From positions 1 to 48,652 of IMG/VR virus record IMGVR_UViG_3300020454_000021: DNA of 48,652 bases; one strand, written 5' to 3'. Origin of the DNA: a virus. The notes beneath the pieces were generated by a model, which was not told where the DNA came from, searched no databases, and saw nothing but the letters and a program-made list of their open reading frames with translations. Shown here piece by piece: positions 1-48,652 of the stretch; position 1 is the first letter of the stretch, and every line of letters begins with the position of its first letter. Position numbers and translations under genes: made by a program.

Positions 1-116
1 CTAACAACACAAGTCAGCAAACGACTGGACAGAGTGACCCTCCTTCTAATAATAACGATTCTGGTGGTAGCGGGTCTTCGGGATCAGGTGGGAGTGGATA
101 TGGAGGAGGATACTAA
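1..116 (+). CDS. C-terminal end of an unidentified protein (partial)
   Basis: An open frame enters from the left edge and ends in TAA at 114-116. The visible 37 residues are low complexity: Asn/Gln/Thr-rich, then Gly/Ser-rich, finishing GYGGGY. The stop overlaps the ATG of the next gene (TAATG), so the two are probably co-transcribed and translationally coupled. The next gene is spike-like, so a baseplate or tail protein is plausible, but the fragment has no diagnostic domain. Confidence 0.7.
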   Translation, partial: NNTSQQTTGQSDPPSNNNDSGGSGSSGSGGSGYGGGY

Positions 117-835
117 TGTCTGAAAGACCAGTTGAGTCGCAAAATTGGGATAGACGAAGGTTTATATCTTTAGGTCCAGATTTTAGGATAGATGCTAATA
201 ATCCTAAGATGGGAAATAATGGAAACTTATCGTGGTTGATGTACGGTGCAAATGATGATGGAGATAAGTCAAGTATGTTCCAATGTAATGATGGAACACT
301 AAGTATTCATAGTGATAGAAAAATAGAAATTGCTGCTGGTGCTAATAATTCAAATGAAAAAGATCAAGACATAACTATAACTTCATTAAAAGGTGGAATT
401 ACTATCATAGCAAATGGTAATGGACAGGTTAAAATTAAAGCACCTAATATTCTTATAGATGCAGATAATGATGTTGATATTAAAGGAAAAAATATAAATT
501 TAGAGGCAAGAGGTGGAAAGGTAGATATAGGTGGATTGAAGGCTACTGTATCTGCTAAGTTAGGTAATCTTCCTCGAACAATGGGTATAGACTTTGCTAA
601 AAATGCCTTTGAAGGTAGTTTTGTTGGTGGTGACTTCTTAGCAGATAAGTTAGGTGGAGCATTACCAGAACTTGCTAATGTAGGAAATACCTTTGCTGGT
701 AAACTTCAATCTCAAGTAGCAGATCTTGATATAGCAGGTAACTTAGATAAGATTGATACAGGTGCTCTTCAAGATCAACTTAAGGGTCAACTTGATTCTA
801 GTCAGATAAAGAATCTATTAGGAGGTTTTGGATAA
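116..835 (+). CDS. Spike-like beta-prism structural protein (baseplate/hub associated)
   Basis: 239 aa. Residues about 60-145 alternate short hydrophobic/polar strands (KIEIAAG, ITIIANGNGQVKIKA, NILIDADNDVDIKG, NINLEARGGKVDIGG), the repeating I-x-I-x-A pattern of gp5/VgrG-type trimeric beta-prism needles. The N-terminus is short and charged. The C-terminal third is predicted helical with leucine/aspartate-rich segments (residues about 150-239). There is no lysozyme domain, so this is not a complete T4 gp5; it could be a separate spike or hub accessory. It starts at ATG 116 overlapping the upstream stop and is followed directly by the first giant fibre gene. The structural role is inferred from the repeat pattern and position. 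Confidence 0.6.
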   Translation: MSERPVESQNWDRRRFISLGPDFRIDANNPKMGNNGNLSWLMYGANDDGDKSSMFQCNDGTLSIHSDRKIEIAAGANNSNEKDQDITITSLKGGITIIANGNGQVKIKAPNILIDADNDVDIKGKNINLEARGGKVDIGGLKATVSAKLGNLPRTMGIDFAKNAFEGSFVGGDFLADKLGGALPELANVGNTFAGKLQSQVADLDIAGNLDKIDTGALQDQLKGQLDSSQIKNLLGGFG

Positions 836-3800
836 GTGGAAGAGGAAGGTAAGGATCTAACTATTATTGGAAAACCAACCGTCCAGAATGAGGATGCAAA
901 GTTTTACAAAGACGTTTATGTTTTTGGTAAATTATATTATGATTTTGATGGGGACGATAATCAATTTGGGGATCTTAATGTATTAGGTAATGCTATCTTC
1001 AATGGCATTAGTACGTTTAAAGGTGCAGTAAATTTTGATAACGAATTAAAAGAATTACAAGTAGGAATATTAACTGTTACTGATACTTTTAGAGTTGGTG
1101 GTGCAGATGGAAATCCAGAAGGTGCGAGTTTAATAATAAAAGAGAGTGATGGTAGATTAGGCTTAGGAACTTTAGATCCAACAAGAAGATTGGATGTTGT
1201 TGGCGACATGAGATTGAGTGCCAACTTATATGACTCAACTAATAATCCTGGTGTTTTAGGAGCATTTTTAACAAAAGATTCTCAAGGTATAAAATGGGTA
1301 GAATTTGAACCTTCATTCAGTGAAGGTATCTTTGTTTATAATGAAGAAACTCTTGTAGGTACTTCATCATTCCGTGGTATAAACTTGATTACCAGTGGTG
1401 GTGGATCTCTAAAAGAATTAGTAGAAGGTTCTGTAAACCCAAATAATGTAAATATCGCAGATATTGCGATTAGAACTTTTTGGGAAAAGAGACCTGCGGG
1501 ACTTGTAACTAACTCATATATTGGTATTGGTCTTACACTTCCACAAAATCATCTTCATGTTAAAGGTACTTCAAGATTCCAAGGAGATATAATTGTATTA
1601 GGTATTTCCAGTTTCTTCCAGAGGTCGGAATTTACTCAAGGATTTAATGCAACAGGTGCGGGTTCTACAATAGATGCTCCATTAAAAGTAACTGGAATAA
1701 CTTCAATACTTGATGATTTTACAGTTGGGGGAAATGGTCAAGGATTATTTGAAAATTCATTAACAGTTGAACGTGCTACTCAACTTGATGATACTTTATT
1801 TGTAGGAGCTGCATCTACCTTTATTGGAAATGTAATAGTTTCAGGTATATCTACATTTGAACAAAATATTGTTGTTGGTAAAGGTGCATCAATTACCGAA
1901 AATATACAAGTTGGAACTTCAGCAACTATATTTGGAACATTTGAAGTTGGTGCTGCTGGAACTTTCAAAGATAAGTTAACAGTAGAAGATGACGTAAAGT
2001 TTGAAAAATTACTTGATGTTGCAGGTGCAACTACTCTTTCAAATACTTTAACAGTTGCGAACAATACAACTCTTCAAAACCAATTGAATGTTATTAATGA
2101 TGTTGATTTTGATTCTGCATTAAATGTAGATGGAGATTCAACTCTTGAAGGAACATTAAAAGTAGGTCCTAACGGAACAGTAATTACAACAACTGGTATA
2201 GGATCGGTTGGTTTTGGAACTAATCAACCATCAAGAGATATTGAAATAAACAATAAAGATGTTTTCTTTAATCAAGGTGCAGTATATGATTCTGATAATA
2301 ATGTAGGATTTAATTCGACTACAACCTCTGAAGATGTAAGAGTTCCTAAATCAGTTTTTGCTTCAGTAGGTGTTGGTACAACTGGATTAATAGCACCTAG
2401 ATTTTTTGATGCTGCTGCATTACTCAGACAAAATGCTGATTTCATTGCTGCAGAATCAGTCGGATTTATTACAAGCACTGATTATCTAAATCCTAGTTTC
2501 TCTTTAACAACATCTAATTACAGAAATTGTAGAGATGATATTAAATCAATTTTATATTCTGTTGCAAATGATATAACAAGAGGAGGAAACTCACAAAGTG
2601 TTGGTGCTGGATTATCATATTATAATGGAAATACTTTATTGCATATTACTGGTACAGATGACAGTGGTTATTCTATTAAAGATGCAACTGTAACAGCAGT
2701 TGATTATGCTTCTAAGGTTGCAAAATATGTTATCAATAATTCTCCATATCCAAGATCATATCAGATAGATGCAATTGATAGTGATTATGCTGCATCTTCA
2801 AGATTGATTGAAGTTAATAAAGATTTTATTGCTACAGAGACAGTAGATAGAATATTAGCAACATACCCATCCCATAATATTACTGGTGGATCTCAAGCTT
2901 GTGTTGATGATGTTAAACAAGTATTAGATTCTGTAATGTATAATCTATCATTTAGTGGTAATGATAGAGTTTATGATGCTACCAAATATTATGTTGATGG
3001 AAGATTTGTAGCAGGAGAAGAGGCAGAAGTATTATATGGTTATACTCAAATGCTTGCGATTGTAAATGATGTTATAAGAAATAATACAGTAGCAAAAGTA
3101 TCCAGCACATTAAATACATTTACTCAAATAACTATAGGATCTGCTGCATCCCGTGTAGCTCAAGTTGCTTCAGTAACATCGTTAGTTGGAATCGTAACTG
3201 TTGGAGTTGGTCTTACAAGATTACCAGACACTAGAACAGATTCATATTCATTATTCTCTGCACAAGTAATTGATCAAGCAGTACTACCAGACTCTGCCAG
3301 AAATAGTAATCATGATCCAGAAGGATGTGCAAATGTATATTCTGCAATTAATACTCTTGTTGGTATTACCAGTACAATTGTTGGATTAGGTACTACGGGT
3401 GCACCAACAATAACTTATCCAGATAGTAAAGTAGTTTGGGCACCAAGAGGTGGAGATTCTAAAAATATAATTTATGTCTCCAAGTTTGGAAATGATGCTA
3501 ACAGTGGTAGAACAGAAGGAGATGCAAAGTTAACTATCGGTGGTGCAGCTGCTGTTGCACAACCAGGCGACACAATATATGTAAGATCTGGTGTATATTC
3601 AGAAAATAACCCAGTCGGTTTGAGAACAGATGTTAGTATAACTGGACAGGATCTTCGTTTAGTTACAATATATCCACAGAATGATGATGATATTTTCTAT
3701 GTTAGAAGAGGATGTCTTGTTGAAAACTTAAACTTTGCTTACAGTCAAGATCCATTAGATAACTTAGCACCAATAACAATCAGAGGTGGTTGTGTAGCAT

Positions 3801-5044
3801 TCCCTCCTCCTGCAGGAGTTGGTAGTGCAAGATCAGGATGTTTAGATATTGGTCCTGCTAATGAAGGTCCTAGTGGTAGATGGAGATCTCCTTACATTAG
3901 AAACTGTACAAACTTTATTACTGATAGTATTGGTATGAAGATTGATGGAAATCATGTAGGTTCAGCATTTACTGGGGCAGTAAATCCAGGACAAGATTTA
4001 AAGTCTATGGTTTGCGATTCATTTACACAATATAATGAAAATGGTATTGGAGTTTCTATTACCAATAATGCTTATGCACAGTTAGTTTCTATATTCACTA
4101 TTAATAGTGATATTGCTATATTCTGTAATACTGGTGGATCTTGTGATCTAACAAACTCAAACTCCTCCTTTGGTAACTTTGGATTAGTTGCTGATGGTGT
4201 TGGTAGAATTGACTTTACGGGTATAACAACAGTAGCAACAGTTGGTGGTGATTCTGATGTAACAACTTTAACAGGAGTTGCAGATACTATAGGTAATTAT
4301 AGAAGACCTTATAACGGACAAGCATTATACTTTAAGATTAATCTTGATGATTATGATGACACAACTGCTACAGGAATTATAACTGCACCGTTGCGTTCTT
4401 TAAGAAAAATTGATATACTGAATGGTGGTAGTGGATACAGTCAAGCAGCACCTCCTGCAGTTACAATTTCATCACCAGGTGGTCCTGAAGGAATTTCTGC
4501 TGAAGCTAGTGTAAATGTTAGTACTGCTGGAACTATTACTTCAATTGATGTTACTAACGAAGGCAGAAACTACTTACCTAATGAAGAATTAGTAATTTCA
4601 ATCGGTGGTGGTGGAGGAGGAATAGCAACTGCTGTAACTGAACCAATATACTTTACTGTTAGCGAAGCAACTGAACCTACACCAACTGTTGGTATTACGA
4701 CAGTAACTCTTGATCAGTTTATACCTTATAGTATTGGAGTTGGTGTAACTGCTGAAATGTTTAGAATTAGTAGAATATTAACCAGCTCACACTCCTTTGA
4801 ATATGTCGGTACAGGTGTAAACATAAATAGAGCGAACCCCTTTCAGGGTGGAGTTCCTATTCCTGAAAACGAGGTCGTTGCTACTAATGGTGCTCAAATA
4901 CCATTTACAAGTACCGACCAAGCTGGTAACTTCAAAATAGGTGAAGGTATCACAATTGATCAAACAACTTCAACGATTAGAGGTAGAGATTTCAGTCGGG
5001 CAATCCAAGCAGAAGTTACTCCCCTCATTTTAGCACTCAGATAA
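836..5044 (+). CDS. Giant tail-fibre/baseplate-type structural protein (1402 aa)
   Basis: Starts with GTG 836 directly after the previous TAA, with AGGAGG at 820-825 as ribosome binding site. Residues about 40-480 are fibre-shaft-like strand repeats (FNGISTFKG; LGLGTLDPTRRLDV). Residues about 525-780 contain two related helical repeats (QNADFIAAESVGFI and VNKDFIATETVDRI, each followed by a C-x-DD-[IV]-K motif). A parallel beta-helix, pectin-lyase-like region starts near residue 876 (IIYVSKFGNDANSG, then GDTIYVRSGVYSE) and runs to about 1150. The C-terminus (TDQAGNFKIGEGITIDQ) is a tail often seen in cyanophage fibre proteins. Such proteins form virion appendages that touch the host; which one is not readable here. 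Minus-strand frames inside it are shadows. Confidence 0.8.
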   Translation: MEEEGKDLTIIGKPTVQNEDAKFYKDVYVFGKLYYDFDGDDNQFGDLNVLGNAIFNGISTFKGAVNFDNELKELQVGILTVTDTFRVGGADGNPEGASLIIKESDGRLGLGTLDPTRRLDVVGDMRLSANLYDSTNNPGVLGAFLTKDSQGIKWVEFEPSFSEGIFVYNEETLVGTSSFRGINLITSGGGSLKELVEGSVNPNNVNIADIAIRTFWEKRPAGLVTNSYIGIGLTLPQNHLHVKGTSRFQGDIIVLGISSFFQRSEFTQGFNATGAGSTIDAPLKVTGITSILDDFTVGGNGQGLFENSLTVERATQLDDTLFVGAASTFIGNVIVSGISTFEQNIVVGKGASITENIQVGTSATIFGTFEVGAAGTFKDKLTVEDDVKFEKLLDVAGATTLSNTLTVANNTTLQNQLNVINDVDFDSALNVDGDSTLEGTLKVGPNGTVITTTGIGSVGFGTNQPSRDIEINNKDVFFNQGAVYDSDNNVGFNSTTTSEDVRVPKSVFASVGVGTTGLIAPRFFDAAALLRQNADFIAAESVGFITSTDYLNPSFSLTTSNYRNCRDDIKSILYSVANDITRGGNSQSVGAGLSYYNGNTLLHITGTDDSGYSIKDATVTAVDYASKVAKYVINNSPYPRSYQIDAIDSDYAASSRLIEVNKDFIATETVDRILATYPSHNITGGSQACVDDVKQVLDSVMYNLSFSGNDRVYDATKYYVDGRFVAGEEAEVLYGYTQMLAIVNDVIRNNTVAKVSSTLNTFTQITIGSAASRVAQVASVTSLVGIVTVGVGLTRLPDTRTDSYSLFSAQVIDQAVLPDSARNSNHDPEGCANVYSAINTLVGITSTIVGLGTTGAPTITYPDSKVVWAPRGGDSKNIIYVSKFGNDANSGRTEGDAKLTIGGAAAVAQPGDTIYVRSGVYSENNPVGLRTDVSITGQDLRLVTIYPQNDDDIFYVRRGCLVENLNFAYSQDPLDNLAPITIRGGCVAFPPPAGVGSARSGCLDIGPANEGPSGRWRSPYIRNCTNFITDSIGMKIDGNHVGSAFTGAVNPGQDLKSMVCDSFTQYNENGIGVSITNNAYAQLVSIFTINSDIAIFCNTGGSCDLTNSNSSFGNFGLVADGVGRIDFTGITTVATVGGDSDVTTLTGVADTIGNYRRPYNGQALYFKINLDDYDDTTATGIITAPLRSLRKIDILNGGSGYSQAAPPAVTISSPGGPEGISAEASVNVSTAGTITSIDVTNEGRNYLPNEELVISIGGGGGGIATAVTEPIYFTVSEATEPTPTVGITTVTLDQFIPYSIGVGVTAEMFRISRILTSSHSFEYVGTGVNINRANPFQGGVPIPENEVVATNGAQIPFTSTDQAGNFKIGEGITIDQTTSTIRGRDFSRAIQAEVTPLILALR

Positions 5045-5048
5045 TAAT

Positions 5049-6959
5049 ATGGCAGTCGCACCAGTCAATAAGTTTTTAACAGTTGCAGTTCCTGTAGCAC
5101 CAGGTCCGCAGAAACTCTATGAGGTTCCTACGGGAGTATCCTCAATTCTTCTGTTTGCTCAAGTATCAAATGTTGGTATTGGAGCATCTTATCCTGCAGT
5201 AACATTCTGGCATAGAAGAACTTCAAGAAGTACAGGTAATTTTAGAGATACTCGTGTTATAAGAGATATACAAGTTCCACCAAATGATGCAGTTGTTCTT
5301 ATTGATGGTCGTTTGGTATTGGAGAAGGATGCAATAAAAGTAGATGAAATATATGTTGATGCAAAACAAAGTGGTATAGTATCAGTTACAGGTGCGGTAT
5401 ATGATGAACCAAGTGGTATCGTAACAGTTACAACTTTAACACCACATAATTTTGGTGTCGGACAAGAAATAACTTTAGCTGGATTAGAATTTAAATGTCC
5501 TAGTGGTACAGGTATTACCACTAACTTCTTCCCAGATCCACAACAATCATATGTTGTTGATACGATTGTTAATGAGGTAGGTATATCAAAAACATTCTCT
5601 GCTAATATTGGTGGTGCTATTGGATATCCACATACTTACGTTGGTAATTCTGTTCATACATTTGTTAGTGCAGCAACCAGCTCAATAATAGCTGGTGGTG
5701 CATATAATCATAAGTTTGTACGTGCAACAGATGGTGCAGTTATTCAGGGTGGCGACTATAACCACACATTTGTAAGTGCAAAAACAGGAGCAGTAAAAGT
5801 TACGGGAGCTGGTAATGTTACTCCTACAGATGCTACTTATGATGGAGCAACTGGATTATTAGTAATTACAGCAAACTCCCATGGATTAACTGATTCAAAT
5901 ACAGTCGGAATTATTACTGATGGTATTACTTTTAAATGTACAATGGATGGAAATGCAACAGATCATGCATATCCAAGAAGAAGTGATCCAAATTATAATG
6001 CTTTTAATTTAGGAATTACAACATTTACAACTAATACATTCACTGTAAACGTAGGAATATCAAGTATTGTTAATTATAATGTTTCAAACGCATCTTATGC
6101 ACCAACAACAGGACAATTAACTCTTAATATTGGTACTCATAGTTTGAAGAGTGGAGTAACTACGACTGTACAAGGTGCAGAATATAGTCCTATTACAGGA
6201 ATCATGACAGTTACTATTGCTAATCATGAGTACTCTGCAGGAGAAAGAATAAAATTTGATACAGAGTCTCTAAGATTCAGTTGTACTACTGGTCCTGATA
6301 TTAAAGCATACCCAAGAGTAAATGATTATGCAAATAATAAATGGTTGCCTATCTCAAATATAACTACTAACACTTTTGAAGTTCAAGTATTAGGACCTAA
6401 TGGATATCCTTCTACAAGCACTGGTATTCATACTTTTGTTAATGCTGTAGGAGATATGAAGAAAGGTGGAGAATCAATTAAAATTGCTACAAATTCTCTA
6501 ACATTTACTTGTGACATGGATAATCATGCTTCAGAGCACTCTTATCCAAGAACAACAGATCCATATTATAATACTTCTATTCCTATTGTATCAACAACAT
6601 CAGATAGTATAACAGTTAATGTTGGTATCTCAAGTCTTGTATATCACACACCAACAGATGCAACATATAATCCTGCAAATGGAGATTTAGTGGTAACTAT
6701 TGGATCTCATAAATTAATGGTTGGAAAAAATGTTAAGATAGCAACTGGATCTATTGGATTTACTTGCGATAAAGATAACAATACAGTAACTAAATTCTAT
6801 CCAAGAGAAAATAAAGATCCTGCATATAATACTTCAGTTGCTGTAGGTGCTACGACTTTAAATACAGTAACACTTCAAATTGGTGCTCAGGCTGGTGGAT
6901 TAGTTGCACCATTACAAATGGAATTTCTTGCAAGTATACTAGAGAACAGTACAACATAA
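5049..6959 (+). CDS. Repeat-containing virion structural protein (636 aa)
   Basis: The N-terminal ~110 residues form a distinct domain ([17 protein letters not shown], then [20 protein letters not shown]), a beta-rich fold of the type found in phage neck or baseplate proteins. The rest is built from about five degenerate repeats of roughly 80-110 aa near residues 148, 296, 410, 487 and 571. Each has a strand ending F-x-C followed by a YPR-x-x-DP-x-YN motif or a relative of it, and threonine-rich strands ([13 protein letters not shown]). Paired F-x-C cysteines are unusual for a phage fibre. It lies 4 bases after the previous stop in the late structural block. Virion appendage is inferred from architecture and context. 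Confidence 0.7.
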
Positions 6960-6960
6960 T

Positions 6961-9600
6961 ATGGCGAATAAGGAGAGATTTTTAAGTGGCAGAAGGAAAC
7001 TTGCACCATTAACTGGTTTAGGTACAGATCGTCATGTTTATTTGTCTCCTGAAGAAACAGAACCTAATTTAGGTTTTGTTGGAGAAAAAACACTTCCTAT
7101 AAGAGATGAATATTATCAGTTAGTTACTATTGAAAATGGTGGGCAATATGATCGTTATTGGCAGGTTGCTCCTTCAGGTATATTAACTACTGGTCTAACT
7201 ATTTTTGATGAAGGTGGAATAGTTGGTACTGGTAATAGTATTAGTAAACTTGATTTTGTTGGTAATATTGTAAATGTAACTGCAAATAATTTTGGATCAA
7301 TATCTACAATTACTATATCTCCACCAGGTAGTGCGAGTCAAATTATATTCAATGATGATGGTAGTTTTGCAGGAAGTCCATATCTTTTAGTTAATAACTC
7401 AGGAATAGTAACTGCAACAGATGTTTTTCAAATTGGTGTTGGTGGAACAATATTATCTTCTAAGACTAATGGTAATATTGGTATCGGAAGTGTTATACCA
7501 AAGTATGATTTAGATATTGTAGGAAATGTAAAAATTAGTGGAACTATCGTTGATGCTGCAGACGGGACAGGAAGTACGGGAGAACTTCTAGTCAAAACTG
7601 CTGCAGGTGGAATGCAATGGCAGACTGCAAACGCAGTTACCTCTGGTGCAGGTGGAACAATATCTCAAATTCAATATCATAGTGCATCAGGAACTGTTGG
7701 TGGTGCTGATGTTTTTTGGTATGATTATACAAATGATAGAATAGGAATAGGAACTCAGTTTCCAGAAGTTATATTTGAAGTTGTTGGTAGTTCAAAGTTC
7801 TCTGAAACTACTGAAACAAAAAATTTAGTAGTAACAGGTGTATCAAGTTTTGTAGGAGTATCAACTTTTAGTGATCAAATTGTAATTGGTGCTGCAGTCT
7901 CTACTTCAGATTTGACTGTGGATGGTGGATCATTTGTTTCAGGAATGTCTACTGCATCTATCTTTGATGGTAAAGTAAGTAAGAAAGCAATAACAGAACA
8001 AGTATTAACTACAAGTGCAGATGGTCAAAATGATTTACTATTATTATATGATGCAGGTAATGATAATGTTAGAAAGATATCTATTGAAGATGCTACTTTC
8101 CAAGGTCTTCAGGGTATTCAGGGACAACAAGGAACTCAAGGTTTACAAGGAACTCAAGCTGCACAAGGAATTACAGGATCTCAAGGTATAAGAGGTGCAC
8201 AGGGAATACAGGGATTACAAGGTATAGGTGCTGCAGGTGTTCAGGGTGTTCAGGGTATCCAAGGTATTCAGGGTGTTCAGGGTGTTCAAGGAACGCAAGG
8301 TAGACAGGGTAATCAAGGTAGACAGGGTAGACAAGGTACTCAAGGAACAACTGGAAACCAAGGTATACAAGGTATCTCTGGAGCACAAGGTAATCAAGCA
8401 TCTCAGGGTATCCAAGGTATTCAAGGAGAACAGGGTATCCAAGGTGCACAAGGAATACAAGGTAGACAGGGTTATCAAGGTATTCAAGGTGTTCAGGGTA
8501 TTCAAGGTAATCAAGGTCTTCAGGGTATTCAAGGAACAACTGGTGCACAAGGTGACCAAGGTATTCAAGGTATTCAAGGAATTCAGGGTGTTGGTGCTCA
8601 AGGTGTTCAGGGTGTTCAGGGTGGAGAAGGTCCTCAAGGACAACAAGGTGTTCAAGGTAGACAAGGTATTCAAGGTTATCAGGGTATTCAAGGTGTTCAA
8701 GGTATTCAAGGAGAGCAGGGTATCCAAGGTATTCAAGGTATTCAAGGTAATAATGGTGCTGATGGTGCTCAAGGTATTCAGGGTATACAGGGTATACAGG
8801 GTGGACAGGGAATACAGGGAGATAATGGTGTAGGTTCTCAAGGTATACAAGGTATACAAGGTCTTTTAGGTATTCAAGGACCAGATGGAACTCAAGGTGT
8901 TCAAGGTATTCAGGGTCTTCAGGGTATACAGGGTCGCCAAGGTGTTCAAGGAGATACTGGTGCAGGTAATCAAGGTATCCAAGGAATTACAGGATCTCAA
9001 GGTATTCAAGGATTACAGGGTAATCAGGGTATTAGTGGTGTTGTTGGTGGACAGGGTATTCAAGGTATTCAGGGAGTACAAGGTATTCAGGGTACTGGTG
9101 CAGTTGGTGGTGTTGTCACAGGTAGTATTGTATGGTATGCTGCGGATAAAGGTGGTGGAAATTATCCAACTCCTCCTTCTGGATTCTTATATTGTGATGG
9201 TTCTTCATATGGTAATGTAAGTAATTTCCCTGCATCTGGACAATATCAAGACTTATATAATGTTATTGGATTTCAATATGGTGGAAGTGGACAGAACTTT
9301 AATGTTCCCGATCTTCGTGGAGAATTTATTAGAGGATATGATGATAGTAAAGGTGTAGATAGTGGTAGAGCTTTTGCATCAAGTCAGCAACATCAATTCC
9401 AAACTCATACTCATGATATACCAATTCATGCTCTTGGAAATAGTGATTGGAGTGGTGGTGTTAATGATAGACCAGCTGCAGATGATTCTAGTTTCATCAG
9501 AAATGTTGAAGGTGGTACACCTAATGCTACAAATGGTGGAAACAATGGTTCAGAGACCAGACCACGAAATATTAATTTCTTGCCTATTATAAAAACATAA
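6961..9600 (+). CDS. Collagen-like tail fibre with C-terminal tail-collar domain
   Basis: 879 aa. Residues 1-110 have a short N-terminal domain; about 110-380 are fibre-shaft strands ([17 protein letters not shown]). Residues about 381-715 are an almost uninterrupted Gly-x-y collagen-like stretch, mostly G-I-Q, G-V-Q, G-T-Q and G-R-Q, expected to form a triple-helical rod. The last ~150 residues match the phage tail-collar domain ([20 protein letters not shown], then [16 protein letters not shown]), with HTHD in the tip and a C-terminus [13 protein letters not shown] typical of short-tail-fibre tips. It probably trimerises and contacts the cell surface. Proline is nearly absent from the y position while Gln is very frequent, as in several bacterial and phage collagens. 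The next gene follows a CATAAATA box. Confidence 0.85.
8101..9110 (+). repeat. Short-period DNA repeat encoding Gly-x-Gln collagen triplets
   Basis: About 1 kb inside the fibre gene consists of 9- and 18-base imperfect tandem units of the GGTATTCAA/GGTGTTCAG type. Such repetition favours slippage or unequal recombination, so rod length may vary between relatives. It also creates long false ORFs in the other frames (both strands), which should be ignored. Confidence 0.9.
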
Positions 9601-9603
9601 ATA
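9596..9603 (+). promoter_or_regulatory. T4-type late promoter box (CATAAATA)
   Basis: CATAAATA differs by one base from the T4 late consensus TATAAATA. It overlaps the stop of the collagen fibre gene and lies 38 bases before the next start. No -35 is expected for late promoters. Assigned by motif and position only. Confidence 0.45.
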
Positions 9604-9641
9604 GGTGTAATCAAACTTCTAGATAATTGTTATAAAAGGAT

Positions 9642-10184
9642 ATGGCAACCGTAACCTGTAAAACTTATGATGGTGTAGAACGCACTATTACCGTAGATGC
9701 TGAAAACACTTGCCCACTGTATAGTTACGGTGAGACTAATAAAGAGTTTATTGGTGTATTAGAAAAAGCATCTGCACCAGATAATCCCACATATTATAAT
9801 GCACCTGCATTTACTACTCCAGTAACACCACCTGAAGCAGAACTTAATAAAATTAGAGTATTTGATGAAGGTGCTCAAACTTGGAGTCAAATTGATGATC
9901 TCAGTGGAAATTATTATTCTGTTGATGCTGCAACAATAGGATCAGTTGTAATTGTTACAAGTCCATGGGGACCTGTTCCTGCAGGAGTAACCACATTTAC
10001 TCCACCTGTAATACTGCGTCAAACTGCATTATCATGGGACACAGCAACTGGAGGTGCTGATGCGGGAATAGGACTTACCAATGCATGGAGTATTGTTTCT
10101 ACTGCATCTACTCTAACCGCAGCACAAAAACTTGAAAATGTTGGACTTACAACTGCAGAATTAAGAACTCTTTTAGGGTTATAA
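9642..10184 (+). CDS. Uncharacterised protein, probably tail-fibre associated (180 aa)
   Basis: No family recognised. The N-terminus (ATVTCKTYDGVERTITV) looks like a small beta-domain with Cys5 and a second Cys at position 24. The middle is Pro/Thr-rich (PAFTTPVTPPEAELNKIRVF), and the C-terminus is a helix ending LTTAELRTLLGL. It follows the collagen fibre gene behind a late-type box and precedes an independent sigma70-like promoter, so it belongs to the late structural unit. It could be a fibre-tip protein or a chaperone, but nothing in the sequence decides this. An AAGGA lies very close to the ATG (one base), so the ribosome binding site is non-ideal. Confidence 0.55.
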   Translation: MATVTCKTYDGVERTITVDAENTCPLYSYGETNKEFIGVLEKASAPDNPTYYNAPAFTTPVTPPEAELNKIRVFDEGAQTWSQIDDLSGNYYSVDAATIGSVVIVTSPWGPVPAGVTTFTPPVILRQTALSWDTATGGADAGIGLTNAWSIVSTASTLTAAQKLENVGLTTAELRTLLGL

Positions 10185-10190
10185 TTACTG

Positions 10191-10219
10191 TTGACATAAT
10201 ACTCCTAGTGCTATATACT
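10191..10219 (+). promoter_or_regulatory. Sigma70-type promoter TTGACA-17-TATACT
   Basis: A consensus -35 TTGACA (10191-10196) is separated by 17 bases from TATACT (10214-10219), just after the stop of the preceding gene. It would start transcription near 10226 and drive the two small genes at 10242 and 10444. A host-like early promoter inside a late fibre cluster suggests an independently expressed early insert. Confidence 0.75.
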
Positions 10220-10241
10220 GGTAGTACTTTAGAAAACATGG

Positions 10242-10442
10242 ATGAAAGATCCTAATGAATTCGTTGATCGTGTGATCATAGACCTTTGCGCTAAGACATT
10301 TTTGTTACTTGGTAGCGAGTCTGATGAAAAATTAATACAATGCGACAATACGGATGAATTTTTGGGGGTATTGAAAGTCTGTAAAGAATACTTACCCACA
10401 GATAAAATTGAATATGCAGACCTATCGTTGAGTAATCAGTAA
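10242..10442 (+). CDS. Small hypothetical protein (66 aa)
   Basis: Starts at ATG 10242 (MKDPNEFVDRVI); an ATG four bases earlier gives only a 5-codon frame. It is acidic, predicted helix-strand-helix, with Cys16, Cys34 and Cys47. No family recognised. It is the first gene behind the TTGACA/TATACT promoter and ends one base before the start of the Phd-like gene, so the two form a compact operon between fibre genes. It does not resemble Doc, RelE or other common toxin partners. Confidence 0.6.
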   Translation: MKDPNEFVDRVIIDLCAKTFLLLGSESDEKLIQCDNTDEFLGVLKVCKEYLPTDKIEYADLSLSNQ

Positions 10443-10443
10443 A

Positions 10444-10617
10444 ATGGAAATCCTAACAACTCAAGAATTTGAAGAAAACCAAGATGAAATGATCGCCAGA
10501 GCTAAAGATGGTGAACTTATTGGAATTTTAGATAGTGCTGGTAAAGCATCAGTATTAGTGAAACAAGCCGAAACCGAAGAAGAGTGGTTTGAAATGCAAA
10601 CCCATTCAGACCTTTGA
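10444..10617 (+). CDS. Phd/YefM antitoxin-like small protein (57 aa)
   Basis: Short frame from ATG 10444 to TGA 10615. The sequence follows the Phd/YefM N-terminal pattern: an initial strand ILTTQEFEEN (family: I-T-x-x-EF-x-x-N), a helix with an R-x-x-x-GE centre (ARAKDGELIGI), then a beta hairpin with GK (LDSAGKASVLVKQ). Family members are about 75-90 aa, so this copy carries the DNA-binding N-terminal part and only a short acidic tail (TEEEWFEMQTHSDL). It is second in a two-gene early operon, and the first gene does not look like a toxin. Possible roles are neutralising a host toxin or acting as a small transcription regulator; a chance resemblance at this length cannot be excluded. Confidence 0.5.
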   Translation: MEILTTQEFEENQDEMIARAKDGELIGILDSAGKASVLVKQAETEEEWFEMQTHSDL

Positions 10618-10662
10618 TACTGGTTTTATACTATATTATGAAAGTAGGGTAACTTCTACTAC

Positions 10663-10670
10663 CATAAATA
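10663..10670 (+). promoter_or_regulatory. T4-type late promoter box (CATAAATA)
   Basis: CATAAATA lies 31 bases before the start of the 1759-aa fibre gene. Just upstream is an imperfect hairpin (AGTAG at 10644-10648 with CTACT at 10656-10660). It would restart late transcription after the early two-gene insert. Confidence 0.5.
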
Positions 10671-10701
10671 AAACATAGAAATCTCATGGTCGTGAACGAC
10701 A

Positions 10702-13700
10702 ATGCCACTTAATAAATTAGATAATTTTATCAAGAACACCGATGGAAGGACACTTTATGTCAATCCAAATGATCTTGAAGCCACCGATAGTATTGAAAAC
10801 CAAGGAAATTCTCTTGCTAAACCTTTTAAAACGATACAAAGGGCATTAATAGAGTCTGCTAGATTTTCATATCTTAAAGGAAATAATAACGACAAAATAG
10901 AACAAACTACAATCTTGCTTTTTCCAGGCGAGCACGTTGTAGATAATAGACCTGGTTTTGCAATATTTAATGATGCAAGTTTAGGTGTAAGAGTTACTTC
11001 TCCATCTGGTACAAACTCTCCACCTTCTGAAGAAATTGCTTTAAATTTAGATTCAAACTTCGATTTAAATCAGGTAGATAACCAATTATATAAGTTTAAT
11101 AGTGTAAATGGTGGTGTAATTGTTCCCCGTGGTACATCACTTGTTGGATTAGATCTAAGAAAAACAAAGATAAGACCAAAGTATATTCCAAACCCAACAG
11201 ATACAGATGTTGCTGCATCTGCTATTTTTAGAATAACTGGTACATCTTATTTCTGGCAGTTCTCAATATTTGATGGTAATGAATTAGGAACTGTATATAC
11301 CGATCCAATTGATTTTTCAACAACTAACCGTTCAAAACCAAGTTTCTCTCACCATAAACTAACTTGTTTTGAATATGCTGATGGTGTTAATAAGGTTTCT
11401 GGTTATGATATAACTGACCTTGATATGTATTATAGTAAACTGTCAAATGCATTCAGTTCTATAAGAAATATTCCAGAGAAGTATCCTGATGATCCAGATG
11501 CATTTGCAAAACAAAGACCAGAATGGGAAATTGTAGGTGCATTTGCTGCAGATCCTCTATCAATTGCTAGAATTGAATCTGGTAGTGGTGGAACAGCAGG
11601 ACCTGTTATAACAGTTACTACTGTATTGGATCATGGATTTAATGAAGGTACTCCCGTTAAGATTGACGGAGTTGGAGTTCCAGACAACGTAAATGATTAT
11701 AATATATCAACTAAAGTTCAAAGTATAGTTAACAGTAAAACCTTTACATATCTGTTACCATATGTTCAACCTAACTTATTAACTCTACCTGATGTTAGTG
11801 GTGCAGTAGTAACAATTGAAACTGATACAGTTTCTGGTGCTTCTCCTTATATCTTCAATATTTCGTTGAGATCTGTCTTTGGTATGCAAGGTATGCATGC
11901 AGACGGATCAAAAGCATCTGGTTTCCGTTCAATGGTTGTTGCCCAGTTTACTGGTATATCCCTACAAAAGGATGATCGTGCATTTGTAAAATATAATGAA
12001 GCAACAAGAAGTTATGAAGGAAGATCTATAAGTAAGAAAACAGGTGCAGAATTATCATCTGGTTCATCTTCATTAGATAAAGCAAAGGTATACCATTTAG
12101 ATTCTGATGCAGTCTATAGAAAAGGATTCGATACTACTCATATTAAAATATCCAATGATGCTGTCATGCAGATTGTGTCTGTATTTGCGATTGGATTTAA
12201 TAAGCATTTTGAAACTTCGAGTGGTGGTGATGCTTCTATTACTAACTCTAACTCAAACTTTGGACAGTTCTCACTTGCTTCAGATGGATTTAGAAAAGCT
12301 GCGTTTGATAAAGATAACAAATCTTACATAACATCTATTATAACTCCAAGATCAATAAGCGAATCTGAAACAAATGTAGATTGGCAGTCTTTAGATGTTG
12401 GTCTTACCACAGCAGTTGGTATTTCAAGTCAATTATATCTCTTTGGGTTTAATAACTTTGATGATGCTCCTCCAGTATTAACACAGGGTTATAGAGTTGG
12501 TGCAAAAGTAAATGATTCTCTTTCTGTTAACCTAGGTGCTGGTATTGGTACATTTACTTCTGACATTTGTATGTTAGATAATACTGTTAGTGGAGGAACA
12601 ACTTCTCTTGGTATTAGTATAGCATTTAAAGAGTTTTCTGTAATCTCTGGACCTGTTAGTAATATATTCACTATTGGAACCCATAATCTTTTAACTGGAG
12701 AAAGTGTTGTTATTAAGAGTAGCAATGGTGATCTACCAGAAAACTTAGTTCCTAATAGACTTTATTACGTAATTAAAGAAAGTTCTACTACAATTAAATT
12801 AGCATCATCTAAAGCAGCTGCAGATAGTGATTCAGCAGTTAAAGTATATGGTGGAACTAATTTAACAATAACCAGTAGAGTTTCTGATAAGAGTGCAGGA
12901 GATGTTGGACATCCAGTTCAGTTTGACTCTAATGTTAGTAACTGGTATATCCATAGTACACATGGTAATAGTATTTACAGTGCATTAAATACAAATGGAG
13001 TTTCTACCCTTTCACAAACAACTGATAACAGTTTTGTTGTAAGAACAGATGATTCAAGAAGTTTAGATGAAAAATTATATAAAGTTAGAATTGTTGTTCC
13101 AAAAGATGCTGAGAATGCTAAACAACCTGCTGAAACCTTTATTATCCAAGAGTCTAGCTCTACTGGATATAGAAATGATGCTGATTCATCAAGAGTAAGT
13201 ATTGGTTCTACAGATTATGACTTTGATAGAAATACAAGATTTATCAGTACATGTATTTCAGGAAGTGCGGGTGTTGTAACCGTAACTTCAGAAATTCCAC
13301 ACCAGTTGAATACAGGTAACTTAGTTAATATTGTAAATGTAAGAAGTACAACTAATACTGGTGGTGCAGATAATTTAGGATATAATGGAAGATTTGCTGT
13401 AACTGGTATTATAAATGATCATGAATTTACATATTCAAGTACCGATGTTGATAGTATTGTTCATACACCAGGAGTGTTTAACAGCGATACTTCATCAAGA
13501 AACTTAAACTTACCAAGATTCCAAAAGAATGATACTAAGAGAAATTACTATGTTTATCGTTCAGAGGTAATTGCAGATTATATTAAGGACGTTCAAGATG
13601 GTGTTTATCATGGTTATGTTTTAAATTCTGATAATGCATTAACTGAAGAATTTACAGATTTCAAATACAGTCAGAATGTTACTAATCTTTATCCAGAATT

Positions 13701-15981
13701 AGATAAGGATAATGTAAATGATAATCCTGGTCCAATGAAGTCCTTTGCAAAAAGAGCTCCAATTGGAGAAGTTGTATCTAACGATCTTACCAAGAGTATA
13801 ACAAGAGAAACCTTAGATTCATTTGTAGAAGATTTTGGTATTGGTAAAAAAATAACTGGTGTAACAACAGTCTTCACTAGTGTAAATGCGGGAGTTGCAA
13901 CTGTTACTCTTGATAGAGAACATGGATTCTCAGGTGTAACTACTTATAGTTCATTTGCAGGTGGTAGTGGTTATAATGAGGGTGTACATTATAATGTTAA
14001 GTTACTTAATAATGGAACCACAACTTGGGATGGTGCGACTGCAAAAGTTACAGTCGGTACAGGTGGTACTATAACAGATGTAGATTTCATCTCTAGAGGA
14101 TCTGGATATACTGATGCTGAAGAATTAGACTTTGATACAGCAGTTTTAGGTTCTGGTACAGGTGCAGGAGTTACAATATCTTCTTCTGGTATCTCTACAA
14201 ACATAGGAGATACTATTCAAATAACAGGAATCGGAACAACTGGAGAAGGATATTATAAGATTGCTTCAATACCTGCTAAGAATCAAGTTTCAATTGCTCT
14301 AACTGCAGGTGATATAGAAATTCACTCAGGACAGTATTTACTAAACTTAGGACCTTCTGTTCATGTAAACACAGTTGCAGGACCAGTTTTAGGTATTACA
14401 ACCTTTACTACTGATTTTGCACATGCTTTAACTGCAGGATCTAAAGTTGAATTTAAAGATTCAAGTAATAATAAGTTAGGAGTCTTTGTTGTTAATGAAA
14501 AAGTTGGTGTTACTACATTCACAGTTAAAACATCAGATACCTTATCATCTACCTCATACTTGTTACCTCATGGTTTTGATGCAAATAATGCTGCTTCTGA
14601 TAGTACAACAGAGAATTTAGGAACCAGAGGTATACCAACATACGACTTAGATAAGTTCTTCCTTCATGTACCAATTTCAGACGGAGATACTGTTGCTGTT
14701 ACTGATTCAACTCTTTGTGGTATTGCAACTCTAAATCAATTCCCTGTTGGTTCATATATTCAGATTGATAATGAAATAATGAGGATTTCTAATTCCTCAT
14801 TTAGTGGAACTAATACTAATGAATTAAATGTTATTCGTGGTGTATTTGGAACTCCAAAAGAAAATCATGCTACAGGATCAATTGCTAAGAAAATAAAACC
14901 AAAAGCAATTGAACTTAGAAGACCTTCTATTATTCGTGCTTCTGCACACACATTTGAATATCTTGGTTTTGGTCCAGGTAACTACTCCACAGGTTTACCT
15001 CAAGTACAGGTAAGAACTTTAACAGATCAAGAATCATTCTTAGCACAGTCTCAGAAGAAATCTGCAGGTGTTGTTGTTTATACTGGTATGAACAGCGAAG
15101 GAGACTTCTTTATTGGTAATAAGAAATCAAGTTCTGCAACTGGACAAGAAAGAACATTTGATGTTCCATCTCCTACTGTAACAGGACAAGAAGTTGGTAG
15201 ATTAAGTGTTGTATTTGATGAAGTATTAATCAAAGAAAGATTAAGAGTTGAGGGTGGTAAGTCTGGAACTGTATTATCTCAGTTTGATGGTCCTGTAACA
15301 TTCAATAAAGAAGTTAGACTTAGAAATACAGGAACAATCACTGGAGTTCTTAAATTAGATGATACTACACCATCAACAAGTAAAACAACTGGTGCTCTAG
15401 TTGTTGCAGGTGGAGTCGGTATTTCTGGTAAAGCAACATTTGGCGATGAAATAATTGTCGAAACAGGAATTATTCCTGATGTTGATAAAGGAGCATACGT
15501 TGGTAAGGAAGATCAAGCATTTGAATCAGCATACATTGATGGAATTAGACTTGGTGTTGGTGGTACTACAACCATTGACACTAGAGGTGGAGATCTTGTT
15601 ATAAGTGCTGCAATTGGAAGTAGTGTTTCTATAAGCACTGTTACCACTATGACATCAGACTTGAATGTAGAAGGAGACATTACTGCTTTCTACACATCTG
15701 ATGCTAGATTGAAAGATAACATTACTCCTATTGATGATCCTCTTGCTAAAGTCATATCAATCAGTGGTAACACATATGATTGGAATGAAAAGTCTGGAAA
15801 GACTGGTAAAGATGTTGGTGTGATTGCACAGGAACTTGAAGAAGTTTTACCAGAAGCAGTTACAACACGCAAGAATGGATATCTTGCTGTTGATTATGAT
15901 AGAGTTGTTCCACTACTTGTGGAAGCAATTAAAGAACTCAACGCAAAAGTTGATTCATTAGAACAAAGACTAAATAACTAA
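10702..15981 (+). CDS. Giant tail fibre with peptidase_S74 C-terminal chaperone (1759 aa)
   Basis: N-terminus (RTLYVNPNDLEATDS, then AKPFKTIQRALIESARF) opens a pectin-lyase-like beta-helix region of about 15-250. The middle has fibre strands and a second beta-helix-like stretch (SVFAIGFNKHFETSSGGDAS near 490). The last 94 residues are a peptidase_S74 / intramolecular chaperone domain: SDARLKDNITPIDD begins at Ser1666 with Lys1671, matching the Ser-Lys spacing of the endosialidase self-cleavage dyad, followed by GVIAQELEEVLPEAV and a terminal coiled coil (LVEAIKELNAKVDSLEQRL). The domain should drive trimerisation and then be released. The gene follows a CATAAATA late box and is separated by 13 bases from the next fibre gene. 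Confidence 0.85.
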   Translation: MPLNKLDNFIKNTDGRTLYVNPNDLEATDSIENQGNSLAKPFKTIQRALIESARFSYLKGNNNDKIEQTTILLFPGEHVVDNRPGFAIFNDASLGVRVTSPSGTNSPPSEEIALNLDSNFDLNQVDNQLYKFNSVNGGVIVPRGTSLVGLDLRKTKIRPKYIPNPTDTDVAASAIFRITGTSYFWQFSIFDGNELGTVYTDPIDFSTTNRSKPSFSHHKLTCFEYADGVNKVSGYDITDLDMYYSKLSNAFSSIRNIPEKYPDDPDAFAKQRPEWEIVGAFAADPLSIARIESGSGGTAGPVITVTTVLDHGFNEGTPVKIDGVGVPDNVNDYNISTKVQSIVNSKTFTYLLPYVQPNLLTLPDVSGAVVTIETDTVSGASPYIFNISLRSVFGMQGMHADGSKASGFRSMVVAQFTGISLQKDDRAFVKYNEATRSYEGRSISKKTGAELSSGSSSLDKAKVYHLDSDAVYRKGFDTTHIKISNDAVMQIVSVFAIGFNKHFETSSGGDASITNSNSNFGQFSLASDGFRKAAFDKDNKSYITSIITPRSISESETNVDWQSLDVGLTTAVGISSQLYLFGFNNFDDAPPVLTQGYRVGAKVNDSLSVNLGAGIGTFTSDICMLDNTVSGGTTSLGISIAFKEFSVISGPVSNIFTIGTHNLLTGESVVIKSSNGDLPENLVPNRLYYVIKESSTTIKLASSKAAADSDSAVKVYGGTNLTITSRVSDKSAGDVGHPVQFDSNVSNWYIHSTHGNSIYSALNTNGVSTLSQTTDNSFVVRTDDSRSLDEKLYKVRIVVPKDAENAKQPAETFIIQESSSTGYRNDADSSRVSIGSTDYDFDRNTRFISTCISGSAGVVTVTSEIPHQLNTGNLVNIVNVRSTTNTGGADNLGYNGRFAVTGIINDHEFTYSSTDVDSIVHTPGVFNSDTSSRNLNLPRFQKNDTKRNYYVYRSEVIADYIKDVQDGVYHGYVLNSDNALTEEFTDFKYSQNVTNLYPELDKDNVNDNPGPMKSFAKRAPIGEVVSNDLTKSITRETLDSFVEDFGIGKKITGVTTVFTSVNAGVATVTLDREHGFSGVTTYSSFAGGSGYNEGVHYNVKLLNNGTTTWDGATAKVTVGTGGTITDVDFISRGSGYTDAEELDFDTAVLGSGTGAGVTISSSGISTNIGDTIQITGIGTTGEGYYKIASIPAKNQVSIALTAGDIEIHSGQYLLNLGPSVHVNTVAGPVLGITTFTTDFAHALTAGSKVEFKDSSNNKLGVFVVNEKVGVTTFTVKTSDTLSSTSYLLPHGFDANNAASDSTTENLGTRGIPTYDLDKFFLHVPISDGDTVAVTDSTLCGIATLNQFPVGSYIQIDNEIMRISNSSFSGTNTNELNVIRGVFGTPKENHATGSIAKKIKPKAIELRRPSIIRASAHTFEYLGFGPGNYSTGLPQVQVRTLTDQESFLAQSQKKSAGVVVYTGMNSEGDFFIGNKKSSSATGQERTFDVPSPTVTGQEVGRLSVVFDEVLIKERLRVEGGKSGTVLSQFDGPVTFNKEVRLRNTGTITGVLKLDDTTPSTSKTTGALVVAGGVGISGKATFGDEIIVETGIIPDVDKGAYVGKEDQAFESAYIDGIRLGVGGTTTIDTRGGDLVISAAIGSSVSISTVTTMTSDLNVEGDITAFYTSDARLKDNITPIDDPLAKVISISGNTYDWNEKSGKTGKDVGVIAQELEEVLPEAVTTRKNGYLAVDYDRVVPLLVEAIKELNAKVDSLEQRLNN

Positions 15982-15994
15982 AAAGTGTAAGTAG

Positions 15995-18169
15995 ATGCCT
16001 AATTATAAGAAGTCGTTTAATTTTCGTAATGGTGTCCAAGTTGATGACGACAATTTCATCGTAAATCCTAATGGTCTGGTTGGAATCGGTACATCCGTTC
16101 CGACAGAGTTTTTGGATGTCAGAGGTACAACGAAAGTTGTAGGGATAGCAACGATAAAAAATACGTTTATAGAAGAAGGTGCTATAGTTTCAGGAGTAGC
16201 AACTATAGGACAGATAGAAGTTGGTATAACATCTATACTCCCATCAGGTATTGTCACTGCAACTTCCACATCAGGAGTTGTTACTTACTTTGGAGATGGT
16301 GCTAATCTACTTAACTTACCAACATCTCAATGGATTGATGTAAATCCTGGCTTAGGTTTTTCAAGTATATACTCTGCAGGGTATGTTGGTATAGCAACTG
16401 AATTACCATATAATGCACTTCAAATTGGTGGAACAGCAGACGATCAATATTCACCAGGCGTTGGGATAAATTCAACAGGAGATATTAAGGCAACAGGTAT
16501 AATAACAACAAGACAACTTTCATTTGAAGGTCCTGAAGCAAGAATAACAGGTGTTACATCAATAATTGATAGTACAACATTACCATTATTAACAGTAACT
16601 CAACTTCAATCTGGGGTTGATGCACTAAAAGTTGATGGAAGTATTGATGCCAACGGTAGAATTGTTGGAGCAGCAGTAAGTAATGTAATTCCATTCTTAT
16701 ATGCAACTTATGGAGATTTACCTTCACCAGTAACATATCATGGTGCATTTGCTCATGTTCATGAGAGTGGTAAAGCATTATATGCACACGCAGGAAATTG
16801 GTTTGAATTAGTTAATAAAGAAGCAGATGCAAGAATTGGAACAGGAACAGAAGGATTTAATCTTGGATCTGGTAATGTAGTTGTTTTAAATGCATCTGAA
16901 GTAAAATCAGGTTTCTCAACAATAGGAGTAAGCACAGTAACTGATGTATTACATGTTGGTACTGGTGGAACTATTCTTGCAAATAATGGAAAATTCATTG
17001 GTATAGGAACTGTTATTCCTACTTCCGATCTTCAGATTCGCAAACCAAGTGGTGTTGCAAAGATAGAAGTGGTATCTGATGGAGATAGTTCTGTAATTTC
17101 TGTTGGACAATCAGTAGGTGTTGGTGCTAGTTCTGCAGCAATGAAGTTTGGTGTTGCTGATAAAACACTTGATATTGTTAACAACGACACAGGAGACTTT
17201 AACTTAGTTCTTCATGGAGGTCCTGCGGGATTATCAACAGGTAACTTTAACTTTGTTAATGGTCAATCAAATGGCGATATGATGACCCTGACCTATCAAG
17301 GTGACTTAGGTTTAGGAGTTGTAAATCCAAATCATAAGTTACATGTGGTTGGTTCATCAACTGTTACAGGTAATGCATTTGTTGGTGGTAACTTCACTAT
17401 TGGAGGATCAATTGATGCAGGAACATTTAATTTACCAAATGTTATTTCTTCTAAGATCAACAATGCAGGAATTAATACTTTCGGAAAAATATATGTAAAC
17501 TCTAGTGTTGGTGCAGGAACCAGTGTTGGTGTGGGAACTGCTGATCCCCAAGTTAGTTTTGATGCACAAGCTAAAACAGGATTAATTGGAAGACTTGGAA
17601 TTAATACAAGTAATGAGTATACTAGCAATTCTGTTAGTGGTGCTTTAGTTGTTGGTGGACAAGCAAACTTTGGTGCAGTTGGTGTAGGAACAACTTCGAT
17701 AGCATACTTATACGAACAGAATACTAATGAATCTTTTGCATGCTATGAAGCTGCAGGATTCTTTAATACACAGGTTAGAGTTTATAATTCTGGTTTAATA
17801 TGTGATGAAAATAGTTTATTAGGTGTAGGTACGCACGTTCCTCTTGCTGCAGTTGATTTCTCCAAAGCAGGAAGTGGTCCTGGTCCAGGTCTTAGTTCTG
17901 CTAGAGCAATGAGAACTCCTCAAGCAACAACTGCTCAGAGAACTGGTGTTACTACGCAAACTGGATCCATAATTTATAACACAGATGCAGGAGAACATCA
18001 AGCATATTGTGATGATGAGTGGGTAGGATTTGCTAATCAAACAGGAATTGTAACAGCAACAAACGGATTCACAAGTGGAACTGGAACTCCAGTTCAAATA
18101 AGTGTAGTAGGATCTACATTAACATTTACAGTTGCAGGTATTGGAAGCACAAGTTTGACTTTATCTTGA
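15995..18169 (+). CDS. Tail-fibre-like structural protein (724 aa)
   Basis: The N-terminus (NFRNGVQVDDDNFIVNPNGL) and repeated IGIGT-x-x-P motifs (VGIGTSVPTEFLDVRG, IGIGTVIPTSDLQI, GLGVVNPNHKLHVVG) are typical of phage fibre shafts made of triple beta-helix repeats. A globular insert near residues 230-285 (YATYGDLPSPVTYHGAFAHV, then KALYAHAGNWFELVN) and a C-terminal knob (QTGSIIYNTDAGEHQAYCDD, EWVGFANQTG) resemble receptor-contact or capping domains in cyanophage fibres. There is no S74 domain here, unlike the preceding gene. It ends 8 bases before the first halogenase gene. Confidence 0.75.
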   Translation: MPNYKKSFNFRNGVQVDDDNFIVNPNGLVGIGTSVPTEFLDVRGTTKVVGIATIKNTFIEEGAIVSGVATIGQIEVGITSILPSGIVTATSTSGVVTYFGDGANLLNLPTSQWIDVNPGLGFSSIYSAGYVGIATELPYNALQIGGTADDQYSPGVGINSTGDIKATGIITTRQLSFEGPEARITGVTSIIDSTTLPLLTVTQLQSGVDALKVDGSIDANGRIVGAAVSNVIPFLYATYGDLPSPVTYHGAFAHVHESGKALYAHAGNWFELVNKEADARIGTGTEGFNLGSGNVVVLNASEVKSGFSTIGVSTVTDVLHVGTGGTILANNGKFIGIGTVIPTSDLQIRKPSGVAKIEVVSDGDSSVISVGQSVGVGASSAAMKFGVADKTLDIVNNDTGDFNLVLHGGPAGLSTGNFNFVNGQSNGDMMTLTYQGDLGLGVVNPNHKLHVVGSSTVTGNAFVGGNFTIGGSIDAGTFNLPNVISSKINNAGINTFGKIYVNSSVGAGTSVGVGTADPQVSFDAQAKTGLIGRLGINTSNEYTSNSVSGALVVGGQANFGAVGVGTTSIAYLYEQNTNESFACYEAAGFFNTQVRVYNSGLICDENSLLGVGTHVPLAAVDFSKAGSGPGPGLSSARAMRTPQATTAQRTGVTTQTGSIIYNTDAGEHQAYCDDEWVGFANQTGIVTATNGFTSGTGTPVQISVVGSTLTFTVAGIGSTSLTLS

Positions 18170-18177
18170 TCTAATTT

Positions 18178-19644
18178 ATGAAAAAAATTATTATTATTGG
18201 GTCTGGTTCATCTGGACTGATGGCTGCTGCTATGTTCAAAAGATTCTATGCAGGTAAAGTTAAGGTAGAGATATATTACGATAGTAAGAAAAAAAATATA
18301 GGTGTTGGGGAGAGCACAACACCTGCATTTGTAGATTTTCTTAAAAGATATTTACATGTTGAAATTTCAGATTTTATTAAAGACACTGGAAGCACTGTAA
18401 AGTTAGGAATAAATTTTAAAAATTGGACAGGAAATAGAGAATATTTTCATGGATTTAATAAGTGTAATATAAATTCTTCAGGACAAGATTATCCAGAATC
18501 TCTATATTCAATTCCAAATGGAACTTACAATGGAGGGATATTACATAATAATGCAACAACAACAGTTCCCAGTCATGATTTTTATTATGATCATGCCTTC
18601 CACATAGATACACAAATTGTCTCACAATATATTTTAAATGATATTGAAGATGAAATAGATCGTATTGACGATGTAGTAGAGAGAGTAAATTCAGATGGAA
18701 AAAGTATACAAAGTATTGTGTTTAAAAATAGAGGAGAAGTAACTGCTGATTTTTATGTCGATGCTTCTGGATTTAATAGTGTCTTATTTAAACATTTAAA
18801 CCCTGAGTGGGTTGATATTACAGGTTATCTTCCATTAGATAGAGCAATTCCACAACAGATACCCCATAGTCTCAGGGAGATGCCATCTTATACAACTGCA
18901 GAGGCAACAAATGATGGGTGGATATGGCAGATCCCATTAAAGAAAAGATATGGAACTGGATATGTATATTCATCTAAATTTACTTCGGATGAAGATGCAA
19001 AAAATAATTATAATAAATGGTTAAAAAAGAATCATGGTGTTGAATTAAATGATGATCCTAGAGTGATTCATTACAAACCAGGATATTATAAGAAAAATTG
19101 GATAGGAAATTGTTTATCTGTTGGTCTTGCAAGTGGATTTATTGAACCATTAGAATCTACAGGACTTCATATAGTTTATAATCAATTACAATTTTTTGTG
19201 CAGAATAATACTACTCTTAAGTTTTTAGATTTTGATAGGATTAATTATAATGATTTTAATCGGAAAAGTTATCTGGACATATTTAATTTTATTTGTCTAC
19301 ATTATGCTACAAACAGGACAGACTCCCCTTTCTGGAAATATATGACTGCTAATAAAACTGATTGGATGAAGGCATATGAAGAAAAATGTTCCATTGAATT
19401 TATACCAGCTGGATTTATGAGCGAAGATTCTCAATGGCACATTGATAGTTACATACAAGTTAGTAATGGTTTAGAAATGATAAATGCAGATTCAGTTAAT
19501 GAATTTATAAAAAATTTACCCAAATCAAAAAAAATATTAGAACAATGTAAGGAAACTCATGAGTTGCAGGAAAGTACAAAGAGTAGAAGTAGATCTGTTC
19601 CCCACAGATCTGTTTTAAATGGTTCAGTTATAATTAAAAAATAA
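18178..19644 (+). CDS. Flavin-dependent tryptophan-halogenase family protein (488 aa)
   Basis: Rossmann FAD motif GSGSSG at residues 8-13; GVGESTTP at 42-49; W-x-W-x-IP (GWIWQIP), the signature separating flavin halogenases from monooxygenases; and IEPLESTGLHI at 322-332. The Lys that carries the chloramine/HOCl intermediate in PrnA/RebH (Lys79) aligns with Lys75 in TVKLGINFKNW, and the conserved Glu with Glu326. The fold is therefore catalytically plausible. Substrate is unknown: free tryptophan, peptide or other. It is about 40 aa shorter than RebH and its C-terminus is basic and Ser-rich. It sits between a fibre gene and an adhesin-like gene, so it is likely expressed late. A second homologue lies at 35484-37256. 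Confidence 0.8.
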   Translation: MKKIIIIGSGSSGLMAAAMFKRFYAGKVKVEIYYDSKKKNIGVGESTTPAFVDFLKRYLHVEISDFIKDTGSTVKLGINFKNWTGNREYFHGFNKCNINSSGQDYPESLYSIPNGTYNGGILHNNATTTVPSHDFYYDHAFHIDTQIVSQYILNDIEDEIDRIDDVVERVNSDGKSIQSIVFKNRGEVTADFYVDASGFNSVLFKHLNPEWVDITGYLPLDRAIPQQIPHSLREMPSYTTAEATNDGWIWQIPLKKRYGTGYVYSSKFTSDEDAKNNYNKWLKKNHGVELNDDPRVIHYKPGYYKKNWIGNCLSVGLASGFIEPLESTGLHIVYNQLQFFVQNNTTLKFLDFDRINYNDFNRKSYLDIFNFICLHYATNRTDSPFWKYMTANKTDWMKAYEEKCSIEFIPAGFMSEDSQWHIDSYIQVSNGLEMINADSVNEFIKNLPKSKKILEQCKETHELQESTKSRSRSVPHRSVLNGSVIIKK

Positions 19645-19645
19645 A

Positions 19646-19653
19646 TATAAATA
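19646..19653 (+). promoter_or_regulatory. T4-type late promoter box (TATAAATA)
   Basis: Perfect TATAAATA immediately after the halogenase stop codon and 20 bases before the start of the glycine-rich adhesin-like gene. Matches the T4 late promoter consensus. Confidence 0.6.
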
Positions 19654-19673
19654 ATAAAAAAGATAGTATATAA

Positions 19674-20828
19674 ATGTCTGTATCAGTATCAAAAGCAGGA
19701 CCATTTTTCGCTTCAGGACCTATAACTTTTAGTGAGTTAAGGAGAACTTTTAGAGCACAGTCTCGTAAAACTACTTCTGGTGGATCTGAAACATTCGCTT
19801 CTGATGTTGCTCCAATTAGTATGTCAGAGTTGAAGAGAGATACAAGTCCTACAAGTGCAAATCCGATAGTTCCAGATGCTACAGAAAATTCTGCAATAGG
19901 TTCTGTTAGTGATGTTGCTTTATCTCAATTTAGAAATAGTATAAAATTTTATTATATTACACAAACTGGATCCGATATCTATTTTGATATTGATGCTTTG
20001 AGTTGGAATACTAATTTAGCAAAAACTATAAACAAGACTATGTTTATAGATGGTAATATAGGATCTGATAATGCACTTTCTGCTGCAGCTTCATTTGAAC
20101 AGTCTCCTGCATATAATGTTTTATTTGATGTTACTGGCACAATTAAGGGTGGACCTGGATTAGGTGGTGGAAAACCTGGTAATGTTTCAATCAGTGGACA
20201 ACAGGGTGGAACCGCACTGTCTATCATTTCTACTGGTGGAGAAAATTTAGTTGTAAATGTAAACTCTTCTGCAAGAATTTATGGTGGAGGAGGTGGAGGA
20301 GAAAAAGGAAAACAAGGAGATCAAGGTGCTAGTGGATTATGCCAAGATTTTGTAACTGAGAGAGATTGTGGTAGTTGCCCTACGTGCCCAGATGGATGGA
20401 CATCAACATCTGGATGTTACTCTGGAGCTGGATGTGCTAGAGCAAGACGTTGTAACTGGTGGGGAAGTTGTTGGTTTGAAACAACTGCTTATTACTATTA
20501 TGATGACTGCCTTAATGAATACACTGTAGCAGGTGGACTTGGTGGAGAAGGTGGTGATGGTGGTACTGGAAGAGGACATGGAAACGAATCTGCTGCATTA
20601 CAAGGAGATAATGGTGCTAATCCTGATCCCGACAATGGTTGTAACTCTACTCAAGGACAACCAGGTGAAGGTGGTGCTGCAGGTGGAGAATGGGCATTAG
20701 CAGGTGGAGATACCAATAATACTGGAGATGGTGGTACTGCAGGAAAAGCAATTGCAGGAACAAGTTATAGTGTAATTGGATCTATTAGTTCTACTACGCT
20801 TAAGGGAGATTATCCTGCTACACCTTGA
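19674..20828 (+). CDS. Glycine-rich adhesin-like virion protein with Cys-rich insert (384 aa)
   Basis: Residues about 15-60 contain two short repeats of I-[TS]-[FM]-SEL-[RK]-R, often seen in cyanophage virion proteins. Residues about 155-220 and 285-370 are glycine-rich blocks (GGPGLGGGKPGN, YGGGGGGEKGKQGDQG, GGLGGEGGDGGTG, GEGGAAGGEW), like the polyglycine-helix sandwiches of the T-even-type gp38 fibre adhesins. Between them, about residues 222-280, lies a domain with nine cysteines plus several Trp and a run of Tyr (CGSCPTCPDGW, CNWWGSCWFETTAYYYYDDC). Disulfide-stabilised loops at a fibre tip are plausible. It follows a TATAAATA late box; its stop overlaps the next promoter. Confidence 0.65.
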   Translation: MSVSVSKAGPFFASGPITFSELRRTFRAQSRKTTSGGSETFASDVAPISMSELKRDTSPTSANPIVPDATENSAIGSVSDVALSQFRNSIKFYYITQTGSDIYFDIDALSWNTNLAKTINKTMFIDGNIGSDNALSAAASFEQSPAYNVLFDVTGTIKGGPGLGGGKPGNVSISGQQGGTALSIISTGGENLVVNVNSSARIYGGGGGGEKGKQGDQGASGLCQDFVTERDCGSCPTCPDGWTSTSGCYSGAGCARARRCNWWGSCWFETTAYYYYDDCLNEYTVAGGLGGEGGDGGTGRGHGNESAALQGDNGANPDPDNGCNSTQGQPGEGGAAGGEWALAGGDTNNTGDGGTAGKAIAGTSYSVIGSISSTTLKGDYPATP

Positions 20829-20852
20829 CAATACATAATTATATGATACACT
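20825..20852 (+). promoter_or_regulatory. Sigma70-like promoter overlapping the adhesin stop
   Basis: TTGACA at 20825-20830 overlaps the TGA stop of the upstream gene. With a 16-base spacer it meets TACACT at 20847-20852, preceded by TGA as an extended -10. Predicted start is about 20859, essentially at the ATG of the next gene, suggesting a leaderless or near-leaderless transcript. Confidence 0.55.
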
Positions 20853-20859
20853 GAAATGT

Positions 20860-21180
20860 ATGGAAAAAGACGAACCATCTTTTGTTGAGAAGACGAAAAA
20901 TTTTGCTAATTTTTCATGGGATATTATTACCTATATTAAAAAGAATGGACCTGAGTCTTTAGTTGTATCTGATGAGACCTACAAGATCAGACATGAGATT
21001 TGTAGATCATGTGAAATGTGGATAAAGAAGAAAGATATATGTGCAGAATGTGGATGTTTTATACCTGCTAAGGCTAGAGTTATACTAGAGTCTTGTCCAT
21101 TAGATAAGTGGTCTCAAGATAAAGAGGGATGGGAAGATGCACTTAAAAGACTTTCTGATAAGATAGACAAAGACAGTTAA
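20860..21180 (+). CDS. Zinc-ribbon protein, DUF6171-like (106 aa)
   Basis: Cys48-x2-Cys51 and Cys61-x2-Cys64-x-Cys66, followed by CPLDKW at 79-84, make a zinc-ribbon-like cluster as in the DUF6171 family of short phage and cyanobacterial proteins (function unknown). The N-terminal 45 residues are a separate helical segment (NFANFSWDIITYIKKNG). No Shine-Dalgarno is visible before the ATG, consistent with the promoter placing the RNA start at or next to it. It ends within the left box of the promoter module serving the helicase gene. Confidence 0.65.
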   Translation: MEKDEPSFVEKTKNFANFSWDIITYIKKNGPESLVVSDETYKIRHEICRSCEMWIKKKDICAECGCFIPAKARVILESCPLDKWSQDKEGWEDALKRLSDKIDKDS

Positions 21181-21226
21181 GATACTGGCACATGGATTTG
21201 CAAAATAGTATTGCGTTTGCTATAAT
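21172..21226 (+). promoter_or_regulatory. Promoter module copy 1 (GACAGTT / CTGGCAC / TATAAT)
   Basis: Left box GACAGTT at 21172-21178 joins the TAA stop of the zinc-ribbon gene. Six bases later the right box CTGGCACA starts at 21185, and 36 bases from there lies TATAAT (21221-21226). A TTGCAA at 21198-21203 gives 17-base spacing as a possible -35. It drives the SF2 helicase gene at 21248. Confidence 0.7.
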
Positions 21227-21247
21227 AAGTATAACGAAACAAAGTTA

Positions 21248-22432
21248 ATGCAATTACGTCCACATCAAATTGATTCTTTAGTTGCTATGCAGTCTAACAC
21301 TAAGGGACAAGTTATTGTTCCGACTGGTGGTGGTAAAACAATGTGCATGATAGAAGATGCGATATATCAGTTCAAGAGTGCTCCTAAGACTATTGTAGTA
21401 GTTGCACCTCGTATATTACTTGCAAAGCAGTTATGCTCAGAGTTTCGCGAAATGATTGACATTCATCCTGATGATGTAATGCATGTTCACAGTGGCGATC
21501 TAACTGGTAAGAGTCTATATTTCTGCAGTACTCAAGTAAACGATGTTAAATTATTTCACTATGCAAATAAGGGAAAGAATACTCTTATGTTTACTACATA
21601 TCATTCATTACATAAGATTGTAGAGAGTGGTATTAATGTAGATACAATCTACTTTGATGAAGCACACAATGGAGTTCAGAAGAACTTTGTTGAAGCAGTT
21701 GAATACTTTTCAATGTATTCTGCAAGAGCATACTTCTTTACTGCTACACCAAAGCATTCTCTTACACCTCTTAAGGTTGGTATGAATGATGCTGATATCT
21801 TTGGTAATGTTATTTGCCAAGTACCTGCACCTAAGTTAGTGGAGGAAGGACATATCTTACCACCAAAGGTTGCAGTATACAAGACAAGAATACTAGAGAA
21901 GGATGAGTTGGTTGTAGATGCTGATTGCGATCAAATGATCAATGCTCTTGATAATATTCAGAAGAACAAAGTATTGATATGTGCTAAGTCTACAAAGCAG
22001 ATTACTAACTTGATATCTCAAACTCCTTTTGTTATGGATTTACAAGTGCGTGGATACAACTGGATGTTTATTACTTCTAAGACAGGTGCTTTTGTTAATG
22101 GTAAGAAGGTTAGTAGAGAAGAGTTCTTTAATACACTTAACGAGTGGGGTGTAGATGGTACAAAGTTTGTTGTACTCCATCACAGCATCCTCTCAGAGGG
22201 GATCAATGTAAAGGGTCTTGAGGCAGTATTGTTTATGAGATCTATGGATTACATCGGTATTAGTCAGACTATTGGTAGAGTAATCCGTAAGGGTGCGGAA
22301 GACAAAGTTTATGGACTTGTATGTGTTCCAGTTTACTCTAAGGTTGGTATTTCAACCGCAAGAAAGGTTGAAGCAGTTGTTGATACTGTATTCAACAAAG
22401 GACAAGCAGCAACATCAGTTATCAGATCATGA
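21248..22432 (+). CDS. Superfamily 2 DNA/RNA helicase (394 aa)
   Basis: Starts LRPHQIDSL (Q-tip-like motif), Walker A PTGGGKT at 25-31, DEAH at 137-140, TATP (motif III) near 163, and motif VI QTIGRVIRKG near 341. This is the standard DEAD/DEAH-type ATPase core. At 394 aa it is shorter than T4 UvsW and lacks an obvious extra domain, so it may act in recombination or repair, or as the motor of a modification system. Its TGA overlaps the ATG of the methyltransferase gene by 4 bases, so the two are translationally coupled. It is driven by promoter module copy 1. Confidence 0.85.
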   Translation: MQLRPHQIDSLVAMQSNTKGQVIVPTGGGKTMCMIEDAIYQFKSAPKTIVVVAPRILLAKQLCSEFREMIDIHPDDVMHVHSGDLTGKSLYFCSTQVNDVKLFHYANKGKNTLMFTTYHSLHKIVESGINVDTIYFDEAHNGVQKNFVEAVEYFSMYSARAYFFTATPKHSLTPLKVGMNDADIFGNVICQVPAPKLVEEGHILPPKVAVYKTRILEKDELVVDADCDQMINALDNIQKNKVLICAKSTKQITNLISQTPFVMDLQVRGYNWMFITSKTGAFVNGKKVSREEFFNTLNEWGVDGTKFVVLHHSILSEGINVKGLEAVLFMRSMDYIGISQTIGRVIRKGAEDKVYGLVCVPVYSKVGISTARKVEAVVDTVFNKGQAATSVIRS

Positions 22433-23517
22433 GAGACACAATTTTATTTGGAGATTGTCGGGAGACACTCAAACAATTTGACGAACAGGCAAGGATGTGT
22501 GTAACATCTCCACCATACTATGGTCTGAGGGATTATGGAACTGCTACTTGGATAGGAGGAGATCCTAATTGTGATCATAAAAGAAAAGGTAAGCAAGGTT
22601 CAAATTGTATTACTGGACATAAAAATCACGACATAATGGGTGGTGTAGGAGATTACATATACAAAAGTGTGTGCCCAAAATGTGGTGCAGTAAGACAAGA
22701 TGATCAAATCGGATTGGAGGAGACTCCAGAAGAATATGTTGATCAATTAGTAAACGTATTTAAGGAGGTTCGCAATGTGCTTACAGATGATGGAACTTGT
22801 TGGGTTAATCTTGGGGATAGTTACTATAACTACAGACCTGGAAAAGGACAAGGATTACCAAAACAAAGTGTCGCAAATACTAAACAAGACTTACCAGATG
22901 TGTGTCCTCGTAGAGGAAATAGAATCGATGGACTTAAAGAAAAAGACCTCATCGGAATCCCATGGCTCTTTGCCTTCGCAATGAGAGCAGATGGATGGTA
23001 TCTAAGACAAGATATCATTTGGCATAAACCTAATCCTATGCCAGAAAGTGTAAGGGATAGGTGTACTAAAGCACACGAATATATATTTTTGTTTAGTAAA
23101 AATAGAAAATATCACTACGATAATGAAGCAATCAAAGAACCCGCAAAAGATTGGGGAACAAGAGACAGAACAAACGGAAAATACCACAACACAGGAACAG
23201 GACTCCAACCGCATAGTGGACTTACAAAATCATATCCAACAAAAAATAAACGATCTGTCTGGTCAGTAACAAATAAACCATATAAAGGTGCACACTTTGC
23301 TGTATTTCCACCTGCATTAATTGAACCATGTATTAAAGCAGGGAGCGAAAAGGGAGATATAATTTTAGATCCTTTCATGGGATCAGGTACTACTGGAATG
23401 GTAGCAAAACAATTGGGTAGAGATTACATAGGTTGCGAACTTAATGAAGAGTATGGTAAACTAATACAGAAACGGGTGACAGATTACAAAGTGTCCATTA
23501 TGGACATAATAGATTAA
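22429..23517 (+). CDS. Beta-class DNA methyltransferase (N4-cytosine or N6-adenine)
   Basis: 362 aa. The catalytic motif TSPPYYGLRDYG (motif IV, residues 26-37) comes before the SAM-binding motif DPFMGSGTTG (motif I, 314-323), the beta-class order. The S-P-P-Y form is common in N4-cytosine enzymes but also occurs in N6-adenine ones. Between them lies a Cys/His insert (Cys53, Cys63, then CPKCG near 83-87) that could bind zinc, and a target-recognition stretch with aromatic residues (RSVWSVTNKPYKGAHFAVFP). No restriction enzyme gene adjoins; as a solitary phage methyltransferase it may protect phage DNA. Coupled to the upstream helicase by ATGA overlap. Confidence 0.85.
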   Translation: MRDTILFGDCRETLKQFDEQARMCVTSPPYYGLRDYGTATWIGGDPNCDHKRKGKQGSNCITGHKNHDIMGGVGDYIYKSVCPKCGAVRQDDQIGLEETPEEYVDQLVNVFKEVRNVLTDDGTCWVNLGDSYYNYRPGKGQGLPKQSVANTKQDLPDVCPRRGNRIDGLKEKDLIGIPWLFAFAMRADGWYLRQDIIWHKPNPMPESVRDRCTKAHEYIFLFSKNRKYHYDNEAIKEPAKDWGTRDRTNGKYHNTGTGLQPHSGLTKSYPTKNKRSVWSVTNKPYKGAHFAVFPPALIEPCIKAGSEKGDIILDPFMGSGTTGMVAKQLGRDYIGCELNEEYGKLIQKRVTDYKVSIMDIID

Positions 23518-23532
23518 AATATCCATTATAAT
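23478..23532 (+). promoter_or_regulatory. Promoter module copy 2, with paired palindromes
   Basis: Left box GACAGAT at 23478-23484, gap six, right box GTGTCCAT from 23491, and TATAAT at 23527-23532, exactly 36 bases on. Here the boxes lie inside the end of the methyltransferase gene. Two perfect palindromes overlap it: TGTCCATTATGGACA (23492-23506) and ATCCATTATAATGGAT (23521-23536), the second containing the -10. This suggests a bound regulator. It drives the 46-aa gene at 23559. Confidence 0.65.
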
Positions 23533-23558
23533 GGATATATAATTAAAAGGAGACTCCT

Positions 23559-23699
23559 ATGAAAGTTAAAGTACAATTAATGGTAGCAGGAAAACTATTC
23601 AATGAAGTAGTTAATGCTGCAAACTATGCTGAAGCACAACAGGTTGCTCTTGCAAGAAATCCAAATGCAACTATTGTTTCTACAACAGCAGTAATGTAA
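23559..23699 (+). CDS. Small hypothetical protein (46 aa)
   Basis: ATG 23559 follows AAAGGAG (23546-23552) at good spacing. Begins MKVKVQLMVAGKLFNEVV and ends IVSTTAVM: two strands around a central alanine-rich helix (AANYAEAQQVALARN), the layout of a small single-domain beta-alpha-beta protein. No family recognised. First gene behind promoter module copy 2; ends two bases before the next start. Confidence 0.6.
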   Translation: MKVKVQLMVAGKLFNEVVNAANYAEAQQVALARNPNATIVSTTAVM

Positions 23700-23701
23700 T
23701 C

Positions 23702-23941
23702 ATGGCAATGACTCCCGAAGAAAAAGAATTAAGGGCTATTGCCAGATTCTATAAAGATGCTAAAATGGGATTTGCAACAAATGATGGGTTTTATGCCATT
23801 CCTTGTGGTGGAAAAGCTGTCATCGTGATACATAATGGAGAAAGATTAAAGAAATGTAGGAATGAAGATTCTGCAAGAACTTTTATCGCTCAGTACAAAA
23901 AACAAAATAAGAAAAGAAAATGCACGACCAAAACTCAATAG
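23702..23941 (+). CDS. Hypothetical basic protein (79 aa)
   Basis: N-terminal helix (TPEEKELRAIARFYKDA), then two or three strands (GFYAIPCGGKAVIVIHNGE) and a strongly basic tail (KKQNKKRKC). The tail would suit nucleic-acid contact. No family recognised. It overlaps the next gene by 22 bases in another frame. Confidence 0.55.
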   Translation: MAMTPEEKELRAIARFYKDAKMGFATNDGFYAIPCGGKAVIVIHNGERLKKCRNEDSARTFIAQYKKQNKKRKCTTKTQ

Positions 23942-24198
23942 ATAAGGGTGAAACACCTGCTGTAAAATATCAAAGAGCATTAGATCTCTTTACCGAATCT
24001 CTTTGGAAACCAGATCATAATTTGCGTGGTTGTGCACATAATCAAGGTTGTTATGATGAACTTATGGAGATCAGACAACATGTTATAGATTATGTTAAAA
24101 CTTTAAAAGAAGTAACACATCACACAAATGCAGATGAAAGTGATATAATTGAAACTGAAAAATTAGTAGAAACTAAAGCACTATCAAAGTGGAGATAA
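23920..24198 (+). CDS. Hypothetical protein (92 aa)
   Basis: Largely helical and acidic, with a Cys-containing loop (HNLRGCAHNQGCYDELMEI) and a C-terminal helix (ESDIIETEKLVETKALSKW). No family recognised. The ATG lies inside the end of the preceding gene and the stop is three bases before the cupin start, consistent with one operon from 23559 to 24549. Confidence 0.5.
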   Translation: MHDQNSIDKGETPAVKYQRALDLFTESLWKPDHNLRGCAHNQGCYDELMEIRQHVIDYVKTLKEVTHHTNADESDIIETEKLVETKALSKWR

Positions 24199-24201
24199 TT
24201 T

Positions 24202-24549
24202 ATGGAGAGAGTGACTAAACCATGGGGATATTATGAAGTTTTATTGGATGAACCAAATTATAAAGTAAAAAGATTACATCTTAATCCTAACTGTTCTTTT
24301 TCCTATCAATATCATAACCACAGAAAAGAATTCTGGGTTGTTACAGAGGGGAGTGGAATAGTTATTGCAGATGGTAGTGAATACAATGCTAAACCAGAAG
24401 ACATATATGTAATTTGTGAAACATCTCCACATAGAGCGAAGGCAGGGGATGATGGAATGACTATAGTTGAGACTCAAACTGGAGAGTGTAGAGAGGATGA
24501 TATTGTAAGATTAATGGATGATTATGGGCGAGTAGGTACAATCACGTAG
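24202..24549 (+). CDS. Mannose-6-phosphate isomerase type II-like cupin (115 aa)
   Basis: The whole protein matches the C-terminal cupin of GMP/phosphomannose isomerase type II: start V-T-KPWGYYEVL, then YHNHRKEFWVVTEGSG with metal-ligand histidines and the Glu, ENIYV-like strand DIYVICETSPHRAKAG, and the closing E-x-Q-x-G-x-x-x-EDDI-x-R-x-x-DDYGR motif. The nucleotidyltransferase half of the usual ~450-aa bifunctional enzyme is absent, so it would be an isomerase/epimerase-type cupin only. It could act with the SDR at 26279 in nucleotide-sugar metabolism, for surface sugars or small-molecule shunting; that link is inference. Confidence 0.75.
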   Translation: MERVTKPWGYYEVLLDEPNYKVKRLHLNPNCSFSYQYHNHRKEFWVVTEGSGIVIADGSEYNAKPEDIYVICETSPHRAKAGDDGMTIVETQTGECREDDIVRLMDDYGRVGTIT

Positions 24550-24582
24550 GCATTTCTTTTTGTTAACAAAAATGATTTTGTG

Positions 24583-24611
24583 TTGATCTCCTAACTAAAT
24601 AGTAGTAGAAT
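24583..24611 (+). promoter_or_regulatory. Sigma70-like promoter TTGATC-17-TAGAAT
   Basis: TTGATC (24583-24588) and TAGAAT (24606-24611) with a 17-base spacer, upstream of the small gene at 24675. A perfect palindrome TTTTTGTTAACAAAAA at 24557-24572 precedes it. Confidence 0.5.
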
Positions 24612-24674
24612 TAGGGTTGAAACAGATGATCTGAAATCTTTTTTTTATTATCACACTATATTTGGAGACAATTA

Positions 24675-24818
24675 ATGCATAACTTAATTCCTTTTAATCA
24701 ATTGGCGGGAGAACATCAAGACCCCCATGAGGATTTAATCACAGAATACTACGAATGCTTAATTGACTGCGACGACAAAGACCATGTTTGTAAACGTGTA
24801 TGTAGGGAGGTCTTCTAA
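24675..24818 (+). CDS. Small Cys-containing protein (47 aa)
   Basis: ATG 24675 preceded by GGAG at 24664-24667. The C-terminal half has four cysteines in a Y-E-C-L-I-D-C...C-K-R-V-C pattern (residues about 29-45), C-x3-C and C-x3-C spaced in a helix pair, which may form disulfides or bind metal. Short proteins with this Cys pattern occur in marine picocyanobacteria, but I cannot name the family. It stands alone between a sigma70-like promoter and a stem-loop. Confidence 0.55.
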   Translation: MHNLIPFNQLAGEHQDPHEDLITEYYECLIDCDDKDHVCKRVCREVF

Positions 24819-24898
24819 CTCAACGTAAACATTTATCTAAAGCAGTCAAATGATAAAATATCAGCATCCACCTTAAATAAAAATTGCAATTAAAGTAT

Positions 24899-24928
24899 AA
24901 ACCCTTGACTTTTTTAGTTAAGGGTTTT
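24899..24928 (+). terminator. Stem-loop terminator overlapping a promoter
   Basis: An 11-bp stem (24899-24909 with 24917-24927, one G-T pair) with a seven-base loop and a short T run. It ends the transcript of the 47-aa gene and contains the -35 and spacer of the next promoter. Confidence 0.6.
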
Positions 24929-24933
24929 ATAAT
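24905..24933 (+). promoter_or_regulatory. Sigma70-type promoter TTGACT-17-TATAAT inside the hairpin
   Basis: TTGACT at 24905-24910 lies in the left arm of the stem-loop and TATAAT at 24928-24933 just after the right arm, spacing 17. It drives the operon starting at 24957 (52-aa gene, cpeT, and onward). Confidence 0.7.
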
Positions 24934-24956
24934 GTCAACAGTAGATATGGTGCAGT

Positions 24957-25115
24957 ATGATGAGTCCCTTTTGTAATGTTTTAAATACTAGAGAAACTTA
25001 CAGTAAATACTATCAAAAAATATTTACTGAGGTTGAAGTTCAATTCGCAAAAGAGAATCCTGCATGGATTCCATATGAAACATTATTAGCAATGAGAGAA
25101 AAGTACTCAGGATGA
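24957..25115 (+). CDS. Small hypothetical protein (52 aa)
   Basis: ATG 24957 (an adjacent ATG at 24960 is equally possible). Helical sequence with a conserved-looking W-I-P-Y-E-T-L-L-A-M-R-E-K end. It overlaps cpeT by four bases (ATGA), so it is probably co-translated with it. No family recognised. Confidence 0.5.
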   Translation: MMSPFCNVLNTRETYSKYYQKIFTEVEVQFAKENPAWIPYETLLAMREKYSG

Positions 25116-25627
25116 TCGAAAGACTCAAAGAGTTACTGATAGGTACATTTGATAATAGAAGACAGGCATATCAAAATCCTACATTCTATGCTCATATTAG
25201 ATTGATACACAAAGATATTGGTAACAATTTGATATATGGAGAACAAGCATATACATATGATGAGGATAGACCATATCGACAATTTATCATTGAACCTGTG
25301 ATGGATGGGGAACTAATGAAAGTAAAAAACTATGATATCAAAGAAAAAAACAGATTTACTGGATTTAAAAATCTGGATACGATTACTACAAATGATTTAC
25401 ATCATAACAATGGTTGTGATTTATTATTCTCCCAAATAGATTATAATACATATTCTGGTGGTTTGTATGGATGTGATTGCATAGTAAGGGATTCTTACGT
25501 TCAGAGTAGAGTTCAAATCACAACCACTACATATACTACAATTGACATCGGATACTCTAAAACTACAAATGAGAAAGTTTGGGGATCTGATTATGGACCT
25601 TTTGAATTTGATAGATTAAATGCTTGA
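25112..25627 (+). CDS. cpeT: CpeT/CpcT-family phycobiliprotein lyase
   Basis: 171 aa. Matches the CpeT/CpcT family: start LKELLIGTFDNRRQAYQNPTF, then Y-A-H-I-R-L, YGEQAYTYDEDRPYRQ, a Cys-containing strand GLYGCDCIV and the late motif EKVWGSDYGPFEFDR. Family members are beta-barrel lyases that attach or chaperone phycobilins on phycoerythrin beta subunits; phage homologues are known from cyanomyoviruses. With ho1 at 27969 it points to intervention in host bilin/phycobilisome metabolism. It lies in an operon from the 24905 promoter and overlaps the following gene by 8 bases. Confidence 0.85.
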   Translation: MIERLKELLIGTFDNRRQAYQNPTFYAHIRLIHKDIGNNLIYGEQAYTYDEDRPYRQFIIEPVMDGELMKVKNYDIKEKNRFTGFKNLDTITTNDLHHNNGCDLLFSQIDYNTYSGGLYGCDCIVRDSYVQSRVQITTTTYTTIDIGYSKTTNEKVWGSDYGPFEFDRLNA

Positions 25628-26276
25628 CATTACAATAAAAGATAATTATTTTCCAGACGTTGAACACGTAAGAGAACTTGGTTTTAGAAATAGGTCATGG
25701 AGAATTTCTGATAGACCTGATTCAGGACCAGGATGGAGAGGGATAAGATCTGAGAAGTTTAAGAAAATAGGTTATGGAAGTAACGAAGAATTATTACAGA
25801 TAGAGAAAGATATATTTAATTTTGTGTGGGAAGAGAGGAATCTCAAAGACTGGAAATATCCACATTATGAGGATGAGTACATAGGAAAAGAACTTTCTGA
25901 AATATATGGAGAAGAAACAAGTGTAGCAAATAAACCTATGGTAGATCCCATGATCACAACTTATTTTCATAGGAGTCCTGCTAATACAGTTGATATGTTA
26001 AATGATTTTCATACAGATAGATTTCATAGAGATTCTTTATCATGTGCAGGGGTAATATTTTTAAATCCAGATCCCCCACCTAATACAGGAACATCAATTC
26101 TGGATAGTCGTAACACTCTGTTCACAAACGTAGAAAACGTGTATAATAGATTGATAGCTTACGATGGATATAACATCCATGCTCTAACTGGATGTTTTGG
26201 AAATAGTCCAAAAACTGATAGACTAACTATAGTATTCTTTATACACGAAAAAGCATTGGCCAAAGGTTTTATTTAA
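25620..26276 (+). CDS. DUF6445-like protein with 2OG-Fe(II) oxygenase-type fold
   Basis: 218 aa. The C-terminal half has the double-stranded beta-helix pattern: H131-T-D133 (DFHTDRFHRDSL), GVIFLNPDPPPNTGTSI, H187 (YNIHALTG) and R201 (DRLTIVFFI), positions suited to a Fe(II) facial triad and a 2-oxoglutarate-binding Arg. The N-terminal half (residues 1-110) is a separate acidic helical region. The family occurs in cyanobacteria and their phages, substrate unknown. It overlaps cpeT by 8 bases and ends just before the SDR gene, so it belongs to the same operon. Confidence 0.65.
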   Translation: MLDITIKDNYFPDVEHVRELGFRNRSWRISDRPDSGPGWRGIRSEKFKKIGYGSNEELLQIEKDIFNFVWEERNLKDWKYPHYEDEYIGKELSEIYGEETSVANKPMVDPMITTYFHRSPANTVDMLNDFHTDRFHRDSLSCAGVIFLNPDPPPNTGTSILDSRNTLFTNVENVYNRLIAYDGYNIHALTGCFGNSPKTDRLTIVFFIHEKALAKGFI

Positions 26277-26278
26277 TT

Positions 26279-27301
26279 ATGACAAAAGCACTTATTACAG
26301 GTGGAGCAGGTTTTATTGCACACCACACAATCAGTTATTTACTAAAACATACTGATTGGGAGATCATTACCCTTGATAGATTAGATTATAGTGGTAATCT
26401 TAATCGTCTGCATGACATTATGTTATCTTTTGATCCAGAAGTTAGAAAACGTGTAAAGATCGTACATCATGATCTAAAGGCAGAACTTAATCCTTTAGTT
26501 TGTAGCGAAGTAGGACAGGTAGATTATATTCTACATTTAGCAGCAGGATCTCATGTAGATCGTAGTATAGATTATCCTATGGAGTTTATCATGGATAATG
26601 TTGTGGGAACTGCTAATATCTTAGAGTTTGCAAGAAAGCAAGACAATCTTGAAAGATTTGTTTATTTTAGCACAGATGAAGTGTTTGGTCCTGCACCTGA
26701 TGGTATCAAGTATAAGGAGAATGATAGATATAACTCTACTAATCCATACAGTGCGACTAAAGCAGGTGCAGAAGAGTTAGCAGTAGCATATGAGAATACA
26801 TATAAACTTCCAATATACATTACACATACTATGAATGTGTTTGGAGAGAGACAGCACCCAGAGAAGTTTATACCCATGTGTATAAAGAAAGCAAGAGATG
26901 GGGAGGTAGTTACAATTCATAGTGATCATACCAGAACAATTCCTGGCTCAAGACATTACATACATGCTGAAGATGTTTCATCAGCAGTATACTTCTTACT
27001 TCAATATAAAGGAACATTTGAACCCACTTGGGGAAATGCAAAGTGCCCTAAGTTTAATATTGTAGGATCAGAAGAATTAAACAATCTTGAGTTAGCACAG
27101 ATTATTGCTGATGCTCAAGGTAAAGAATTAAAGTATGAGTTAGTTGATTTCCATTCTTCCAGACCAGGACACGACTTGCGATATGCCTTAGATGGTGGTA
27201 AGATGAGAGAGTTGGGTTGGACACCTGCTAAGTCTGTTCGTGAACGCATAGCAGAGGTTACTAACTGGACACTTAACAACAAAAGGTGGATCAAACTATG
27301 A
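26279..27301 (+). CDS. NAD-dependent sugar dehydratase/epimerase (dTDP-glucose 4,6-dehydratase-like)
   Basis: 340 aa, full length for an extended SDR. NAD-binding TGGAGFI at residues 7-13; FSTDEVFG carries the Thr-Asp-Glu triad typical of 4,6-dehydratases; catalytic Tyr-x3-Lys in NPYSATKAGAEEL. The C-terminal sugar-binding part has RHYIHAEDVS and RPGHDLRYALDGGKMRELGW, also typical of RmlB-like enzymes. It would convert a nucleotide hexose to the 4-keto-6-deoxy form, perhaps for surface sugar or glycan changes. Phage copies usually act in host or virion glycosylation, but the substrate is not readable here. Its TGA overlaps the next ATG. Confidence 0.8.
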   Translation: MTKALITGGAGFIAHHTISYLLKHTDWEIITLDRLDYSGNLNRLHDIMLSFDPEVRKRVKIVHHDLKAELNPLVCSEVGQVDYILHLAAGSHVDRSIDYPMEFIMDNVVGTANILEFARKQDNLERFVYFSTDEVFGPAPDGIKYKENDRYNSTNPYSATKAGAEELAVAYENTYKLPIYITHTMNVFGERQHPEKFIPMCIKKARDGEVVTIHSDHTRTIPGSRHYIHAEDVSSAVYFLLQYKGTFEPTWGNAKCPKFNIVGSEELNNLELAQIIADAQGKELKYELVDFHSSRPGHDLRYALDGGKMRELGWTPAKSVRERIAEVTNWTLNNKRWIKL

Positions 27302-27495
27302 AGAACAACATAACTCAAGAAGAGTTTAAAAGTGTTGCTGATGATTTCTTTCTAAAGTATGACTATGTCAAACAGAATATGGAAGGAGATAGTGAAGATA
27401 TTATAAGGGTTGTTAATACTATTTGTAATGAGGTTGATTCTCAGAAGAATAGTAAGAGTAGTTTCTCAGTAGGATTTGCAGGAGATTATGAATAA
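27298..27495 (+). CDS. Small hypothetical acidic protein (65 aa)
   Basis: The ATG overlaps the SDR stop (ATGA) and is preferred over an upstream GTG at 27286. Helical, acidic; ends FSVGFAGDYE. No family recognised. Confidence 0.55.
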   Translation: MKNNITQEEFKSVADDFFLKYDYVKQNMEGDSEDIIRVVNTICNEVDSQKNSKSSFSVGFAGDYE

Positions 27496-27823
27496 ACTCC
27501 TATTTAAAATTAGAGAATTCGTATGGTCGATAGCAGATGAGATTGCTGATTTGTTGTATCCATATAGAAACAGATTGACACCAGAAGAAAGGTTTGAAGT
27601 AAGGATTAAAGATCCGATGACAGAAGAAATGTATATGGTAGAGGAGTTAATTCAGTCCATAAATCAGAAGGTAGATAAGATACAAGATGATATGATATGG
27701 GTTAAAGGTAAGATAGTAGAACATGAAGAATTAATTAAGTTAAATCCTAAATTTAGGGTAAAAAGAGCATCCGAAAGTTTCTCAGTTTCGGGATCAATAA
27801 GGCAAAATGGTATAAATACTTAA
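27488..27823 (+). CDS. Coiled-coil-like hypothetical protein (111 aa)
   Basis: ATG 27488, chosen over the earlier TTG because AGGAG lies just upstream (27480-27484). The N-terminus is amphipathic (LLFKIREFVWSIADEIADLLYP); residues about 55-85 form a likely coiled coil (VEELIQSINQKVDKIQDDMI, WVKGKIVEHEELI). Many cyanophages carry such proteins near photosynthesis genes; function unknown. Contains a late-type box near its end. Confidence 0.55.
   Translation: MNKLLFKIREFVWSIADEIADLLYPYRNRLTPEERFEVRIKDPMTEEMYMVEELIQSINQKVDKIQDDMIWVKGKIVEHEELIKLNPKFRVKRASESFSVSGSIRQNGINT
27811..27818 (+). promoter_or_regulatory. T4-type late promoter box (TATAAATA)
   Basis: Perfect TATAAATA at the very end of the coiled-coil gene, 30 bases before the 42-aa gene and upstream of ho1. 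It could give late expression of ho1. Confidence 0.5.
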
Positions 27824-27847
27824 TTAACACACACATTATATACCAAT

Positions 27848-27976
27848 ATGGAGGATAAAAAAGCAGCTAAAAGGATCATTAAGATCGCAAAAAGGAATCG
27901 TAAATTGTATTCAAAAGAAGATGTTTTGTACGCAAAAATGATCCGAAAAGAACTTAAAAAAGAACCAAATGACTAA
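27848..27976 (+). CDS. Small basic protein (42 aa)
   Basis: Lys/Arg-rich, entirely helical (AAKRIIKIAKRNRK, then KEDVLYAKMIRKELKKE). Overlaps the start of ho1 by 8 bases. No family recognised; possible nucleic-acid binder by charge only. Confidence 0.5.
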   Translation: MEDKKAAKRIIKIAKRNRKLYSKEDVLYAKMIRKELKKEPND

Positions 27977-28652
27977 TTTTGCAAAGGAATTAAAAGTAGG
28001 AACAAAGAAATCACATACAGCAGCAGAGAACACTGCTTTTGTGAAATCATTTTTACGTGGAGTTGTAAGTCCAGACAATTACAAATGCTTAGTATCGGAT
28101 CTCTACTTCGTTTATAAGGCATTAGAGGAGGAAGTATATGGGTTAAGAACACACCCTATAGTTGGTAGTTTATATTTTCCAGAATTAGAGAGATTGATAG
28201 CATTAGAAAAAGATTTACTATATTACTATGGTCTTGATTGGAGAACTAAAATAGAACCAAGTCAAGCATGTAAACAATATGTTAATCGTATTCGTGAAGT
28301 TGCTGAAGATGAACCAGAATTATTAGTTGGTCATCATTATACACGATACTTGGGAGATTTGTCAGGAGGACAAATATTAAAAAACATTGCAAAGAAAGCA
28401 ATGAACTTAGAGAAAGCTGGTTTAGACTTTTATGAGTTTGAAAATATTGATGATGCCAAAGCATATAAAGAAAAATACCGCAGTGTATTAGATGAGTTAC
28501 CACTTACAGTATCAGAAAAGAATGCTATAATTACAGAAGCAAATTATGCATTCAGATTGAATATGTATATGTTTGATGAGTTGAAAGGTAATGCAGCAAA
28601 ATCATTTTTCCAAATTATTTTTGCATCAATATTTGATCGTATTCCAAGATGA
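27969..28652 (+). CDS. ho1: Heme oxygenase
   Basis: 227 aa, normal for cyanobacterial HO1 (about 240). The proximal heme ligand is His16 in KSHTAAENTAFV; the distal helix signature GDLSGGQILKNIAKKAM is present near residues 130-146, and the C-terminal FRLNMYMFDEL motif is conserved. It opens heme to biliverdin IXa using reduced ferredoxin, feeding phycobilin synthesis. Known as an auxiliary metabolic gene in cyanomyoviruses, usually with pebS or pcyA; no bilin reductase gene is in this window. It overlaps small genes on both sides. Confidence 0.9.
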   Translation: MTNFAKELKVGTKKSHTAAENTAFVKSFLRGVVSPDNYKCLVSDLYFVYKALEEEVYGLRTHPIVGSLYFPELERLIALEKDLLYYYGLDWRTKIEPSQACKQYVNRIREVAEDEPELLVGHHYTRYLGDLSGGQILKNIAKKAMNLEKAGLDFYEFENIDDAKAYKEKYRSVLDELPLTVSEKNAIITEANYAFRLNMYMFDELKGNAAKSFFQIIFASIFDRIPR

Positions 28653-28801
28653 ACAACTCTCTAAAAATTAACAGAAATGATGATGGTTCTTTCACTGCAG
28701 AATGGGACAAAAAAGACCCAGATTGGAGTTGGTTAAATAATTTAACATCAAAAGAATTACAGAATGTTTTTGAGCAAGCAATCAGAATGGATCAGCAATG
28801 A
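28649..28801 (+). CDS. Small hypothetical protein (50 aa)
   Basis: ATG overlaps the ho1 TGA (ATGA). The sequence NDDGSFTAEWDKKDPDWSWLN suggests two strands, followed by a helix (SKELQNVFEQAIRM). Small proteins of this type occur beside cyanophage metabolic genes; no named family. Confidence 0.5.
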   Translation: MNNSLKINRNDDGSFTAEWDKKDPDWSWLNNLTSKELQNVFEQAIRMDQQ

Positions 28802-28922
28802 ACCTAAAACTGAACATAAGTTAAAAAAAACTTATACAGAAAAAGATTATTGGGAAGGTAGAGTCCCAGACGAATTATTTGAAGAATATCTTCAAAAGTA
28901 TGGTTACGAATACACACCCTAG
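28764..28922 (+). CDS. Small hypothetical protein (52 aa)
   Basis: ATG 28764 lies inside the preceding gene in another frame; overlap 38 bases. Residues 26-51 (YTEKDYWEGRVPDELFEEYL) look like a folded helical unit. The stop TAG at 28920 merges with the strong AGGAGG of the next gene. Confidence is limited by the long overlap. Confidence 0.4.
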   Translation: MFLSKQSEWISNEPKTEHKLKKTYTEKDYWEGRVPDELFEEYLQKYGYEYTP

Positions 28923-28934
28923 GAGGTATTAACA

Positions 28935-29168
28935 TTGGCATTATCAGACACAGTTAAAACATCGTTGAGAGACGCACAAGAGAATTTAAGAAATGCACTT
29001 GCATTTTCAGCAAGACAAGAGAAACCATTTGTTAGCAAACATATTGCAGATATGATGGCGAATATTGAAAATATCATAGATGCCAGTGAAGTTATTGATA
29101 AGATAGAAAATAGAGAGGATGGAGACAGTGGTATGTTTGGAACATTTTTTAACAAAGACAACATATAA
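28935..29168 (+). CDS. Hypothetical protein, TTG start (77 aa)
   Basis: TTG 28935 is chosen because AGGAGG lies at 28921-28926 with ideal spacing and no in-frame ATG precedes it. An N-terminal helix (SDTVKTSLRDAQENLRNALAF) and a second acidic helix (DMMANIENIIDASEVIDKIE), ending with GMFGTFFNKDNI. No family recognised. Confidence 0.6.
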   Translation: MALSDTVKTSLRDAQENLRNALAFSARQEKPFVSKHIADMMANIENIIDASEVIDKIENREDGDSGMFGTFFNKDNI

Positions 29169-29192
29169 ATCTGTAGTAAATGTAAAGAAATA

Positions 29193-29220
29193 TTGAATGT
29201 CATAGATACTATGTTATAAT
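29193..29220 (+). promoter_or_regulatory. Sigma70-like extended -10 promoter (TTGAAT-16-TATAAT)
   Basis: TTGAAT 29193-29198, spacer 16, and TATAAT 29215-29220 preceded by TGT (extended -10). Drives the 72-aa gene at 29244. Confidence 0.65.
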
Positions 29221-29243
29221 ATCCTAACATTCAAAAGATACCA

Positions 29244-29462
29244 ATGTTTAATTTAGATCAAGTCTATGGAACTTACCTGCATTCAGAAAAAAAATTTCGT
29301 ATTAATGGTGTCCCAGAAAAAGTTATAGGATATGGGTACTCATGTGATGGTGCCAATATAACAGGACACTATGTTAACACAGAGAACCATAAGTTGTATT
29401 ATGATTTAAAAGGTATGTTTGTTGGTAAAGAAACATTAGAACTTGCAGAGATAGAAAGATAG
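29244..29462 (+). CDS. Small beta-rich hypothetical protein (72 aa)
   Basis: Sequence alternates short strands (FRINGVPEKVIGYGYSCDGA, HKLYYDLKGMFVGKETLEL) and looks like a small barrel. No family recognised. Single-gene unit between a strong sigma70-like promoter and a late box. Confidence 0.6.
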   Translation: MFNLDQVYGTYLHSEKKFRINGVPEKVIGYGYSCDGANITGHYVNTENHKLYYDLKGMFVGKETLELAEIER

Positions 29463-29470
29463 TGCTAAAT

Positions 29471-29478
29471 TATAAATA
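29471..29478 (+). promoter_or_regulatory. T4-type late promoter box (TATAAATA)
   Basis: Perfect TATAAATA, followed by GTAGGAG as ribosome binding site, 27 bases before the ATG at 29506. Confidence 0.6.
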
Positions 29479-29505
29479 GTAATGTAGGAGTTTAATCAAT
29501 TAACT

Positions 29506-29772
29506 ATGACTACTATTAAACACGATTTAAATCATGAAGTTTATCTTGATCCTAAAGATGGTAAAGAACATACTAATCATGGTATATTAGAGTATAAAAA
29601 GTCTGAACTTGAAGAAGTTCATGCTAATTATGAAGATTCACATAAAGATGATGTAGTAGACCCTAATGAGGGTAAAATAAATGATTGGCACACTAGACAT
29701 GAAGATAAGCATTTAGAAATCTATTGTGATAATCATCCAGACGCATTTGAATGTCGAGTATACGATGACTGA
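29506..29772 (+). CDS. Hypothetical His/Asp-rich protein (88 aa)
   Basis: Unusually rich in His, Asp and Glu (HANYEDSHKDDVVDPNEG, WHTRHEDKHLEIYCDNHPD), which could bind metal. Behind a perfect late box, so possibly a virion or late protein. No family recognised. Overlaps the next gene by 8 bases. Confidence 0.6.
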   Translation: MTTIKHDLNHEVYLDPKDGKEHTNHGILEYKKSELEEVHANYEDSHKDDVVDPNEGKINDWHTRHEDKHLEIYCDNHPDAFECRVYDD

Positions 29773-30034
29773 TGAACCAATAACTTCTGAAGATGCTGTA
29801 GAATCCAAAAAACTTTTTAGCAGAAAAAGTTATTTGAAACAATTTGATGAACCAGAAGTTGCAAAGGAATTAAATTCTGGACAATCTCTTGCAAAGAATA
29901 CTAAAGAAGAATCTTCTACCTTTGTTAAAAAAGAGACTGCTAATCTAAGAAAAACAAAACCCAAGGAAGTTGAGTGGGCACCTGTAGAATACACTGAAAT
30001 GACCACTAGGATGAGAAAAAGAAAAACAGTTTAG
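29765..30034 (+). CDS. Hypothetical charged protein (89 aa)
   Basis: Start set at ATG 29765, which overlaps the upstream stop; a longer frame with an ATA/ATG-poor extension is unlikely. Lys/Glu-rich and probably disordered or helical (SRKSYLKQFDEPEVAKELNS, RKTKPKEVEW), ending RMRKRKTV. Second gene of the late pair behind 29471. Its last codons and stop form the left box of the promoter module at 30025. Confidence 0.55.
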   Translation: MTDEPITSEDAVESKKLFSRKSYLKQFDEPEVAKELNSGQSLAKNTKEESSTFVKKETANLRKTKPKEVEWAPVEYTEMTTRMRKRKTV

Positions 30035-30079
30035 AAACTGTCACAACCCCCTTTACAGGGGGTTTTTTCATGCTATAAT
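30025..30079 (+). promoter_or_regulatory. Promoter module copy 3
   Basis: Left box AACAGTT (30025-30031) containing part of the TAG stop, gap TAGAAA, right box CTGTCACA from 30038, and TATAAT at 30074-30079, 36 bases on, with TGC before it (extended -10). ACAGTTTAGAAACTGT at 30026-30041 is a palindrome with seven-base arms. The terminator at 30045 fills the space. Drives the helicase-methyltransferase genes. Confidence 0.75.
30045..30068 (+). terminator. Rho-independent terminator
   Basis: Stem CCCCCT/AGGGGG (30047-30052 with 30057-30062), loop TTAC, then TTTTTT. Ends the 29506-30034 transcript within promoter module copy 3. Confidence 0.85.
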
Positions 30080-30190
30080 TAATACAGGGAAACAAAACAG
30101 GCAAGGATCTATGGTTGTCTTTGTTCAGCAGAGAAATTACGTCCTGTAAGTCCGAGTTTTTGTTTCTCGCACCCAATTTATTCGGAGAAA
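30080..30190 (+). other. Leader before the helicase-methyltransferase gene
   Basis: About 105 bases separate the predicted RNA start from the ATG at 30191. The segment has complementary pieces (ACAGG near 30096 with CCTGT near 30142; GAGAAA at 30131 with TTTCTC near 30163) and a 12-codon frame 30111-30149. It is longer than most leaders here and may fold; no known riboswitch class recognised. Confidence 0.3.
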
Positions 30191-33100
30191 ATGAACATTT
30201 ACCTTGACGGGTTTAAAGGTAATCCGTCTGCCTTCGGTTTAGGAGAAACCATACACACATATGAAGATAGACATAAAGGTGGAGACTATGGTAAGTCAAA
30301 ACAAGATTTAGCAGCAGTTGGTAGTGCAAGAATAAAGAGAGGATGGTGGACAGATTTTGATGGTAGAGATCATGAGATACATAGTTGGTTAAAAAAACAA
30401 CGTGGTATTACGCAAACTGGTAGAGAGACTTATAAAATTGAAGATGGTCATGGTTTAAGTATTGATGTTGTAAAGGATCTTATTGAAGAAGAGTTTTTTA
30501 CAAATAATGTAGAGGAAAAAGAATATCGTAAACTTCGCAAACACCAAAAAGAATTTGTATCTGAGATAACTTCAACATGGGATGAATGGAAAGAGTATTT
30601 GTTATTTGCTAAGTGTCGTGCAGGTAAATCTACAATGGTTCTTTCCTCTATTGTAGAGAGTAATGTTAAGGTATCCTTAGTTGTTTCATATAGAAATTCT
30701 CCTAAACAATCATGGAGAGATGATTCCCAACAGTTTAAAAACTTTGATAATATTATATTCATTGATATTCGTGATGGTGAAGTAGATCAGTTTAAGAATG
30801 AGATAGAGTATTGGATGGGAACTGAAAAACAAATAGTTCTATATTCTACTATTCAAGCTCCTAACAGATATAAGAATCTACCTTGTAATATTGATCTAAT
30901 AGTATTCGATGAAGCACATCTTGGATATGAGGGAGATCAATGGATAAGTCTTAGAGATCACTTCGATACAAAAGTATTGTATGTCTCAGGAACTGCACAT
31001 AAAATCTTAGAAGATTTTCCTAAATTTAGATTTGTATATTCATATTTTGAGGAGCAATTGTATAAATTGCAAGGTATAAAGGAGTATGTAAATTCTCCAC
31101 AGATGAGATTGATTCTTGCAAAGTATGAGTCCAGTAAATATCAAGACTTATATGGCGATGATCCTGATGCAATGGGTAATATTTTTAGAGTAAACAAAGA
31201 TGAGGATGATTTTGCTGAACCAATATTAGTTGATGAATTTATGAGTAAAGTGTTTACTCAAGATGGAATAAAGTATAACAAAAGAATACTAAAGAACTGT
31301 AGACATGTAATGATAACTTTGCCTTCTATGGCATCATGTCATGCACTTGTAGATTATTTTAAATCAACAAGATTTAAACCATTAGTTGTAACTTCAGATA
31401 CTAGAGAAAATTCTGAGACAATCAGATCACATATTGATACTAACACATCTACAGTTATCTTAACTAAAACTGCAAATGTTCTTGGTCTAACTGCAGAGGG
31501 TATTGATACTGTTATGAATTGTGCAGAAGGATCATCAAGAGAACAATGGACACAGTTTGCTTTCCGTGGTGGATCAACAAAGAGAAACTTTTGGGATGTA
31601 ATTGATTTTTGCCCAGAACGTTGTTTTACTACAATCAGAAACATGTATTTTACTGCATGTGATTTGAATCATGAGTTAACAGAATCTGAATATGAACTTC
31701 TTGATTTAGTTCCTATCTTTGAATACTTCTCTGATTTTGAAGAAGTAACACCAGAACGTCTAAACGAAATTCTATCTAATGATGTAGACAGTGCAGTATC
31801 TTTGATATCAGGTATTGTATCTCAATTAGATTTTATTAAGTTAGGAGACATTGAATTTGATAATTTTCAGAAGAGTGCAAAGTTATCTTCATGGAGTTCT
31901 TTTACAGTAAATGAAAACAATGCTAACGCAAACAGTAATAAGAAACTTACCAGTTCATCTAAATTTTCTACACATTTTGATAAGTCTGAGATAGCACAGA
32001 AAACAGAAACTATTCAAGCATACATGGAGAGAATAGGATTAGTTATCTTCCATATGATAAAGAATAAATCCACACCTAAAAGTGTAGATAGTATTCTTAG
32101 TTCAAAATATTATGAACATGACACAGGAGACACTACTGGTATTATCAAAGCTTGTTTAGAACAAAAGATTATACCTAAATCTTGGATCAATAGAATTAAT
32201 CAAGGGATCATAGATATTGAACATTCTATGTCTAAAGATGAATGTGGAACCTTACAGAAACTTGCAACAACAAGAAAGAATCAAAAGACACTTTCATTAG
32301 ATATTCTTGATAGGATGATTCCTTTAAAAAAGGATACAACTGAAAAGTTGTATATACATGGAGATCCCTCTGGACTTCATTCTTTATATGCAATAGAGAA
32401 TAAATCTTGGGAACCCGATGACATAGTGGTGTGGGAAAACGATCCTACTCATCGCTATGCAATAAAGCAGATTAATGCTAAAATTAATGTAACCGACAAC
32501 CTTAGTAATTACAAAATGCAGTTTAGTGCTACAGTTGGTAATCCACCATATACAGATACATCTACAGTAACAGGTGCAACCACAGGTGGATGTGCAAAAA
32601 CTTTAGATACACATTTCTATCTAAGTGCAATGAAAAGATCTGATTATGTATCAGAAGTAATTCGATCAAAACACTTTGCTAAATCCACATCAAAGTTTAG
32701 AAGAACTTTGTTTTCAACACCAGGTATTGTTTCTATTGAAGCATTATCTCCTGATACATTTCCATCTATATCAATGACAGAGACATGTATTTGTACATGG
32801 AAACGTGGATACACTGGACTAACAAAATTAACTTATCTTGATGGTACAGTAAAGAATATTCAACTTACTGATGATACTTGTATTAGATTTACTAATCCAG
32901 ATTTTGTTTCAGATGTTTCTAACAATATGGGACATCGCTATCAACGTGGAGATTTGAACTTAAATCAATTGATTGAGGGAGAGTATCCTATGATAACTAC
33001 AATGGGTGGTAAAAATGGAGAGATGCAAGTTACTAATGTTGATAAGTCTCAGCATACTTGTTGTATTAATCAACATGGAGTTGTAATGAATAGTAAATAC

Positions 33101-33310
33101 GGTGGACAAGGTTTTGGACAGATCCGTATCAAACCTTACGATCATTCTATTAGTGGATCTACAGTTATCATAAAAACATCTTCTGAGGAGGAGAGTAATA
33201 AACTTGCAGATTATTTAAGATCTGATGAAGTACATCAAATGGTTCTAAAGAATAGGATAGTTAATACTAATTCAAAAGAATTATTCAGAACTATTCCTGA
33301 TATTTTATGA
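30191..33310 (+). CDS. SF2 helicase fused to NPPY half of a DNA methyltransferase (1039 aa)
   Basis: Residues 1-115 form an N-terminal domain of unknown type (WWTDFDGRDHEIHSWLKKQRG, GRETYKI). Then a helicase core: RKHQKEFV (Q-like, 116-123), Walker A AKCRAGKST at 140-148, DEAH at 240-243, SGTAH near 265, TKTANVLGLTAEG, and QFAFRGGSTKR as a motif VI-like arm. A linker follows, and NPPY (784-787, in ATVGNPPYTD) marks a DNA-amino-methyltransferase catalytic motif IV. The C-terminal ~250 residues resemble a target-recognition region. SAM-binding motif I is missing; it is found in the next, overlapping gene. No PD-(D/E)xK nuclease motif is evident. Preceded by GGAG at 30183-30186 and driven by module copy 3. 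Confidence 0.8.
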   Translation: MNIYLDGFKGNPSAFGLGETIHTYEDRHKGGDYGKSKQDLAAVGSARIKRGWWTDFDGRDHEIHSWLKKQRGITQTGRETYKIEDGHGLSIDVVKDLIEEEFFTNNVEEKEYRKLRKHQKEFVSEITSTWDEWKEYLLFAKCRAGKSTMVLSSIVESNVKVSLVVSYRNSPKQSWRDDSQQFKNFDNIIFIDIRDGEVDQFKNEIEYWMGTEKQIVLYSTIQAPNRYKNLPCNIDLIVFDEAHLGYEGDQWISLRDHFDTKVLYVSGTAHKILEDFPKFRFVYSYFEEQLYKLQGIKEYVNSPQMRLILAKYESSKYQDLYGDDPDAMGNIFRVNKDEDDFAEPILVDEFMSKVFTQDGIKYNKRILKNCRHVMITLPSMASCHALVDYFKSTRFKPLVVTSDTRENSETIRSHIDTNTSTVILTKTANVLGLTAEGIDTVMNCAEGSSREQWTQFAFRGGSTKRNFWDVIDFCPERCFTTIRNMYFTACDLNHELTESEYELLDLVPIFEYFSDFEEVTPERLNEILSNDVDSAVSLISGIVSQLDFIKLGDIEFDNFQKSAKLSSWSSFTVNENNANANSNKKLTSSSKFSTHFDKSEIAQKTETIQAYMERIGLVIFHMIKNKSTPKSVDSILSSKYYEHDTGDTTGIIKACLEQKIIPKSWINRINQGIIDIEHSMSKDECGTLQKLATTRKNQKTLSLDILDRMIPLKKDTTEKLYIHGDPSGLHSLYAIENKSWEPDDIVVWENDPTHRYAIKQINAKINVTDNLSNYKMQFSATVGNPPYTDTSTVTGATTGGCAKTLDTHFYLSAMKRSDYVSEVIRSKHFAKSTSKFRRTLFSTPGIVSIEALSPDTFPSISMTETCICTWKRGYTGLTKLTYLDGTVKNIQLTDDTCIRFTNPDFVSDVSNNMGHRYQRGDLNLNQLIEGEYPMITTMGGKNGEMQVTNVDKSQHTCCINQHGVVMNSKYGGQGFGQIRIKPYDHSISGSTVIIKTSSEEESNKLADYLRSDEVHQMVLKNRIVNTNSKELFRTIPDIL

Positions 33311-33711
33311 AAAGAAACGACCACAATAAGAGTGTAGGATCTGTAATTGAAAGATCAGATGATAGGATAAATGCTACTAGCGAAGTGTTTACACCTATGG
33401 ATGTTTGTGCTAGAATGATAAATGATATACCAGATGATGTAAAAAAGAACCCTAATTCTACTTTCCTAGATAATTCAGCAGGTAGTGGTAACTTTTTAGT
33501 TACTCTTAAAACTAAATTGCTGCAGTATCATGATGAGGAACACATACTAAACAATATGTTGTATGCAGTAGAACTCATGGAGGATAATCATCTTGAATTG
33601 TGTAAAAGATTAGGTGTAAAACCTGATCATCCGCATTATGTTTGTCATGATGCATTAACTTATGATTATAGTTTTGGAGAACCAGTTGGATTAGAGGCAT
33701 TTTATGAGTGA
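33307..33711 (+). CDS. SAM-binding half of a split N6-adenine DNA methyltransferase (134 aa)
   Basis: ATSEVFTPMDVCARMI at about 23-38 is motif X; FLDNSAGSGNFLV at 53-65 is motif I (family D-P/N-x-A-G-S-G); YAVEL at 86-90 is motif II; HDALTYD at 114-120 is motif III. The protein stops where a gamma-class enzyme would continue to NPPY. That NPPY is in the upstream 1039-aa protein, so the two probably assemble into one active site. The ATG overlaps the upstream stop by four bases, favouring equal production. A simple frameshift does not explain the order, because the N-terminal half of the enzyme is encoded downstream of the C-terminal half. Confidence 0.8.
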   Translation: MKRNDHNKSVGSVIERSDDRINATSEVFTPMDVCARMINDIPDDVKKNPNSTFLDNSAGSGNFLVTLKTKLLQYHDEEHILNNMLYAVELMEDNHLELCKRLGVKPDHPHYVCHDALTYDYSFGEPVGLEAFYE

Positions 33712-34213
33712 AGAAAAGAAAAAAGGACCAGAGCATCAACAACTTTTTCCACCTTCAATTGTTATTAAAGATAATATTCCCATACCAGAGGGATTTCTTG
33801 ATAAGGTTGAAGAATGGTGTAAGAAGTATGGAAAATATGTTGATCATGGAAGACTTTGGACAACTTATGGTACAAAGAATGAAGCACATATAGTTCCGTG
33901 GATTTACAAAGTTTTAGAACCTATAGCTCCTGCAGAAGCATTTGACAATTCTTGGGTTCAAGTGTATGAACCTGGTGGATTTCATCCTATACATAATCAT
34001 ACAGGAACAAAAATAAGTGGTTCTGGTTGTTTATTTTTAACCGAGGGACAATCTACTTATTTTCAAGATCCGTTGCATCAATGTAACACAACAACATCTA
34101 AAGTTAAGGTTGGAGATTTATTAATCTGGGACCCAGAGATTTATCATTTTAGTCCACCTGTTATGGATAAAAGAATTATTTTAGCATTTAATTTAAAACA
34201 ACATGATAACTAA
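33704..34213 (+). CDS. Putative 2OG-Fe(II) oxygenase-fold protein (169 aa)
   Basis: C-terminal double-stranded beta-helix pattern: GGFHPIHNHTG (His94, His97, His99), SGSGCLFL, YFQDP (Asp122), VGDLLIWDPEIYHFSPP (His148) and R157 in DKRIILAFNL. This is the layout of TIGR02466-like oxygenases, in which a His-x-His/Asn pair and a distal His bind iron. The N-terminus (residues 20-60) is a helical cap. It overlaps the methyltransferase half gene by 8 bases and the next oxygenase by 11, so expression follows that operon. Substrate unknown. Confidence 0.65.
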   Translation: MSEEKKKGPEHQQLFPPSIVIKDNIPIPEGFLDKVEEWCKKYGKYVDHGRLWTTYGTKNEAHIVPWIYKVLEPIAPAEAFDNSWVQVYEPGGFHPIHNHTGTKISGSGCLFLTEGQSTYFQDPLHQCNTTTSKVKVGDLLIWDPEIYHFSPPVMDKRIILAFNLKQHDN

Positions 34214-35093
34214 TTTTGCCGATATGATAGTGCAGTATGATGATGTCATACCTGCTGATAAATGCAAAGAGATCATTGAAAAATTTGAATATGATCATCG
34301 TAAAAGTGCGGGAATCACAGCATCTGATACTGAGGGACACGCTGATGGAACAAGTATCAAAAAATCAACTGATCTGTGGATATCTCAATGGCCAGAATGG
34401 GAAGAATATGATGCATACTTTTTTGAAGTACTTTCCCCACATGTAAAAAAATATTTAACTTACATAAAAGAAAAATTAGGTGATGTTGTTCAATCAAAAG
34501 GGGACATGGTTGATTCTGGATATCAAGTGCAAAGAACTAATGTTGGAGAAAGTTATGATTGGCATGCTGATGATGATGTCTCTCCAATTTTAGATACGAT
34601 AGTATTTCCATTAAGAGGATATAGAGATTCTGGAACTGTTTTGCAAGCAAGAAGATTATTCACATATATGTGGTACCTCAATGATGATTTTGATGGTGGG
34701 CATACACAATTCAGAGTTGGTGGACATAATAATGATATACTTAATGTAGCACCAAAAACTGGAAAGTTGATTTGTTTCCCTGCTTCATGGTATTTCTATC
34801 ATAGAGGAGAAACTGTCACTAAAGGTAGTAAGTATGTTTGTACTGGATGGTTAAGTGATCATGTAACCACATTTTCAAATGATACAACTGGTATATCACC
34901 AAACTTTAGAGAAACTGCTAGAAAGGCAGGTAGAAAAATGCTATTGCAATTTAATGAAAACACAGGTAGAATAGAGATGGATGACGATATGAAAAAACAG
35001 AAACAAAATGCAGATACATTTAAGGGAATGTATCCAAAGTTATCTGAATTAGATACAATCGTTGACGAAAGTACACAAGACAAGGGTGTTTAA
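34203..35093 (+). CDS. 2OG-Fe(II) oxygenase, prolyl-4-hydroxylase-like (296 aa)
   Basis: Clear P4Hc pattern: H121-x-D123 in SYDWHADDD, FTYMWYLNDDFDGGHTQF (the GG-x-T strand), then FPASWYFYHRGETVTKGSKYV with His200 as distal iron ligand and Lys210 in the 2-oxoglutarate position. The C-terminal 70 residues (RKAGRKMLLQFNENTGRIEM) are an added charged helical tail. Cyanophages often encode several such enzymes; proposed roles include modification of host or virion proteins or of nucleobases, none proven here. It overlaps the preceding gene by 11 bases. Confidence 0.8.
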   Translation: MITNFADMIVQYDDVIPADKCKEIIEKFEYDHRKSAGITASDTEGHADGTSIKKSTDLWISQWPEWEEYDAYFFEVLSPHVKKYLTYIKEKLGDVVQSKGDMVDSGYQVQRTNVGESYDWHADDDVSPILDTIVFPLRGYRDSGTVLQARRLFTYMWYLNDDFDGGHTQFRVGGHNNDILNVAPKTGKLICFPASWYFYHRGETVTKGSKYVCTGWLSDHVTTFSNDTTGISPNFRETARKAGRKMLLQFNENTGRIEMDDDMKKQKQNADTFKGMYPKLSELDTIVDESTQDKGV

Positions 35094-35103
35094 ATTGAGT
35101 ATT

Positions 35104-35349
35104 ATGGGAACCATACATAGATTACAATCAGACTTAGATGAATCCGAGTGTGATTTTTTAATTGATGTTCTTTTAGGAAAGGGGATCGATAAATCTGCTA
35201 AAAAATTTGATGTTAACAGTCGCACTGTTTTAAAAAAACTAGGTGCTCAAGCAGATAGACTAGAGCAAATTAAAAATAATTTCAATGCCTTTGTGCCACC
35301 TGTTGAAGTGGATAAACTCAAACACGGAAAAGACTTAGATCTCTTATAA
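35104..35349 (+). CDS. Hypothetical helical protein with HTH-like motif (81 aa)
   Basis: Start placed at ATG 35104 (MGTIHRLQ); a TTG nine bases earlier is possible. GIDKSAKKFDVNSRTVLKKL (residues about 30-49) looks like a helix-turn-helix, suggesting a DNA-binding role, perhaps a local regulator. Ends PVEVDKLKHGKDLDLL. No named family. Confidence 0.5.
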   Translation: MGTIHRLQSDLDESECDFLIDVLLGKGIDKSAKKFDVNSRTVLKKLGAQADRLEQIKNNFNAFVPPVEVDKLKHGKDLDLL

Positions 35350-35353
35350 AAAA

Positions 35354-35500
35354 ATGACTGAAAAAAACAATGAAAAGGATCCATTATTGGATGAACTGGA
35401 GGAGAGGATTGCCGAAGGTCCTGTAATCTTTACTCCAGATGAGGAGTTCCTAAAATTAGTTGAAGAACGTAGAAACAAAAAGAATGAGCAAAAAGATTAA
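35354..35500 (+). CDS. Small acidic protein (48 aa)
   Basis: ATG 35354, four bases after the preceding stop. Charged helical sequence (NNEKDPLLDELEERIAEGPV) ending NEQKD. It overlaps the halogenase start by 17 bases. No family recognised. Confidence 0.45.
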   Translation: MTEKNNEKDPLLDELEERIAEGPVIFTPDEEFLKLVEERRNKKNEQKD

Positions 35501-37256
35501 AAGCATATGCATTGTGGGTGGTGGTTCATCAGGTTGGATGTCTGCTGCCACATTTGCAACACAACTTCCGAACATTGATGTTACTATCATTGAGAGTCCA
35601 GACTTTCCTATATTGGGAGTTGGAGAAAGTACTCTTGGTGGTATAAAGCACTGGTCATCATTGATAGGTCTTGAGGATAAAGATCTTTTAACAGAAACAG
35701 ATGGTAGTTATAAGTTAAGTATTAAATTTACAGATTGGTTAGGAAAAGATACAGGAGGATTCCATTATCCTTTTGGAGAGGCACAAAGACCAATAGAACA
35801 AGTATCACAAAATGACTGGTGGTTCTTAAAAGGAAATAGGGGTGGTCTTGATCAAAATTCATTTGCACGTTGCCACTATCCAATTGCTGCAATTTCAGAG
35901 AATAATAAGATGTCTGATGATAGTAGTGGAAAGACACCTGGTTTCTCATTTGTTCAAGATGTTGCATTTCATTTTGACGCTACCGCATTAGGACAATATC
36001 TTAAGAAAAAGATATGTCTTCCAAAGGGTGTAAAGTTAATTAATTCAACAGTTGAAAAGATTAACACAAATGATGATGGTATAGAGTCTTTAATTTTAGA
36101 AAATAAAGAAGAGATAACTGCTGATTTATACATTGATTGCACTGGTTTCAAAAGTTTATTATTAGAGGGTGCATTAGGAGTTAAATTTAATAGTATTGAG
36201 AACATAATTCCAAATAATAAAGCATGGGCAACACATATACCATATACAGATAAGAATAAACAACTAGAACCATTTACAAATTGCACTGCTCTCAGTAATG
36301 GATGGACATGGAACATACCTTTATGGTCACGTATTGGTGCAGGGTATGTTTATAGTGATAAGTATATCAGTGATGATGAAGCTCTTGAGGAGTTCAAGGA
36401 TTACATCCGCACACGTTATGATAATGTTCCTATTGAGGATCTTGAATTTAAACCCATTACAATGAGAAATGGAATACATGAAAAGACATGGGAGAAGAAT
36501 GTAGTTGCGATTGGTTTATCAAGTGGTTTTGTTGAACCATTAGAGAGTACAGGATTAATGACAACATATGAGTGGTTATTATCATTAATCTATACACTAC
36601 GCAAAGATTTTGTTAATCAGTGGGATAGGGATGCATTTAATTATGCACTTAGAAATATTTTCTATGGTCATGCAAACTTTGTTGGTATGCATTATGCATT
36701 GAGTTCAAGAGATGATACACCATACTGGCAAGATGTAACAGAGAGAGTTAGAATTGACCCAACAATCAATAATTCATTGAATTATGAAACTGAAATGGGA
36801 GAGAATCTTGAATTACTTTACTATGCTACGTCCGCATACAAATATCATCAATTTAGGGAGGGTACTGCGGGATTCCAGTGTGTTGCTGCAGGAATGAACT
36901 ATTCTCCAATTGATGCACAAATGCATAGATCTCTAGGAAAATTGAAAGGATTTGATCCAGAAATGCATTGCGATAGGTTACAAGAACTATACAGAGAGAC
37001 CCAACAGAAATATATAAATTATGCAGAGACACTTCCTTCATTGTATGAATACTTATGTAAGACTATACACGACTCAAGTGGGGATATGACTTTCGTTGGG
37101 ACAGAAGATGATGTGCCACAACACATATATGATTCAATGCCTGATCGTGTTAAAATGAAAGTTAAAAAGCAAGAAAGGAAAACTATAGAACCAAGTTACA
37201 GAGATAAGAATCCGAAATGGACACAAAGACCCAAGGGATTTGTTACTTATGAATGA
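35484..37256 (+). CDS. Flavin-dependent tryptophan halogenase, second copy (590 aa)
   Basis: Start placed at ATG 35484 (MSKKIKSICIVGGGSSGW), since a TTG eight codons upstream lies inside the previous gene. FAD motif GGGSSG, LGVGEST (44-50), W-x-W-x-IP as GWTWNIP, FVEPLESTGL with Glu354, and SYKLSIKFTDW with Lys77 aligned to PrnA/RebH Lys79. Closer in length and C-terminal sequence (AYKYHQFREGTAGFQCVAAG, LPSLYEYL) to PrnA/RebH than the first copy. C-terminal ~55 residues are basic and extra. Halogenates an electron-rich ring using FADH2; the substrate is not determined. It sits among oxygenase genes, and its stop overlaps the next ATG. Confidence 0.85.
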   Translation: MSKKIKSICIVGGGSSGWMSAATFATQLPNIDVTIIESPDFPILGVGESTLGGIKHWSSLIGLEDKDLLTETDGSYKLSIKFTDWLGKDTGGFHYPFGEAQRPIEQVSQNDWWFLKGNRGGLDQNSFARCHYPIAAISENNKMSDDSSGKTPGFSFVQDVAFHFDATALGQYLKKKICLPKGVKLINSTVEKINTNDDGIESLILENKEEITADLYIDCTGFKSLLLEGALGVKFNSIENIIPNNKAWATHIPYTDKNKQLEPFTNCTALSNGWTWNIPLWSRIGAGYVYSDKYISDDEALEEFKDYIRTRYDNVPIEDLEFKPITMRNGIHEKTWEKNVVAIGLSSGFVEPLESTGLMTTYEWLLSLIYTLRKDFVNQWDRDAFNYALRNIFYGHANFVGMHYALSSRDDTPYWQDVTERVRIDPTINNSLNYETEMGENLELLYYATSAYKYHQFREGTAGFQCVAAGMNYSPIDAQMHRSLGKLKGFDPEMHCDRLQELYRETQQKYINYAETLPSLYEYLCKTIHDSSGDMTFVGTEDDVPQHIYDSMPDRVKMKVKKQERKTIEPSYRDKNPKWTQRPKGFVTYE

Positions 37257-37443
37257 TGAAGAGATAGAAGAATTTATGGAATTATTAAAAAAATACATGA
37301 TTACATCTGAAATCGAAATCATCAAGTGGAAACAGAGACAAGAATACTATAAAGGTCTTGCTCAACATGGAGACTACTTAGAAAAGGAAGCTGCTAAAAT
37401 GCAAGTAACAGTTGATTACTATGTGGATGAGTTTCTTGTCTAA
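37249..37443 (+). CDS. Small hypothetical protein (64 aa)
   Basis: ATG 37249 overlaps the end of the halogenase gene (8 bases). Acidic then basic helices (EEIEEFMELLKKYM, EIIKWKQRQEYYKGLA). No family recognised. Overlap with the halogenase suggests co-expression, but this is not evidence of a shared function. Confidence 0.5.
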   Translation: MNDEEIEEFMELLKKYMITSEIEIIKWKQRQEYYKGLAQHGDYLEKEAAKMQVTVDYYVDEFLV

Positions 37444-37464
37444 ATCAATTTATTATGCTATAAT
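37436..37464 (+). promoter_or_regulatory. Sigma70-like promoter TTGTCT-17-TATAAT, extended -10
   Basis: TTGTCT at 37436-37441, 17-base spacer and TATAAT at 37459-37464 with TGC before it. Overlaps the stop of the 64-aa gene and drives the oxygenase operon from 37487. The upstream GTGGATG at 37423 sits 36 bases from the -10, but a matching left box at the right gap is lacking. Confidence 0.6.
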
Positions 37465-37486
37465 AACCATATTCGGAGATACTTAA

Positions 37487-38302
37487 TTGACAACTGAACA
37501 TAATTCGGGATGGAATCGTGATGTAAAAATACCATCTGGTAAACCAGAAGGTGGATTTACTATTAATACTGGAGTTGAAGTAAATCAACTAAGTAATGAA
37601 CCTGTATCTCCAACAAGGGAGGTTGAAAAAGAAATCAAAGTTACCGACAGGGACATTGGTGTTCTTTTTCCCTCTTTACTTTTTAAATCAAGAGTTGATG
37701 ATGAAGATTTCCTTAAAGATGTTAAGGAAAAAGTCTTAGCAGCAACAAAAGATGAGAATGCAGGGACAATTGCAGGAGATCCAAAAGATCCTTTAGGTTG
37801 GTACAGTTTCGATGATCTTCACCAGAGAGAAGGTTTTGAACAAGTACACAGTTTCTGCCTTAAAGAAGCTGCTGCTGTATTTGCATATTATGATTATAAG
37901 GTAGAACAAGTCTATTTGACTTCAATGTGGGCAAATGTTGGTTTTAGACCATTATATTGTCACATGAATCATACACACCCAAATTCTATCTTTAGTGGAG
38001 TATGGCATGTAAGTACCCCAAATCTGGGAACACAATTTGCTCAAACTACAACTTTTAGTGATCCAAGACCTGCTGCAAGAGTTATTGAACCAAGTGTAAA
38101 TAAAGATCATGCTGCTCATAACTCAGGTACAGTTTCACCAATCGTAAATAATGGTAGTTTGCTTATGTTTCCATCGTGGTTGCCACACGGAGTACAGCAA
38201 TCCTATCAAGATTATAATGGCATTCCTCGAATTACCATTTCATTCAATGCAATGATGACAGGGGATATCACAACCCGCACCGCACCAATTAGGTTTAGTT
38301 AA
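37487..38302 (+). CDS. TIGR02466-type putative 2OG-Fe(II) oxygenase (271 aa)
   Basis: TTG start with GGAG at 37475-37478. Residues 1-55 are a disordered leader; then FPSLLFKSRV and a C-terminal beta-helix: CHMNHTHPNSIFSGVWHV (His162, His164), TTFSDPRP, NGSLLMFPSWLPHGVQQSY (His234) and R248 in PRITISFN. All TIGR02466 landmarks are present. Start of an operon of oxygenase-like genes reaching 40240, driven by the 37436 promoter. Confidence 0.75.
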   Translation: MTTEHNSGWNRDVKIPSGKPEGGFTINTGVEVNQLSNEPVSPTREVEKEIKVTDRDIGVLFPSLLFKSRVDDEDFLKDVKEKVLAATKDENAGTIAGDPKDPLGWYSFDDLHQREGFEQVHSFCLKEAAAVFAYYDYKVEQVYLTSMWANVGFRPLYCHMNHTHPNSIFSGVWHVSTPNLGTQFAQTTTFSDPRPAARVIEPSVNKDHAAHNSGTVSPIVNNGSLLMFPSWLPHGVQQSYQDYNGIPRITISFNAMMTGDITTRTAPIRFS

Positions 38303-38470
38303 ATGACTCAAGAGAAAAAATGGCAAATCGTCCAACAAACAACAATGGGATGGTTTAAATCACCAGAACCAAATACATCAGGACTCACAAAAGAACAATG
38401 TAAGGTTAGATTAGATCAACTGATCAATGAAGGCATCAGTCCAAAAGACCTTAAAGCAGTTCCCGATTAA
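38303..38470 (+). CDS. Small hypothetical protein (55 aa)
   Basis: ATG 38303 directly after the previous stop; the TAA shares a base with the next ATG (TAATG). Sequence KKWQIVQQTTMGWFKSPEPN, then LTKEQCKVRLDQLINEGISP, looks like a small strand-helix unit similar to proteins seen with cyanophage host-derived genes. No family recognised. Confidence 0.5.
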   Translation: MTQEKKWQIVQQTTMGWFKSPEPNTSGLTKEQCKVRLDQLINEGISPKDLKAVPD

Positions 38471-38817
38471 TGAGTACAAAAACACAATACATCCCAGAAG
38501 TCGATGATTATGTAATCTGGACTACGGATCTGGGAATGAAGCATGAAGGATGGGTTTATTGTAAACCAAAATCTGAAGACAATCAAGCAAGAGTTAAGGG
38601 TGGATGGAGACCAGTCTCAAATTACATTACGATTGAAACTGCTGTTAAAGAGAAACCAAATTGTAAGTACGATAAGAATAATCCACACAGGTACATACAT
38701 GTTCTTTTATTGTGTTATGAACACTGTTGGCATCAGTTGGAGTTTGTAAAGAAAAGAAATAAGAAAACTCCCGATCATTATGCAGAATTTGATGAATTCC
38801 ATGGAAACGCAACGTAG
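38470..38817 (+). CDS. Hypothetical protein with SH3-like start (115 aa)
   Basis: Residues 10-55 (VDDYVIWTTDLGMKHEGWVY, VKGGWRPVSNYITIE) resemble a small beta-barrel; the rest contains Cys and His residues (NCKYDKNNPHRYIHVLLLCY, EHCWHQLEFV). Not assigned to a family. Overlaps the next gene by 38 bases. Confidence 0.5.
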   Translation: MSTKTQYIPEVDDYVIWTTDLGMKHEGWVYCKPKSEDNQARVKGGWRPVSNYITIETAVKEKPNCKYDKNNPHRYIHVLLLCYEHCWHQLEFVKKRNKKTPDHYAEFDEFHGNAT

Positions 38818-39421
38818 AACCATTTTCCCCATCTCTTACTATCAGGGACAGGTAGAGGACAATGAAAGGTTGAAGCAAGATCTGCTACCATTTATTGAAT
38901 CGACTCAAAAAACATTAACACCACCAGAAGGATGGTTAACGACAAAGATCAAGACAAGTCATGAAAGAGATGACATCAATCGCTTTTTCATGTCGCAAGG
39001 AGAATTACAGAGACAGTATCATAATTTAATTAAAACCTTTTTCGATAACAAGTTTGAGGTAGAGGTAGACGAATGTTGGTATAATTGCTATGAGGACGAG
39101 GAGTGGCAAGAATCACACAATCATATTGGAGATCCATTAGACCCAAATCATTTTGCATGTGTACATTTTCTATGTTATGATAAGAAGGTGCACAGTCCAT
39201 TGACCTTTACTGATCCGATGGGCATCATTCGATCTCATTCATTAGAGTTCGATTCACACAATTATGATGAACTGTTCTCTCCTGACATCAATGAAGGAGA
39301 TTTGATCATGTTTCCTTCATATCTAATGCATGAGGTTAAAGCAAACAAACCAACACCTGGTAACCCACGTATCTCAATTGCATTCAACTTTGCAGTAACT
39401 TCTTATAATTCTAGCAAATAA
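38780..39421 (+). CDS. TIGR02466-type putative 2OG-Fe(II) oxygenase (213 aa)
   Basis: Beta-helix landmarks: ESHNHIGDPL with His113/His115, ACVHFLCY, LTFTDP (Asp145), NEGDLIMFPSYLMHEVKANK (His184) and R197 in PRISIAFNF. It may start at ATG 38801 instead of 38780, which shortens the overlap with the upstream gene. Paralogous in layout to the 37487 gene and, more distantly, 33704. Substrate unknown. Confidence 0.75.
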   Translation: MQNLMNSMETQRRTIFPISYYQGQVEDNERLKQDLLPFIESTQKTLTPPEGWLTTKIKTSHERDDINRFFMSQGELQRQYHNLIKTFFDNKFEVEVDECWYNCYEDEEWQESHNHIGDPLDPNHFACVHFLCYDKKVHSPLTFTDPMGIIRSHSLEFDSHNYDELFSPDINEGDLIMFPSYLMHEVKANKPTPGNPRISIAFNFAVTSYNSSK

Positions 39422-39918
39422 TGGATTTTGTTTACGGAAAGGATGTGCCAGTTCACATACGGGACGACTGGTTAAATCCACAAGAACAGGCTAATGTGCT
39501 TATGTACTGCCAGAATGCGAACTACACCTTTGGCGAAAAGGATGAAGCAGAGGTAGCTCCAACTGGAATGAGTGCAGAAATCAAGAAGGGAGAGTTTATC
39601 TATCGCTTTTTCTATGAGAAGACTCAACCACTTGTACCAAACCGATGTCTGTTAAGAATGTATATCAATTTGTTCGCACCAAATGAGATACCATACTTTC
39701 ATACAGATGCAGATGAGGGAGTGACATTCCTATACTATCCACACAAAGAAATGTGGACACCCAACTTTTTAGGACAAACAGAGTTCTATGTAAACGACAA
39801 GTCCTACTCAGTTGCACCCGAACCAAATCGCTTATGTTTCTTCGATGCATCAATTTTACACAGAGCCACCTCTTTCCGCACCAAACACAGATTTACAGTC
39901 GCACTTAAATATGAGTAA
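39421..39918 (+). CDS. 2OG-Fe(II) oxygenase, P4H-like (165 aa)
   Basis: H94-x-D96 in PYFHTDADEGVTFLYYPH, GQTEFYVNDKSYSVAPEPNR (a GG-x-T-like strand), FFDASILHRATSF with distal His147, and R157 in KHRFTVALKY. The domain is complete and compact. The ATG shares one base with the previous stop (TAATG) and the gene overlaps the next one by 8 bases. Confidence 0.8.
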   Translation: MDFVYGKDVPVHIRDDWLNPQEQANVLMYCQNANYTFGEKDEAEVAPTGMSAEIKKGEFIYRFFYEKTQPLVPNRCLLRMYINLFAPNEIPYFHTDADEGVTFLYYPHKEMWTPNFLGQTEFYVNDKSYSVAPEPNRLCFFDASILHRATSFRTKHRFTVALKYE

Positions 39919-40240
39919 ACCTTTTAACTACATCAACTTCTATGAATCAGAAGAAACACTTAATGCAAGTTACTATGCATCTTGCGTCGATCACCTAGTA
40001 GAACAAATGAAAGAATCAAAAAAAGAAATCAATCCATTAGAGTTTGATACCTACAACACAGACGGATCAATCTGGACACCAGGCGAATACCCAGATGATA
40101 AACCAAAGTTTACTTTTACATACGAAGATCATACAGTAGGCAAGACTCCGTATCCTACGCATACTATCATATGCTACGGTAAGGAAACGATGCTCAACGT
40201 TATGGAACACTTCGAGGGATATTCATATACTATCCAGTAA
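39911..40240 (+). CDS. Hypothetical protein (109 aa)
   Basis: Start at ATG 39911, overlapping the oxygenase stop; a longer TTG/ATG frame inside the oxygenase gene is rejected. Helical first half (EETLNASYYASCVDHLVEQM), then a Pro/Thr-rich segment and a C-terminal strand region (KPKFTFTYEDHTVGKTPYPT). No family recognised. Last gene of the oxygenase operon; followed by a strong terminator. Confidence 0.55.
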   Translation: MSKPFNYINFYESEETLNASYYASCVDHLVEQMKESKKEINPLEFDTYNTDGSIWTPGEYPDDKPKFTFTYEDHTVGKTPYPTHTIICYGKETMLNVMEHFEGYSYTIQ

Positions 40241-40272
40241 CTCTATAATTTCGATATCTTCTCTTCTCCCCC

Positions 40273-40321
40273 TTTCCTCTACCATTCTCTCCCGTCGAGA
40301 GGCGCGGAGGAAATTTTTTTT
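40273..40321 (+). terminator. Rho-independent terminator with nested hairpin
   Basis: Outer stem TTTCCTC/GAGGAAA (40273-40279 with 40307-40313), inner hairpin CTCTC/GAGAG (40287-40291 with 40297-40301), then eight T. Ends the 37487-40240 operon. Confidence 0.85.
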
Positions 40322-40572
40322 GCGTTTTTCTACTCACTGCTCCACATTTAACGAAATACACCGTTTTGTATAGTACTGATACCAAACTACTAACGCCAGG
40401 ATCGCCTGTGAGGTGCCTGTAAAAACTTCTCCTTATGGTAGTAACCCCCCTTATAAGAGAGAAATGGTCTGAGAACCATCTTTATGATTTACCACAGTAA
40501 TTTTATGATTTGGGAACAATTTTTGTAAGAGATTCTTCAAGTTAGTCTCTTTATTCTTTCTAAATGGATTTC
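40322..40572. other. Intergenic region without gene
   Basis: About 250 bases between the terminator and the minus-strand HNH gene. Contains a hairpin ATGGT/ACCAT (40464-40468 with 40475-40479), a repeated TTTATGATTT, and a weak stem AAGAGA/TCTCTT near 40528-40552 that could end the HNH transcript. Nothing else recognised. Confidence 0.4.
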
Positions 40573-41109
40573 TCATAAGTCTCTATCAATTTTACGTAGT
40601 CCATACTCTTTAATGTATGCTTCAATGGCATCTTCGATCATCTTCGTGGTAAATGAATAAGAATCAGACGACACATCCCGAATTCCTTTCTTTTGAGCAA
40701 CTACATGAATACGCTTTATCTTATTTACCAGTTCTTCCTGTAATACGAAGTCTAATGCTTTCTTCTTCTCCTTTACGTTCGCAATCCACTCTAAGTTTTC
40801 AAGTTGGTTGTTACTTCGATCTTTGTTCTTATGCACAACCCTTCGGGTAGGATCATCACACGGAAGAAATGCTAATGCTACCAACTTATGAATGTAGAGA
40901 GTCTTTGCTTTACCATTATCATCTCTCAATCTACAGGTAAGATATGCACATTCATCTTTACCAGACCATACAGGTTTTCTTAGCTTCGGTACTTTATACT
41001 TCAGAGACCAAAGGTTTCCATCAGTATCAATCGAGTAACCACTGAAATCCTCTAAGTCTTCTATTTCATTCAAAACTTTATGCTTTCTCACTTCAAGAAA
41101 CCATGACAC
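40573..41109 (-). CDS. HNH homing endonuclease with NUMOD4-like domain (178 aa)
   Basis: Minus strand, the only clear gene on that strand. GTG start at 41109 (a TAG lies two codons upstream). Residues 19-37 (LEDFSGYSIDTDGNLWSLK) match the NUMOD4 domain; then IHKLVALAFLP with His74, VVHKNKDRSNNQLENLEW with His93 and Asn residues, the HNH layout found in free-standing homing endonucleases. The C-terminal ~65 residues look helical and may be a DNA-binding tail. Lies in a region rich in repeats, so it may be a mobile element targeting this region. Confidence 0.8.
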   Translation of the reverse strand: MSWFLEVRKHKVLNEIEDLEDFSGYSIDTDGNLWSLKYKVPKLRKPVWSGKDECAYLTCRLRDDNGKAKTLYIHKLVALAFLPCDDPTRRVVHKNKDRSNNQLENLEWIANVKEKKKALDFVLQEELVNKIKRIHVVAQKKGIRDVSSDSYSFTTKMIEDAIEAYIKEYGLRKIDRDL

Positions 41110-41174
41110 ATACTAAGGGCGAAACTCCAGTCATACCAAGGGATTCTACCGATGAACCTATCATTTTTTATACA
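41110..41174. other. Short intergenic segment upstream of the HNH gene
   Basis: Carries the presumed promoter region of the minus-strand HNH gene. No convincing -35/-10 pair could be fixed on that strand. Confidence 0.3.
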
Positions 41175-41472
41175 TTGTACTTATAGGATGTACTTATTAC
41201 TAATTTATAAGTACAAGTACATTGAGAATAGGTTTTGGTAAACTGTCTAAATAACTGGTTCTTTTAATTATACCATAAGTACAAGTACATTGCAAAAGGA
41301 TGTTAAGTGTGTTATAATATGTGTATAAAGAAGAGAGAAAGTATTATGATTTAATGCTCAGATCTTATGTTGACTTAGCGAGCGTAGCATGAGACGCGGA
41401 GTTTGTCAACCCACGGATCGCGATTTCCTAACACACAGGGTCGCGAAGTACTTGTAGTCTTATAAGTACAAT
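41175..41472. repeat. ATAAGTACAA operator-like repeats
   Basis: An exact 18-base direct repeat (ATAAGTACAAGTACATTG) at 41207-41224 and 41275-41292. Inverted partial copies lie at 41175-41184 and 41190-41197 (GTACTTAT), and an inverted pair at 41448-41453/41464-41469 (GTACTT/AAGTAC). The second 18-base copy overlaps the -35 of the promoter at 41290, as an operator would. Confidence 0.75.
41290..41318 (+). promoter_or_regulatory. Sigma70-type promoter TTGCAA-17-TATAAT in repeat region
   Basis: TTGCAA (41290-41295) and TATAAT (41313-41318), spacing 17, the same pair as at 21198-21226. It would transcribe rightward from about 41325 into a region without a supported ORF. Its -35 is overlapped by an ATAAGTAC repeat. 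Confidence 0.65.
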
Positions 41473-41523
41473 GTTACTATATTGTAACAATAGATCCTTT
41501 TGCGTACATATATACTACTGTGA
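41319..41523 (+). other. Structured non-coding segment
   Basis: Downstream of the 41290 promoter; contains long-range GTTGAC/GTCAAC, a TCGCGA pair (41418-41423 with 41441-41446), and hairpin GTTAC/GTAAC (41473-41477 with 41484-41488). Frames here are at most 12 codons. May be the body of a non-coding RNA or a protein-binding region. Confidence 0.35.
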
Positions 41524-41952
41524 ATCTCGACGAGCTTGCGTCTAGTCGAGATATGTGCTATACTATAAGTATTCTATTCATCTCGACTATGTACGAAGAC
41601 TGCGCAGACTGGTACGATCTCGACTATGAAACAGGTGACGATCTCGACGAGAGTACACAGTCTTATACACAAGACTTAGATCTCGACGAGGAATATAACT
41701 CTCGACGAGACAACAATCAGGATTTCTACGAGCTATCCATCTATCATTATGCATAATCTCGACGAGCTCGCACACATGAACGCATGCATCTAGACGAGCT
41801 TGCGCACATGTATCTCGACGAGCCTGCACATATCATACACACATATGGGCACGGGCACACATCTCGACGAGGATACGCATGTACTAGTAACATATGATAC
41901 ACATCGAGATTCATGCATGTAATACATTATACGACATGTGACGCATCGAGAT
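41524..41952 (+). repeat. ATCTCGACGAG dispersed repeats
   Basis: ATCTCGACGAG or near copies start at 41524, 41580 (ATCTCGACTATG), 41617, 41641, 41680, 41699, 41756, 41788 (one change), 41812 and 41861. Inverted partial copies lie at 41545, 41903 and 41945. Several extend to ATCTCGACGAGCTTGCGC-like units followed by ACATG. Spacing is irregular (20-56 bases), and units fall in all three frames, so a coding origin is unlikely. A GTCGAGAT also lies at 45371. Confidence 0.75.
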
Positions 41953-42152
41953 TGGCACAATGTGACAGTTTAAATTTTGGTTTTATATACATACCTTTGT
42001 ATGGTTTGTTCGAGGAAGTGTAACATATTTTAAAGGGAAGGCAACAGCGAGTGTGCCAGTACGAGAATTGGATATCAGGAAAGGAACACAGAAATATTAT
42101 AAGGCAGGGGGAGTGGCGAAGATTTTAGAGAGCGTACTTCCGCTCTTTTTTT
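41953..42152 (+). ncRNA. Possible non-coding transcript ending in a terminator
   Basis: About 200 bases without an ORF, ending in a strong terminator (42129-42152), so some transcript ends here. Contains hairpin CATAC/GTATG (41990-41994 with 41999-42003) and one copy of the duplicated CAGC-x-AGTGTGCCAG. The 5' end is uncertain; it may start at the 41290 promoter. Confidence 0.35.
42129..42152 (+). terminator. Rho-independent terminator
   Basis: Stem AGAGCG/CGCTCT (42129-42134 with 42141-42146), loop TACTTC, then a run of seven T (42146-42152). No convincing gene ends just upstream. Confidence 0.85.
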
Positions 42153-42203
42153 GTTTATAAATTTATTATAAGAGAAATCCAGCTCGAATGCATCAGCTAG
42201 TGT

Positions 42204-42258
42204 GCCAGAAATATTAGTGTCACATAGTATGACCAATTGCTACAGGAACTGATAAGAT
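42204..42258 (+). promoter_or_regulatory. Promoter module copy 4 (degenerate)
   Basis: Left box GCCAGAA (42204-42210), gap six, right box GTGTCACA from 42217, and TAAGAT at 42253-42258, 36 bases on. The -10 and left box are weaker than in other copies. Followed by ACATACA as in other copies; drives the gene at 42282. Confidence 0.45.
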
Positions 42259-42281
42259 AAAGATACATACAAAAACATCTC

Positions 42282-42527
42282 ATGCACAATTTTCAGGAGT
42301 TCATCGATTATGTGTTTTCATTCTACGGGCAAGGTGGGTTGTATCCCCTCAACGTCTCTAAAGAGCAAATCGCATATGCAACGCTCAAATATCTTGATGA
42401 CTGCAACGACCCGCTTGCTGAATTTAAGGTTACGTGGGGAGATGGAGATTCCCTTGATCGAGAAAGGGTAAGAGATTATATGATGGATATGTATCATATC
42501 AGTTATGGATTGCCTATGCCAGTTTAG
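42282..42527 (+). CDS. Hypothetical protein (81 aa)
   Basis: Mostly helical (FQEFIDYVFSFYGQGGLYPL, KEQIAYATLKYLDDC), acidic C-terminal half with DGDSLDRERVRDYMMDMY. Ends PMPV with its stop in the left box of the next module. No family recognised. First gene of the rightward early-type block. Confidence 0.6.
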   Translation: MHNFQEFIDYVFSFYGQGGLYPLNVSKEQIAYATLKYLDDCNDPLAEFKVTWGDGDSLDRERVRDYMMDMYHISYGLPMPV

Positions 42528-42573
42528 AAAGTGTCCACTAGTCCCCCGCAAGGGGGATTTTTTTGTCTATAAT
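42518..42573 (+). promoter_or_regulatory. Promoter module copy 5
   Basis: GCCAGTT (42518-42524) overlapping the stop, gap TAGAAA, GTGTCCAC from 42531, TATAAT at 42568-42573 (37 bases). A hairpin CCCCC-GCAA-GGGGG with T run lies between. Drives 42596-43157. Confidence 0.75.
42543..42564 (+). terminator. Rho-independent terminator
   Basis: CCCCC/GGGGG stem (42543-42547 with 42552-42556), GCAA tetraloop, and seven T (42558-42564), inside promoter module copy 5. Confidence 0.85.
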
Positions 42574-42595
42574 GAGTTTATACACGGAGATTTCT

Positions 42596-42733
42596 ATGAA
42601 CTTCAAACTTACTGATGAGCAACTAGATCGCTTCAGTACTGCACTCGACAGAGCAATGGACTGTCCATTCATTCAAGAAGATGATGAAACTTGGGATGAT
42701 CTTGCAGCGTTACAGGAAATCATTACGAGATGA
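42596..42733 (+). CDS. Small acidic protein (45 aa)
   Basis: ATG 42596 preceded by GGAG (42586-42589). Acidic helical sequence (NFKLTDEQLDRFSTALDRAM, DDETWDDLAALQEIITR). Its TGA overlaps the next ATG by four bases. No family recognised. Confidence 0.55.
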   Translation: MNFKLTDEQLDRFSTALDRAMDCPFIQEDDETWDDLAALQEIITR

Positions 42734-42936
42734 AATTTAACGTAACAGAAATTGAGTTTGATTACGATGACGATTATGCCAACGGATTCAAACTCACATT
42801 CGATGAGGAAATCGAATTGCGGGATCTCGCACTCGGTGTTTGGGACGCGGATGATGAGGATGATCTCATCGAAGAAATTACAGCATCAGCAGGATGGTGC
42901 ATTAAATCTATTGACTACGAGGTACAACTTAAATGA
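42730..42936 (+). CDS. Acidic hypothetical protein (68 aa)
   Basis: Strongly acidic (FDYDDDYANGFKLTFDEEIE, DADDEDDLIEEI), strand-helix-strand outline. ATGA overlaps with neighbours on both sides. The charge would allow a DNA-mimic role, but nothing shows this. Confidence 0.55.
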   Translation: MKFNVTEIEFDYDDDYANGFKLTFDEEIELRDLALGVWDADDEDDLIEEITASAGWCIKSIDYEVQLK

Positions 42937-43157
42937 AAACTTATCAACAGGCAATGTACGACGAAATGCGTAAGAAACCACGTAAAACAAAATATGAGAT
43001 GTTTCAAGAATGGTTGAATGAATGTCCCGTGGAAATCACCAACTATAAAGATTACAGCGACGAGTTTGAAATTAACTTCTCGGTACCTCTAGAAGCAGGA
43101 GAAGAAAAACGGCTGACTAATTTTACATCATATGACACACCTGATGACATGTGGTAG
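42933..43157 (+). CDS. Hypothetical protein (74 aa)
   Basis: N-terminal basic helix (DEMRKKPRKTKYEMFQEWLN), then short strands and an acidic end. ATGA overlap with the preceding gene. Its TAG (43155-43157) adjoins the left box of promoter module copy 6. Confidence 0.55.
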   Translation: MKTYQQAMYDEMRKKPRKTKYEMFQEWLNECPVEITNYKDYSDEFEINFSVPLEAGEEKRLTNFTSYDTPDDMW

Positions 43158-43213
43158 ACACTTTAAATAGTGGCACAACCTTCGTAGCATTCAGTGCGCG
43201 GGGACTTTATACT
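43157..43213 (+). promoter_or_regulatory. Promoter module copy 6
   Basis: GACACTT (43157-43163), gap six, GTGGCACA from 43170, TATACT at 43208-43213 (38 bases), then ACATACACAAA as in other copies. No clear terminator hairpin in this copy. It places the transcription start inside the longer GTG frame of the next gene. Confidence 0.55.
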
Positions 43214-43234
43214 AGTATTACATACACAAATCTT

Positions 43235-43738
43235 ATGCAACAAGTAATTGGATCTAAAAATGATTTTATTATTGGAAAATCAGTAAAGCAAACGGATCAA
43301 ACGTTTCTTTTATCTTACGTAAAAGACTACTGCAGAGCAATTACTGAGAATTATCGCATCTACCACAAGAGGTCCTTAACAAGAAATCTAGAGTTAGAGC
43401 GCGAAGATCTTTCAAGTTATGCGAAACAACAGTTAGACGCGATGGAAGACGGGACTGCGAATCTAATGAGATTTCGTTATGAGGTAGGCAGGAAGTATTA
43501 CAAAATCATTCAAGAAGAGTTCGACACTTTTCAAAATAGGAATGAGTATCGCGACGGTAGCGTTCATGCATTCGTAGGAAAGGATCCATCGATCCTAGGT
43601 AACGTATACAAACCCGCATCATGGAAGGCACCGCATACAAAACACGTTAGATTCTCATTTTGCGAACCAAAGGATCTACAGAAATTATTAGATCCAAACT
43701 TCGTAGATTGGGCAGGAGGATATCTTTACTTAAGGTAG
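43235..43738 (+). CDS. Hypothetical protein (167 aa)
   Basis: ATG 43235 is preferred over a GTG at 43151 because a promoter module lies between. Middle is helical and charged (TRNLELEREDLSSYAKQQLD), and the C-terminal third has basic and aromatic residues (KPASWKAPHTKHVRFSFCEP, DWAGGYLYLR). No family recognised. Its TAG lies beside the left box of module copy 7. Confidence 0.55.
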   Translation: MQQVIGSKNDFIIGKSVKQTDQTFLLSYVKDYCRAITENYRIYHKRSLTRNLELEREDLSSYAKQQLDAMEDGTANLMRFRYEVGRKYYKIIQEEFDTFQNRNEYRDGSVHAFVGKDPSILGNVYKPASWKAPHTKHVRFSFCEPKDLQKLLDPNFVDWAGGYLYLR

Positions 43739-43793
43739 ACAGTTAAAAAAGTGTCCACTAGGGGGTTACATGACCCCCTTTTGCCTTTATAAT
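43738..43793 (+). promoter_or_regulatory. Promoter module copy 7
   Basis: GACAGTT (43738-43744), gap six A, GTGTCCAC from 43751, TATAAT at 43788-43793 (37 bases), then ACATACACA. Terminator-type hairpin between boxes and -10. Drives 43819 and 44049. Confidence 0.75.
43761..43782 (+). terminator. Terminator-like hairpin
   Basis: GGGGGT/ACCCCC stem (43761-43766 with 43773-43778), loop TACATG, followed by TTTT. Inside module copy 7. Confidence 0.75.
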
Positions 43794-43818
43794 AAGAACA
43801 TACACAAACAGGGTTTTT

Positions 43819-44049
43819 ATGAAAAAATCTTCCAAAAGAATTTCAGATCTTGAAAAGGACATCTCTTACTGTATTGATGTTCTAGGTCTCAACAATGAAC
43901 AGATCGGAATGGTCTTTCGTTGTGCTGAAGAATTAGGGAACTTCTCAGTTCAATATTTCATGGAAGAATTCATATTCGACATGGAACCAGAACAGTTGAT
44001 GAACTATGCTGATCCAGAATACCTTAAGATTGACTGGAGGTTAAACTAA
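43819..44049 (+). CDS. Hypothetical helical protein (76 aa)
   Basis: Compact helical protein (ISDLEKDISYCIDVLGLNNE, FMEEFIFDMEPEQLMNYA). Stop shares a base with the next ATG (TAATG). No family recognised; acidic C-terminal half. Confidence 0.55.
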   Translation: MKKSSKRISDLEKDISYCIDVLGLNNEQIGMVFRCAEELGNFSVQYFMEEFIFDMEPEQLMNYADPEYLKIDWRLN

Positions 44050-44513
44050 TGCCAAATTGGTGCAGTAACCGAGTAACAGTATCTGGTTGGGACGAAGAAA
44101 GTGTTCAAGAGATCAACGAGATCAGAGAAATTTTCTCTCAAGACAATCCATTCGCCAAGATCATTCCACCACCAGACTGGAAAACAATGCCAAATGAGAA
44201 GGGAGAATTACCATCTCTAAGGCAGGAATTCAATCAGGATGGCAAACTCATCTATGAATCCTATTACTTCCCAGATGGAAAAAATGATGACAGATGGTAT
44301 GACTGGAATGTTCATAACTGGGGAACTAAGTGGGACATTGGTAAGGATGCAGTCGAATGGGGCGAAGATGAGGAGGATTATTTCCAGATTCATTTCGACA
44401 CAGCATGGGCTCCACCCGAAGACGTTGCCTCTGAACTGAAACGACAATATAAAAAAGTTTCGATCCAGTGGTTCTATGATGAACCAGGATGTGAATCTGC
44501 AGGGTACTTATAG
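44049..44513 (+). CDS. Api92-like/DUF1281-type protein (154 aa)
   Basis: Begins MPNWCSNRVTVSGWDEE, the hallmark of the Api92-like family with a ferredoxin-like domain, followed by FAKIIPPPDW and a W-rich centre (WYDWNVHNWGTKWDIGKDAV) and ending FDTAWAPPEDVASELKRQY and WFYDEPG. These proteins occur on plasmids and phages; function unknown. Its TAG lies next to the left box of the next module. Confidence 0.75.
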   Translation: MPNWCSNRVTVSGWDEESVQEINEIREIFSQDNPFAKIIPPPDWKTMPNEKGELPSLRQEFNQDGKLIYESYYFPDGKNDDRWYDWNVHNWGTKWDIGKDAVEWGEDEEDYFQIHFDTAWAPPEDVASELKRQYKKVSIQWFYDEPGCESAGYL

Positions 44514-44568
44514 GACAGTTTAGAAAGTGTCCACTAAATCCCCATTCGTAAGAGTGGGGACTTATAAT
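44514..44568 (+). promoter_or_regulatory. Promoter module copy 8
   Basis: GACAGTT (44514-44520) right after the stop, gap TAGAAA, GTGTCCAC from 44527, TATAAT at 44563-44568 (36 bases). Hairpin TCCCCATT/AGTGGGGA (44539-44546 with 44553-44560) lies between, with no T tract. Confidence 0.75.
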
Positions 44569-44595
44569 AATAGTATACAAACAAAGGAGACCAAC

Positions 44596-44745
44596 ATGAG
44601 TTGCCTAGCAAACGAAGAACTATTAGAAGGAATCTTTGAAGATCTACTATTACAGATCGAAGAAGCAGGATTAGATCCACATTGCGAAGATGCTCAGTAT
44701 GTTGCAGGAGTTCGTGCACAGCAAATAATGGAGGAAATGGCATAA
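44596..44745 (+). CDS. Small acidic protein (49 aa)
   Basis: ATG 44596 preceded by AAAGGAG (44583-44589). Acidic helix pair (NEELLEGIFEDLLLQIEEAG, AGVRAQQIMEEMA) with three Cys/His residues in the link. Stop abuts the next ATG. No family recognised. Confidence 0.6.
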   Translation: MSCLANEELLEGIFEDLLLQIEEAGLDPHCEDAQYVAGVRAQQIMEEMA

Positions 44746-44973
44746 ATGGCATATTGCGACAATTGCGGGAACTTCGATGATGAACACACCGACGGAGAAC
44801 CAGCCATTAAGGCATTGCCAGACTATCAACCGTCCCTTTACTATTACTGGGACGGTGATTTCTGTGAAGAGGACTACGACTGGCGGGACGCATTACCAAA
44901 CGCAGATTGCTTATGCGAAATCTGTTTTGATATTTTAAACACTGAGGGTAAACTTAAATGGACAAAGCCTTAA
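44746..44973 (+). CDS. Putative zinc-binding small protein (75 aa)
   Basis: Cys4-x2-Cys7 at the N-terminus (MAYCDNCGNFDDEH) and Cys55-x-Cys57-x2-Cys60 (DCLCEICFD) could form a zinc knuckle around a Trp/Tyr-rich acidic centre (PSLYYYWDGDFCEEDYDW). Not assigned to a family. Overlaps the next gene by 16 bases. Confidence 0.55.
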   Translation: MAYCDNCGNFDDEHTDGEPAIKALPDYQPSLYYYWDGDFCEEDYDWRDALPNADCLCEICFDILNTEGKLKWTKP

Positions 44974-45200
44974 TTAATGAGCTCAAATCTTTCTTTGTTG
45001 AGAGATATGTTGATAACATGGACACTAAAGATTTAGTTGAGTATGTTTACAACGACATGGACAAATATGTTGATGGACAAACTGACGATGAATTTCTAAA
45101 TGATGCGAAGGATTACTGGGGGGATTACTTCGGGGAAGTTATTGATGAAGTCCAAGACTACATGAAATGCGACTTCAAAAAATCAAGAGTGGACAGTTAA
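44958..45200 (+). CDS. Small acidic paralogue (80 aa)
   Basis: Member of a local trio with genes at 46305 and 46547: each has a helix followed by V-x-[DN]-M-[DEN]-x-x-x-[LM]-x-x-[YW] (here RYVDNMDTKDLVEYVYNDM). The remainder is acidic with YWGDYFGEVIDEVQDYM. Function unknown. Its final DS codons and stop build the left box of module copy 9. Confidence 0.6.
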   Translation: MDKALINELKSFFVERYVDNMDTKDLVEYVYNDMDKYVDGQTDDEFLNDAKDYWGDYFGEVIDEVQDYMKCDFKKSRVDS

Positions 45201-45246
45201 ATAAGTGTCCACTTTTTATTGAAAACGACTCAAAATCGTTTATTAT
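45192..45246 (+). promoter_or_regulatory. Promoter module copy 9
   Basis: GACAGTT (45192-45198), gap six, GTGTCCAC from 45205, TATTAT at 45241-45246 (36 bases). Hairpin AAACGA/TCGTTT (45223-45228 with 45236-45241) between. Predicted RNA start near 45253, the first base of the 187-base structured leader. Confidence 0.65.
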
Positions 45247-45252
45247 ATAAGA

Positions 45253-45439
45253 GTAGAGGGCAGAGATAGTGAAGAGGGAGACGCGAAGGTCAAGGAAGCG
45301 GGAAAACCGCACTGGTCATAACATCCATTCCAAAACTTCGTTAGTGCGCACTTAGTCCCACTCTTGAAATGTCGAGATCGACCCCAGTAGTTAATTGCTC
45401 TGGTGCAAGTACCTCTACAATCCATTTTTTAAAAACATT
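45253..45439 (+). ncRNA. Candidate structured RNA leader
   Basis: The predicted RNA starts with GTAGAGG (45253-45259), exactly complementary to CCTCTAC (45412-45418). Inside, 45272-45282 pairs with 45355-45365 (about ten pairs, one bulged A on each side), a GCGG/CCGC hairpin lies at 45298-45310 and TTGC/GCAA at 45395-45408. A T6 run follows at 45424-45430. GC content is above its surroundings. May regulate the gene at 45440 or be a free RNA; no known class matched. Confidence 0.45.
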
Positions 45440-45877
45440 ATGTCAACACGTTCACGAATTGGTTATGTATTACAAGATGATTCCATTCTTTCTGTTTATC
45501 ATCACTGGGATGGATATCCTGAATGGTTGGGTGTAACTCTTGAAGAGCACTACAACACAGATGAGAAAGTTCGCGAACTTATCGACGGTGGCAGTATGTC
45601 TTCGTGCTATTCTACAACCAAGTATAACAAGGAAACCGAAGAGTTCGAGGATTGCGAAGGTCACGTTGAATATTATGGCGGGGAAGATGATGGACCAGTC
45701 CTATCAAAAAATCTTGATGAACTGGCACAAATTGACTGCGGTTCAGAATTCCTTTACATCTTCTTAAAAGGTAAATGGCATGCGTATGAAACAGACATCA
45801 CACATGACGACGATTGGAAGATTACAGGAGTCTACACGAAACCCGTAGAAATCCCAAAGACAACTAGGACAGTTTAA
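45440..45877 (+). CDS. Conserved phage protein with HWDGYPE motif (145 aa)
   Basis: ATG 45440, giving MSTRSRIGYVLQDDSILSVY; a longer frame into the leader RNA is rejected. SVYHHWDGYPEWLGVTLEEH and a later YGGEDDGPVLSKNLDEL are typical of a protein found in many phages, including cyanophages, of unknown function. The end has EFLYIFLKGKWHAYETD. Its last codons and TAA form the left box of module copy 10. Long leader suggests regulated expression. Confidence 0.7.
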   Translation: MSTRSRIGYVLQDDSILSVYHHWDGYPEWLGVTLEEHYNTDEKVRELIDGGSMSSCYSTTKYNKETEEFEDCEGHVEYYGGEDDGPVLSKNLDELAQIDCGSEFLYIFLKGKWHAYETDITHDDDWKITGVYTKPVEIPKTTRTV

Positions 45878-45922
45878 CAACTGTCCACTTTTTTCCCATT
45901 CGTATTTAATGGGTACTATAAT
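45868..45922 (+). promoter_or_regulatory. Promoter module copy 10 (perfect inverted repeat)
   Basis: GACAGTT (45868-45874), gap TAACAA, CTGTCCAC from 45881, TATAAT at 45917-45922 (36 bases). GGACAGTTTAACAACTGTCC (45867-45886) is perfectly palindromic with a TAAC centre. Hairpin CCCATT/AATGGG (45895-45900 with 45908-45913) between. Nearly identical to copy 12. Confidence 0.8.
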
Positions 45923-45946
45923 TAAGACATACACAAGGGGTTCTAC

Positions 45947-46090
45947 ATGGACAACAAAAACAAAGATGTTCAAGGTTTACTTGATCTCATCAAATTTGCA
46001 GAAGACTTCATCAAAGAAGAAGATGCAAAAGCAGATGCGTTAATCAAACAGATTAATGGAGAAGATGCGTTTTTATGGAGGAACTTCTAA
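45947..46090 (+). CDS. Small acidic helical protein (47 aa)
   Basis: ATG 45947 behind AAGGGG. One long helix (KDVQGLLDLIKFAEDFIKEE, DAKADALIKQINGED). Its TAA shares a base with the next ATG. No family recognised. Confidence 0.55.
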   Translation: MDNKNKDVQGLLDLIKFAEDFIKEEDAKADALIKQINGEDAFLWRNF

Positions 46091-46308
46091 TGAAACCTTA
46101 TGAACATGAGTTTTATGTAACTCGTAAATGTACCAAGATGGAGTACTTTACAGTTAAGGCAAGTAGTCTTGAAGAAGCCAAAGAGGAAGCAGAAAATGGT
46201 TGGGATTACTATGATTTTGATTGGGAAGAATTCGATTACGAAACCGTAAAGATCGAAGAGGAACAAATTCCACAGCAACAATTAGTTCTAGAGGGGTTGG
46301 CGGTATGA
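46090..46308 (+). CDS. Acidic hypothetical protein (72 aa)
   Basis: ATG 46090 preferred over an upstream ATG at 46075, because GGAGG at 46077-46081 serves as ribosome binding site. A strand start (HEFYVTRKCTKMEYFTVKAS), then SLEEAKEEAENGWDYYDFDW and an acidic end: the pattern of a one-domain 'strand-helix' protein seen in many phages. Overlaps the next gene by four bases. Confidence 0.55.
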   Translation: MKPYEHEFYVTRKCTKMEYFTVKASSLEEAKEEAENGWDYYDFDWEEFDYETVKIEEEQIPQQQLVLEGLAV

Positions 46309-46550
46309 AGTTAGAACTGGTACAGTCCAAATATGATGAGTTGGTTCGTAGTTGGGTTAACGACTTCGTAGAAGATATGGAAGTTAATCAACTCAGAGAA
46401 TATGTAAGAGACAACCTACACCACAACCTTGAAAATATCAAAATTGTTGATGGGCAAGAGGGTGCATTCGGGGAAATGATAGATTTCGGAGGAGAAGATT
46501 TCTTCGATGATAAATTAAAACCATTCAATTTAAAACTTTTAGAACTATGA
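46305..46550 (+). CDS. Small acidic paralogue (81 aa)
   Basis: ATG 46305 in the ATGA overlap with the previous stop. Second member of the trio: SWVNDFVEDMEVNQLREYVR corresponds to the 44958 and 46547 proteins. Contains an acidic C-terminal region (EDFFDDKLKPFNLKLLEL). Function unknown. Confidence 0.6.
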   Translation: MKLELVQSKYDELVRSWVNDFVEDMEVNQLREYVRDNLHHNLENIKIVDGQEGAFGEMIDFGGEDFFDDKLKPFNLKLLEL

Positions 46551-46822
46551 TCACATCATTATTTTCAGCAGAGCAAATCCAAGACTTAAGGGAAGAATTC
46601 GTTGAATTTTATATCAACGATATGAACACCGAACAAATGGCAGATTGGATTCGTACAACTTATCTTGCCGAATTGAACAGATGCACGGAGGATGAAATCA
46701 GAAATGAGATTGATGATTATGATGAAAACTTGTATGAATTTCTTGCACCTATGGTATTAGATCAAGAAGGTGCATATGAAGAACTACAAGAATTCATCCA
46801 CGATAGGAGGGAGCAATTCTAA
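46547..46822 (+). CDS. Small acidic paralogue (91 aa)
   Basis: Third member of the trio: FVEFYINDMNTEQMADWIRT corresponds to the helices of the 44958 and 46305 proteins. Acidic middle (EDEIRNEIDDYDENLYEFLA). ATGA overlaps with the preceding gene, TAATG with the next. Function unknown. Confidence 0.6.
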   Translation: MITSLFSAEQIQDLREEFVEFYINDMNTEQMADWIRTTYLAELNRCTEDEIRNEIDDYDENLYEFLAPMVLDQEGAYEELQEFIHDRREQF

Positions 46823-47010
46823 TGACAAACTTAGAATCAGATGCTAGGGATGTTATGGAACAAATCCAAATGGCAGAGTCAAGGCATATGCAAATGGGTG
46901 CATTATGTTCCTACCTACTTCAATATCCTGACATGACAATTAGAGACTTTTTTGGTATGGCAGCGGCAGATATAGAAGAGGAAGCAGAAGAGTTGGGGTA
47001 TTACGAATAA
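46822..47010 (+). CDS. Small hypothetical protein (62 aa)
   Basis: Helical and acidic (MEQIQMAESRHMQMGALCSY, AAADIEEEAEELGYY). TAATG junctions on both sides. No family recognised. Confidence 0.55.
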   Translation: MTNLESDARDVMEQIQMAESRHMQMGALCSYLLQYPDMTIRDFFGMAAADIEEEAEELGYYE

Positions 47011-47192
47011 TGGAAAACTACTTAAACCTTTTTGAGCATATCCCCGAAGACGAGCATAATCACATTTCTAACAAGATTTGGGAAGCACTTGATCGAGCAG
47101 GGATTAAATTAAGCCAAGATGCGGAGTTAGCCGTTCGTATTTACGATGATAACTATGAAGGCGAATATGATGGCTCGGATTATGACAGTTAA
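47010..47192 (+). CDS. Small acidic protein (60 aa)
   Basis: Acidic, helical N-terminus then a disordered acidic tail (RIYDDNYEGEYDGSDYDS). Its final codons GAC AGT TAA are the left box of promoter module copy 11. No family recognised. Confidence 0.55.
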   Translation: MENYLNLFEHIPEDEHNHISNKIWEALDRAGIKLSQDAELAVRIYDDNYEGEYDGSDYDS

Positions 47193-47240
47193 TTAAGTGT
47201 CACACACCCTCTACACAGAGGGTTTTTTATTCGTTATAAT
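47184..47240 (+). promoter_or_regulatory. Promoter module copy 11
   Basis: GACAGTT (47184-47190), gap six, GTGTCACA from 47197, TATAAT at 47235-47240 (38 bases). Terminator hairpin between. Predicted start is about 47247, at the ATG of the next gene, so the mRNA may be leaderless. Confidence 0.7.
47206..47228 (+). terminator. Rho-independent terminator
   Basis: ACCCTC/GAGGGT stem (47206-47211 with 47218-47223), loop TACACA, then TTTTTT. Inside module copy 11. Confidence 0.8.
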
Positions 47241-47246
47241 AAAGGT

Positions 47247-48173
47247 ATGAAAAACACACACCTAGAACATCCAGAAGACACAATCCTAACAGGGGATTTA
47301 TCCGTGCTAGATTGGTTTACTGGTGGTGGGAACATCTCATTAAAATATGATGGTGCACCCGCAGTTGTATGGGGTAATCATCCCAAGACTCACAGATTTT
47401 TCGTGGGTACTAAAAGCGTCTTTAACAAGATCAAAATCAAGATCAATTACTCACACAAGGATATTGACGCAAATCACACAGGAGAAGTTGCAAAGATTCT
47501 TCATGCGTGTTTCGACCACATACCACACCATCTAGGTTATATGGTTTTTCAGGGGGACTTTATTGGTTTTGGTGGTTCTGATGAATACAAACCTAATACC
47601 TTAACATATAAATTCCCTGACGTGGTAGATCAAAAGATCATTATTGCACCTCACACGCAGTACATCACCACACAGTGCACAGACAATCTTGCAAATGCTG
47701 AAGCACACCCTATGAAATCTTTTCCATATTATTACAACTGGGAAAAGATGGACGACTGTTTATTCATCAGAGCAGAAGTCAAGGAGAGAGAAAACGATCC
47801 AATATCTAACTTAAAACCGTCTATTGATTTCATTAGACATATGGCGAAGGGGATCCAGTTCGTAGATAATAAAACCGCTAAAGAGTTAAAGAAACAAATA
47901 AATAAAGACTATAGGGAAGGGAAAGAAGTGGATCCCGTTAACTACGGGATTCATGGAAGGTTGATAAACTACTGGAAGTTAGTTCAAGAAACTAAAGCGG
48001 ACGTTATGAGCAGATTAACTCACAGCGATCCAGTTCAAGCATACTTAGGTTATGACAAGCACATAGGCGAAGGATTCGTAATGACGAATAAATTCGGTAT
48101 GCACAAATTAGTTTATAGACATATTTTCTCATACGCAAATTTTAATAGTGGTCGCTTTGTGCCAGTTGGTTAA
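47247..48173 (+). CDS. Putative covalent nucleotidyltransferase / ligase-like protein (308 aa)
   Basis: ISLKYDGAPAVVWG places Lys33 in K-x-D-G (motif I of DNA/RNA ligases and capping enzymes); YMVFQGDFIGFG near 97-108 resembles motif III/IIIa; FIRAEVKE and EGFVM (Glu275-Gly276) fit motif IV; MHKLVYR near 285 fits motif V (K-L). It would form a Lys-AMP or Lys-GMP intermediate. No OB-fold domain is evident at this size. Related cyanophage proteins are annotated DUF6267; substrate unknown. Driven by module copy 11; its stop lies within copy 12. Confidence 0.65.
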   Translation: MKNTHLEHPEDTILTGDLSVLDWFTGGGNISLKYDGAPAVVWGNHPKTHRFFVGTKSVFNKIKIKINYSHKDIDANHTGEVAKILHACFDHIPHHLGYMVFQGDFIGFGGSDEYKPNTLTYKFPDVVDQKIIIAPHTQYITTQCTDNLANAEAHPMKSFPYYYNWEKMDDCLFIRAEVKERENDPISNLKPSIDFIRHMAKGIQFVDNKTAKELKKQINKDYREGKEVDPVNYGIHGRLINYWKLVQETKADVMSRLTHSDPVQAYLGYDKHIGEGFVMTNKFGMHKLVYRHIFSYANFNSGRFVPVG

Positions 48174-48216
48174 AGTGTCCACTACTTTCCCATTCGTTGT
48201 TAATGGGTACTATAAT
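48161..48216 (+). promoter_or_regulatory. Promoter module copy 12
   Basis: GCCAGTT (48161-48167), gap seven, GTGTCCAC from 48175, TATAAT at 48211-48216 (36 bases), then ACATACACA. Hairpin CCCATT/AATGGG (48189-48194 with 48202-48207) between. About 40 bases nearly match copy 10. Confidence 0.75.
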
Positions 48217-48238
48217 TAAGACATACACACGGAGGCAA

Positions 48239-48523
48239 ATGCCAAAACCTGAAATTCATTACTCGCACTCTTTCGGAATGGGATTCTGGATTGCTGAAGA
48301 TGGACTTCTTATGAGTTGTCCCGCAATGGAAGATGCAGAAGGACGTACAACTATGGACGTTGAAAATGCGATTGCTGTTTCTGAATGGGACGATCCATCA
48401 GTTTACACACCCGACCATCTCTTAGCACTGGCAGACATTGCCCAGATATGCACCCTTAAAAGGGACTATGTAAATATCGGTTATTATGCCGAAAGATTCG
48501 GGAGGTCTTATGCAACCGCTTGA
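48239..48523 (+). CDS. Hypothetical protein (94 aa)
   Basis: ATG 48239 with GGAGG at 48231-48235 (an upstream ATG frame is rejected because it runs through the promoter). Strands with Trp (FGMGFWIAEDGLLMSCPAME) and an acidic helix with YTPDHLLALADIAQICTL. Overlaps the next short gene by 14 bases. No family recognised. Confidence 0.6.
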   Translation: MPKPEIHYSHSFGMGFWIAEDGLLMSCPAMEDAEGRTTMDVENAIAVSEWDDPSVYTPDHLLALADIAQICTLKRDYVNIGYYAERFGRSYATA

Positions 48524-48605
48524 TCCAGAAGTTTACGCAGAACTTCTTAAAAATTACAAACAACAACAACTTCCCAAGGAGGAACCCAAAAATGACAGGA
48601 ATTGA
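48510..48605 (+). CDS. Very small protein (31 aa)
   Basis: ATG 48510 preceded by GGAGG (48501-48505). Pro/Gln/Lys-rich (YKQQQLPKEEP). It holds the AAGGAGG ribosome binding site of the next gene within its own sequence. May be no more than a translation leader. Confidence 0.4.
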   Translation: MQPLDPEVYAELLKNYKQQQLPKEEPKNDRN

Positions 48606-48652
48606 ACTTTTAATATTAGTTGGCGGTTGCTATGCATTATATACGGTAGGCA
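48592..48652 (+). CDS. N-terminus of a small membrane protein (partial)
   Basis: ATG 48592 after AAGGAGG at 48576-48582. The 20 visible residues (MTGIELLILVGGCYALYTVG) are hydrophobic, like a single membrane-spanning start. Cut by the right edge of the window. Confidence 0.6.
   Translation, partial: MTGIELLILVGGCYALYTVG

Follow-up and report, generated by a model that had tools for sequence, protein, structure and literature searches.

What arrangement would hold two short boxes at a near-constant distance from a TATAAT-type -10 at a dozen places in one viral genome? The question is raised by the window, the whole stretch of 48,652 nucleotides analysed here (IMG/VR record IMGVR_UViG_3300020454_000021). 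The first-pass annotation had described twelve box pairs, and all are present, including its single seven-base gap, which is seen in the copy at 48161 as one extra central base. The boxes are the arms of an imperfect palindrome (the dyad), GMCASTT-N4-AASTGKC, with the -10 lying 31–33 bases downstream. Overall the dyad is 18–24 bases long and imperfect; its extended form is approximately TGTG(M)CA(S)TT-N4-AA(S)TG(K)CACA, with the outer letters better conserved on the right side than on the left. It is followed by a 31–33 bp spacer, a TATAAT-A-N5-ATA block and an A-rich leader. Relative to an RNA start placed about 12 bases downstream of the first -10 base, the dyad would be centred at about -53 and span about -62 to -45, in agreement with the earlier placement of an upstream site near -60 to -40.

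Chance accounts poorly for this arrangement. The window holds 5 exact copies of GACANTTNNNNAANTGTC, whereas 30 Markov-1 sequences have a mean and a maximum of 0; with at most one mismatch allowed the figures are 8 and 0.4, and at three or more mismatches the window count is no higher than chance in the same 30 sequences. The fixed spacing, too, is borne out: with 22 dyads, both orientations counted, 10 dyad/-10 pairs fall at gaps of 31–33, and all remaining gaps between 5 and 75 are empty. A weight matrix was derived from 96 modules of other IMG/VR contigs only, none of which has the window's dyad-to--10 stretch. It gives 15 window matches above 14 bits (second palindrome readings counted) against 0 in five Markov-2 shuffles. 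With palindromes merged, 13 window sites remain above 16 bits, and the independent matrix retrieves 11 of the 12 reported copies plus one weak extra. Across the 96 modules, columns independent of the search are also conserved, namely ACA following the right arm, at 0.9 bit per column, and ATA 12–14 bases from the -10 start, at 0.8–1.2 bit. The features of the window are as follows, with matrix scores in bits.

21172–21226, plus strand: module; dyad 21172–21189, -10 TATAAT 21221–21226; 35.7 bits; precedes the SF2 helicase ORF
21248–22432, plus strand: SF2 helicase (ResIII/DEAD, by Pfam); homologues with modules
23478–23532, plus strand: module; dyad 23478–23495, -10 23527–23532; 26.1 bits; faces a 45-aa ORF, 23559–23699
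30025–30079, plus strand: module; dyad 30025–30042, -10 30074–30079; terminator-like spacer hairpin (by eye); 32.6 bits
30086–30170, plus strand: conserved leader, core 30099–30153, between the module at 30025 and the helicase-methyltransferase gene
30191–33310, plus strand: helicase-methyltransferase-like protein, 1039 aa (Pfam: ResIII, sub-threshold Eco57I match)
35295–35350, plus strand: weak possible thirteenth copy; dyad 35295–35312, -10-like TATAAA 35345–35350; 18.0 bits
42165–42221, minus strand: module on the fourth dyad; dyad 42221–42204, perfect TATAAT 42170–42165; 30.3 bits
42204–42258, plus strand: plus-strand reading of the fourth dyad; weak -10 TAAGAT 42253–42258 (by eye); ORF 42282–42527 downstream
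42518–42573, plus strand: module; dyad 42518–42535, -10 42568–42573; terminator-like hairpin (by eye); 39.2 bits
43157–43213, plus strand: module; dyad 43157–43174, -10 TATACT 43208–43213; 31.1 bits
43738–43793, plus strand: module; dyad 43738–43755, -10 43788–43793; terminator-like hairpin (by eye); top-scoring in the window, 42.2 bits; precedes ORF 43819–44049
44514–44568, plus strand: module; dyad 44514–44531, -10 44563–44568; hairpin (by eye); 40.7 bits
45192–45246, plus strand: module; dyad 45192–45209, -10 TATTAT 45241–45246; 23.5 bits
45868–45922, plus strand: module; dyad 45868–45885, -10 45917–45922; hairpin (by eye); 40.2 bits
47184–47240, plus strand: module; dyad 47184–47201, -10 47235–47240; terminator-like hairpin (by eye); 38.5 bits; precedes DUF6267
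47247–48173, plus strand: DUF6267 protein (Pfam; tblastn)
48161–48216, plus strand: module; dyad 48161–48179 with one extra central base, -10 48211–48216; 21.8 bits

Individual copies differ in their surroundings. The copy at 23478 sits inside the 3′ end of a methyltransferase ORF (22429–23517), and the weak copy at 35295, missing from the original twelve, would start transcription 103 bases upstream of a halogenase ORF at 35460. No reading frame of at least 40 aa starts within the tested range of the module at 43157, and at 45192 the inferred start is 142 bases ahead of ORF 45395–45877, whose P-HM2 homologue is also module-preceded. The copy at 42204 had been reported on the plus strand; its dyad is present, but the plus-strand -10 (offset 36) is weak and that reading is not among the plus-strand matrix matches above 9 bits. 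The minus-strand reading is better, with no nearby start of a reading frame of at least 40 aa on that strand.

A scan of related phages extends the module well beyond the window. Matches above 12 bits are found in all eight complete marine T4-like cyanophages scanned and in none of seven controls (T4, HTVC008M, Ma-LMM01, Mosig, Melnitz, P-SSP7 and PSS2), three of which are Kyanoviridae of heterotrophs; T4 has no match even above 8 bits. Shuffled window and cyanophage genomes give none above 14 bits. Above 16 bits, with palindromes merged, S-SKS1 has 19 sites, P-SSM2 and S-PM2 18 each, P-TIM40 14, the window 13, P-SSM4 12, P-HM2 11, Syn9 10 and Bellamy 8. Syn9 positions with a module include 44777, 47207, 48561, 49081, 51214, 52999, 127495, 130356 and 148745. 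The spacing rule is equally sharp in the eight cyanophages, where 220 dyads (both orientations) yield 43 -10 pairs at gap 32 and 18 at gap 33, against a background mean of 0.18 per gap outside 30–35. In IMG/VR, at least 120 stretches have the pair at gaps 31–33, compared to 54 at 40–42 and 35 at 22–24. A looser first scan, for TATAAT 34–40 bases from the right box against a reversed control, was noisy and is superseded by the matrix (P-SSM2 26/8, P-HM2 15/6, Syn9 7/2, S-PM2 17/2, P-SSM4 20/3, Bellamy 8/4, window 13/2, T4 2/5, HTVC008M 2/3, Ma-LMM01 2/2). As judged from sequence, the module is real and common to marine T4-like cyanophages.

In hosts, a strict form of the module occurs in 1 of 300 Cyanobiaceae genomes, the single match being on a contig that carries P-HM2-like genes. 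This search has low sensitivity, since the strict module is also missing from four of the eight cyanophages (Syn9, Bellamy, P-TIM40 and S-SKS1). A host regulon was considered and rejected: of 91 Cyanobiaceae genomes, 3 have the dyad with one mismatch (that phage contig accounting for one of them), while the reversed control pattern is found in 6. The strict 24-mer is found in 16 stretches of an 84,980-genome collection, one of them from Prochlorococcus, with about 15 expected by chance (a hand estimate).

Module sites are located within clusters of small genes and ahead of replication genes, including gp32 in Syn9 and the cobS-gp45-gp44 cluster. By raw ORF-start counts, the peptidase GC146 is module-preceded in six of six phages, cobS in five of six (the miss being Bellamy), and DUF6267 and the SF2 helicase in five of seven genomes each; S-PM2 DUF6267 (GC71), annotated at 103025, has no module site there. 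Modules stand before SF2 helicase homologues in P-SSM2, Syn9, S-PM2 and Bellamy and before homologues of the 45-aa ORF in P-SSM2 and S-PM2; in P-SSM2, P-SSM4, Syn9 and Bellamy they precede or overlap the DUF6267 start. The called ORF start precedes the inferred RNA start by 39 bases for the S-PM2 peptidase and 36 bases for Syn9 DUF6267. The module does precede both helicase genes singled out by the first-pass annotation (21248 and 30191), and its recurrence before homologous genes lends support to the suggestion that these belong to one regulon. One block of 55–85 kb in each of six genomes lacks any site above 12 bits. The module is probably a promoter type for early and early/middle genes outside that long block.

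Whether the dyad acts as DNA or as RNA can be read from its arms. In 73 of 96 arm pairs the two S bases are not complementary to each other (CC 49, GG 24, GC 19, CG 4), and the M and K positions vary independently of each other in the same modules. Because the arm positions lack base-pair co-variation, this pattern indicates that the dyad is a protein site rather than an RNA stem. A hairpin in the upstream transcript, serving processing or termination, can scarcely be the explanation: some dyads could pair fully, and the preceding gene frequently ends within or next to the dyad, but the arms do not co-vary across the 96 modules and the fixed distance to the -10 would have no role.

Sequence comparison makes it likely that the module is a host-polymerase promoter for cyanophage genes outside one long block, with a dimeric activator at the dyad. 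A dimeric protein bound at about -62 to -45, a class I activator geometry, would help host RNA polymerase carrying its primary sigma factor. Such help is suggested by the -35, which is no better than weak in the majority of copies. The earlier statement that most copies lack a good -35 holds for most but is too strong as a rule: over the window and the eight phages, 43 of 123 sites match TTGACA in at least four of six positions (35% against 11% in shuffled spacers) and 15 of 123 in at least five (12% against 1.7%). Dependence on the activator may therefore differ between copies, some of which have a recognisable -35. An alternative polymerase factor at the boxes is unlikely, given a dyad as the upstream site and a -10 of the ordinary sigma-70/SigA kind.

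The spacers add a second element. The hairpin described in them is common but not universal, a stem of at least 5 being missing from about half of the 96 spacers; a stem of at least 6 occurs in 37.5% against 2.5% of shuffled ones. Where the stem is at least 5, 54% of spacers have a T-run, and the hairpin, present in about half of modules, is often terminator-like. For 75 of 123 dyads the upstream reading frame stops within 25 nt, often in or next to the left arm; the same holds for 321 of 2700 random positions. The hairpin may thus terminate the upstream transcript, so that a junction of about 75 bp would end one gene and begin the next. Dyads that serve in both directions are rare (4 of 123, compared with 3 of 738 control offsets).

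A palindromic site at many promoters would also suit a repressor regulon, in which a phage or host repressor at the dyad shuts the promoters later. The good -35 in 15 of 123 sites, where activation is perhaps unneeded, fits this reading, as do Ma-LMM01-like contigs that have the dyad upstream of TTGACA/CATAAT promoters (by eye). It is nevertheless improbable: the dyad ends 31–33 bases upstream of the -10 without overlapping it, and such tight spacing would be expected for contact with polymerase and less so for blocking. The joining of a stem-loop to an early promoter is the design given for PeSL cassettes in PMC4503421, and the same leader and promoter precede different genes in different contigs. 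The repeats might accordingly be kept mainly as gene-shuffling sites, their spacing inherited with the cassette. This is more improbable still, as dyad, spacing and -10 are constant from copy to copy but the spacer DNA is not, about half of the spacers lack a stem of at least 5, and copies remain at orthologous genes across genera. In the S-PM2 region treated in PMC4503421, moreover, PeSLs were too few to explain gene gain.

The activator favoured here could be of phage or host origin. Thirteen protein families are shared by all eight cyanophages but by none of T4, HTVC008M, Mosig and Melnitz; an earlier six-phage comparison had given 15 shared reading frames, some of them antisense. None of the 13 has a transcription-factor domain recognised by Pfam, the matches being Dam, DUF1825, Sm_like, DUF3110, DUF6561 and reaction-centre proteins, and otherwise sub-threshold or none. 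On this account a host protein is slightly favoured over a phage protein, while an unrecognised phage or virion protein is a possible binder. P-SSM2 GC147, labelled ‘DNA binding protein’, was set aside as its Pfam match is a pyrimidine dimer glycosylase.

Several known systems resemble the module in part. T4 middle promoters combine a MotA box near -30 with a -10. The module shares their good -10, poor -35 and (putative) upstream protein site, but its site is palindromic and centred at about -53, and T4 itself, with no match above 8 bits, lacks it. PeSLs have a strong sigma-70 promoter with a -35. PeSL cassettes of T4-like phages were reportedly described by Arbiol in 2010 and Comeau in 2014. 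These place a stem-loop and an early-type promoter where small variable genes meet, a layout that the module resembles in part; it differs in its palindromic operator at fixed spacing, in a hairpin confined to about half of the copies, and in a -35 that is weak or absent in most (five or six TTGACA positions in only 15 of 123). In 2016 Doron et al. reportedly described a ‘novel regulatory element’ for the early genes of Syn9, also in P-TIM40 and claimed as conserved among T4-like cyanophages. The module is probably this element and so likely noticed before: the phages are the same, Syn9 and P-TIM40 have 10 and 14 modules above 16 bits, and the -10 is host-like. Modules differ in preceding gp32 (Syn9) and the cobS-gp45-gp44 replication cluster too. 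Full-text literature searches did not find the motif, and among the matches listed for its letters no cyanophage paper appears by title. Cyanobacterial NtcA and Pho boxes, sought in cyanophages with the consensus GTA-N8-TAC and CTTA-N7-CTTA (PMC3037559), are likewise regulator sites upstream of promoters, but neither consensus is conserved in the modules. In a 2010 review (PMC2984593), T4-like cyanophages are described as lacking T4 alt, modA, motA and asi, and it is called unclear by what mechanism they transcribe their early and middle genes.

The dyad also occurs in a second phage group, 5 bp further from the -10, at a gap of exactly 37 in 14 cases; the three contigs that supply them do not count as independent. 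Two of the contigs have genes in common with Microcystis phage Ma-LMM01. Contigs G001 and G004 have 8 and 7 matrix matches above 14 bits at the cyanomyovirus spacing, but few of these have a strong -10: over the three contigs, gaps 32 and 33 have 2 such pairs apiece, compared with 14 for gap 37. Genes that G001 and G004 share with T4-like cyanophages are Dam, an HNH-like protein and an unlabelled family (G001 18809–19444); NrdA matches are weak, and a few others are weaker still. The window's minus-strand gene at 40573–41109, also in G004, is HNH-like, just under the Pfam cut-off. The dyad module was not found in three tested Kyanoviridae of Pelagibacter and Methylophilales. A tentative reading is that the dyad marks an undiscovered cyanobacteria-linked activator system used by two phage lineages. 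If so, both would have adopted the same cyanobacterial factor or would encode a phage activator of a new type, and would seize host polymerase by this means instead of the Alt/MotA/AsiA of T4. In the ocean, T4-like cyanophages are abundant viruses, and the operator, spacing rule and recurrent targets (peptidase GC146, the cobS cluster, helicase, DUF6267 and gp32) offer DNA bait and reporter constructs, a route to the factor that would hand host polymerase to the phage.

The leader behind the module at 30025 is itself conserved, with 55 nt that are 98.2% identical to P-SSM2 and lack an Rfam match. The leader region at 30086–30170 contains a frame of 12 codons, and its predicted fold has a z of -2.8. 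A 34-mer from it is found exactly in 16 other IMG/VR stretches, and leader and promoter together stand before unrelated genes in different contigs.

All 12 sites proposed in the first-pass annotation are present in the window as described. Their left box, six-base gap and right box form a single imperfect palindrome, GMCASTT-N4-AASTGKC, in many cases with CAC or ACA after it. Exact GACANTTNNNNAANTGTC dyads occur five times in the window, compared with none (maximum 0) in 30 Markov-1 sequences, and those with one mismatch eight times, compared with 0.4. A weight matrix for the full module (dyad, spacer of 31-33 bases and TATAAT-type -10) was derived from an IMG/VR scan for dyad-N31..33-TATAAT, which matched at least 120 stretches. 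The training set consisted of 96 distinct modules from the 80 loci among the matches listed, leaving out repeated modules and those lying too close to an end, and the window shares no dyad-to--10 stretch with any of them. In the comparison with shuffled sequence that the annotation had suggested, 15 window matches score above 14 bits and none do in five Markov-2 shuffles. When both readings of each palindrome are merged, 13 window sites exceed 16 bits, including a weak extra copy at 35295 absent from the original 12. Of the latter, the matrix recovers 11; the fourth dyad (42204) scores on the minus strand instead.

The fixed spacing, which had been singled out as key evidence, is borne out in the window, where 10 of 10 dyad/-10 pairs have gaps of 31-33. 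Across eight cyanophage genomes (220 dyads, both orientations), 43 pairs of dyad and strong -10 are separated by 32 bases and 18 by 33, with a background mean of 0.18 pairs per gap outside 30-35. IMG/VR-wide, the true gap is found in at least 120 stretches versus 54 and 35 at shifted gaps, the shifted counts being complete.

Several columns outside the search pattern are conserved among the 96 modules. Around the dyad these are a central A and ACA 3' of the right arm; after the -10 there is an A, then ATA (positions 12-14, counted from the first base of the -10) and an A-rich stretch. With the start site placed at the first A of ATA, the dyad would span -62 to -45. The S positions carry an identical top-strand letter in 73 of the 96 modules, so pairing is broken, and the M and K positions vary independently of each other. 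Half-sites thus tend not to be alike, in keeping with a directional operator. An RNA stem formed by the dyad was rejected, since the arms lack base-pair co-variation across the 96 modules. Dyads used in both directions are rare (4/123 versus 3/738 control offsets), the clearest being P-SSM2 66594/66611.

The spacer hairpin is real and often present. Stems of at least 6 are found in 37.5% of modules versus 2.5% of shuffled spacers, and energies of -8 kcal/mol or lower in 54% versus 8.5%. A T-run accompanies 54% of spacers with stems of at least 5, compared with 14% of the remaining spacers. At 75 of 123 sites an upstream reading frame has its stop no more than 25 nt from the dyad start, compared with 321 of 2700 random positions; these stops lie most commonly at -2/-1 or +6 to +10 counted from the dyad's first G. 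Together, the clustered stops and spacer hairpins suggest that the unit is a gene junction comprising a stop codon, an operator, an optional terminator and a promoter.

The proposed scan of related cyanophages located the module by matrix in all eight complete marine cyanomyoviruses:
P-SSM2, P-HM2, Syn9, S-PM2, P-SSM4, Bellamy, P-TIM40 and S-SKS1.
Exact patterns found no match in a ninth, S-SM2; this miss says little because the exact full module also goes undetected in the matrix-positive Syn9, Bellamy, P-TIM40 and S-SKS1. Strict-pattern counts are five in the window, three in P-SSM2, and one each in P-HM2, S-PM2 and P-SSM4. No match above 12 bits occurs in the controls T4, Ma-LMM01, HTVC008M, Mosig, Melnitz, P-SSP7 and PSS2; HTVC008M has one above 8 bits and P-SSP7 one above 10 bits. 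HTVC008M, Mosig and Melnitz are classified as Kyanoviridae, and their hosts are Pelagibacter or Methylophilales. Among 300 Cyanobiaceae genomes, one contains the strict module, on a contig with genes matching P-HM2 and other cyanophages. The public Prochlorococcus single-cell assembly AG-418-C09 includes a 189-kb contig (L129) that matches cyanophages such as P-HM2 in the 8 kb sampled.

Three IMG/VR phage contigs, G001, G004 and G306, carry 14 pairs in which the gap between a dyad of the same core and the -10 is exactly 37; by eye, this dyad precedes TTGACA and CATAAT:
gap-37 dyad loci L001, L003, L011, L042 and L044.
G001 and G004 have several genes in common with Microcystis phage Ma-LMM01, making a freshwater cyanobacterium the likely host of both contigs.

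The strongest evidence that the module is functional is its placement at orthologous genes, kept despite changed spacer DNA. It accompanies peptidase GC146 in 6/6 complete genomes, although weakly in S-PM2 (12.4 bits), where the ORF starts 39 bases ahead of the inferred RNA start. cobS, followed by gp45, gp44, gp62 and regA, has it in 5/6 complete genomes, the exception being Bellamy; the Syn9 gp62 counterpart is annotated just as clamp loader. Including the window, DUF6267 and the SF2 helicase each have it in 5/7 genomes, and S-PM2 lacks it at DUF6267 despite a GC71 gene at 103025. Syn9 also has the module ahead of gp32, and S-PM2 ahead of a homologue. Sites above 12 bits number 106 in seven genomes; by raw count, 94 of them have a reading frame that begins from -60 to +150 relative to the inferred start, and the other 12 have none there. 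The six complete cyanophages P-SSM2, P-HM2, Syn9, S-PM2, P-SSM4 and Bellamy each contain one 55-85 kb block devoid of sites above 12 bits. In Syn9, this runs from 53.0 to 127.5 kb, beginning near baseplate genes and ending after gp46, and is presumably the late structural block.

Doron et al. 2016 reportedly described a novel regulatory element on Syn9 early genes, similar in P-TIM40 and conserved among T4-like cyanophages; the module is likely this element. The searchable literature yielded no match for the half-site asymmetry, terminator-in-spacer layout, orthologous placements, absence from non-cyanobacterial Kyanoviridae or gap-37 group. According to a 2010 review, homologues of alt, modA, modB, motA and asi are missing from cyanomyoviruses, and how these phages control early and middle transcription is unclear; the review also notes that S-PM2 and Syn9 have sigma-70-like motifs ahead of early homologues, and P-SSM4 and Syn9 a putative middle promoter (PMC2984593). 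The promoter types sought by Sullivan 2010 were sigma-70, late, Pho and NtcA (PMC3037559).

Mechanistically, host polymerase with the primary sigma factor would bind a good -10 with a weak or absent -35, and a dimer on the dyad would provide polymerase contact from upstream. Thirteen families occur in 8/8 cyanophages and are missing from T4, HTVC008M, Mosig and Melnitz; none of the 13 has a transcription-factor domain in Pfam. In host genomes, the dyad site does not exceed control level. The dyad-binding factor may come from the host, as a protein with few targets of its own, or may be a phage or virion protein that has gone unrecognised.

Downstream of copy 30025 lies a conserved leader:
30086-30170 (core 30099-30153), ultraconserved leader between the module promoter and the helicase-methyltransferase gene.
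Over 55 nt, the core matches a P-SSM2 stretch without annotated gene at 98.2% identity, and an exact 34-mer from it recurs in 16 other IMG/VR stretches ahead of different genes. By eye, 14 of the 16 have TATAAT or TATATT upstream at about the expected place; L423 ends too early and L427 has none visible. A reading frame lies downstream in 13 of 16, with products including the helicase-methyltransferase (in L424, a close relative of the window), epimerase-like proteins (read from letters) and small proteins. An AAGGA resembling a Shine-Dalgarno site lies in the block, as does a 12-codon frame, MVVFVQQRNYVL, whose last codon is changed synonymously in L427, where the stop codon type also differs. 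In the window, the flanks of the block pair with each other (fold z -2.8), and by eye those of L433 and L427 differ from the window yet are complementary; pairing is not obvious in P-SSM2. The consensus fold of 13 leader sequences has no compensatory pairs, and Rfam gave no match at gathering score and none credible below it.

Judged by gene content, the window is a marine T4-like cyanophage record of 48,652 bases. Pfam identifies a tryptophan halogenase, 2OG-Fe(II) oxygenases and DUF6267, and tblastn homologues of the latter come mainly from Synechococcus and Prochlorococcus phages. Two tryptophan-halogenase-like genes (18178-19644 and 35460-37256) lie in this one phage fragment. A further gene is common to P-HM2 and contig G004:
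40573-41109, minus strand, HNH-endonuclease-like protein (Pfam just below cut-off).
By eye, 41520-41900 holds many copies of the short palindromic string CTCGACGAG (atctcgacgag) and few likely genes, and 41160-41480 several GTACTTATAAGTAC / AAGTACAAGTACATTG-like repeats adjoining a TATAATATG site.
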